Of a stretch of DNA of 64,000 nt, positions 1 to 64,000 are shown piece by piece. The stretch comes from Diadema setosum (taxonomy: Eukaryota; Echinodermata; Echinoidea; Diadematoida; Diadematidae). Position numbers and translations under genes: made by a program. The stretch spans positions 12,014,764 through 12,078,763 of the forward strand of contig NC_092692.1 of assembly GCF_964275005.1 (NCBI RefSeq). The letters run 5' to 3'. Positions within the stretch are counted from its first letter, which is position 1. Every line of letters begins with the position of its first letter. The notes beneath the pieces are model-generated. The model did not search any database and was not told where the DNA came from. It saw only the letters and a list, made by a program, of their open reading frames with translations.

Positions 1-273
1 GGGTCACAAGTGGAACTTATATACGTACATCAGTTTTGTGAATCTCCACTGAAGATGTTGAAAGAGAATGTTAATATTATTTCATTTAGACATATTAACT
101 AGTATGGTCTCAAGCATATGCTACAGGAAATGAAAAAGAAATAGAGCATTCGAATGAAATTAGTGTTTAATTTCTCTTTGGATACATTCAAAACTCTCAC
201 AGTGGATACAATACAGTATACATGATTTATGAGTTCTGTAATGATGTTTTTTTGTTTTTGTTTTTTAATGTAG

Positions 274-458
274 TACAGTGTACTCCAGTCATAACACACA
301 TGATATAACAAAATTCTGGTTACAACAAAGTAAAAATTTGGGCTGCAACATTATCCACTCTGTGCTTTTTTATTGTTTATTTGTTCAGCTATAACAAAAT
401 TTCAAAAAAAAAAAAAACTGCCAGTCCCGAGGACTTTGTTATAACGGTAGTCCACTAT
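274..458. mobile_element. Pogo-like MITE fragment (ATAACGA family)
   Basis: Left end ACAGTGTACTCCAGTCATAAC and right end TTTGTTATAACGGTAGTCCACT match the intact copy at 39907-40438. Internal deletion reduces it to about 185 bp. Rest of 1-960: no other structure seen. Confidence 0.65.
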
Positions 459-1913
459 ATGAAATATGGAAGAATTCTTATGCTTTATCATATAATCTTG
501 TAAGACCACATACACATACCAATATACAGTATTATAGATTGCACAAACCTACAAAAACTAGAGAGAATATTACTAATAAAATCTGCAAAACTTGCAAATA
601 CCCAAGCAGTTACAAACACTGAGAAAATAATGATACATTTCGAAAAGACTCTTTTTTGTTTCTTCAATTCTTTACCTGGTTTAACTCACCTGCACACAAA
701 ATTTGCACCATCTACTTCATTTAGCTTGGTAAGTTCCCCAAGCCACAGCCCACATGGCAAAGAAGAACTATTGCCAAGAAAAATGGGTAGTCCCCCTGTA
801 CACTCCATCATATCCAAACTGGGTGTACAGAATATATTTCCCAAAATATACTTCTATCAGCCTTTCAGAAGGTATATGTACGAGTATCATGGCTTATTGC
901 TCTGACTTCATGTGTAAGTCCCTGCATAACTTCTTTGACAGAAAATAAAGAGTACCCACATGCCTTCATAAGTAGTTGATAAAGTACTTTAGATCCTGAG
1001 TTTCTTCTTTACCTGAAAACACATAACTGCACTTGTTGTAACCAATTTGTGTATATTTGTATTGCTTCATTCCCAGAAATGATAGACAATATATTTTCTC
1101 TGCAAGTATGGTACATCCTGATAAACAGATGATTTTTTTTTCTTCTTTTGGTTCATTGCAAATTACCCTCCCTGCCTTCATTATTTTAATTGAAATAATT
1201 CCAGAAAGACAAGAAAGATAATGCACCAGGAAAGTCTGGGACATTTCCCACTTCTTGGCAGTGCAGGTTATTTTGGCAGTTTGGAAAGATAATGTACACA
1301 CAGGTAAGTCATTTGCTCCATCACAGTAAAAACATATCATGGTGGTCATTCCCATGCAACTGAAATACAGAGTATGTGTTACTTCCCTGAAATTTCAAAT
1401 GACACACACACACACAAACACAACAATAAGGAAACAATCACATAAGCTGATGGACAAAGAAACTTACAACAATGAGTGTGCTCTTGGGTTTGTCGACATG
1501 CCCCACCATGAAGAAACCCAATTCTGAAATGTTATTCCAACATGCAAGTCCTAAACTGATCGCCTCTATAACTAAGACTGTATGTGAAAAAACATGAATA
1601 AAAAATATGTTACTCACATCTTGTTAATTTTACACTTGTTCACAGACAAATTGATCATATTTCTTTCAGTCACAATAAAGATAGGCTCATCAGTCAATAC
1701 CAAGTACTGATTAAAATTATTAGATAATCCCCATCATTCAACATAAAGTAATTGTCTACATCAACACCAAACCACTAAGTATCATATATCATCCCTTCAG
1801 TCACTATAGAGTCATTAACATAAGTAATGAAAAATAAAAAGAATCACATCAGTCAATGTGAGGCAAGTTGCACTAGTGTATATCAAAAGCCATTCACATT
1901 GTAGAGTATTACT

Positions 1914-2158
1914 GTAGGACATAAAGTGGAGGTTTCCTGGTGCACGAGAGTCACAATCCATGAATGAAAAAAAAAAAATCCTGCCTCATTCATTCATTCC
2001 AAAGAGCAAGCTGCATAACCCTGAAGTGCTCCCTTCCCTCCCCCTCCCCCTACATAAAGTTGAACCCAATGGAAGACCAGCTAGTGCAGCTGCATATAAA
2101 CATGTGTTATCCAGCCATCTTGTCAGATGCAAAATGAGAGCAAACAGACAATCATTAC
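1914..2158 (+). mobile_element. 5'-truncated SINE copy
   Basis: Matches the body of the fuller SINE at 47804-48166 from GGACATAAA-TGGAGGT through AATGGAAGACCAGC to the AAACAGACAA tail. It lacks the tRNA-like head. It lies antisense in the probable 3' UTR of the macro-TIR gene. Confidence 0.75.
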
Positions 2159-2365
2159 ACATACAAAGATTCTCATAGGTCAATATCACTATGTTTACTC
2201 CAGTCAACATCAAAACACATTCAGGTCAGCCAACATCAAAGTCTTCCAAACCAGTATTCAGGAACACTCCCAGCAACCATTCATCTCCTTAGGGGCATAC
2301 ATCTCCCCCGATGTCTGTCTATCTTCTGGCTGAAGTCCTGCGCAAGCTGCAAGTGTTCTCCCATC

Positions 2366-2431
2366 TTACATAATAGCACAAGATTTGCTCCCTTCCTTGG
2401 ATGCAGACTGAGCTGGAACCTCCAGTAGGTA
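2366..2431 (-). CDS. Macro-TIR gene, last coding exon with CaaX prenylation box
   Basis: Acceptor preceded by a long pyrimidine tract (TTTCCTCTTCTTTCTGAGCAG split by one G-rich step). Phase 0. Encodes YLLEVPAQSASKEGSKSCAIM then TAA. CAIM is a canonical CaaX box; Met at the last position favours farnesyltransferase. The 3' UTR below 2366 runs into an antisense SINE remnant (about 1914-2158). Confidence 0.72.
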   Translation of the reverse strand, partial: YLLEVPAQSASKEGSKSCAIM

Positions 2432-5400
2432 CTGCTCAGAAAGAAGAGGAAATGTTGTACAATCATTTGGTTATAGGATTTAGACATTCATGAAGGATTT
2501 TTTTTTTTCTCACAGAATTTGGAGATGTTAATGGCAAAAGAAAAATCAGGAATGTGATAGACACTGGTAAATATACAGAAGAGATAATACACCCTTACAT
2601 AAACTTTGGTATTTGAGAAGTACCCTGGGGGTTACTAGCTATATTGCACTTCCGTTATAATACACACAGTTATAATGAAATTCTTGTTACAATGAAATAA
2701 ACAATCCATTTCCCAAACTTATCATGTACATGTATTCATATACTTCACTATTTGGCTATAACGAAATGTCGACAAAACGAAAGAAAACTGCCAGTCTCGA
2801 GGACTTCATTATAATTAGAGTCATCTGCAAATATGAGTTTTTAATAGATGATGGGTCTTTGAATCATCCTATATATTCAAATCTGCACTGTTGAGGAGAA
2901 TTCACATTGAATGAGTACTAGCTGTCTCATCCAAGCTCAACAGAGGGTTAAAAACTCATGCACACAAAAAGTCACCCCAACCAATTAGGGACAATGAGCA
3001 AATATATACATGATCCACCACCAATTACATAAACAAATCAGATAATTTGGGAAAGAGTGAATTTAGGAAGGTCCTCAAACACTCATTGTGTCCCCTCCCG
3101 ATTGCCCTTGAATTGCAATAAGAGTACCCCCACCTTAGCCAAGGATGGTGATTTCTGGCCTTTCAGAGTGTCAAGCTCCGCCTGTAGCTTGACCGTGTTG
3201 ACCAGGGCTGGGCGGACTTTAGGTGGATCCTCCACTGGGATGGTCCTGTACAGGGTGGAAGGCATATTGAGGTTATTGGTAATGCAAGCACATACAACGT
3301 ACCAGCATTGCACGGATTTGCACCTCTTGGTGTGGAACAGTGCTAGCAAAATCTTGTTATAAGGAGCAAAAAACAATTTGTCTGCAACTTATTTTCCTTC
3401 CTTTTGACTGTCTGTCTGCCAGAGTTATTACTATATATAATCTACCCCAGAATTTAAGACCAGAATTTACCCCAGAATAGAAGACCCTAATACATTAATT
3501 GATATGATGAATACTGAGCTTAGGTCTGTGCAATCCTGGATTTATGCCAACAAATTATCCCTGAATATAGAAAAAACTTATTATATGGTATTCAGTAATT
3601 CTTTGAATGTTGTCCCACATGAGATCAAAATAAATGATATATGTTTAACGCAGGTCAATAACGCAAAGTTTTTAGGGCTTTGGATTGATCGAGAATTATC
3701 CTGGAAAACTCATATTAATTTCGTAAGTAAAATTTTGTCCAGAAATATTGGAATTTTAAACAAGCTTAAACATTTGTTCCCTGTTTATATTTTGCAGAGT
3801 ATATATTCTTCTTTAATATCTCCACACTTTAATTATGGAATTTTGGCGTGGGGAAATGCAATCAATTTACTATTAGATTCCCTTCTTTGTATTCAAAAGC
3901 GTGCAATAAGAATTATAAACCACGCCGGATATTTTGCTCATACCAACTGTTTTTTTCATCAAAACAGAATTCTGAAAATTCCAGACCTATTTCATTATAA
4001 TCTTGGAATTTTCATGTATAAACTAACAACTAATGAGTTACCATCCGTTTTTATTCACATGTTCAAAAGAAATCGCTCTATTCATTGCTACCCCACTCGT
4101 CAGAGTGACGCTTATCACCTTCCCCGTACTCGCACTAATTTTGCAAAGAAAACAATTATGTTTACTGGACCCAGATACTGGAGTGACCTCCCTCAAGATA
4201 TTACTTCTTCCTTATCCTTATTCACCTTCAAACGCAAACTAAAACGGCTATTACTTAGTGGATACACACTACCCGGCTCTTAGCAACATTTTTTTTTTTT
4301 TTTTATACCCCCAGTCTTTTGTCTTTGTCTGCAGCTCCAAGTTATTTGATGATACCGTTATAGCACTTTTTTTTTTTGTGTGTGTGTGTGTGTGTAAACA
4401 TGGCGAAATATGTACAGTCTCGTTTAAGCGATACTAAAGTATTCATGTGGTTCGATAGTTCGTTTTTAATACTGATTTTGCACTGGTACAATTTGAGTTG
4501 GTCGAGATAAACATGTCCGTTCTCCGTATAATTTCACGCCTATAAACTCGGGAACCTACAGTTTTTACAAGCGTCATTGCTTTTATGTAGGCCCCATCAT
4601 ATTTCTGACATTTATTTGTGATATCCTCAGATGAAAATGACCATTTATATTTGTGTGTAATGTTTGTCTTTTTTTTTTTCTTCAAACATAAGATATGGTT
4701 GTATATGTTTTGTACTTTTGTTTTATTGTCAATCATTTTTCTGACATTTATTTGTGATATCCTCAGATGAAAATGACCATTTATATTTGTGTGTAATGTT
4801 TGTTTGTCTTTTTTTTTTCTTCAAACATAAGATATGGTTGTATATGTTTTGTACTTTTGTTTTATTGTCAATCATTTTGTAATCCCATCACTGAGAAATG
4901 GAAATATGAAATAAACTTGAAACTTGAAACTTGAAAACTTAAGATGAATTACCAACATCAATCAATTCAAATCTGCCTTGAAAATACATGTTTTTACAGT
5001 CTAGGCAAATACAAAACTCGGTACGATAGCAATTACACTTGCACATTTCATTACAGTAGTTCCTTTTCTTGATTACATTGGGATATAATACACTTTATGT
5101 CATACACTATATAAATGTTGTTAAATTTTATTATCGTTATGTCTTTGGTACTTAAGTCATCAAGGTATTTACAAAAATTAGCAAATCAAATCAAAATACA
5201 AACAATGACTGCATCGTTAGGTAAGGTGTTTTCCCTCTCTCACAAACTGCATCACCATCATGACTTTACAGTAAATGCCAATGCATCTGTACAAACCTTC
5301 TTGCTTTGATGGCCATCATGAGAACCTGTGCCGCTTCTGTCATCGGAAGCAGCTCGTCCGGGGACAACTTTGGGAGGTCCTGCCTCCCGAGAGCATGCCG

Positions 5401-8400
5401 GATCTCCATGATCTTCCCTGCCGACTCTATCCGCTGGACGCCAGTCAGGTTGGCCCAGAAGGCATCCCAGGTATTCACCATGCTCCCAACCAGCTGGAAG
5501 TAGGAGGGGCGCTTCGGCAGCATGGCCACCTGGACTGGTATGAGGAGAGGTGCCTGGGCGGGGCTGACCCTCTGCCTCCAGAGACCAATGTGGAACTCCT
5601 CCACATGCTGGGGTGACTCGATGTAGCTCGGTGAGAGCAGCGCCACAATGCTGTCGGCCGCCTCCAGGCTGTCCAGTCGCTCTTGGTCGCTGGCAAACTG
5701 CCACCTCAAGGCCACGTTCGGGGCAAACTCTTTGACGAGGTCACGCAGGTGGTACACAAACTTGATATCTGACTCGTGATAGCTGAAAACCACAGTAGTC
5801 GTGCGCTTCTTTGAGCTGGATTGCTCCGGCATGTCCCCAGCATCTGAAGATGCAACTGCACTTCCTTTCTTGTCACTTCCAGCATCTACCGCATCACTCT
5901 TTTCTGCTTCTTCCTGTCCATCATCCACCTCAGTTTTCCCCTCCTCACTTGCCTCCTTTTTCTCCTCATTCTCCTGTTCTGCACCTTCTTTCTTTGTCAC
6001 TGAACTTGTTTCCCCTTCTTCAGCTTTACCTTCCACCTCTGCCTCCACGCCTTTCTCCACCTCATCTGCTTTGTCCTTTCCCTTGGTCTCAGAAGTTTCT
6101 TCAATTTGTCCCTTTTCCTGCTTGCCTTCATTACTCTCTTCCTTCTTTCCATCATCTCCGTCTTCGACATCGGTGAGTTTGTCCAGGGTTGGTGGGAATA
6201 TTTTCTGGCTCTTCAAACTGTCCCGATATTCTGCCATGAATCGGGCATTCCTCACCTCCTCCATCAAGCCTTGGACATTAAATTCTTTTGCCTACAGAGA
6301 AAAAAAAAATGCATTTCATGAAAAAAAGTCTCTCTCTATCTCTCTCGGTATTGTGCTTTGGTTACAGTTTGCATTTGGCAATTAAGAATCTGCACACGAA
6401 CTAGCTCTGCATTCATTCTTTGCACAACAATGTGCATGGATGTGTAGCACATGTGAAAGGCCATGATGCCAGTTTTAGTAATGAATCATTTTCCTTTCAC
6501 TGTTTAAGACATCTACAACTTGCTCTGACTATTTGATAATACAGAGTTCCATGCTTTCTGAATCGCATGAATAGGCATCAACAAAACATTATAAGTGATA
6601 TATGTTTATAGACAATGCACATTAAAAGGAATCAACAGGTACATATGATAGGTTGGATGGTCAATTGCAACGCAAAACGTGGCGCCAGCCATTTGTAAAA
6701 TCTGAATGGTTTCTATCAAAACACCAATTTCAAAGCAGTTTCTGATTCTCTCTGCATGCACACAACTGACACCTCCTTTACATTTGGTTGCATTGATGTA
6801 ACAGCAAGGATCTTTCTAAAGATTTTCATCTGGTTTCATCAATATTTCGTAAGGTTTTATGTATCAAAACTTCTTACTCCGAGGGGAAAGTTTGAGCACC
6901 ATTATGGGGACTCCAGTTTAAACTTGCATTTTTTTTGAGCAGATCTGACAAGTGATTGAAGGAGCCCATCTCCAGCCAGGACACAACAGCCGAGCAGATG
7001 CTGCTGACCGACTTCTCGTAGACCTGCGGGCGAGCATCCAGCATCGGGATGCAGGATATCTTGGCGAATTCAACCTCCTGACCATCGGCAATGCAGACCG
7101 GCACCAGATGCAGATTGTCCTGGAAAGGAGACGAACTTTATCCATGAAATCATTTTTTTATTGCTTTCCCATTCACTAGTCTACATTCCATCTCTACTCT
7201 TCAGTCCCTTTTCTTTCCATGCAAGACTTACTCTGATAAGATGAAAAATACATGAGAAGACATGTTTATTCAAATTCATGAAATTCTTCCGTCAAGATGT
7301 TTTCATTGCAACTGATTGACAAAATTTACGTCGATGTAGGGCAATTTTTCAATCAGTTGACATAATGTCTTATCTTCTTTCCAGCAAATTCTGGCCAGCA
7401 AAATCACCCCCAATCAAAATTGCAACTTCTGTTTTATTAACTACAGTAGTGTAAATCTAAAAGTACATATGTTTCATCATCAATATATCCCTGATTCCTA
7501 TTTTCATTTTTTTCCACTATCAAAATCTTGTGAAAAAAAAAAAATCAAAACCTATACCCTCATTTACAGTGGACGCCCGTTAAAACGCAGTCCTCCGGAC
7601 CGGCATTTTCTTTTGTTATATCGAAATTTCACTATAACCGAACAAGAAAACAATACAGAACATAGAGCCAATAATGTTGCGGCCTGAATTTCTATTTCAT
7701 TGTAACCAGAATTTTGTTATAACTGTGTTCGCTATAACGAGAGTGCACTGTATTCCTTACCCCAGCCAGGTGCTTCATCTGGGCCAGACTGTACTCCTCC
7801 ATACAGACAGCTGACTTGAGGTACTTGGGAGAAATCAGGGCTATCATGCAGGATGTTCCGTCGATGGAGTGGTACAGGGTGCGCTGCCACTCGTGTCCTG
7901 TAAAAAAAAAGTACAAACAAAAGTACAAAGTTAGAAGATAAACGGTTACAATTAGATACATGTGTGTGCTAAACCAGCCACAACCCCCCTACTCAAAACA
8001 AACAACGAACTTGCCAATAGCCATAATAACAAACTCAAGATCATTAATTTAGTAGGCATTTATGAAAAGTAAAGCTTATGGAGGTAACGACAATTCCATT
8101 TTGGCAATCTCTGTTTGAAGGGGATATAAACAATTATTCTTATCACCTGCCTGGAAATGCCTAACATCTTTGATTTTCAGAAATGACATTTTTTCTATAA
8201 AAAAATATATATATATTAACTTTTTGATGCTTTTATAAACTTTGCCTATTTGTATAATACCAATAAACATTGGTCAGAGAGCACTTTCATACATAGAATG
8301 AAAAATAAACACCTGAGATGCACAAGAGTTATGTCTGACTTAAATGGAAATATGGTTTAAAAGATAAAAAGATGGCACTAAGCTGAAATTTGGTATACCA

Positions 8401-11400
8401 ATGTGAAGAAATGGTATGTAATATGTGAACTATTTATTATTTTTTTAAACTGTCTAAAACATAACATTGAAATGTACAAGAGCTAGTAAAATTAAAAGTT
8501 TTATTTATAGTTATTATGTTATTTCAATGAGGGAAATGAAACATGAATGTTGAAAGAATATATATATACAGTATGTCCCCCCAAAAAAATTATAATCAGA
8601 TTTTTGCATTGATAACACCAAATGTGAGTAAACTGTCTTAAAGGGGATGGCTAGTAACTGATCAGTGGGAATGCTGGGGGATGATTTTTCCAATCCTTGT
8701 GAGATTCATTTAAGAGTACATTATATATCTATTGTTGTGTGAAAATTATTTGTTTCAGAATGGTCTCATATTCAAGTAATGGTCTTGTATTCAAGCGATC
8801 GTTAACGGCCCGTTAACAATTGCCCCGTCACTGTACAGGCATGCTAACTTGGAAACATTAAACTGCACATTACTTGAATATGAGACCATTCTGAAGCAAA
8901 TAATTTTCACACAACAAACAAGGACTGGAACAATCATCCCCATCATTCCCACTGATTCCCACTGATCAGTTACTAGCCATCCCCTTTAAATGCTACTTCA
9001 GGGTCATAAAATATAACATCTTAGATCTATTTTGCATAAAACCACATTCAATTTGGTTAAGCAGTCACAGAGAAATGTGGATTGTTGTAAAGCATGTCAC
9101 GAGTCTGATTCTTCCAAGTTTAGCACTTTGATGTTCTTGTGTGTGAATACAATAGGCAGAACTTGGAGGGAAGAGACTCCTAATATCCTCTAAAAATTCC
9201 TCATTTCTCTTTGACCACTGAAGCAAATCGAATGAAGTTTTCTGTAAGATGTGGGCAATGAGTTATAGTTTCATACCCTGAATTTTTATTTAGATTGATT
9301 CACTATTTTTAAAGATATCATTGCAGAGGGTACCGTTGTAATTTTTGGGTGGACATACAGTATATATATATATATATATATGCATACATTAATTCATCCA
9401 TTTATTATTTGAGCCTTTGATCTATACCTACAACAATTAGGGAATTTCTATTACAATAAAAGTAAAATCACAGGCATTTGCATACAAAATTAGAGATGAT
9501 TTAGACACACATGCATTATGCTGAATAGATTGCTGTATAATAGTGCAATGGCAGATTGACATACAGCATGTGTGTATGTATATATTTACATGTATATGTG
9601 TATTGTTAGCATGAGTGCGAAGTAACAGAATAGGCTCATTCATTTCAGTAAAGCTGATACAGCAGCCATACAAAAACAGAGATACATATTGTAGCATGAA
9701 GAGCATAAAAGTTTCACTCAACTAATAAAAAAAAAAAACACTGCAAATATAAACAAATATGAATCTCATAGATAAATTGGGCTGAACTTGATGAAATGAT
9801 AGCAAACATTTTTTATTTTCCGGTGACACACAGAAAAAAAAAAAATCTAAATGGGAAAAATAGAAAGAATGTCCATAGTCCACAGTAGTTTTTCATCTGA
9901 AAGTAAATATATCTGACAAAATCAATTTTAACATTGAAAGAAAAAAATATGCTGCAAATATTATGATGAACAGCATCTTGGTCACCTGACTGCTTAAGGC
10001 AATATAAAGACAATTAGAGGATAAATTAACATTCAAGCAAAACAGAAATACTAGGAGTGCTCTAATTTCTTGAGTTTTCATTTGACATTTTGCAGACATA
10101 TTCCACTATTCTAATGACTCAACATTCTGTGCACACAGAAATCCAAGAAAAAGATATTCAAAAGATTCCAAAAATGATGGTAAATGAGACCTGTGCCTTT
10201 AAACAGAGAATAAGAATTGTGATTTAATATTTTAGAATCATCAAGGTGATGCAAATGTGGAAGTTGTGTGAAGACAATGGCCATGATTCCACAGATGCAG
10301 ACACAGATCAGCAAAGACGTCATTTCCAATATGAGACCCTAGAACTGAAGAAAAAGGACTGGACAACAACAACAACAACAACAAATTAATCTGGGCAATG
10401 TTCGAGTCTGATATTTGTTAATAGTGCATCAAGGTGAAAACATAATTGTTAATGTCTCCAGAACAGAAATTTCACTGGATGCCCAAAAAGTCATTAGGAA
10501 TCAATCAATGAGAACACTTATGATAAGAGGTCTTAATCAGCACTTTGAATTGTAGGGCATGCACACTCACAAGACATTCATTCACTTCACGTCACCTATG
10601 TAATGAAAGAAGAACATATCCATTATTACACAGACAGCGACATGAACAGGACAAAGGTCAGAGTGGTGGCATGTCACATTGAAACAGAAGGGTACATACA
10701 CATGTGAAAGCTAGCAAACTTGAGATGTGGCTCTCACCAGTCTTTAGCTCCTGTATATCATAAAAGATCTTCTGGCCCGGGTTAAGACGCTTGAACTTGT
10801 TGACGAAGGGCGTGGCCTGGTCGGAGTCAGCGTGGCAGTAGGAGATGAAGATGTCGTAGAGGTTTGGGTCAGTGGTGGCAACTTTGACCACTTTGTCTGT
10901 GGCTGTCAGTGATTTGACCAGCTGGCCACAGGCACTGGCTATGTCATTCTCAAGGTCCTCCCTGCATTCACACCATGAGTGACAGTTGTCATGTGTTATT
11001 GATGGAAAGAAACAAGATTAGTTTGGTGGAAGCTTGTCAGGACAGTCTTTGCTCAAGTGATGAGGTTGGAAAATTAAGCATGTCTCCTATATTTCTGTTG
11101 TTTCTTTTTTTTTGCGGGGGGGGGGGTGGGTGGGTGACATATTACTCCTAACTAGCATGTTTACTTTCAAGACACACACTACCACTAAGTACTAACCCTG
11201 CCCATTTACAAATTAGATCTCCTTGCTACAAATGTTTTTGGTATCTGGCTCGATTTGAATTCTAGGTATTCAAACAAATGCAATTCGTGCAACATACAAG
11301 AACATGGAGCAATCATAAAAGTAACAAATTATCACAACCATTGTCTATTTACCTCAATCGTTTAAACCCTGCCATCAGTGTGGTCTGTTATTTGGTCCAC

Positions 11401-14400
11401 ATGCAATTTAAAGCAGTATATATCCCACAAATAAAATTTAAATGAAAAACAATCATAAAGAAAAAAATATATATATATCCTCTGTGATTTCCAACGGAAG
11501 AGCCAAGATGTACTTACAAATTTTAGGCCAAAGTGCAGTTCATTGTATATCGGATATGGTTCACATTTCACACAAAGCATGATTTTCCACAACAAAATAA
11601 ATGCAATTTGAAAACAAAGTTATGCTCAAACAATGTATCCTCAGCAAAGTGCTTTGTGATAACAAAGAAGTAAATCATCAAAATAATTTTAGAAAGGTGC
11701 ATAACAGAATGCATACACAAAAAAAAACACACTTTCACATGCAATAACATTAAAAAAAAACTTTTTATCCAATCATCTAAATACAAAAATTGTGTGGAAC
11801 TGAATCTTCATGAAAGAAACCGCCTATGGAATATTCATAATTTCTCAGGTATAGCAACCAGCATAATCTCATTCACAATAACACGAATATATTGCCACAA
11901 GGACATGCTTGCAAAGGGCTTTCGACAATGATTTCAACAAAATTTAACAGCAAACGAAACGACTGCAGTTGCTTTGATTAAAACAAAAGCAGGACATAAT
12001 GGCGGAACACAAAAACTCTCTACAGAGTCTTTTGTAAATGTGTCCTAAAAGACTTCTGATGGTCCTTTCACTCGTATGATATTACTTTCAAATTAAATAA
12101 AACTTTTGCATGAGCAATTCTTTATTCGACGCTAGCAACAAAGCATAACTTTTTCATCGTCAGGTTACATGAAGAATGAGTAGTATACATTTTCATTTCT
12201 AAATTGAGCTCCGACTTGACCCTTCAAATTCAACCCTGCCCAGCACAAACACCGGTCTTCATAGATTATGATCTATAAGATCCAGCTTGCTGCTCAACAT
12301 CTTTTAATATGGGCTAATGGTCCTTGAAGATCATCTCAATGGTCATTGCATGTTACACACACACAGTCAGGTATCGCTAAAATTCCTAAAATGCCAAGTC
12401 TGGGTACATCTTTGGCTTAAACTTCGTAGAATTAGGGTAATTTCTTTTAAAAAAGAGTTATAAATTTAAAGTGAAAACATTGTTTTAGTAAGGGTTTGAG
12501 AACCCGTCTGGCACCGACTTTTATTCCAGAAGGATCCAGACTAACTCAGTCTCAGGGAAAACTCGACCCTATTTCAGTCAATTTACACGCAGTTCGTGAT
12601 CGCCATATTCTACTGTACTAATACCAAACAAGGCCTAACTGAACAGACAGGAAAGTGCGTGCTAATCCTGTACAAAACAAATGGACAGCGCGCGGTCCTC
12701 AAGCCTATACGCACATCACCTCAGTTGCTGAGACGCGCTGTCTTTGAAGTTTTTGTTGTTGTTTATCAAGCGTCTTTGATTGGTTTTAGCTTGATAGGCG
12801 CACACTAATTTTGCATGCACGCCAAAGAGGTTTTTTGATGCGCACGTTGTAACAACTTGGACCATTAGAGTCTACTGCGAGTAGCCAGAACGCGAAGCGC
12901 TAGTTTATACAGGCCGCTCCCATACTACAACACTGTACAATCCAGAGGGACAACCAATACAACTCAGCCCGCCGTCAAAGCAAGGCCAACTTATTCCCGA
13001 GTCCGAGTTTAGCCTGACCCCGTTCGGGTAAGTTCTGAGACTGAACCTTTTTGGTTAATATTTCGCATTTTCGTCGTTACCCATCGAATATCTTGTTATT
13101 ACAGCGTTATTCCACACATTTCCTAGGCATACGTTCACATTTGGGAGCGAAATTTGACAACTTTTGCAGGTGTACCAGAACTTTGTTTTGGCTTTAAAGA
13201 CTGACACACACACATAAAAGGAGGTTGTTAAATTGGAAGCTCACACAGAAATGAATAAACATACAAATGAATGGAAGGAGGAACACAACAAGGTATAATT
13301 GATTGCTCTGCACATCTTTTTGGGGAAAAGGCATCGAATGGAATTCCATTACTTGAAATGATAATGATAAGAAAGAGCGGAGACATGTGCAGCTCAAAGC
13401 ACTAGCACTTGCAGTAGTGATCACTTACATTTTCTTGATTTCTACAACACAAGAAAGAACGGTATTAGGAAGAGACCGGTGTGAGTTGCCATTGTTTTAC
13501 AATGCTTTCTAGAATTTGGAATTAAAATAAAAAGTGAATCAGAACACTCTTGTTGATGTTTTGAGACACATGAAGACCTGATGATTTGTCACTGTCAAAC
13601 ACATTAAACATTTACTCTACTGTAGACTGAAGTCCCCCCCCCCCCACAATATTATTACACCTATTAAAGCCAATCAGACAAACAACAACTCTGTTGGAAG
13701 GAAAGTTTAAATCACTGTCACATAACATGAATTCAAGAATGTTAAACATTCACTATTCATGTGCTCCAACAGTAGTCCCTTTTGATTGCAAAGGCCTGAT
13801 CAGCACCATCTAAAAGTTTCAAAGCATTTGTGTATATGTGTGTGTATGATCAAACCATACAGTGCAAGTGCCAATAAAACTGTGTGGATGTGACAAAATA
13901 CTTTGTTCTATTCTATGGGAGATCTGGAAACCAATGTGGCTCGATCATTGCAGACGCTATCTTTAAAAGCTGCCATCAAGTTCTCAAAATTTTAGTTTCA
14001 TAAGACATTTCAGGCAATTTTAACAGTCTTGGGACAGTCACAAAATACTACAGAATCCTTTCATTTCCTTTAAGGGCTTCAAATGGTCTTCCTTTGTAGG
14101 ACAAAGAGAGTATACTCATTATGACTTTTCAACAAGCAATGATTAAAGCAACCAAAATATTTCCTATCACACTTATACTGGAACACCGACATTTTTCTCC
14201 GGTGGCCTGTTCGGGCCACATATAAAATTTCAAATTTTGGTGGCCATGTAAAAAATATTGGCCCGAAGAAATATGCAAAGGAAAAATAACAATCCATGTG
14301 ATAGTTGTCCCATTGGACCCTTAAAAGATAGCACTTTTGGAAATATTGTGGCTCAACTTCAAATTTTGGTAGCCCCGGGCCACCAGGCCACTGCTAATGT

Positions 14401-17400
14401 CTGTCTGTATTGACAAAAGTGTAGGTTACCAATATGCCTGTGGCATCGGCGAACTTCCTGGATATATTCAACAACAAGAAGGTACCATGTACATAATCAG
14501 AAATAATTGACACTTCCAAAGCTACAATAATCATTTAAGTATCAAGGGGTATTTACCAATTCGGTTTCGGTACTGGTTTTTTATGGTAATTCTTAACTGG
14601 GGGCTTCAAGTATGCCTAACAAAAGATAATTTATGCACTGACATAGCAGCGCACCTGACTCATTGCATAACCCATTGGAAGTGCTTTTGTTCTTCTTTGG
14701 AAGCCATAAGTTACAGTGCTTTGAAGTTGGATTTAGCTATAATAGAAATATGTTTGCTATCATTCAGGGTTGGCACAGATGATCACCTTTGTGTGAGATG
14801 ACAGGAACCTTCACAAAACAGAAAAAAAGTGAGGAAAGATGAATGGAGGAGCTAGGTTGGTAGAGAAACGAAGCTGCTATGATAACACGATTTAGGTACC
14901 TGCAGTCTGCATACTGCACGAGGCCCATGTACGTCGGCAGGGACACTGTCTCCACAAAGAACGGAGCCAAGATGTTTCGATGCGCCTGTCTGTTGCAGCA
15001 GAGGGCGATGTTGTACTGTTCCATGCAGGCCTCGGACGACAGGTAGCTGGGAGTCAAGACTTAGATAGTTACGGGAATCGGGGAAAGGAGATGGAGTTAA
15101 CGTTCAGTACACCATTTGATGAAAAATATACCATGCAGCTGGCATATACTGGGTATTTGAAATGCCACGGTATACCAGTTTTCTGCCGGGTAACATAATG
15201 CTGGAGTGTGTATAATACAAGCACTCCAGCCTTATGGGTAGCACGAATCATACTCTAGCGATAAAAATATGCTGATTTCCCATAAACTTGATACATAAGA
15301 AACCCACTTCATTAGATCATGTCAGTGTGTTCTTGTTCTTATGTAGGCCTCTATATTTCACATTTTCTTGTAATGTGTGCAATTGTGGAAGCTTTTATAC
15401 AGAGAAAATGAATTGAGTCAAATTGAATTGAACCAAGTTTCTGTTAATTAAATGTAAATGGATTATGTGCTCACTATAGTATATGTTTGTATATTGTAAA
15501 AGGGAATATTTTCGCACGACTAATTTTTTTTTTTGCGCTCGGCCGGATAAGAAGAGTTTTGCATGCTTTTAATTCCACAGAAGACATCAACTACTGGAAC
15601 ATATGGCAAGCAAAAATATTTGCATGCTTTTATTTTCGCGCTAGTTTCTGGTCACGCGAAATGTGCAAAAATTTCAACACCATGAAAATTTCCACTTCTG
15701 CAGTATCTGTATGTATATGTATATGCGTGTACAAATGTATGCATGCATGTATGTTGTATGTTTGCATATGTACATATCTACACGAATTGATCTAAAAATA
15801 AATGTTCTATTGAACTGAATTGAATTTAAGTACAAATGTATGTGAGTATGCACTGAATATACAAGTGTTTTCATCACATGGGGTGTAGAAGCACAATTTT
15901 GCTTAACTATGGATTTGTCCCACTTTTGATCATTTTCTGCCTAAGATTATATATTTCTCTGTCATATGCACTCACAGCATCAATAAAGCGAAAAACAAAA
16001 ATATAATTAATGTGGTTGTTCATGCAAATATGGGGTATCTAGAGCAGCAAAAACAAGCAGGAAACCCTTCTGTAAAAGTGGATATTTTTGCGCAAGTAAT
16101 TTTTCGCACTCTGCCAAGTATTCAAAACATGAATTTTGTATATGTTTCTAATTCCAGACATTACAAAGTGGTACATATAACAGGCAAAAATATTCACATA
16201 CTTTTATTTTTGCCCTAGTTTCAGGTTGCACGAAATGGCAAAAATTTCCACACCACAAACAAATTTCCACTTTTACAGCAGTGCAAATGGGTAATGAAGG
16301 AGATGAAGCTAAAAGCCTGCATTAAAGCCATGCACATGAGTTCTTGAATTTGGAATAATGTTAAATAGCTGCTAAGAGAGCCATTGAATGCTAAAAGTCA
16401 GAAAGCCACAATCCAAGTTGCTTTTATGAGTCCCATCTGAAGGATTAAACAATGAGAATAAAGTTTCTGGCCTATGAACCCGTTGAGGATGAGTCCGAGT
16501 ATACCCGGGCAGGTGTCTATGGGAAAAGCGTGTTGTAGCAAAATCAAACCATCGTCCACAGGTTAAGAGCACTAGCACTGAGGTCGTGATACTAAATCTG
16601 CAGTCCTCAAAACTGGGAATTTGTTATTCTGTCCAGTGAGCAACAATAGATCCTCATTCTTCATAAAACCAAATATAACAAGAGAAACACACCGAAGATT
16701 TTTTAGGCATAGTGTGTAAGCTTCTTCGAAAGAAATCTGTCTGTTCTCATAAGTATTTGAGTACGGTGTGGAAAGTTTGAACATTTGAATATGACAAAGT
16801 AGACTTTCACAAGCTGAAATAAAAAAATGACAGTTCACACTTCTACTGGTCAAATTTATGGATTAAACATCAGATTATTGATTTATTCATTCTATCGACT
16901 GAAAGAAATCCAAAGGAGTTTCATGGCATGTGGTACACTTTCTTTATAAAATAGTGTCATCTTGGTTGCTGGGGCTGTCCTGACACAACTTTATTAAAAG
17001 TAAAATAAACACTTCTGAATTTTGAACATTAATGCTCACAGTTCTATGTTCATAAATAATCCACTGCAACCTATGTAAAACTACTCAACAACAACAAATA
17101 AATCAATTTCACAACTCAGTGTGATGTAACCCTATCATTCCCATTTCTATCTCATAGTATTGCACTCATAGCTATAATTGTACTTTAATTGTAAGAAGAA
17201 AAAAAGATGACAATTCGTAAGTGAGCAATAGCAGCAATCAATAAATCTCCACCAATATAACAAGGGCTGGGTACAGGTAACTTAAAGGAGACACAAGTAT
17301 AACCAGCACAGGCTGTGATTAACCCGTTGAGGACGGGCTGATTTTGCTATAACACGCATTTCCCATAGACACCTGCCCAAGTATAATGCTCGGGACTCAT

Positions 17401-20400
17401 CCTCAACGGGTTAAAGGAAACAGATTTGTCTCGCAATCCACGAATCACCTGTCAAGACGCGGGCCGACTTGGTCATCAGCTCGTACATCTGGTCCTGCCA
17501 GAAAGACTCGGCGTCGAGTTTCTGTCGCGAGTTGTAGATGCGTACGTCCGGCTTCTCTTCCAAGAGGCATGCCTGGATCCTGTCCGCGACCTCCTGGTCC
17601 TTCTCGCTGTAGGACAGGTACACATCGTACTCAAGGGTCACCTCCTGGGGGCGTAATTTTTTTTATTTTTATATCAATTAAATGTACATGCAAATTTTAC
17701 AGATACCGGTATGCCACTGAAATGTTTGACATGTATGTGTTGTACCACACTAGGGTCAAAGACCTTTCTCATGTATTACTTGACAGGTTAATGCCATACA
17801 ACAAATCCACCTCCCACTGAAGCTTCAACCATGAAGAGACTCAAGATTGTCTACTGTCAGATACATTCTTTATATCATATATATATATATATATATATTA
17901 TTTAAGTTGTATTCTGCTTTAACTGCATGAAATAAATGAAAATCGACCCAAATAAATCGAGGCTGATTTGGGAAATTCCTCATTGGTTTGGTTTGCCAGC
18001 CAAGTCCTAATAGCAATCACTATGAATATAGAGTTTGAGTGCCTGGTTTAATGACTGAAATTCATTCATTCATTCATTCTTTTTATTTCATTCTTCAGAT
18101 ACAAATAGTAAAATATCAAACATTCATATATATACACAATATATACAGGTATAAAAATGATTTTAAAAATATTTCAGCAAACAAATGCAGTAGAACAAAC
18201 AGAGTACATTATAACAATAAAAAAAAAATGAAATAGGATGTATCAGGAAAAGAATATGAGGCTCGAGAGGTAGATACACCCATTACATATGACATAAAAA
18301 TAATTACAGCACAAAATTACTCAATGCGTGTTTGTGTGTGAGTGTGTGTGTGTGTGTGTGTATAAGGATGTTTAACCTTTGTCAACAAAAGACATAAATC
18401 GTGGAGTACTGCCAGCTTTATGTACACCTTGTATCATATGATCAGTGCGTATGAGTCACCATAAAGATGATGAAAACCAGAAACCAGCTATTTGTTACTA
18501 ACAAATATTGAGACAGAAACTTCCCTGATAATATCAACATCGTACTCTTGCAAGCATCCTCTGGCTCTTTTTAATAGTTAATGAGAAGTCAAATAAGACA
18601 CTGACATGTCAACAGACAAGAGTTTCAGTTGTTACAAACAGAGAAAACATAGACCTACAAGGAAACATCCTAATAGGGACTTGAAAACAGTAAAAACAAA
18701 CAAACAAACAAACAAACAAACAAACTGACAAGCAACTACAGGATGTCTATTAATACATCCTTATCTGTGCTGCTGCATTTCAAATCACATCCATTTTGAC
18801 CGAAAAAGTCAATTTTGACTTTAAGATTGCAAAGCCTACTGATGCATTTACCTTAACAACATGGTTGACACTATACCAATTGTCAAGTGGCTTGCTGTAT
18901 GAAAGAATACATGCCTCTACCAGCACTACAGAGTACATATGTTCTCACATGTCACTGGTGGCCAGCTTAGATATCACCTCTCAATGAAAGCACTCTTAAT
19001 TGTACACTTGTGTTTTCTCACATTTCATATACCTGTAAAACTCAGGTCAATTTTTACATTGACACAAAAGAAATATGCTTTTGTCTAGTCTGCTGTATGA
19101 AAACCAGTCAATTTTACCAGACCTCAACTTCCATCATTGAGTGTATGTGTGTCCAGTCAAAAAAAAAAACAACAACAACAATTGAAGGGTCATTAAAAAA
19201 CAACAACATGAATTTCTTGACTTTGACTTCTTCTTTTTTTTTTTTTTAAGTACTCAAGACCTCAAATATTTCCAGTGACAAGTAATATTTTTTTTTCAAC
19301 TATATATTGGGGAACAAAGAAATTCACAGAAATGGTAAGAACGACCACTGCAGCTGGGGGACTCAAACCATGGACTAAATGATTATTTATTATCATTATC
19401 ATTACTAATTTTGGGGGGCAGTAGGTGTTTGTATGTTTGACCACTTCACCTGGAATTCTCCCAACTCTTTATGAGAAAAGTAAAGTTCTTTTATAATGTG
19501 CATAGGGTATGGCACTCCTACATATGGGAACAACAGCCTAAGCCTAAGGAGGGACTTGTCAATGGGGGTAAAATGCCTTGCCAAAGGGAACTACTTACAG
19601 GCTGGGACTTCAAATATTATATCATTTATATACAAATATTGCATCCATAGATCGGTTTCAATATATACCAGTATGCTGCGGAACTGTGCTATAAAGGGGT
19701 AGTACCCTATACTGCAGCCAAATAAAGATAAAGAGGGATCTGAATACAGTCCAACCTCTCCTGGCCCGACATATCGGGACCTGCGCTCGGCCGGATAAGG
19801 GATTTGGCCGGATATGGTAGACCCATTGTTAAATACATGCAGATTCCTATCCACTGGTAGCTGCACATGTACACTGTCATTGTACATGTAACCTATTGAA
19901 GGTAGCATACATTGAAACTCTTTCTTTGCTATCAGCGCCAAATTATAAGCAGGGTCTTTTTTTTTTCTTAAATGATTTGCTCAATGAACAATTGCCTGTA
20001 CCATGCCCTGATTTCATAAAAAGTTTCCATGTTCTTGCGGTGATTTGGGGTTAGCAATGTCTGAATGTATGTTACTTAGATGAAAATTACATGTGACTGT
20101 ATATTAATTATGCTGGGAATAATATGTAATTCATGTGAGTTTGTGTGGGAATTTTGTTTGAGTTTGAAATCCCCCTTTTCCCCCTAATTATTAGATTGAA
20201 AAAAAAAAAATCCTGCTGAGATTGTACCTGGATAATAGAGAGATCCGGAAAAGGGATGCTGGATAGAAGAGGTCAGACTCTATTGATCATCAATAAATGC
20301 TCTTCTTTGCTGTCCTCCAAACAACACTAGTACTTTGAGTTTGGCCTGGACTTTACACTAGACTAGCACCCCTTGGTCACATGGTGAGGGTCAAAGAAAG

Positions 20401-23400
20401 ATTGACTGAAGGGCATTCAACCATTACTTCAACTCACCGCGGGAATGAGGTTGGCAGACTCGTAGTGCTCTTTGAGTTCCTGGAACTTTTTCAAGATGTC
20501 CTCATTGCAGCCTCTCATGAACTTGGGCGTGCTGCCATCTAGCTTGGCATAGACAACAATCTTCAGCAGCTTCATGGCCAGACCTGCCTTGACCCAGCTG
20601 ACCGCTGCCTGGACCATGCCGTCCAACATGACACAAGGGTCGTAGCCCTGGTAGCAATAATCAATGTGACATTGTATTTTTCTCTTTCAGCAGAGTCATA
20701 AATAGACTTCAACTTTCTTTATCTCTTTTTTTTTTAGCACAGTTAGTTAAATGGTGTACATAATAATGCATACTGGATTTTTTTGTAATGGTTGTGAAGT
20801 AGGCCTACTTTGCCATTGTCTGTTATGTTTTACTCTTTTGATGGTTTCACTAGATCATTTCATTGCAATCAAAGAGATTAACACTGTAAGGAGAGAACTG
20901 GAACCCAGCCCTGTTTGAAGCTGTATGGTGAACCATATTCCTTGAACATGAATTTCTACCAAATTTGCGAGACAATACGTCACTGAGTTAAAGGTATTGT
21001 TTACTATTGGGAACAGTGATTTGAAAATATGTTCAAGTTATCACATTTGATGCATATATGTAGGTCAGTTGTATCACAAAACATCCTACCATATAAAAAT
21101 TTGCAATAAAGCCACATTTATAAGGAGATATTACCATTTTTTTTTCACTAAACCATAACTGTAGACCATTTAGTCTAGAAACAATTTTACTTAATATGAC
21201 TATTGTTCGAATTTTGTATTTCAACAAGGCTTAACACTGATCACACTGTTTAACATTTTTACATTGGTTATTTCTGTCCATAACTCATAATTCTAGAACT
21301 ATTTTGAAGCACTAAATCTAGGTTTTTGTTTCATCTGCAAATGGTAAATAATGCCTTTAAGGTAAATAAGGCTTCAAATCTCCAGCTTGGAGGGGATGAT
21401 TGATGAAACCAAGTACAACTCAAATAAGAAGTGACTAGAAATGTCGCTATGGCGACTGATGCCTCCGCCATAATGCATCATTCTCCCAATAGGTGTACAG
21501 TACAATGTCTTCACAATGTGTGATGACAGTTTCACATAACTGGCAGAAATATCTTGAATGTTCACTTTCCACGAACTGGGTTTGCTATAATTGTCTATTA
21601 AAGAGTGCAGGTACGCATATTTGGGGAATTGAAAATTTTTACTTGACTTCTGACCGATCTTATTATAAGTTTATGCATTGAGTATAATTTTCAAGGTATG
21701 AAGAAAGAGTGTAATTACAGTACAAAATATATCTTTTTTTTTTGCATTTAAACATGACCTTTGACCCTTAACATTTGACCTTCGACCTTCTGGCTGAAAA
21801 TTTCCAAGAGAATCTCCATTAAGTAATACATGTACATATATCAAATTTTAAAACTAATAATGCAATCATTGCATATACTAGTATATGAGGAAAATAGTAA
21901 CATTTTGAGGAGTTGACCTTGACCTTTGACCCCATGACTATTGACCCATGACCCCTAAATTCCCTATATAATCCCTGCCAATCAGTACATGCATATGTAC
22001 AAGTTCCATGAAGATACATTGAACTATTTGCGAGAAAAGTGATATTGCAACATTTTCACCTAACCTTTGACCTTTGACCTTATGACATGAAACTCTCTCT
22101 GGATAATCTTTACGCAGTAGTACATGTCTACACAAAGTTTCAAGAAAATAACTGCATTGCACAGATATGGGGGAAATAGCAACATTTTTTGCATTTGACC
22201 TTGACCTTTTGACCTTTGACCTCTTGCCAATGTCACTGAAATCTACTCAACTAATTGTCCCATCATACATCATCCTTGGACCAAGTTTGGTGAAAGCTGC
22301 TTCATCCAGTTTTGAGTTATCACGTAAACAGATAAATTTTAGGATTTGACCTTGATCTTTGACCTTTGACCTCTGTCTGATTTCACTGAAAAACTAATCA
22401 AGTAATTGTCCCATCATACATCATCCTCCAAGAAAGTTTGGTGAAATTTGCTCCATCTAGTCTTGAGTTATCGCGTAAATGGATACAATTTCATGATTTG
22501 ACCTTGACCTTTGACCTTTGACCTTTAGCCGATTTCGCCCAAAATCTAATCAAATCATTGCCCCATCATACTTCATACTTGGACCAAGTTTGGTAAAATT
22601 CCAGTAAATATTACTCAAGTTATCGCGTAAACGAAAGCGGACGGACGTACGTACGGACGTACGGACGGACGGACGGACGGACGGACGGACGGACGGACGG
22701 ACAACCCGAAAACATAATGCCTCCGGCACCACTTCGTGGCGGAGGCATAATAATACACAAGTCCCCCCATCATTTTACTCCCTTGTAGTTGTACAGAAGA
22801 AAACCCACATGTTTTATTACACTGGGACATTATTTATCACAGAAACATGTTGCTGAACAATTTACAGCAGAGTAGACCATTTTTTAGACAATTCATACTG
22901 ACAAGCAGGTAAAATGTGATCAAGGATAAATCCTGATTATGCTACCGAGTAGTTCACAGCATAACTCTCTTTCCTGTGAGAAAAGTTCCCAGGCAGATAT
23001 CACACACTTAGTTCACATGAGCCACGAACGAACAGTAACTCTTCTTGTTCCTTGGGAATGGCTTCTGTGCCTGACATCATGCACGGACATTCCGTTGCTA
23101 TCCCCTGATCCATTTTTTTTTTCTGCAATCTGATTTAGGCATAGGCTAAGCTGCAGACCCACTTAAACCTTTAAGTTACATTTTGAAGAAGAATTCACAG
23201 GTGTAAATTACTGTCATATTTAAATTGAAGAAAGGAGCAACCATTTAACAACTAAAAGTAATCAAAACAGATTAAAAGTTATTTGTTTTTTAAAAAGGAA
23301 ACACATTAAAAGTTTTTTTTTTTTTTGAAATGAGAAAACTTAAAGGGATGGTACAGTTTTGGTTGAGATAAAATATGAAAGAGCATACAATTTTAAGAGG

Positions 23401-26400
23401 AATTCAACATTTATTTGATGAAAATTGGTTTTGAAAAAGCATTATGCAGAAACAAAGAGGTCTTCATAAAAGGTGAGACCCACCATTTATTAGGATCATT
23501 TTGTTTTACTTCGTTTTTGAATTTGTCTTTGAGTCACTTGCACTTTAATATTTCATAAGTGGTTTCTAATTATCTCGCAAAAAAGTTAAAATCTGTATTC
23601 CCATCTCAACAAAAACTATGAAATCCCTTTAAAGAAATCAAACATACACCAAGATCACAGAACAATCCCCCCCCCCCCAACACCCACACACACACACACG
23701 CACACACAAATGATATTTCATCCGTATAGAACTCACGCGTCTGGGTATGAGACTACTAAAAGCACAAAGATACATTTTTTTTTTGTCATCAATCAAGGTA
23801 GCTTCCTGCCACAAATGGCAACCCAACACTAATCTTCTTACAGGATAGGATAGTAAGGTCTGAGGTCATGTAGAGGAAGGACATCCCTATCATCTGTAGC
23901 CCTCATCCGTATTGACACTATAGGCAAACCTCTACATCAGACACTGCCTACTTAATCCAAATGGATGTTGATTTGTGTTGATTTATGATACCCTCAACAT
24001 CACTTTTGCAGTAAAACAAATATCTAGAAACATTCCATATATTTTGAACATTTTTTCTTCTATTTTTCTTCAGATTACTTGGGAACGCCCACAAAAAAAT
24101 CCTTCCAAACCAATATTCCTCAGATGACATCATCAGTCAATCATTGCTAAAGTACTGAAATGTTTAACAAAAGACATTGGAATGCACCTTCCCCTTGACT
24201 CAGCATAATTTGCATGTTCCCTCGCCATGTCTTTTGTTAGTCACATTGCTAGCCGGGTTCACACGTACACCAATTAGCGGGATACAAATCTCGAGATTTG
24301 CATCGCGATCGTCATCCCGAGTTTTTTGCACGTGTGGACAGAAAAAACCCGAAAATTAGCGGGATAAGCATCGCGATGCTAATCCCAAGAAATCTTGAGC
24401 TGGTTCGTCAATTAGCGGGATAATTGGCCCCGCGCTGGTACGTGTGAACGGTCGGGATTAGAATCTCGAGTTTTTACATCCCATCATGCAATATGCACAT
24501 CACAACAGCGAGGCCTCTGCGAAGAGGTCCTTCACCTCTTTGGAGCACAACAACAACAGCGCGCGAACCACACCACTGACGCGTAAAAGACAATGGACAA
24601 AGGTAAGTGCGCGCAGGCAGTGATAGAGAAGGGCGCTGTGTGACTCAGTTTGCAGGCTTTGCTGTTATCTCTATCGGCAATTAGCGGGATAATTCGGTAC
24701 GTGTGGACGCTCGCCAAATTAGCGGGATACCGATCGCGATCGCTATCTCGCTAATTTGGTACGTGTGGACGCTCGCAAAAAAACTCGGGATGAGCATCGC
24801 GATCGTCATCCCGCTAATTTGTACGTGTGAACCCGGCTAATATCACAGAAACATGCAAGTTATGCTGAGTTGAGGGAAAGGTGCATTCCAATGTCTTTTG
24901 TTAAACATTTCAGTCCTTTAGCAATGATTGACAGATGAGGTCATCTGAGGAATATTAGTTTGGAAGGATTTTTTGTGGGCGTTCCCAAGTAATCTGAAGA
25001 AAAATAGAAGAAAAAATTGTTAAAATATATGGAATGTTTGTAGATATTAGTTTCACCGCAAAAGTGATGTTGAGGGTATCATAAATCAACATGAATTTGG
25101 ATTTCAGGGCCCCTTAAAGGAGAGTTTCCCTAAACATGTATGTACAGACAGAAATATCCCTGTACTCAATGAAAGTTGGAGGAAAAGTGGACAATCCATT
25201 TAAAAGAAATGGAGATATTTTTTTTTCCTTTTTAATAATTTCAAGTGCAACCCCAAAATTACTGGCCTACTTTCCCAGAAAAAAAAAAAATTGCTCCAAT
25301 GTCATATAGAATTTTACCTGATTCCCTGTGCTGAGAAGTGGTGTGATCACACTGGCATCCTTGTTCTTCAAGATGGGTACAAGACACCGAAAGGCGTGAC
25401 CGACGAGCTCTTGGGGGCGCCCTGCTCGAAATCTAAAACAGACATCAAAAAATGTAATTCTCTTAGGAATTGGAGTACTGGCTTGCTTCAAGATGAGGAT
25501 GATTCATTTCTCTTTTTTTTTTTCTGTTCTTTGGTTTTGTTTTGTTTTTTTTTTGGGGGGGGGGGAGCCTTTCAAAGAGGACAGAACACTGACAGTGTAA
25601 AACAAATAAAAACAATCAAGGTGGAATGGATCTAAAACATATTATGTGGATGACACACTCAGAAATGTATGCTTCATATACTTTTCTAAACATATACAGA
25701 AAATAGGCATGAAATACAACACATATAACTAAAGAAAGAAAATAAAATGCTCTATATGAGTGCACGTTGAATACAGGATAACCCTATTTACCTGCATAAT
25801 ATGTCCCTTTCTCTACCTCTTTATCTATCTGTCTATATATCTATCTATCAATACATTAATCATTCACTCACGTACTACAACAATTAACCAATAAATCTAT
25901 CTACCTATCATCTCTCTTTTTTTCCTCTCTATATATGTGTATATAATATATATATACATATATGCGAGTGTGTGTGTGTGTGTGTGCGTGTGTGTGTGCG
26001 TGTCTGTGTGTGCGCGTGCGTGTGGAGAAGTGCAGGAAGCCAAATTACCGGACATCCCATCAAATCACTAATCTATTTTCCCAAAGTTATGCTCCATGGA
26101 ATGACTCATGCAATTCACCTTGGGCACAGCCATGTCAAACATCAGATTTAAGACCAACAAAAAAGCCCTCTATTATAATTATGACTCACATAGCACTGTG
26201 TACAGCAGGCAAGATTGCATGAAGTAGCACCCATATTATATTCTTGTATGTGTGGGTGTGTGTACATGTATACAGGGTTGCACACTAACCCGTTTCTTCT
26301 ACTGGTCCGACCGTTACGTCAGTCCAGTACATACATGTAGGTACCTATTTTTTCCATTTTTTTACTGGTAAATTCCTGAAAAAATTATACTGGTCTGACA

Positions 26401-28391
26401 GTGATTTTTACTGGTCAGGGACTGTTGGACCAGTGCCAGAGTGCAGCCTTGATGTATATGTGTGTGTAAATATATGTTTTGTTTTTGTTTTTGTTGTATA
26501 CATACATTCAAGACAAAACTCATGTTATATTATTGAAATCAAATAAAGATTTGGGGAAAATAATAGAGTGTGTGAGTGCATGTGTATGTGTGTTCTTGCA
26601 GATTGCCTGTATGTGTCTATCTCTAGGATGCATGATAGGCCTGTGGCCACTGTTTCAGTACAAAAACACAATGTGTGCTTTGCTCTTGTTCTTGATGATT
26701 AGGAAGGGAAATTAGAAGAAAATTCACAGCTCTTGCAGTGCCTTGTGGATGTTGTTTGGATGAAAGCATTTAAAACACTGAATCCCTGTGTAGTTTCAGG
26801 AGAACAAAATTAGGAAATACTGAAACAATAACATCCCTTGGTGTTTCTTGTAAAGTTATTGCTTGAGGTGTTAAACTGACTACCACAATATTTGTCATGG
26901 CCAATCAGCATTGACCAAAAGACCTACAATCTAATATCTGCATGTCATAATAGTCAGTATGTAGATGTGTCAAGTTTCATTATAATCATTGGCACTGAAC
27001 ATAAGGGACCCCTTCCCCCTTCCCCACCAAAAAAAAAAAAAGTACACAGACAAATGCATGCAATGGAAAACAGGAAAACAAAAACAAACAAGCATGATTG
27101 CTAATACTTTCTGCTCAAGATGGCAGACATGGCCTGACCTTTTTCCTGGCCTGACCTGACCTTTGACCTTCGGAAGCAATCTCTAGCTTACTGTTTACAC
27201 CATATATTTAGCGAGTTTAAATCTTTGCGAATCAGGATTTCCCAACAATTTCATGAATGGTTAAATTCGCGATCGTGGAGTACTGTATTGAATCGTATAC
27301 GCGTGTGTCACATTCATATCGGGATCAAAGTCATTATTTTCGAGTGTCTTTAATTTCGCGAATAGCACCTGACTTGCGAAATTCGTGAAAATAAAAACCT
27401 TGCGAAATATTCGGCGTAAACAGTACCTCCTGCTTTCAAAGCAGAGCACCCTCCTGTAAGGCAGATTGGATGGGAGGGGCTTTGACCACCAGCAGGAGTA
27501 GAGCACCCTCAGGTCCTCCTCTTTGTCCTCCGCTAGCTTGGAGACGTCAATGCCCAGATTCTCGTACAGGGCCCCGATGACCGTCCCTGGGATCTTCTCA
27601 TAGTTGCCTGGGAGAAGAATAGTGTGTCAGAGAAATGAGTTTACTGGTAAGAAAATCTGGTGTATAGGGGTACGGAATGATCAAAGGGTGTGTAGGAAGT
27701 CAACCTTGCTCTTTATGAGATGAATAATAATTACAGAAGGTGTATAGATCTGTCATGTGCAACCATTTCAAATTGGGTTGCAACTGATCGTAAAGTTTGT
27801 TGCATGTACACTACTAGTCAGTGAGTTACAACATGTGTGAATATTACTGTATTACTGACAAATCACAAACTTGCTCAAACATTATGATCCTACGTGTTGA
27901 TGAATAAATACCCTCTCATTCAGTTGGCTTTTAGTATATGACAGCCCTTGAATCACAAAATACAGTTCCACAGGTAATGAGTATGATAAAGAATTTTGAT
28001 GCACACCGAATCCCTATGTCAACTTGAAATTATCATTATGTTCCAAACAATCAAAGTTTTAAACCTAATCTAACTTTAGGAATTCAAACCTGAAGTATAA
28101 AGGCTGGTTTATGTGATCAGATAAGGGGTACATGTCAAGAATCAAGCGTGCTAATCATGGTCATCTTTTAACTTACAGTTGTACAATATCAAGACTCAAG
28201 GTTGCATAGTTTGGAAGGAAAGGAACAAACTCTACTGCCAGCTCACCTCCAAATGATGACACAAAGATGACATCCACTTGTTCTTTCTTCTGGAGCTTTG
28301 TAATGTCCCCCAAGCAGAGCTGAATTTGGCAGTCGCCCTCCTGAGTTTTCACTGTGATCACATCGTGACCTATCAATTCTTTCTTCGGCAT
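2366..28391 (-). CDS. Macro-like domain + triple TIR protein with CaaX box (12 coding exons, gene span)
   Basis: Assembled by joining 12 minus-strand exons whose splice phases all agree: 28391-28247, 27607-27427, 25432-25318, 20647-20438, 17644-17449, 15059-14900, 10961-10738, 7897-7761, 7119-6928, 6291-5297, 3245-3134, 2431-2366. The sum is 2,733 bp, 910 residues plus stop. Seen: residues 1-217 resemble a macro domain (GDIT at 28-31, STGNQGYD at 143-150); TIR1 about 222-357; TIR2 about 370-520; acidic/Lys linker about 561-680; TIR3 about 684-830; CAIM at 907-910. Known: TIR domains are adaptors or NAD+ hydrolases/cyclases, macro domains bind ADP-ribose derivatives, and CAIM (the lamin B ending) is a farnesylation signal. 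Inferred: a membrane-attached signalling or NAD+/ADP-ribose-responsive protein, perhaps innate immune. I know no named orthologue. Exon order is secure; the GC donor at 6927 and the last two exons are the least certain parts. Confidence 0.85.
2644..2828. mobile_element. Pogo-like MITE, decayed copy
   Basis: GCACTTCCGTTATAAT at the left, internal ATAACGAAATGTCGAC and GAGGACTTCATTATAATTAGAG at the right; same family as 39907-40438. In the intron between the last two exons of the macro-TIR gene. Confidence 0.6.
3134..3245 (-). CDS. Macro-TIR gene, coding exon 11
   Basis: Acceptor CCCTGTACAG. Its first base completes an Arg codon left by the TIR3 exon. Encodes TIPVEDPPKVRPALVNTVKL, then a short helix QAELDTLKGQKSPSLAK, ending in phase 0 at donor GTGGGG. 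It is assigned to this gene because phases match on both sides and no other upstream exon is visible. A 5'-truncated LINE in the opposite orientation lies in the intron between this exon and exon 10. Confidence 0.72.
3480..4940 (+). mobile_element. 5'-truncated LINE (Jockey/CR1-like reverse transcriptase end)
   Basis: An open frame to the TAG at 4281 keeps the C-terminal part of a non-LTR reverse transcriptase: ANKLSLNIEKTYYMVF, FLGLWIDRELSWKTHI, IYSSLISPHFNYGILAWGN and QKRAIRIIN. The 3' end is a short AACTTGA tandem tail (about 4913-4938) after AAATAAAC. The 5' half, including the endonuclease and catalytic part, is missing. It lies antisense in the intron before the last two exons of the macro-TIR gene. 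The open frame of about 260 codons suggests a fairly young insertion. Clade is uncertain. Confidence 0.85.
4602..4878 (+). repeat. Tandem duplication within the LINE 3' UTR
   Basis: Two near-identical copies, 136 bp period (4602-4737 and 4738-4878), both starting TTTCTGACATTTATTTG and ending GTCAATCATTTT. The second copy has a 4-base GTTT expansion. Confidence 0.9.
5127..5132 (-). terminator. Possible polyadenylation signal for the intron-retained TIR3 form
   Basis: AATAAA on the minus strand about 135 bp beyond the in-frame stop at 5266-5268. If the intron after the TIR3 exon is retained, this would end an 861-residue form without the CaaX tail. Confidence 0.3.
5297..6291 (-). CDS. Macro-TIR gene, coding exon 10 (acidic linker and TIR3)
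   Basis: Acceptor TCTCTGTAG, phase 0. Encodes AKEFNVQGLMEEVRNARFM, then about 120 residues rich in Glu, Lys, Asp and Gly, then TIR3 starting RTTTVVFSYHESD (about residue 684). ALLSPSYIESPQHVEEFHIG carries Glu752 at the catalytic-Glu position. The end is at donor GTTTGT inside AGAAGG (phase 2), matching the exon at 3245. Reading past this donor gives a stop at 5266-5268, so an intron-retained form would lack the CaaX tail. Confidence 0.9.
6300..6920. other. Intron, no structure seen
   Basis: Only a short CT-rich run (6330-6347) and A-runs. I searched for an extra minus-strand exon here to test the GC-AG intron and saw none. Confidence 0.5.
6928..7119 (-). CDS. Macro-TIR gene, coding exon 9 (end of TIR2)
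   Basis: Acceptor TTTCCAG. Encodes DNLHLVPVCIADGQEVEF, then a helix ICSAVVSWLEMGSFNHL and LLKKN. I place the donor at GCAAGT (6927), a GC-AG intron, because only that site gives a phase-0 join to the next exon's strong acceptor. A GT donor (GTAAGA, after 6877) also exists, but it is phase 2 and would need an extra exon I cannot find. The start is firm, the end less so. Confidence 0.75.
7567..7749. mobile_element. Pogo-like MITE beside a TIR2 exon
   Basis: CAGTGGACGCCCGTT at one end, CGAGAGTGCACTG at the other, TA on both sides. It ends 11 bp from the donor-side end of the exon at 7761. Confidence 0.75.
7761..7897 (-). CDS. Macro-TIR gene, coding exon 8 (middle of TIR2)
   Basis: Strong acceptor (T-run then ACAG). 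Encodes HEWQRTLYHSIDG, CMIALISPKYLKS and VCMEEYSLAQMKHLAG. Glu445 in CMEE aligns with the TIR catalytic Glu. Ends at phase-0 donor GTAAGG. A pogo-like MITE (7567-7749) sits 11 bp inside the intron from this exon. Confidence 0.92.
8638..8990. mobile_element. Foldback MITE
   Basis: Ends TTAAAGGGGATGGCTAGTAAC and GTTACTAGCCATCCCCTTTAA are inverted copies; the inner arms (TATTCAAGTAATG / CATTACTTGAATA) also pair. Its TTTAA edges resemble the other AAAGGG foldback elements in this window. Confidence 0.8.
8991..10737. other. Intron, little structure
   Basis: A TA microsatellite (9361-9381), AACAAC repeat (10,363-10,384) and nothing gene-like. Confidence 0.5.
10738..10961 (-). CDS. Macro-TIR gene, coding exon 7 (end of TIR1, start of TIR2)
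   Basis: Its first base completes Arg336. EDLENDIASACGQLVKSL closes TIR1 as the last helix. A short spacer follows, then LYDIFISYCHADSDQA (box 1 of TIR2, residues 370-383) and IFYDIQELKTG (BB loop). Ends with donor GTGAGA in phase 1. Confidence 0.9.
10962..14899. other. Intron, no recognisable element
   Basis: Contains a G-run near 11,120, a C-run near 13,637 and AT-rich unique-looking sequence. A GC-richer stretch around 12,640-13,030 has no supported exon. Confidence 0.45.
14900..15059 (-). CDS. Macro-TIR gene, coding exon 6 (second half of TIR1)
   Basis: Begins with two bases that complete Val283, then LTPSYLSSEACMEQYNIAL, the TIR strand D and helix region, through to QYADC. In TIR NADases the catalytic Glu falls at the fifth position of a WCxxE-like motif; here the aligned residue in CMEQ is Gln297, so TIR1 may be non-catalytic. 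The donor GTACCT leaves two bases. The acceptor (CTATCTAAG) is weak in pyrimidines. Confidence 0.85.
15493..15703. mobile_element. MITE, CTGTAAAAGTGGATATT family, decayed
   Basis: TGTAAAAGGGAATATTTTCGC at the left and GAAAATTTCCACTTCTGCAG at the right; same family as 45675-45883 and 16070-16278. Confidence 0.75.
16070..16278. mobile_element. MITE, CTGTAAAAGTGGATATT family
   Basis: CTGTAAAAGTGGATATTTTTG and AAATTTCCACTTTTACAG are perfect or near-perfect inverted ends. Confidence 0.8.
16479..16562. mobile_element. piggyBac-like MITE (copy 1)
   Basis: Starts CCCGTTGAGGATGAGTCC and ends just before TTAA at 16563; an inverted-orientation copy of the 17323 element. The left TTAA is lost. Confidence 0.7.
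17323..17410. mobile_element. piggyBac-like MITE (copy 2, intact)
   Basis: 88 bp: CCCGTTGAGGACGG ... CTCATCCTCAACGGG, flanked by TTAA on both sides (17319-17322 and 17411-17414), the piggyBac target duplication. Lies 38 bp from the TIR1 exon. Confidence 0.85.
17449..17644 (-). CDS. Macro-TIR gene, coding exon 5 (first half of TIR1)
   Basis: Acceptor CGCCCCCAG. Encodes EVTLEYDVYLSYSEKDQEVA, the TIR box 1 strand and helix A, then an SRQKLDAESFWQ BB-loop-like region and SARVLT. Ends with donor GTGATT, leaving one base. A piggyBac-like MITE (17323-17410) begins 38 bp beyond the exon. Confidence 0.9.
17645..19746. other. Intron with microsatellites
   Basis: TA repeat (17,877-17,899), TG repeat (18,331-18,361) and AAAC repeat (18,693-18,725). 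No gene signal. Confidence 0.6.
19747..20280. mobile_element. Pogo-like MITE (CCTCTC/GGCCGGATA family)
   Basis: CAGTCCAACCTCTCCTGGCC at the left, inverted and decayed at the right, TA flanks (19745-19746, 20281-20282). Shares GGATAAGGGATTTGGCCGGA with the copy at 46100-46557. Confidence 0.75.
20438..20647 (-). CDS. Macro-TIR gene, coding exon 4 (end of macro-like domain)
   Basis: Seventy codons in phase 0 on both sides (acceptor CTACCAG, donor GTGAGT). Encodes GYDPCVMLDGMVQAAVSWVK, then LLKIVVYAKLDG and a helical tail ending NLIPA. The helix and the LKIVVY strand match the last helix/strand pair of macro domains. Confidence 0.85.
21440..22750. repeat. Tandem TGACCTTTGACC repeat element ending in a GACG array
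   Basis: Six or more blocks of TTGACCTTGACCTTTGACC spaced about 110-180 bp apart, with conserved spacer (GTCCCATCATACATCATCC, AAGTTTGGTGAAA, GAGTTATCGCGTAAA), then a GACG/GTAC array at 22638-22702. GCCTCCGCCATAAT (21461) and GTGGCGGAGGCATAAT (22736) form inverted edges, so the whole is probably one mobile or dispersed repeat about 1.3 kb long. Confidence 0.8.
22751..23338. other. Intron, no structure seen
   Basis: Unique-looking AT-rich sequence without repeat edges or exons. Confidence 0.45.
23339..23634. mobile_element. Foldback MITE (AAAGGGATGGTACAG family)
   Basis: TTAAAGGGATGGTACAGTTTT opens; CAAAAACTATGAAATCCCTTTAA closes. Same family as the pair at 60175-60960. Confidence 0.8.
23955..25104. 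mobile_element. Large palindromic foldback element carrying an inserted element
   Basis: Left arm 23955-24222 and right arm about 24847-25104 are inverted copies (TTGATTTATGATACCCTCAA versus its complement; GGAATGCACCTTCCCCTTGA versus its complement). The centre is replaced by the separate element 24251-24838. Confidence 0.85.
24251..24838. mobile_element. Inverted-repeat DNA element nested in the foldback
   Basis: Ends AGCCGGGTTCACACGTAC and GTACGTGTGAACCCGGCT are perfect inverted repeats. Inside are several copies of ATTAGCGGGAT and GCATCGCGAT in both orientations. TA flanks. Confidence 0.85.
25318..25432 (-). CDS. Macro-TIR gene, coding exon 3 (macro-like domain)
   Basis: Acceptor CTGTTTTAG; encodes R109 to Q147, including ELVGHAFRCLVPI and ASVITPLLSTGNQ. 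The LLSTGNQ ending, followed by GYD in the next exon, matches the STGxxG phosphate-binding loop of macro domains. Ends in phase 0 at donor GTAAAA. Confidence 0.85.
25433..27190. other. Intron with microsatellites
   Basis: G-run near 25,555; TATC/TA/TG repeats 25,820-26,020; an inverted-end fragment CAGGGTTGCACACT ... GTGCAGCCTTG (26,275-26,452) that looks like a small MITE. TGACCTTTGACC occurs again near 27,160. Confidence 0.55.
27191..27423. mobile_element. MITE on the donor site of macro-TIR coding exon 2
   Basis: CTGTTTACACC at one end and GGCGTAAACAG at the other, TA on both sides (27189-27190, 27424-27425), internal TTCGCGAA-type motifs. Confidence 0.8.
27427..27607 (-). CDS. Macro-TIR gene, coding exon 2 (macro-like domain)
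   Basis: Acceptor TTCTCCCAG, then GNYEKIPGTVIGALYENLG and on to RRVLCFES. It takes the single base from exon 1 (Gly49) and leaves two bases. The segment corresponds to the helix after the first ADP-ribose loop of macro domains. The donor GTACTG lies on the edge of a MITE (27191-27423): its T and A are the TA target duplication and the following CTG belongs to the MITE. Confidence 0.8.
27608..28246. other. Intron, no structure seen
   Basis: AT-rich, no repeats or exon signals recognised. Confidence 0.45.
28247..28391 (-). CDS. Macro-TIR gene, coding exon 1 (start of macro-like domain)
   Basis: Encodes residues 1-48, starting MPKKELIGHD. The start is the ATG at 28391; an acceptor-like tract ending at 28418 (TTCTACAG) lies just upstream, so a 5' UTR exon probably precedes it. 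CLGDIT followed by VDVIFVSSFG matches the first two strands of macro domains (usual form GDIT...VDAIVNAAN). The exon ends with donor GTGAGC, leaving one base (phase 1). Confidence 0.8.
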
Positions 28392-28417
28392 GATGGAAAA
28401 TAATCTGTCTTTAGGAG

Positions 28418-29320
28418 CTGTAGAATGTTAAAAAAGAACAAAGACAAATGGGGAGCAATCAGTCACACGAACACTTACAGAATTAAACTAGATCATTAAA
28501 ACAGAAATAACAGCACAAAAATTATGTCACTCTTTGGTAGCTTCAAGCAACTAACAAAAAAAAAATACATGTTTTCCTTTCATGTCATTGACCTTTTAGT
28601 GCATGAAAAAATTGGTTGTAAATAGAGCTAACTTTGTGGATTAATAGTACACTGATTTTAGGACATAGATGCCATCATAGAGTGTATAATGATACATATA
28701 CCATCATAGAGTGCATAAAGATGTACAAGCTATTAATACCAGTACTTCTGTAGGCAGAATACAACAGATATTTGCAATATTTTTAAACATTTCAAAGTAA
28801 GTCCATCATCAAATAAAGTAAAATTAAACTTTTCTCATAATATCTCACTTGTAACATAATATCTCACTTGTAACATAATAATGATTATTACCTATACGAG
28901 GTAGTTTAGCGAGGCAATTGCAGTTGTTATTTTGCAGGGTAAAGGTTAGCAGTCAATATTCGTTTCGCCATGTCGCTGCATGTCGGTTACACACACTGTA
29001 CCGTACACAAAACAATGTGTGCAAACAGTGCAATCTTCCGGTTTTCGCCATTCACTTTACACAGGGAGGTGGGAAGAGAAAGAGTGGGATCTCTCTCCCC
29101 ACCTCCCTGCTTTAAATGTGAACATTCTGATCGACCACGAAAAGAAAACATTCCAGGACGTCGCTGGGTGTTGGTTACACGCACCGCAGAGGAACGCTGA
29201 TAAATCAACTCATACAAGCTCGACCACTTACAGCAGCACTACGCGTCAAGCAATGACTAGTCCATTTGTGCTCAATAATTGCACAGTGACCATCAGTTTT
29301 ACAACTCTCCAAATTTAAAC
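28418..29320 (-). promoter_or_regulatory. Probable 5' UTR exon and promoter region of the macro-TIR gene
   Basis: The coding start exon has an acceptor at 28418, implying at least one upstream noncoding exon. A good minus-strand donor (GCTGCT then GTAAGTGG) at 29231/29230 could end such an exon, which would place the start of transcription near or above 29.3 kb. No TATA box was identified. This is an inference from splice signals only. Confidence 0.3.
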
Positions 29321-29554
29321 AGAAGTAAAAAATAAAGTGTAAAAACGTTCAGATGTTTAAAGTTCGCCTGTTACAACTACATATGTATCTTTGAAGTTGG
29401 AGTTGAATGATATACATTGATGAACAATGTTATTTTTCAATTATTCGACATGTTGATGATCTACAGGTAGTCAAATGTGGCTTGATCTATATCATAGTGT
29501 ATAGCCGTATTCACACATTTTCTTAATTTACCTAGGGGATAGGTAATAATTACG

Positions 29555-29650
29555 ATATTGACTGGCCTTGAGGGAGATACAAGATAAATATTGCCCACAC
29601 TTTCAGTTTAGGCAATATTTTCTGGTATCTCCCTCGAGGCCAGTCAATAT
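29555..29650. other. Near-perfect 40-bp-arm hairpin
   Basis: ATATTGACTGGCCTTGAGGG at the left pairs with CCCTCGAGGCCAGTCAATAT at the right; pairing continues to AATATTGCC/GGCAATATT, with about three mismatches or wobbles and a loop of about 16 bases. Could be a miRNA-like precursor or a tiny MITE. Confidence 0.6.
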
Positions 29651-30511
29651 TATATAAATATTCCAGAAGTTATGATAAAGAATCCTGCATTTTCTTATTA
29701 TTTTCTTTGTTTTTAGCAGTTTTAATCACAAATAACTCAACAAAAAGTGGAGTCAGCTCGTTGTCTCGTTTTGCAATAAAACTCTTCAAATATACTTTTC
29801 CTTGAAAGTTTCTGGTTAAAACTATGGGCAGAGATAACTCCAAAATACTATTCACTGAGAAGTACTATTGGAGGCTCTGAGGCCTATAGTTTTAACCAAT
29901 AACTCAAAATTAGGCACAGTATGACTGTTTTATATTTTGGATCAAAAATTTAAATAAAAGAATATTGGAAAATGTGAGGCGAGAACTCATGTCCTGGATG
30001 CGATGTTGTGCAGGGATCTTGCATTGACAGGACAAAGCACCACACAATGTCAGAATTGCTTTTAATTGTGATGTTACAATTGTTAAATTAGAAATTGTTA
30101 CATTTCACAGAGTGGTGGTACAATGCAGCAAACGATTTCAGATTTGCTTTAGTTGTACGATGTCACAAGCATGCTTTATGACATCATTTTACAAATACTG
30201 TAGAAATAATATTTGGAAGATATCTATATAAATTATGTGAAGCTTTTTCAACAAATCACTAGAGGATATATTTTTGATCCAAAATCTAACATATGTTTGG
30301 AATTCATGCTCATTCCAAAGCTAAAAGATACACATACCACTATGGCAAAGTATAAATGCTTAATACCATAAATTTCACAATGAATTTGATATTGATGAGT
30401 AAATAATGTTTTGTCCTTAAGTTGAAAATAAATTTTAGACATGTAACATTATAGTACATATAGGCGTACAAATACATAAAAGATATAAATATATCTACAT
30501 GTGTAACTATA

Positions 30512-31370
30512 AAGGCTGCGTTTATCAACTTTCCCCTGTTTAAACGGCTTTCGATAGCCCTTTCGATAGCCCTTTCCGTAGCCCTTTCGAGAGCCCTTTC
30601 CAAAGCCCTGACTGCCTGTACTATTAATGTGCCGCTTGTTTTCTAAGAAGGGACGGCGAAAAACAATTACCATAATAAAGACATATCTTCCTTTGAGAGT
30701 GACGAGTCATGATGCAATGCCACATGAATCAATTGTCTTCCTATCTGTGAGGCAGCTCCAGTTTTAATAGCACATACTTCAAATATTTCTGAGTGGCGGC
30801 ATGCGACTTTGGCTGCGTTTATCAACTCTCCCCTGTTTAAACGGCTTTCAATAGCCCTTTCCAAAGCCCTTTAGAAACGGCTTTCAAAATAGTTGCGTTT
30901 ATCAACTCTCTTCGCGAACACGATTTTTTTAACTGGCCTGTCACTGCACAGCTGCATTGCGCAATTCGACCAGAGGAGAAGAGGTCATAAGGCGTGCCTG
31001 AAGTACAAGACTACAAAGCCGTTTCAAAACAGCTTTGCATTTATCAACTTCCAAAAGGCTTTTACAAACAGGTTTCTGAAAACCTGTTTAGGAAAGCTGT
31101 TTGGATCGCCACAAATTTGGGGCTTTCGAAAAGGCTTTCCTAAAGGGCTTTCAAAAGAGCTTTGCGTTTATCAACTCGTTAAAATTCCTTGAAAGCTGTT
31201 TGGATAACCTGTTTCTGCCGAGAAAGGAGAGTTGATAAACGCACCCTTTCGTAAAGGCTTTCCTAAAGGGCTTTCAAAACAGCTTTGCGTTTATCAACTC
31301 GTAAAAATTCCTTGAAAGCTGTTTGGATAACCTGTTTCTACCGAGAAAAGGAGTTGATAAACACACCCTA
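30512..31370. repeat. Cluster of GCGTTTATCAAC inverted-end elements
   Basis: GGCTGCGTTTATCAAC occurs at about 30513 and 30812 and a variant at 30892; its complement GTTGATAAACGCACCC ends near 31245 and GTTGATAAACACACCC near 31370. Internal GGCTTTC/AAAGCC and TAGCCCTTTC motifs repeat many times, and an 88 bp unit (31157-31245, 31282-31370) is duplicated. Probably two or more overlapping MITEs. Confidence 0.65.
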
Positions 31371-33756
31371 TAACACGCAGCCGCTGTCTTGCTTTGCACA
31401 GCGGTCTGGTCAGGCTACTAAATGTGTAAACAATTAATGTACATATCAAGTAGAGTAGGTATCTGTCAGCTGCTTGAAACAAAGTCCTGTAACCATAATA
31501 CTTTAACAAAATGCTCAGTTGATATCTAATTGTAATCTTATGGTTTTCAGAGTTTTGCTAAACATATCAAATACGTAGTCTTTCCATTCAGACAATGTAT
31601 GCCACTCATTTATTCCTTTTAATGGACGAGAACATGTAAACACACACACACACACACACACCAGACAAACAAACGACAGAGAGCGCCACAGACGCGCCCA
31701 CCCTTCATCGGTCAATGTGACGGACGGGGGGGGGGGAGGGGGGGCAGAGGGTGAATACCAATGCATCAGAAAATCGACGACATTCGACGTAAATACGTAT
31801 ACAATGTATATCAAACTGATCAGTGAGACTGAGTGAACTTTACCATAGAGCTCCATGGTCATGGTTTCACCATGCATGAGAGCTAGATATAGCTGTCACA
31901 TCACTGAAATTGGCTTTTCAGCTTTCCTGTGCTGTGTGACAAGAGGTCGACATGGTGCGACGCGCCGCAGTTAGGTAGCAGAGCCATCAAAATACACCGG
32001 CAGGATGCGGGGGATACATAGGCAGGGTAATGCCTGTCACGACCGTTCCCTGCCGCCCATTGATTTTAATAGACCTAGGCTAGTAGTAGTTGGCATTGCT
32101 GTGAACCTCAACTGCTGGTATTCGATCGTTGACCTGTAGGTCATTGAAAACAGCACATTTACAAAAGCCATACCTCTCTCTCTCTCTTCTCATTACGAAT
32201 GATAACATGATATGCGTTCTGATCGACTTACCACGAGAAGGAACGATTGCGATTGCACTGAAGTATTACTGGCTGTTATGTGCCTGCGTCTTACCGTCAA
32301 GTAACCGTGCAGCGGAATGCAAGCAGTGTAAGCCAAAAGAGCTATTAAAACCCTATGGTAAAAGTCAACAGACGGAAGGCATACGGCCGGATGCACAATG
32401 ATTGTCCTTGCACCATTTCCCACATCCCAAAACGCACCGTGAGAGCATTCTTAAATATTTATATTAATTATGACGTGAGAAACCGCAAGCAGTTATATCC
32501 TCCTGAAAATTATTGCTCAGACACGATAAAATTTGTCGGATCCATCATGGTGTATTTTTTCTTTTCTTTTTCTTTTTTTTTAATTGTCAATAATTGAATC
32601 ATTTCCGTTCATCAGCAAAACAAAGTTGAACACTACGTGCAAAAATCACACGCGCCTTACAGTTTGTTTGTTTTTTAATATACTAGTACCCTTTTCTCTT
32701 TCGTCGTAATCAAGACGGGGTGAATCATTCACATATTGTTACCTAGCAGGGACAGTAAAGTATAATTACCTTTGTTTCTATTTTTTTAACTTTTTTTTTG
32801 GCAAAAAAAAAATATCTAGCTACGACATGATAACCACAGACAACAAATTTCTAGCGAGAAATTTCGGTTGATGTAATTTGCAATAATCTATTCAGTGATC
32901 ACTATACGTACATGACATGATATTAGGTTTGCTTTTGCTTTGATTAATCTACTGAATTGCACAATGGTGGATTTGAATTAACAATCAACCAACAGTAGCA
33001 ATATAGCAATCAAAATCGAAATAGTTAATTGGACCCTATGGAAGAACAATTATAATAAATGAAGCTGAAATTGGTAATCCATCCATTTTTTAATCTTTAT
33101 TTGATGCATGATTTGATTTATGTATTGTGCTGTGAAATGGAGAATAAATAAACAAACAAACAAACAGTCTCGGGATCTTGATCGGAATTCTTCAGTCAAA
33201 CTGTGCAAAAGTTGAAAGTGTGATAGAATGTCCTATACAGAACTGTAGCCCTATAGGAGATTGAGACCAAGCTCCCGTTCGGAACGGGTTAAGGGACTAA
33301 TTCTCAGAGGTAGGGTCAGGCAGGTGAAATTTGACATTTGAAATTTTAATGACTTCTTGTGGTATTCATAATTTGCGAATGACCTCCAGCTGAAATGACC
33401 CTCAGGATGCGTTAAGACATTAGCAGATGATTATTTTTTTAAGTGTATGGTTAATGGTTATCATGATGTGTGTTAATTATGTGAAATAAGTATATTCCCA
33501 GGTCCATTTTCTCTTGTCCTATGCCTATATAGCGATGGAACCCTTTGGCTTAACGCTGAAAAATGACGCATGACCAGTTGCGTGTGATACTAGTACTCTA
33601 GTCTGCAACTTTTCCATTGCTTAGCCATACCTCGTATTCTGATTGGTCAGAACTTCTTTAAACGCGCGCATAGCCAACCGTCCAATCAGAATCCATTATT
33701 TTTGATACGCCTAACCAAGGGAAGTTATCGTGTGAGAGGTGACCCGACACGCCGCT
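31371..33756. other. Intergenic, no gene seen
   Basis: CA repeat (31,638-31,661), G-run (31,725-31,744), AAAC repeat near 33,150. A small inverted pair CTGATTGGTCAG/CCAATCAGAA (33,637-33,693) is present. Confidence 0.5.
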
Positions 33757-33984
33757 GCTCCTGCATGCGACATTATTGCTCCGATCTTATATTTTTTCTC
33801 CAAGGACTTAGGGTTAGGGCCCGGGTTAGGGTTAGGGTTGTGATATAGGGTTTCTAGTTTAGTTTGATGCAAGGATTAGGATTGAGGTTAGCGTTCACGT
33901 TTTTGGGTAGAACTTATAATGCGTGCAGAAATTTCGTGGGGTTTCATGGGAGCAATATTCTTTGTCGCAGGAGCAATAATGTCA
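33757..33984. mobile_element. Short inverted-repeat element with telomere-like core
   Basis: GACATTATTGCTCC at the left and GGAGCAATAATGTC at the right. TTAGGG-type units at 33808-33839 include TTAGGGTTAGGGCCCGGG. Confidence 0.6.
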
Positions 33985-35095
33985 TAGAACCCGTGTGAGA
34001 TCAGTGCCTCCTTTTACCTAACTGCATAATCCGCAACTTTTGCATGTCCTGCTGTTCGAGGCATTGTTGATAGCTCTTTCACTTACAACGGCCCCTTAAA
34101 CCATGTACTTGTATAAACTTCCGCACTTGTGCTTCAAGTCGTAGCATTGATTTCAAACCACCCCACCCGCTAATAAAATATTACCTGTAGAGGTCCATAA
34201 TGTCACAGAATTCCCGCAACAAACAGTTTATTATAAACTTGTTACACATTATCTGGTTCTTGCTAGTTTTATCATTTTTTTTTTTTAATTGGGGGAATTT
34301 TTCAAAATGTACAAAAATGCTGCTGCATATTACTCTGAAATAATTAATTGTTCTCCGGAAGCAATAAGTATGGTACTCTTCTTAACATCTTTGAAGTTCG
34401 CAACTGTTCTTGATGTCACAGGAGTGCGACAGAAGGAGAAGATTCCGTCAATTGTTTATCTTATTGTTTGTTAAGCATTATGGAAGAAGGCAGGGAACAG
34501 TTTATAAGTCTTGGAATGTTTTTTTATACTTTTTGAAAAAGAAAGGACATGATGAATATCTGTTTTGTTTTAGGATTTTTGGGGGTTGTTTTTGGAACAT
34601 GAAAAAAGAAATGAGGCGATAAAGTTTAGAATTTTTTAAATCCAAATGAATAATATTGTGATGATCTATTTTTTTCCTCAGCTGGCAATAAAAAAAAAAA
34701 TTAGATGAATGATGCAAGCCCAGTTGTATGTTTTCACCTCTCATAACCTCGAATGAATAACAGATGGAATTTGTAAGGCAGAATAAAAATACATGATTCT
34801 ATCACAAAGATATAAAATCACATTTTAATTGGAACTCCATAGAATCTAGAAACAGCAAAGATCCCTAATGTATTAATTTGAAGAAAAAATATTTTACATA
34901 AATTCCATGCTGAGGAATAAAATAAAAAAAAAATTTAGATAACTATTGTAAGTAAAATGTTGGAATGGAAATAATTTCGATGATATCAGACAATAGCTGT
35001 AAGCCTGTCAGTGTTGCATACGCGTCTGAAGCCACTGTGAAGTTTTGTTATAGCGCCATCTTCGAGGAAATGCTTGTAATATTGATAAAAAGGAC

Positions 35096-35162
35096 ATGGC
35101 GAAGGATGTGGCGTCTCGTTTCTATGGCGGTGTACTCAGCTTCCTGTTTATCCTGTTTATCG
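35096..35162 (+). CDS. Secreted cysteine-rich protein, exon 1 (signal peptide)
   Basis: MAKDVASRFYGG followed by VLSFLFILFI, a typical signal-peptide core. Donor at 35163 (GTATGT) leaves one base. Confidence 0.75.
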
Positions 35163-38100
35163 GTATGTAACAGTATTTATATTCTGTTCCACGTCTCTTT
35201 AACTGGCAAACTCACGTACCCTAACATATTGCCCAGATGATAATAAATGATAAGAAGATAAACTGCGACATACATTTGTATAGGTCGTCTCTTCTTCCTC
35301 GAGTAGCCGTCCGTGTGCGTGCAACGTCGTAGTCCTATCTCGTTAGTGGTGCCCGCAAGCAAGGGAGAGTGCAGTTTGTGGTGGTGCAGTGGTCCATGGT
35401 CTGCACTGATTGGTAGCATAATGGTTGTGGGTGTCCAACACATCGACACCCTGACCTAACAGTGTTAATGTTTTTCATATCAATAGATACTTTAGATATG
35501 TCACAATTTGCCTGAAATTTTACTCGCATGTAAATACTCTTAATTCACAAGCGTTCATTAAAAATGTGATTTGCGGTACACACCCCTAACCCTAGAAATA
35601 GATTCTAACAATGTGTGTGTTGTTATTTTGATGCGCTCAGTTTAATATTTTTAAACCAGCACCCCTACCCTCTATAGACAATACGTGTGAAATGCATGTA
35701 ATGCTTTTCCTATGTGCATTTATACTCTACTGTATCATTGTTTTGCTGTTGATCATGTTTATTATCAGGTTTTTCAGTAATATTTGGACATCTTCAAATC
35801 CCCAGTGAACATGATGAAAAATGCAGAACCACTGCGTGTAATCACGTACATGAAAGTTTGTTCTTTCTTTCATTATCTCACATGACAACTGGCAAATAAA
35901 GTTCAGGAAGACTTCCTTATCCCCCCTCCCCCCCCCCCCCCCCCATTTTGTCCTAGCACTCTACACTACTCTACCCTTGTTTGCTTACAGAGTGTAGGCA
36001 TGAATGCATGCACGTATGCGACACACACATTTGGCAAGTGCTTTGACGGAGTGGTGGGGTAAGGGGGGAATCCTGTTTATAGATCTATCATGAAAGTCTT
36101 GCCTACTGTAAATAATGTGGATCTCCAGACTTCACATTATGAGGATATTGTGAAATCTTTAATGCCAAAAAAAAAAAAGCTTCAGGGATATAACAACATT
36201 GGTAGTAGACTAGAAACTAGTGGTAGTAAAGGGGAGGGAGGAGTCTTTATAGGAAATATACACTGACATTGTTGTCGGATGGATACCAGTCCACCACTTC
36301 CTAAATGTAGGTGCTTGCATGCATCCGTGCTAAGACAACATCGAGGGTGGGGTAATGTAGTGTGGTATGGCAAAATTAGTGGGGGTGATACATGTATTAG
36401 GAAGACTTTCTTAATATTTGTGGGTAAACAAAAAAGAGACTGTGCAGTACAATGTACTACTAAGTATTTAAGTAGCTTATAATCTTAATCTACTCCACTG
36501 ATATTACTACCCTACTTTTACTTCATAGAATATCAAAATAACTATCTCACATTATTAATAACTGCACAAGGAAAATTAATAGGAATAGGAGCCCCTTTTG
36601 TTGTGGAAAGAGTAATCATGCATGGGTATGACTAATCAGTACATATTTCTTGTTTGTGTATGAAGCTGCAGCAAATGAGTGGCACTACCCTTCATGCGTC
36701 GTGGTAGATCCAGACGACACGTCCTGCCTCAGCAGCTTCTTTAGGTATAATGACGGCTATGCCTCGGCCATAGGGGGTGGAGATCTGGTCGAACACATCT
36801 GGGTGCGCTACGAGGATTACATCTACGACTACAATGACGTCAGCTCGACAAACTGTGCCATAAGTGAGTAACGGCGTTGCTCTGTTGATGCATGTCAAAC
36901 AGTTGATGCATGTCAAACTTTACCAACTTTGTCAATCCTGTGAGCAACATGTTTGTACTGTGCACTCCTGTTATGATGAACACTGTATAACAAAACTCTT
37001 GTTACAACAAAGTAAATCCAGGTCCTGCTGTTATTTTCTATATATATCTTTATATATTTTATGGATTGGCTTTAACAAAATTTTGATATAATGAAAGAAA
37101 ACTGCTGGTCCTGAGAACTTTGTTTTGAGGAGTCATATGTATAGTATCACAAGTGATTATGGAAGGGTTAATCAGTGTGAATTGTTTTTGTATTTGATGT
37201 GTGAGTCAACAGTTTAAGGATTGAATGTCTTGGTCTAAATCTGTGTATACAAGATATACACTTGTACAAATTAACTTGAAAGACGATACATTTTGACAAA
37301 GTTTTTCCCTTCAGTTTTTGAATGACTAAATTTCAGTTCACAAAGCACATTGTAAATTGATGATTACTTTGTTTTGCAAGGCTAGATGACAAAGATAAAC
37401 GGTCAGCATAAAGTGTGTGTTCTCTGACAGAGTTCGATAAACTTGACAAAATATATTCAGTTGTGCTTTTATGTATATTATGCAGGATCCATGCGTAGAT
37501 ATGTTTACATTATGACATATTCATTAGAAAGGAATGGAAGGCTTCAATGCAATAATAAGAACTGAATCAGGGCACATGTCATATACACTGTAAACCTTTA
37601 ATGGAGTATCCACCTTTGCATCGTCGACTGAAATGAAACTGACTGAGTGGAAACTCTATATCTAGAAGAAAGGAGTTCTTTTGGCCGAGAAATTTGGGTT
37701 ACTACATGGGGTATTGTGATATAATAGTCGCAAAAAACAATGCATAGGCCCATACACAAAGGAATTTGTTCCATATTATTACATGTATCATGTTTTAATT
37801 CATCAGGAGTTTCCGCTGCATTACACCATGCGATATAAATGTAGACAGCTGTATATACATTGTAAAATGTATTCAATGTCTTTCGCAGTGATTCTATTAT
37901 TGCAAGTAGACCAATGTTCACAGAAGCAAAAAGAAAATGAAGTACCTCTTGCAGCGCATATGTGCAGTATATCATTTCCAGGAGGAACATTCTAAACCTT
38001 GCCCTTGAAAGGGATAAAACTGTATTTCTTTTTTTTTTATTCCATCAATGTGTTTCTCAATTTAATTTAACCACTCATGAAATTGCCTTACAAGTTGCAT

Positions 38101-38410
38101 GGAGTACACAGTACCTGTATATAATACTAGTGTCATGAACTTTTTGGATACATTTGCTTTACTCTCAGGGCGACAGTCTGCTTCAAAGGATTCGTTCGCG
38201 AACGTATCGTGGACAAGAGATGGCTTCTCCACGTGCACCACAGAGAATGTCCTCACCTTCAACTCGTGGTGGGGTGAGCAGTGCAGCGGCATCTGTGTGG
38301 ACGACAACAACTGCCGTCGCTACGCCGTCTACCTGACCTACCACCTCTGGAACAACTGCAGCTGGGACGCCGAGGTGGGCAGGCCCAACTATGACCTCAC
38401 AGTGCCTTGA
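35096..38410 (+). CDS. Predicted secreted cysteine-rich protein, 168 aa (3 exons, gene span)
   Basis: Joined from exons 35096-35162, 36666-36863 and 38169-38410; all junctions are phase 1 with good donors (GTATGT, GTGAGT) and acceptors. An in-frame TAG precedes the ATG, which fixes the start. Residues 1-25 form a signal peptide (SFLFILFIAAA, cleavage near AAA/N). The mature part has eight cysteines (three in exon 2, five in exon 3), many Tyr, Trp and Asp, and two N-glycosylation sequons (NVS, NCS). The even cysteine count suggests disulfide bonds and an extracellular role. No domain family recognised; it may be lineage-restricted. Confidence 0.75.
36666..36863 (+). CDS. Secreted cysteine-rich protein, exon 2
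   Basis: Pyrimidine-rich tract then AG at 36664-36665. Encodes AAANEWHYPSCVVVDPDDTS and on through GGGDLVEHIWVRYEDYIYD to TNCAI. A second AG six bases downstream (exon from 36672) is also in frame, so two Ala residues may be optional. Donor GTGAGT. Confidence 0.75.
36957..37130. mobile_element. Pogo-like MITE, decayed
   Basis: CTGTGCACTCCTGTTATGATG, internal TATAACAAAACTC and TTGGCTTTAACAAAATTTTG; same family as 39907-40438. Lies in the second intron of the secreted-protein gene. Confidence 0.6.
38169..38410 (+). CDS. Secreted cysteine-rich protein, exon 3 and stop
   Basis: Acceptor TTTACTCTCAG. Encodes RQSASKDSFANVSWTRDGFS, NSWWGEQCSGICVDDNNC and NNCSWDAEVGRPNYDLTVP, then TGA at 38408. Higher GC than its surroundings, as expected for real coding sequence. 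Confidence 0.78.
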
Positions 38411-39906
38411 AATACATCTTCCATTCCAGCCTCCTTTCTTATCATTTCCAATACGTCAAATGCCTACACACTGATTTGATAGTCAGCAGATTGGATAGAC
38501 TTTTTATGAGAGTTTTTTAGTCTAATGCCAGGGACTGTACATCGTAATTGAAAGCCACGGAGTGTTATTTGTAGAGCTACATTAATGTGACACTCAACTA
38601 CAGCTAAAACACAACTCACATTTGTGTGAAGTGCATGGTTCAATTATCAGCTCATGATTGTGATAAGAACAAACTTTTTTTTGGGGGGGGGGGAGGGTAA
38701 ACATCATTTGCCCAGTTAAAAGGTTTTTACTGGTTGCATTCTTCTTGAACACTAGCTTCAACAATGACAAATTTGGTCCATAGCTAAGCAAAAAACTCAG
38801 ACTTTACTCTGTCTTCTTCAAAACACAATGGGTATTTTTCTGGAATATAGTCTTATTAATGTCTAAAGCAATTTACTGTCCTGAAACATGCCAATGCAAA
38901 ATTTTCCTTGTTTCAAATGACTATAAGGATGGTCCATCAAAATGAGTGTTGACACATTCACTCAGAGAAGAAAATGTTGATTTAGTAACATGCCATGTTT
39001 AAACAAATGAAAAAAAAAAAAATCTTACTGTTAATTTATGATCCTGTTTACTCATTCCACTTTTATATTTGTTTAATGTAAGTTTTCTTCCACCAAGTTT
39101 GTGTCTTCATTATGGTACTTATGGCTGACCCATCAAATCAGATTATATTATTGTTTTGTTTTGTTTTTATAAGTAACCATTGCAGGGTTCACCATATAGT
39201 ATCAGTGAGAACAAATTTTGCACTATGTTTTTATCTTCAACTGAAGTACAATGTATATCTTATTGGAAAAGGAGTCCACGTATGGTTTGGCTTTAATCCT
39301 GTGTTTACAATGAGGACATTTCTGCCGCACATACATTGTATCGTGCTTTCAGATAATTGTTTCAATGACATGTACATGTATTTTGTTGTGATTAAAAAGT
39401 CATACTATGAAGGTTGTCATTTGGAAAGGATGCTAGCATTTATGGTGTCCAAGCTGACATGTTCATCATGAAAAAAAAAAATACTCTTGTACATTATTCA
39501 ATTCCAGTAAAATGTTCTTCATGAATTCTGAGATATCCATGAAAAAGTTCTTGGCATCTACAGAAAGTAACCCTTCTGTGTGTCCAAAGGCTTGCACATA
39601 AAAAGGCAATGTGAATTGTAAAACGCTTTTGACAAGTAAGTTGGAACATATGACAGAACAAAGAGGCTCTATTAATCACCTTTTAGTATGGTGCCAGGTG
39701 ACACGCTCAAGAACATTTGTCTCTATTATGTGATTCTATCACGTTAAGCAACTCATTAGTTACCTGAATGAAATGCTGCTTGTTTCACTATCTCTATGGG
39801 AACATGAAATTACCCATTGTCACTTGGTGAATTTCTGTATCCATGAACAGCTTGGTGGTCATGCAACATAAAGTATGTCACCTCTCAATACCAAAACTAC
39901 CAGGTA
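38411..39906 (+). other. 3' flank of the secreted-protein gene
   Basis: Probable 3' UTR at first, then intergenic. G-run near 38,684. No AATAAA close to the stop; an ATTAAA near 39,389 is a weak candidate signal. Confidence 0.35.
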
Positions 39907-40438
39907 CAGTGCACTCCCGTTATAACGAAATGCTCGGGACCGGCAGTTTTCTTTCGTTATAACGAAATTTCGTTATAACCGAACAATACAATATATAACG
40001 AAAACAAGGAAACCATGCATATATATCATATTCTGTTTGCTGAATCCTTAGCATACACTGGAAAGCTATGTAAAATGTGCCTTGGGATTATTGTATTACT
40101 ATATTAAACGCTCCCTTCAGAAACTGTGCGTGACACAAGGAGCGAACACGTAGTGATGTGAAGCATTTGGCCATGCAGAGACGCTGTAAATGCTTGTTCC
40201 GCTACGTATTTTCGAAAGCAATTCGCATTTCGTTATAACGGAGCACATTTCTCTTGTTTTTCTTTGTCTGTGGCGCTCGGAAAAGACTTCGTTATAACGG
40301 AAATTTCGCTATAACCGTGTTCGTTATAAGCGAATTTTGTACCATAGACTTTAATGGTGATAATTTTGGGACCAGAAGTTTTACTTCGTTATAACGAAAT
40401 TTCGTTATAACCGTGTTCGTTGTAACGGGAGTGCACTG
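39907..40438. mobile_element. Pogo/Tigger-like MITE, intact ends
   Basis: CAGTGCACTCCCGTTATAACG and TCGTTGTAACGGGAGTGCACTG are inverted ends, with TA target duplications at 39905-39906 and 40439-40440. Internal copies of TTCGTTATAACGAAATTTCG. This is the best copy of a family with at least four decayed copies in the window. Confidence 0.9.
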
Positions 40439-41800
40439 TACTGTTGATTTTTATAGTTGTGTTCTTAGCCGAACCGAACGTATACTGTTTATTGCAGGGC
40501 TGCCAGCATTCATCCATCAAAATCAGGGAGATTCCGAAGAGCAGTTGGGAAGAAACTTGTATGTTGCATGCATCTCAATGGGTAAAAATAAGTTCTGAAT
40601 CAGGGAGATTTTTATATTTCGATCTGGACATGGGAAGATAGGTATTTATTTATTTTATTCATTCAGTTTCATAAAAAAAAAGAACAGGGTAGTCACATTC
40701 AGGGCCCAAGGGCCTGCTTTTCAAGTGAGCCCTGTTTCAAATAGCACATATCGCGAGTCAAAAGGTTAAAGGTTTCAGGAGACCTGCAGGATTAGGAAGC
40801 CTTGACAGCTCTGACATTGTACGACCACACATGTAGAGTGTCAGGCACTTGATGAAAGATAGCTTTAGATATTACAGGTACTTATCGTTCGATTGGTGCT
40901 GGTATAACTCACATTTTAGAGTGTTCCGTTATTTCAAATTTTAAATGTCTTGAAGTGTTGCCTTAGAGCAAATGTCCTGTTTGAGAAAAAAAACAACAAC
41001 CCAGTGTTGGTGTGGCTAATAATCTGTTCAGGAACACATAAAGCATGTAAGTTGTCAGTCGTATCGTGCCATCACAGGCAGAGTTGGGAATGTACACTGT
41101 ATCTCTCCAAGCTTTAGAAATTATTGTTAGACTTACACTTCTTATCACTGAAAGATCGATATTGTCAAATGGAGCTACACATGGTCTGGTGAAACCATGA
41201 TTGAGTGTATATTGACTGTACATACATATATGGTGTGAAATTAGTGTGTGCGTGTTTGTGTTACAGTCGAGATGTATCAATTTCACCTTATGATACTTTA
41301 TAGGACAGTAGAATGTATATGCATCTAGTCAAATGAAGCCAAGTCAGGTGAAACCATGATAGGGTATATAAATGTATGTGATGTAACAATAGTGTGTTTG
41401 TGTTACAGTCAAGAGATATCATTATCACGTTCTGATGTGTTTACACACAATGGAATTACATATTTGTGGTAAAATCTTTCAAATGCACAAAGTAATGTAG
41501 TAATATGTGTGCATACATGTTGGCTTCTACTTTCACATGCACAAATGTAGTAATATGTGTGCATACATGTTAGGCTTCTATTCTATCCCTAATGCAATCC
41601 TGTAGAATTTGCCTGTTTGCATATATTGTACGTTACTGTAAATTAGTTCATGGTAGTTGTAAATTTTGTGTGGATTAAGAGTGCTCTTCAGTCTTGAGAA
41701 ATCTAATGATTCCACAGATTTTCAAGAATAATGGTGAGGGCAAAGAATGCATCTTTGCCTGTACATGCATACCACGAGAGTAATCATCCCTCTTTTGCCA
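40439..41800. other. Intergenic, no gene seen
   Basis: A fragment beginning GCAGGGCTGCCAGCATTC (40,495) resembles the end of the 50388 MITE. A duplicated stretch GCACAAATGTAGTAATATGTG-like occurs at about 41,490 and 41,540. Confidence 0.45.
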
Positions 41801-41991
41801 CAGGGTGCCTATATGTGGCAGGGGCAGTTTCATTTGATAAAGCAGCTAAAGAGCGTCAAGGGTGCTTAGTCCAACTTTAGAATAAAAGCGGGAGATACTC
41901 ACAAGTGTTATGGGAAGTGAGAGTACTCTCACACTTGATTGGGCCTTTTCATCAATGAATGAAACTGCCCCTGCCGCAAATAGGCACCCTG
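41801..41991. mobile_element. MITE, CAGGGTGCCTAT family (copy 1)
   Basis: CAGGGTGCCTATATGTGGCAG at the left and CTGCCGCAAATAGGCACCCTG at the right, with GGGGCAGTTTCAT also mirrored. Confidence 0.85.
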
Positions 41992-42422
41992 TCACAAACG
42001 GATTATTACTCTATGAACATTTTCCCTACCTCACTTTTCTATTAGCTTGGTGCCCAACTAAAGCATGTAGATGTAGCATCTCACTAGATACTCAGAGATT
42101 TTTATACACAATGTGTCATATTTCTTATAATTTCAAATTTTCTCACTTTTTACAAATTTGAAGGAAATGCTCAATATCATAGCTAATTATAATAAAAAAT
42201 CTAAATATTGATAGAACTGTGTACATGTACATTGTATATAACATTTTAGTTGATGCAGAGTTTTATTTTCAAATCAATAAATTTGATCTTATCAACAGAG
42301 TATTTGTGTTCGAAGTCATGCTTCATGTACATGTGTGGTATGGTCTTTTTTTTTTCTTTTTTTTTTTTGGGTGGGGAGGGAGGTTGCAGAAGGAAGGGGA
42401 TATAATGTTATGTATTATACAT

Positions 42423-42481
42423 GTACAGTATATTATATATATATATATATATATATGTATCATACATGTACAGTATATACA

Positions 42482-42517
<36 letters not shown>

Positions 42518-42529
42518 CATACATGTACA

Positions 42530-42566
<37 letters not shown>

Positions 42567-42681
42567 GCGAAAACTTTGAGCAAAGAAAATGGGTTTTCAT
42601 CCCGATGAAAACCCATTTTCTTTGCTCAAAGTTTTCGCTATTTATTATTTGTTTCTGGTCAGTTTTCTGTTCCTTGTTTCG

Positions 42682-42740
<59 letters not shown>
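42423..42740. repeat. TA microsatellites flanking a perfect palindrome
   Basis: Three TA runs separated by copies of CATACATGTACAGTATA, then a perfect inverted repeat with 37-bp arms (42565-42601 and 42604-42640, 2-bp spacer; arms contain GAAAACTTTGAGCAAAG and its complement), then another TA run (about 42684-42740). Confidence 0.9.
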
Positions 42741-44430
42741 ATATAATACAGTACTTCCCAATCAGGAACTGAAGCAGGGCTCCTACAAAACAATCTCACT
42801 TCAAATGCTGTCACTCAAACACCAAAGAATAGGGATGGAAATTAGAAAGAACCTGAAGCTATTTTTTTTTCTTTAATGTACAAAATTCCATGACCAATTT
42901 CAGGTCCTAGAACAACAGATCATTGCCAATCCTGAGGCAGTCTTCAAAAATCCTCTCTATACACCTCGACTGCGACTACCAAAGATGTTGCAACTACAGA
43001 AATACACCTGTACAACTTGAATGCTGTGTTATGTCAAGGCTGCACACTTGCATGTGTAGCAGATGCTACAAACTATGTGACTGCGACAGAACTAACAAAA
43101 GAGAGATAGATGTTTCAGGATGTATACCAGTAATGACGTTCGATACATGGCATATCAATTAAATAAGACAATGGATAGAAAAATGGATAACTCCAAATCT
43201 TGAAAAGAACCATTCAAAAAATGGCTGCCCGTACAAATATGGTAAAGAGCCAAAAATCAAGAACTGAACAGTGAGAGAAGAGCTGATAGCAGCAAATCGG
43301 TTATTTTTCATTTTCAATTTCAAGAAACCATGACGTACATATGATTGCTGAAGACAACGTGTTTGGCCTGGAATAAAGAAACAAATCAAAGCAATGGTGG
43401 TAAACTGCAAAATCTGTGTAGAATTTGACTAAAGCAACAAAGTGGGCTACCACTAGGGCATTCAAAAACCAGAACATCCACAGTAAAAAGTGGCAATATA
43501 CGTGTTATTGACAGCAACACTTACATACCTATGGTTGATTTAATAATAATCAATCAACTGAGTGCAGAGTCAAGTGAAGGAAAAGTTTGCACACAACACT
43601 TTACACAATGTGGTATACCAGAGATGTATCAATCAGATATTGGCACACAATTCATCAGGGAACAGTTCAAAGGGTTTGTTCTTCAGTAACAATTTATGTG
43701 TGTCATATCTCTACCTCACTCTCCTCATTGAACTTTTAAAAGCAAGTTTGTTCAACTTGCTATAATATAAGGTTGGTGGGGGGGGGGGGGGGGAGAGCAA
43801 AGAAAGATAAAGCACATCCATATGTGGCCTTTCTGAACTTAAGAAACAACACTGATGGGCTTTACCTACGTACAGCCCAGCACAATTGCGACTACCAATG
43901 AGAACGGAAATGACCCTGCAAACAACTACATGTAACAAGCAAATGACTTCTACCACTGAAAGGACAGAAAGTGTCCATGTATAAAGAATGTGGAAGGATG
44001 CTTGGTGTTGTTGGTGACTGGTGTCTATTTGTGAATTTACAAGAAGCTATGAGGTTGATCTATGTTAGGCATTGGCATGGAGACAAAAGGCATATCAAAT
44101 TTTCCACAATCTGGGAAGGGAGATAATAAAATCTAGGATTCAAAAATCCTAAATAATATGCCATAGAATTAAAGATCCAAAAGCGAAATGGCAATCATTA
44201 CGCTCTGGTTGTTAAAGACAGTTCCCCTTTCTACGGGTAAAATCACTACACAGAATAGTTTCTCTGCAGGGCTCTAATCTGGAGCAGTATGCAAGGTCAA
44301 TCTGAATGCAGTCTTCAAGTGACAAGGGTGCATGGCTTGAAGTTGTGAGACCTCACTCCACATAGTGGCCCAGTGTTCATCATCAACTAGTGTTGTCCTT
44401 TTGTTCCTGTGCTGCACAACCTTTAGACTT
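42741..44430. other. Intergenic, 3' flank of CENPX
   Basis: G-run at about 43,776-43,793. No gene or repeat edges recognised. Confidence 0.45.
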
Positions 44431-53115
<8,685 letters not shown>

Positions 53116-53300
53116 TTTACTTCTGATTCAGATTGTCTTTGGAGATCTATCAGTAGGCCTAGTATCACCCCAACTAACGTGTAAACTGATGAGTGAAATT
53201 GGGTCACCGTGAGAGAACCCGTATCCCACCACTGCACCAGGCTCTCAGATTGACTTCTCGCGATCACCGGTTAGTGTGCCTAGCTGTAAGTCCCTCAGTA
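53116..53300 (-). promoter_or_regulatory. Likely CENPX promoter with a TCTCGCGA motif
   Basis: TCTCGCGA lies at 53256-53263, about 140 bp above the CENPX ATG. This is the core of the TCTCGCGAGA promoter element known in housekeeping genes. A CpG-richer stretch (53,470-53,780) lies further upstream. No TATA box seen. Confidence 0.4.
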
Positions 53301-56300
53301 TGGACAATTCAGCATGGTACTTCGTGTACATCCAGGTTTCTAACACTCACAGCCAGTTTGCAGGGACAGACGGAGCTGAGGATCAAAAGAGACGAGTTCG
53401 TTTGGTAGAGGGCATGTGGACATGGCTGGATATATGGATGATAGAGAGATGCTGTAACACACCTGGGTGCCGGGCTCGTTCGCGTTTACTTCGCGGGGCC
53501 GGAGCCGGCCGGAGACAGGGCAGCAAAACTAACTGTTAGACAGAGCTAACGTTAGAGAGCTAGCTGAGCTGAGCACCATGTGCAGCTGAAGGGACGGCCG
53601 ATCTACAGGGCGATCCACTCCGGATCCGGTCGGTGGTGCATGCATGCATGCTGTGGACAACTCTTCCGCAATGCATGCTGGCTGCACGGATGTTGCCGTC
53701 AATCAGCGCTTGTTCGTTGGATTGTGCATTGATTCTCTGTGGCGCGCGTTCTGAATTTCGCGCGCGACGATGGACCGGGGAAACCTCCCTCGTCACTTCG
53801 GGATCATCGCACTTTTGGACGCATCAATTATCTATATGGGTGACCTTGTAAAGCTACGAACTGATAAAACACGAATTTGACAATATGAGATATATACATA
53901 TCATTCTAAGGTGAAAAAAGTAAAAAATCAAGCATTTGAAATAAATATTGTAAAAACAGCTTCTTGTGTATTCTCTTATTTTGTTATGATTTTTCTTTCC
54001 TCCCTAAAAGACTATGGACTTGGCGCAAAGAGAGAAAATCACACCATCCCGTTGCGAGGCGATTGGATTACTACATCGGATACAAATAACATCAAAACAG
54101 AACAGTTCTAGTCATCTACTCGGTACATCATGGTTTCAAATAAACGAATAACGAAACACTACTGAACAAACAAATAAATGAATAAACAAATAGAAGTACA
54201 CACAGATTGTGTATTCGCGTTCATAGGTTTTTTTTTTCACCCAGAATGTGAGAATAATAGGTTATAGAAAAACCCAGCAGTGTGCAGTTCTCCTCCTACG
54301 TGCAAACGCACCAAGGTTCATCTCGCACTGTCCCGCCAGTTGTCGGGCTCTGAGCAGAGACAGAACATGCCGGGAATCTATAATGTATACGCGCTCTCTC
54401 ACATGCATGCGTTCTAAATTTTATAGGAGATCCAAGGACATCATTTTTTTTTTTCCCTCCTGAAAGTAATACATTTTGACACCAAATTAAAGTTGACTTT
54501 TATTACTGGAACCAAACAGAAGTTCAAGCGTTCGTTGAAATCAGAAGTCGAAAAAAGAGAAAAAGAAGAAAATCTTATAGAATTAGGTTCCAACAGTTTA
54601 TTCATGAAACGGAAATTGTGAGTCCTATCAAATGCAAGCCAGGTAAGATGATATTCAATTGTTGCCTACAGGGCCGACGGAGCGTTTTCAAAAGTGTGGG
54701 GGGGCACTTCCGGGTGTCATGAGCTAACAAAAAAACAAAACAAAAAAAAAAGTCCTCATCTCATCTCATCTCTCCCCTTCAATTTCCGGGTTTCTTCAGC
54801 TGACAAGCAAAAAAAAAAAAAAAAAACAAAAAAAAAAAAAAACAAACAAAAAACCAAAGGTTCTCAGCTCATCTCTCCCCTTGCATTTCAGGGTTTTTTC
54901 AACTGAAAAGGAAAAAAAAAAGTCTTAGGTGGACAAACATAACCCGTTACCGCGCTCACACTTCAAGATCTCTATCTATTTCTATTTGGTACCACTTATG
55001 TACTTCAGGGTTAAAAAAAAAAAAGAAAAAAAGTGTGGGGGCCCATACAAAGTGATGACACCTTATATTGCTTTGTATGGTGCACAAAAAGTGTGGGGGC
55101 CCGAGCACCCACGGCTCCAATGGTTCCGCCGGCCATGCCCTATGCTCATTATAACTCTCCTATCTGTTGGTGCGTGTGTGTGTGTGTGTGGGGGGGGGGG
55201 ATCTATAGGCCTATACAAAAATATAAAATAATTCCTTCTGTCAATGATATGCAGCAACTTGAAACCGAACTATAATTTCCATGTTAAAAAAAAAAAGTAT
55301 AATAGGCCTATTATAGGCCAAATTGTTTCAATGCTGTATGTAGAGGCAATTTGATGTAAAGAAATTAAAGCTCTTGCACTCAAATTTATATCAAGAAACT
55401 AGACCTGGTTTGTTTGCAAATATAATTTTCGAATGTATTCACCCGATGTTATTTGCATCATGACAGTAACCAATAACATTGTTCTGGGAAACTAACTATA
55501 GGCCCTATAAACTTTTTATCTTTCTTAATATCTATTTGAATTAGATAAAACATTCAAGGTACATCTATCTATGCCGTTGCAGTTTTTTTAATAAATATAT
55601 TCATATCAGTAAAAGTATAGGTTAGTGGAAGAAAGGTGTCATGATACGCTAGTTACTTATAGGTGATGAATTGTCTCCATTAATTTCGTTCAAAAAGAGG
55701 GAGCATATACACTCCAAAATAAAAACTTAAAACATAACATATCGTATTTATTTTTGTTTTGCAATTGTTATGGAAATCAATAAAGACATAAATAATAAAA
55801 TATATTTGTTGAAGACTTGGACTTTACAACAGCATAGATATTACTGGTAATTTCTTATGATTGTACATTTAGGACAGCTATAGAAGTTCAGAAAGAATCA
55901 GCACACATCTTGTTCGACCATTACTTGGTAGTTTCAGTACTTTCTTGAGAAGAAAGACAAGACAAACATGTTCATATGCTCAAATCATTGTTTGTGTTTA
56001 GATACATGTACTTCGCTTTTTTTCATTTTGCTTTTTTGTTTTTGAGCAATGGTAATTAGGCCTATTATTTACCGAATACGCACATCCTTTTCGCCATGGG
56101 ACATATAAGACACTTATTCAAAGAGAATCAGTTTGTGGCATTCTTTTAGATATTTTCAACTTTAATCGCCCTTCTAGCTCATAATCTCAGGTCAGCCCTA
56201 TAGAAAATTTAAATCTCATGAGAACAAGCATGAGGAAGCATCTTGTGTGTGCCGTAGCATACAGTACATGGGCAAGCAGACACGTCAAGATTTGTATCCG

Positions 56301-56655
56301 TTTTAATCCCGAAGTCATTCTGTTGCGAAGTTGGAATTATGGTACATCCAATTACTCCATTCATTTTTTTCAATGACTTTTAAATACAATAAGATTAATT
56401 TTTGTCAGTTTTAGATATATTAAAAATATTTAGAAATGTAAAAACTATTTCAAATACAATTTTTGACAATAAAATGTTTAAACATAGTAATCAAATTGGC
56501 ATTTGAGGGCGGGGACAATCCTTTCACGAATGACTGACCCTGGTACGACGAAACGTACACACGCCTACTACTACGGTACACCTACTTTTTGCGTAGCTGT
56601 AAACGCTCGTGTGTATACAAGATCGCGTAGAAAACCGGTACCGGCACATGTGAAG
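53301..56655. other. Intergenic between CENPX and PCYT2
   Basis: CpG-richer block 53,470-53,780, GCATGCATGC run at 53,640, A-rich runs 54,720-55,030, and a repeat pair GTGTGGGGGCCC (55,032 and 55,091). GGGCCGACGGAGCG (54,671) and CCGCCGGCC (55,125) may be decayed inverted ends. No exon supported. Confidence 0.45.
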
Positions 56656-56759
56656 TGAATGATAACAAGTTGAACGGATTTCTCAAATTAAAGACTAGTG
56701 TACTTCCAATCAGTCTGCATTCTGCAATTGTGTGTGCTCATCAAGAAAGTCACTTAATA

Positions 56760-61854
<5,095 letters not shown>

Positions 61855-62000
61855 TGAAATGCGTCTGGCTCACACTTGAATCTGACAATCATGGTGTGTC
61901 CTGCAACTTGTGTTGTTTAATTCAGAATATCACTTTAACCATTATACTTTCAAAACTGTTACAACCATGATTCTTATATGTGGGAACAAACAAACAATGG

Positions 62001-62178
62001 CAGTGGCGGATCCAGAGGGCGGTGCAGCCGGCGCACGCCCCCCCCCCCCCCCATTTATTTTACGTCGAAAACAAAAGAAATAAAAATGAAAAAAAAAAAA
62101 TGAAATGAAACCCGGAAGTGGCACCAGAAATATTAGTTGCGCCCCTCCCCCTTTACAGAATTCCTGAATCCGCCCCTG
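62001..62178. mobile_element. MITE with CAGTGGCGGATCC ends
   Basis: CAGTGGCGGATCCAGAGGG and CTGAATCCGCCCCTG, flanked by CAATGG on both sides, consistent with a hAT-type insertion. Confidence 0.75.
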
Positions 62179-62661
62179 CAATGGTTTGTTTATTTGGGAG
62201 CTTTCGCGCCCCCAAGCAGTGCTTATAAGTTTCGAGAGGAGTGAGAACAGCCTTTATCAGAATCAGATTCATGTCAGATACATTATTTCCAGCAAACAGA
62301 CAGGAAAGAAGTGTTCTCCAAGCAGTTAGATGGTAGGGTAACAGTTGAAACTTTATTTACATACAGAACACTGTTATTGCTATGCTTTACAGGTTGATGC
62401 CTTGTTATCATAACCAGCATCGATTTACAAGCGTATCTATGACATGCACTTTTTTTTTTTCTATTTTGAACCGGAAAGGTATATTTTTTTACCTTATAAA
62501 ACTGTATCAGTGTTGCAACAACTTGCACTGAGCTTTCAATGTTTGGAGTCTTGTGCAGATGTGGATCCAATGTACAAGTAATCTACTGAATGACCCGTAT
62601 ACTGCTTACAGTAGGTCAGGGAACTGTGGATCACAGTACCAATTGATGATCTGTTTATTAA

Positions 62662-62750
62662 CCCGTAGAGGATGGACTGATTTTGCTACAAAACACATTT
62701 CCCATCTATAGAAACCTGCCGGAGTATTCATGAGACTCGTCTTCAACACA
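62662..62750. mobile_element. piggyBac-like MITE (copy 4)
   Basis: CCCGTAGAGGATGGACTG ... GACTCGTCTTCAACACA between TTAA at 62658-62661 and 62751-62754. Confidence 0.78.
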
Positions 62751-62793
62751 TTAAATGCAAGGAGCTAGTGATACCACACCGCCAAAGTGATCT

Positions 62794-62953
62794 TGGTCCC
62801 ATTTCATAAAAGATGTTAGGATAGCATCTCCTGTGAGAATTGCAACATCTTGTAGCAACAGCCTATCAGGAAGCAGGATTTTTGTCATTACCATGGCACT
62901 TGTCATGGCAACAAAAGTTACAATCAAGGCAACTTTTTTATGAAATGGGGCCC
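62794..62953. mobile_element. MITE with GGTCCCATTTCATAAAA ends
   Basis: GGTCCCATTTCATAAAA at the left and TTTTTTATGAAATGGGGCCC at the right are inverted ends. Confidence 0.7.
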
Positions 62954-64000
62954 AGAGCCATAGTACTGCAAACTGTCACAATTTTATAAATGTTGGGTCT
63001 TCTGATTTTACAAAAGTCTTCCACATACATGATTATTTTTTTTATCTATCTATTTATTCTATTTCTTTTCTTTATATTTTTGAGTCTGTCCATATGTCAA
63101 CAGTAGAAATGTGTGAAATATACAAACAAATATACATGTGTGCCACTGACTAGTTGCAGGCAAATATAAAAAACAATATTTTTAACAGATCAACCTATAA
63201 ATAAGTACTGTTCGTTGATCCATCCGTTCTTTCTGGTCTTTTTTTGTGTGTGGTAATTATTGCTATTCAAATACAATTGTACTTATCAGTGTTGGACCTG
63301 TTTGGGGTGGTTTTTTTTTTCTTTGCCCTTTTATCAACTTAGCGCAAATATGTATGAATTCTGCAAGTGTGCAACTGACCATAGTGCTTGCAGGCAAATA
63401 TGAAAAAGTGATGCTATAGCCTATAATTATGAACAGGTCAGTTTACACATAAATGCTGTTCATTCATCCATCAATTCTTATAGCAATTTGATTACTTTGT
63501 AACGTGTATATTAGAGCTGTATTTAAATTCATTCATCACTAAACTGGACTTTTTTCACTAAAAATCATAGACCATATCCCATAAAGCATAGATTATTGAT
63601 GCATAGGTGAGCTTGAAATGTGTACCGTTAGTTAAATTTTGAATAGCTTTTTTCCTTTTACATTGACGCTACACCCGAAATGTCTGCAGCAACCCCTCCC
63701 TCCCTCCCCCCCCCACCCCTGTCCTTGAATATAATTTGCCCAACCTCAAAAGAGCTCTTGTGTACATCCTAGATATACTGTAGAAATCACATTTAAGGTA
63801 CACATCATATATTTTGCAATCACATTTTGCCAATTCAGGTGTCGGACATGCAAAATAATGAAGATGATTTTGCTGTGACGTTCTTACTGTTATGCAGTGT
63901 AGAAGTAATATGTTTTTAGAGGTACCGGTCTTTCAGATGTGGATCCACAAGCTGGAAGCTCCCCCAGGAGTACTGTCATTACCATTGTTTAACCCATCAA
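62954..64000. other. PCYT2 intron 2, no coding signal
   Basis: C-run near 63,705; a loosely repeated segment around 63,120-63,230 and 63,350-63,480 (GCAGGCAAATAT, CAGTTTACACATAAATGCTG). PCYT2 exon 3 not present. Confidence 0.5.

Follow-up and report, generated by a model that had tools for sequence, protein, structure and literature searches.

How does an animal gene come to encode a macro-like module and three TIR domains on one chain, and what might such a protein do? The question is raised by a locus of the sea urchin Diadema setosum in a stretch of 64,000 nucleotides, referred to here as the window (contig NC_092692.1, positions 12,014,764 to 12,078,763). An echinoderm source agrees with the mitochondrial contig, on which cox1, with 9 in-frame TGA codons, is followed by tRNA-Arg, ~1 kb with two genes read by eye as nad4L and cox2, and tRNA-Lys (anticodon CTT); such an order and such a tRNA-Lys are typical of echinoderms.

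The window gene and its three further copies

The gene lies on the minus strand and spans positions 2366-28391 of the window. On re-joining, its 12 exons run in phase into 910 residues with a sole, terminal stop, in exact agreement with the original prediction of 12 in-phase exons and a protein of that length. The exons are as follows:

Exon 1, 28247-28391, minus strand: start codon, followed by the N-terminal portion of the macro-like domain; the Met is homologous in the three other copies
Exon 2, 27427-27607, minus strand: macro-like domain
Exon 3, 25318-25432, minus strand: macro-like domain, with the TGNQ loop at the exon end
Exon 4, 20438-20647, minus strand: macro-like domain, C-terminal part
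Exon 5, 17449-17644, minus strand: first half of TIR1
Exon 6, 14900-15059, minus strand: second half of TIR1, with Gln297 in the catalytic-Glu column and a PTYM..DCRE end as in bacterial macro-TIR proteins
Exon 7, 10738-10961, minus strand: linker and start of TIR2
Exon 8, 7761-7897, minus strand: TIR2, with Glu445 in the catalytic column
Exon 9, 6928-7119, minus strand: end of TIR2; GC donor
Exon 10, 5297-6291, minus strand: acidic linker (residues 558-680) and TIR3 (Glu752)
Exon 11, 3134-3245, minus strand: short C-terminal piece whose core, around PALxN, is conserved
Putative exon 12, 2366-2431, minus strand: ends in CAIM and a stop (CaaX box); no counterpart found in the other copies

Ten of the 11 introns are GT-AG, and the one behind exon 9 is GC-AG with the donor GCAAGT. 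A GT donor for this exon breaks the frame and was rejected; the GC donor restores the phase and is consistent with the phases in the other copies. In the joined protein, Pfam TIR_2 recognizes TIR1 (2.6e-17, 63.9 bits) and TIR2 (2.8e-17, 63.8 bits), and in the exon of the window copy itself it recognizes TIR3 (1.4e-6, 29.2 bits), all three scoring above the family cut-off of 28 bits.

Outside the exons, the window holds several repeats. The intron between exons 3 and 4 carries tandem arrays at 22182-22598 and 24690-24829, with units of 151 and 62 bases, and an AAT triplet array of 88 copies (99% matches) is found at 44941-45205. The exon 10-11 intron has, on the plus strand, a 280-residue open frame (3441-4283) that has no Pfam match at E ≤ 0.01 and that resembles the final part of a LINE-type reverse transcriptase. 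Scans for Rfam families and tRNAs found nothing in the window.

Three other copies of the gene are present in the 912.7-Mb genome: copy A on contig 8 (1.80 Mb), and copies B1 and B2 on contig 13 (26.42 and 26.46 Mb). Built exon by exon, they comprise 809, 786, and 788 residues, respectively, with the last exon excluded. All four copies share a homologous start methionine and the order macro-like module, TIR1, TIR2, TIR3, which is the domain order originally predicted, and the phases of exons 1 to 11 are identical, with exon 10 of copy A being split in two. By eye, an in-frame stop separates the splice acceptor of copy B2 from the start Met. Chance open frames are ruled out by four copies of the same architecture.

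The gene is under purifying selection. For B1 and B2, the closest pair, dN/dS (Nei-Gojobori-type) is 0.19 over 780 codons, falling to 0.10 in the macro module and 0.08 in TIR1; the window copy and A give 0.18, with synonymous sites near saturation. The macro-TIR gene is thus real and conserved. A separate feature of the B1-B2 pair concerns TIR2, which is nearly identical between the two (pS 0.16, 137 codons), while pS reaches 0.61 to 0.67 in the macro, TIR1, and TIR3 stretches (in this and the dN/dS comparison, the last stretch is residues 720-843, which cover most of TIR3 and also the tail). The gap between the TIR2 value and the others is suggestive of recent gene conversion in the region of the TIR2 exons.

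The regions around TIR3 are more variable. The acidic linker (123 residues, 558-680, 42 of them D or E) occurs in the window copy and is absent from the other three, so it was rejected as a family feature. Behind TIR3, a counterpart of exon 11 is found in all three other copies, and in all four copies a donor site follows this exon; therefore some last exon exists. In the window, seven phase-0 terminal-exon candidates pass a strict acceptor cut, and one of them is the exon ending in CAIM, whose acceptor is good. At the same cut, no CaaX box is found among 10 candidates behind B1, 11 behind B2, or 11 behind A, with one B2 candidate bearing a CxxX of non-CaaX kind. A looser cut yields two, three, and three other CxxX frames behind B1, B2, and A, respectively, none like the window exon, and a search for that exon itself around the other copies returned short matches only. 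Among 419 like terminal frames, collected on both strands in the window and in the DNA around the copies, a strict CaaX appears by chance in three and any CxxX in 16.

Prenylation via the putative exon 12 is possible but unproven, because the CaaX frame of the window copy has no counterpart behind A, B1, or B2. A simple hydropathy scan found no stretch resembling a membrane helix in any of the four proteins (highest 19-residue means, 1.22 to 1.47), and transmembrane anchoring was rejected on hydropathy alone. Of the membrane location originally proposed, what stands is a CaaX frame in one of four copies; the proteins offer no helix-like stretch to go with it.

The N-terminal module and its bacterial relatives

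Taken alone, the animal module is scarcely recognizable. Pfam returns nothing at E ≤ 1 for the window module; at E ≤ 5 the window copy again has none, and the animal macro modules give two unrelated families, one member each. A phmmer search of the PDB with the animal module reaches PARP15 at 0.15, and a profile of the four animal sequences places PARP15 at 0.83, behind an unrelated match. With hhalign, the animal sequences alone align to three ordinary macros with a probability of 6%.

Bacterial relatives were sought by a degenerate DNA scan of bacterial and archaeal genomes with the motif A-x-P-L-x-x-[TA]-G-[DN]-Q-G. Seven of the resulting 38 loci hold an open reading frame that the animal macro profile recognizes at E ≤ 4e-11, and the other 31 gave nothing below E 1. 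The seven are as follows:

L056, alphaproteobacterial metagenome-assembled genome: macro + TIR (macro profile, 1.9e-42)
L057, Nostoc: macro + TIR, on a 343-kb contig
L071, acidobacterium: macro + TIR, in a 5.99-Mb record (partial sequence)
L062, Robinsoniella: macro + TIR, more distant
L073, Ignavibacteriales: macro-like module + DUF4145 (Pfam)
L061, Synechococcus: macro-like module + DUF4145 (Pfam)
L074, Spirosoma: macro profile match

Through these relatives the family comes into view. A profile of eight bacterial macro sequences has 14 PDB matches at E ≤ 0.1, and all 14 are macrodomains, the best being PARP14 at 6e-7. The mixed profile (A3) has PARP14 as its best match, at 9e-8. Up to E 1 it reaches 38 sequences, the majority bearing macrodomain names; its match to PARP9, at 0.26, covers positions 17-189 of 194. 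Animal and bacterial modules align to each other by hhalign at E 1e-44 (probability 100%), and the mixed profile aligns to ordinary macros with a probability of 81%. Some of the bacterial modules show traces of the same identity below the databases' cut-offs: L073 and L074 match Pfam Macro at 0.015 and 0.04, and L074 matches the NCBI O-acetyl-ADP-ribose deacetylase model at 9e-4. The N-terminal module is therefore taken as a diverged macrodomain on sequence grounds, established through its bacterial relatives, and it was by this route that the macro-like call of the original prediction proved right.

The G-x-Q-G loop is invariant in all 10 aligned macro rows. In the loop position of the canonical Asn-rich motif, the module has a VSAF..Y.PTP..LIGAL-like sequence. 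In canonical and catalytic macros this loop carries the Asn-rich motif, and because the loop is changed, the ligand of the animal module may differ from that of canonical macros. Macrodomains of the PARP14/PARP15 type, the best PDB matches of the macro profiles, are matched mainly in the C-terminal half of the module, and they have partner domains unlike those found here.

Spread and descent of the macro-TIR pair

In L056, L057, L071, and L062, the macro module is followed by a TIR domain in one open frame. L056 aligns end to end with animal macro + TIR1, with 34 to 37% identity to the three animal copies aligned, as compared with 47 and 37% to the other two bacterial rows of the same alignment. 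Animal and bacterial macro-TIR sequences have in common SCW, C.E, the G-x-Q-G loop, and the TIR ending (P[TS][YF].., DCRE or DCR); the PTYM..DCRE ending of the animal TIR1 is shared with L057 and in part with L056 and L071. Animal contamination is an unlikely source of the bacterial genes, because L071 lies in a 5.99-Mb record and L057 on a 343-kb contig.

The family is thinly spread. At E ≤ 1e-6, matching genomes number at least three of 292 in the phylum of Nostoc, at least two of 297 in that of the acidobacterium, at least one of 398 in that of the alphaproteobacterium, and at least two of 395 in that of Spirosoma, these counts being lower bounds, as the best candidates of each genome were scored. 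Five of the eight matching genomes are seed genomes, and among the other genomes there are at least three in 1,377. In those three, the macro modules have DUF4145 (L083 and L084) or a protein kinase (L085 to L087) as partner and no TIR. L085 to L087 are three paralogues in one genome of the acidobacterium's phylum, each joining a protein kinase (Pfam Pkinase, 9e-39 to 2e-38) to a macro-like module. Because the macro module sits on TIR, DUF4145, or protein kinase in bacteria, it behaves as an input domain on several outputs.

In the acidobacterium, locus L117 has TIR genes at 3957-8095 and 12002-13300 and the macro-TIR gene at 16214-17221, all within ~13 kb. By eye, three TIR genes at this locus have pentapeptide-like repeats. 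The neighborhood is possibly a defense cluster.

For the seven bacterial proteins, Pfam finds the TIR or DUF4145 parts and NCBIfam has no match above its cut-offs. PADLOC matches to the four TIR-bearing proteins fall entirely, or nearly so, within the TIR half, the best being PDC-S66 at 4e-12 (L056). None of Pfam, NCBIfam, or PADLOC holds a name or a known defense system for the macro-TIR pairing. Pattern searches of the genome and viral contigs with the animal macro alignment turned up 23 and 61 pattern matches, respectively, of which not one was confirmed; tblastn with the B2 macro module gave 22 weak partial matches in plasmids (best E 2) and none in phages; and the first degenerate DNA pattern had no match in viral contigs.

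To place the animal gene among these relatives, phylogenetic trees were generated for both domains. In the macro tree, the four animal copies group with L056, L057, L071, and the three kinase-fused macros with support of 96/98, and the DUF4145-fused macros, L074, and L062 fall on the other side of this split. A group of the animals with L056, L057, and L071 alone is neither shown nor rejected (p 0.34). The best TIR tree joins TIR1 to L056 and L057 (81/72), and AU tests rejected none of four groupings, including TIR1 with Toll-like receptors (p 0.23) and TIR1 to TIR3 with Toll-like receptors (p 0.115). The TIR trees alone thus do not settle descent, and the full-length match across macro + TIR1 is the stronger argument for it. 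A eukaryotic parallel to bacterial TIR/ligand-sensor pairs had been proposed for this locus; the parallel holds in a stronger form, as full-length two-domain homology, and it is no longer to be read as a mere analogy to such pairs. A bacterial NAD-signalling module seems to have been retained in animals and to have grown there.

Catalytic-type residues, possible function, and meaning

In NAD+-cleaving TIR domains, a glutamate has a catalytic role. We set its column by alignment, in which the second Glu of CxEE corresponds to the Glu of TLR2 WCKYE and the Gln of MyD88. At this position TIR1 has Gln in all four animal copies (Q297 in the window copy) and Glu in none, while TIR2 and TIR3 have Glu in all four (E445 and E752, respectively). 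By eye, Glu is also found in the four bacterial macro-TIR proteins. The Gln in place of the catalytic-type glutamate of TIR1 was not remarked on in the original prediction. By eye again, TIR3 is shortened before its Glu, and the ..L..G..W.. loop is missing from it in every copy; TIR2 alone combines the QEL.TG..WQ loop with Glu, the full set seen in L056 and L057, and does so in all four copies. Glu alone is not sufficient for an NADase call, because TLR2 also has Glu at this column and is not known to be an NADase. A catalytic role of this Glu in NAD+-cleaving TIRs is reported in a TIR atlas preprint (PMC13142454).

The closest likeness is to the bacterial macro-TIR proteins themselves (L056, L057, and L071, with L062 more distant), in which macro and TIR occur in the same order as in the animal protein; the latter adds TIR2, TIR3, and a tail, and its TIR1 has Gln for Glu. 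Among animal TIR proteins, SARM1, MyD88, and the Toll-like receptors are also comparable, and MyD88 shares the Gln of TIR1 at the catalytic column; none of these is known to have a macro module or three TIRs. The SARM1 TIR is reported to be a separate bacterial acquisition (PMC13142454). A further likeness is to Thoeris TM-macro (ThsA TM-macro and ThsB TIR), which places a macro domain and an NAD+-cleaving TIR in one pathway. There, ThsB can make both ADPR and imidazole adenine dinucleotide, and the macro domain binds the two and oligomerizes (PMC11204291). The Thoeris parts are separate proteins and ThsA has membrane helices, whereas the animal protein is a single chain in all four copies with no membrane-helix-like stretch. 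No chain named ThsA is found among the PDB matches of the mixed macro profile up to E 1.

That the protein makes or senses an NAD+-derived signal can fairly be inferred from knowledge of the family. The explanation we favor, tentatively and with a little less than even confidence, is that the protein is a nucleotide-gated TIR switch, cytosolic and of bacterial type, that animals have kept. Its macro module would bind an ADP-ribose-type NAD+ derivative as a ligand sensor, and binding would drive self-association, making the macro module, by analogy with Thoeris TM-macro, a nucleotide-gated trigger of TIR assembly. TIR1, with its Gln for Glu, and TIR3, with its Glu but shortened before it, would serve as scaffold; TIR2 would be the likeliest enzyme, cleaving NAD+, or would relay the signal by TIR-TIR assembly. 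By analogy with bacterial TIR/macro pairs, the protein would then act as an immune or stress amplifier. A bolder form of the proposal, which we consider rather doubtful, puts a whole TIR/macro immune circuit on one animal chain, in which the TIR2 product would be read by its own or a neighboring macro module in a self-amplifying assembly, the two altered TIRs having become scaffold after bacterial transfer.

Several other explanations bear on the same evidence. The protein could plausibly be a non-enzymatic adaptor, whose TIRs only bind TIRs, as in MyD88, and whose macro module, serving for docking or for reading ADP-ribose, recruits it to modified proteins or nucleotides. The Gln that TIR1 shares with MyD88 and the loop missing before the TIR3 Glu in all four copies (by eye) both favor such a role, as do the PDB matches of the TIR profile, among which TLR2 and MyD88 come first (1e-12) and bacterial TIR enzymes follow at 7e-6 to 9e-6; it is TIR2, keeping loop, W-Q, and Glu in every copy as in L056 and L057, that argues for an enzyme. 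It is improbable that the macro module is itself an enzyme and not a sensor, an ADP-ribosyl hydrolase or nucleotide-processing domain that clears the TIR product and keeps the signal in check. The module has the VSAF..Y.PTP..LIGAL-like sequence in place of the catalytic Asn-rich motif, even though hydrolases (AF1521 and MACROD2) are among its PDB matches. A survey predicts that macro domains regulate TIR anti-phage systems, perhaps by targeting cADPR (PMC9503650), which would suit this enzymatic role.

That separate neighboring genes were joined by eye is very hard to credit. The introns are long and the gene model is known from genomic sequence alone, but exons 1 to 11 keep the same order and phases in four copies on two contigs, and macro and TIR share one open frame in the bacterial proteins.

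In the open-access literature covered on macro and TIR domains, Thoeris, and echinoderms or sea urchins, we found no description of an architecture of macro plus three TIRs; relatives may already be in databases without a name. The TIR atlas lists eukaryote-only TIR clades 3 and 9 to 13 as uncharacterized (PMC13142454), and the animal macro-TIR protein may belong to these.

These results link animals to a rare bacterial macro-TIR family that has a likeness to anti-virus defenses and whose pairing has no name in Pfam, NCBIfam, or PADLOC, and they provide an example, open to testing, of a two-domain bacterial architecture, and not just one domain, in an animal gene. The pattern found in every copy, Gln in one TIR and Glu in the other two, leads to sharp predictions as to which parts are enzyme and which are scaffold, and the bacterial macro-TIR proteins, being short and encoded in a single open frame, offer a simple handle on the same question.
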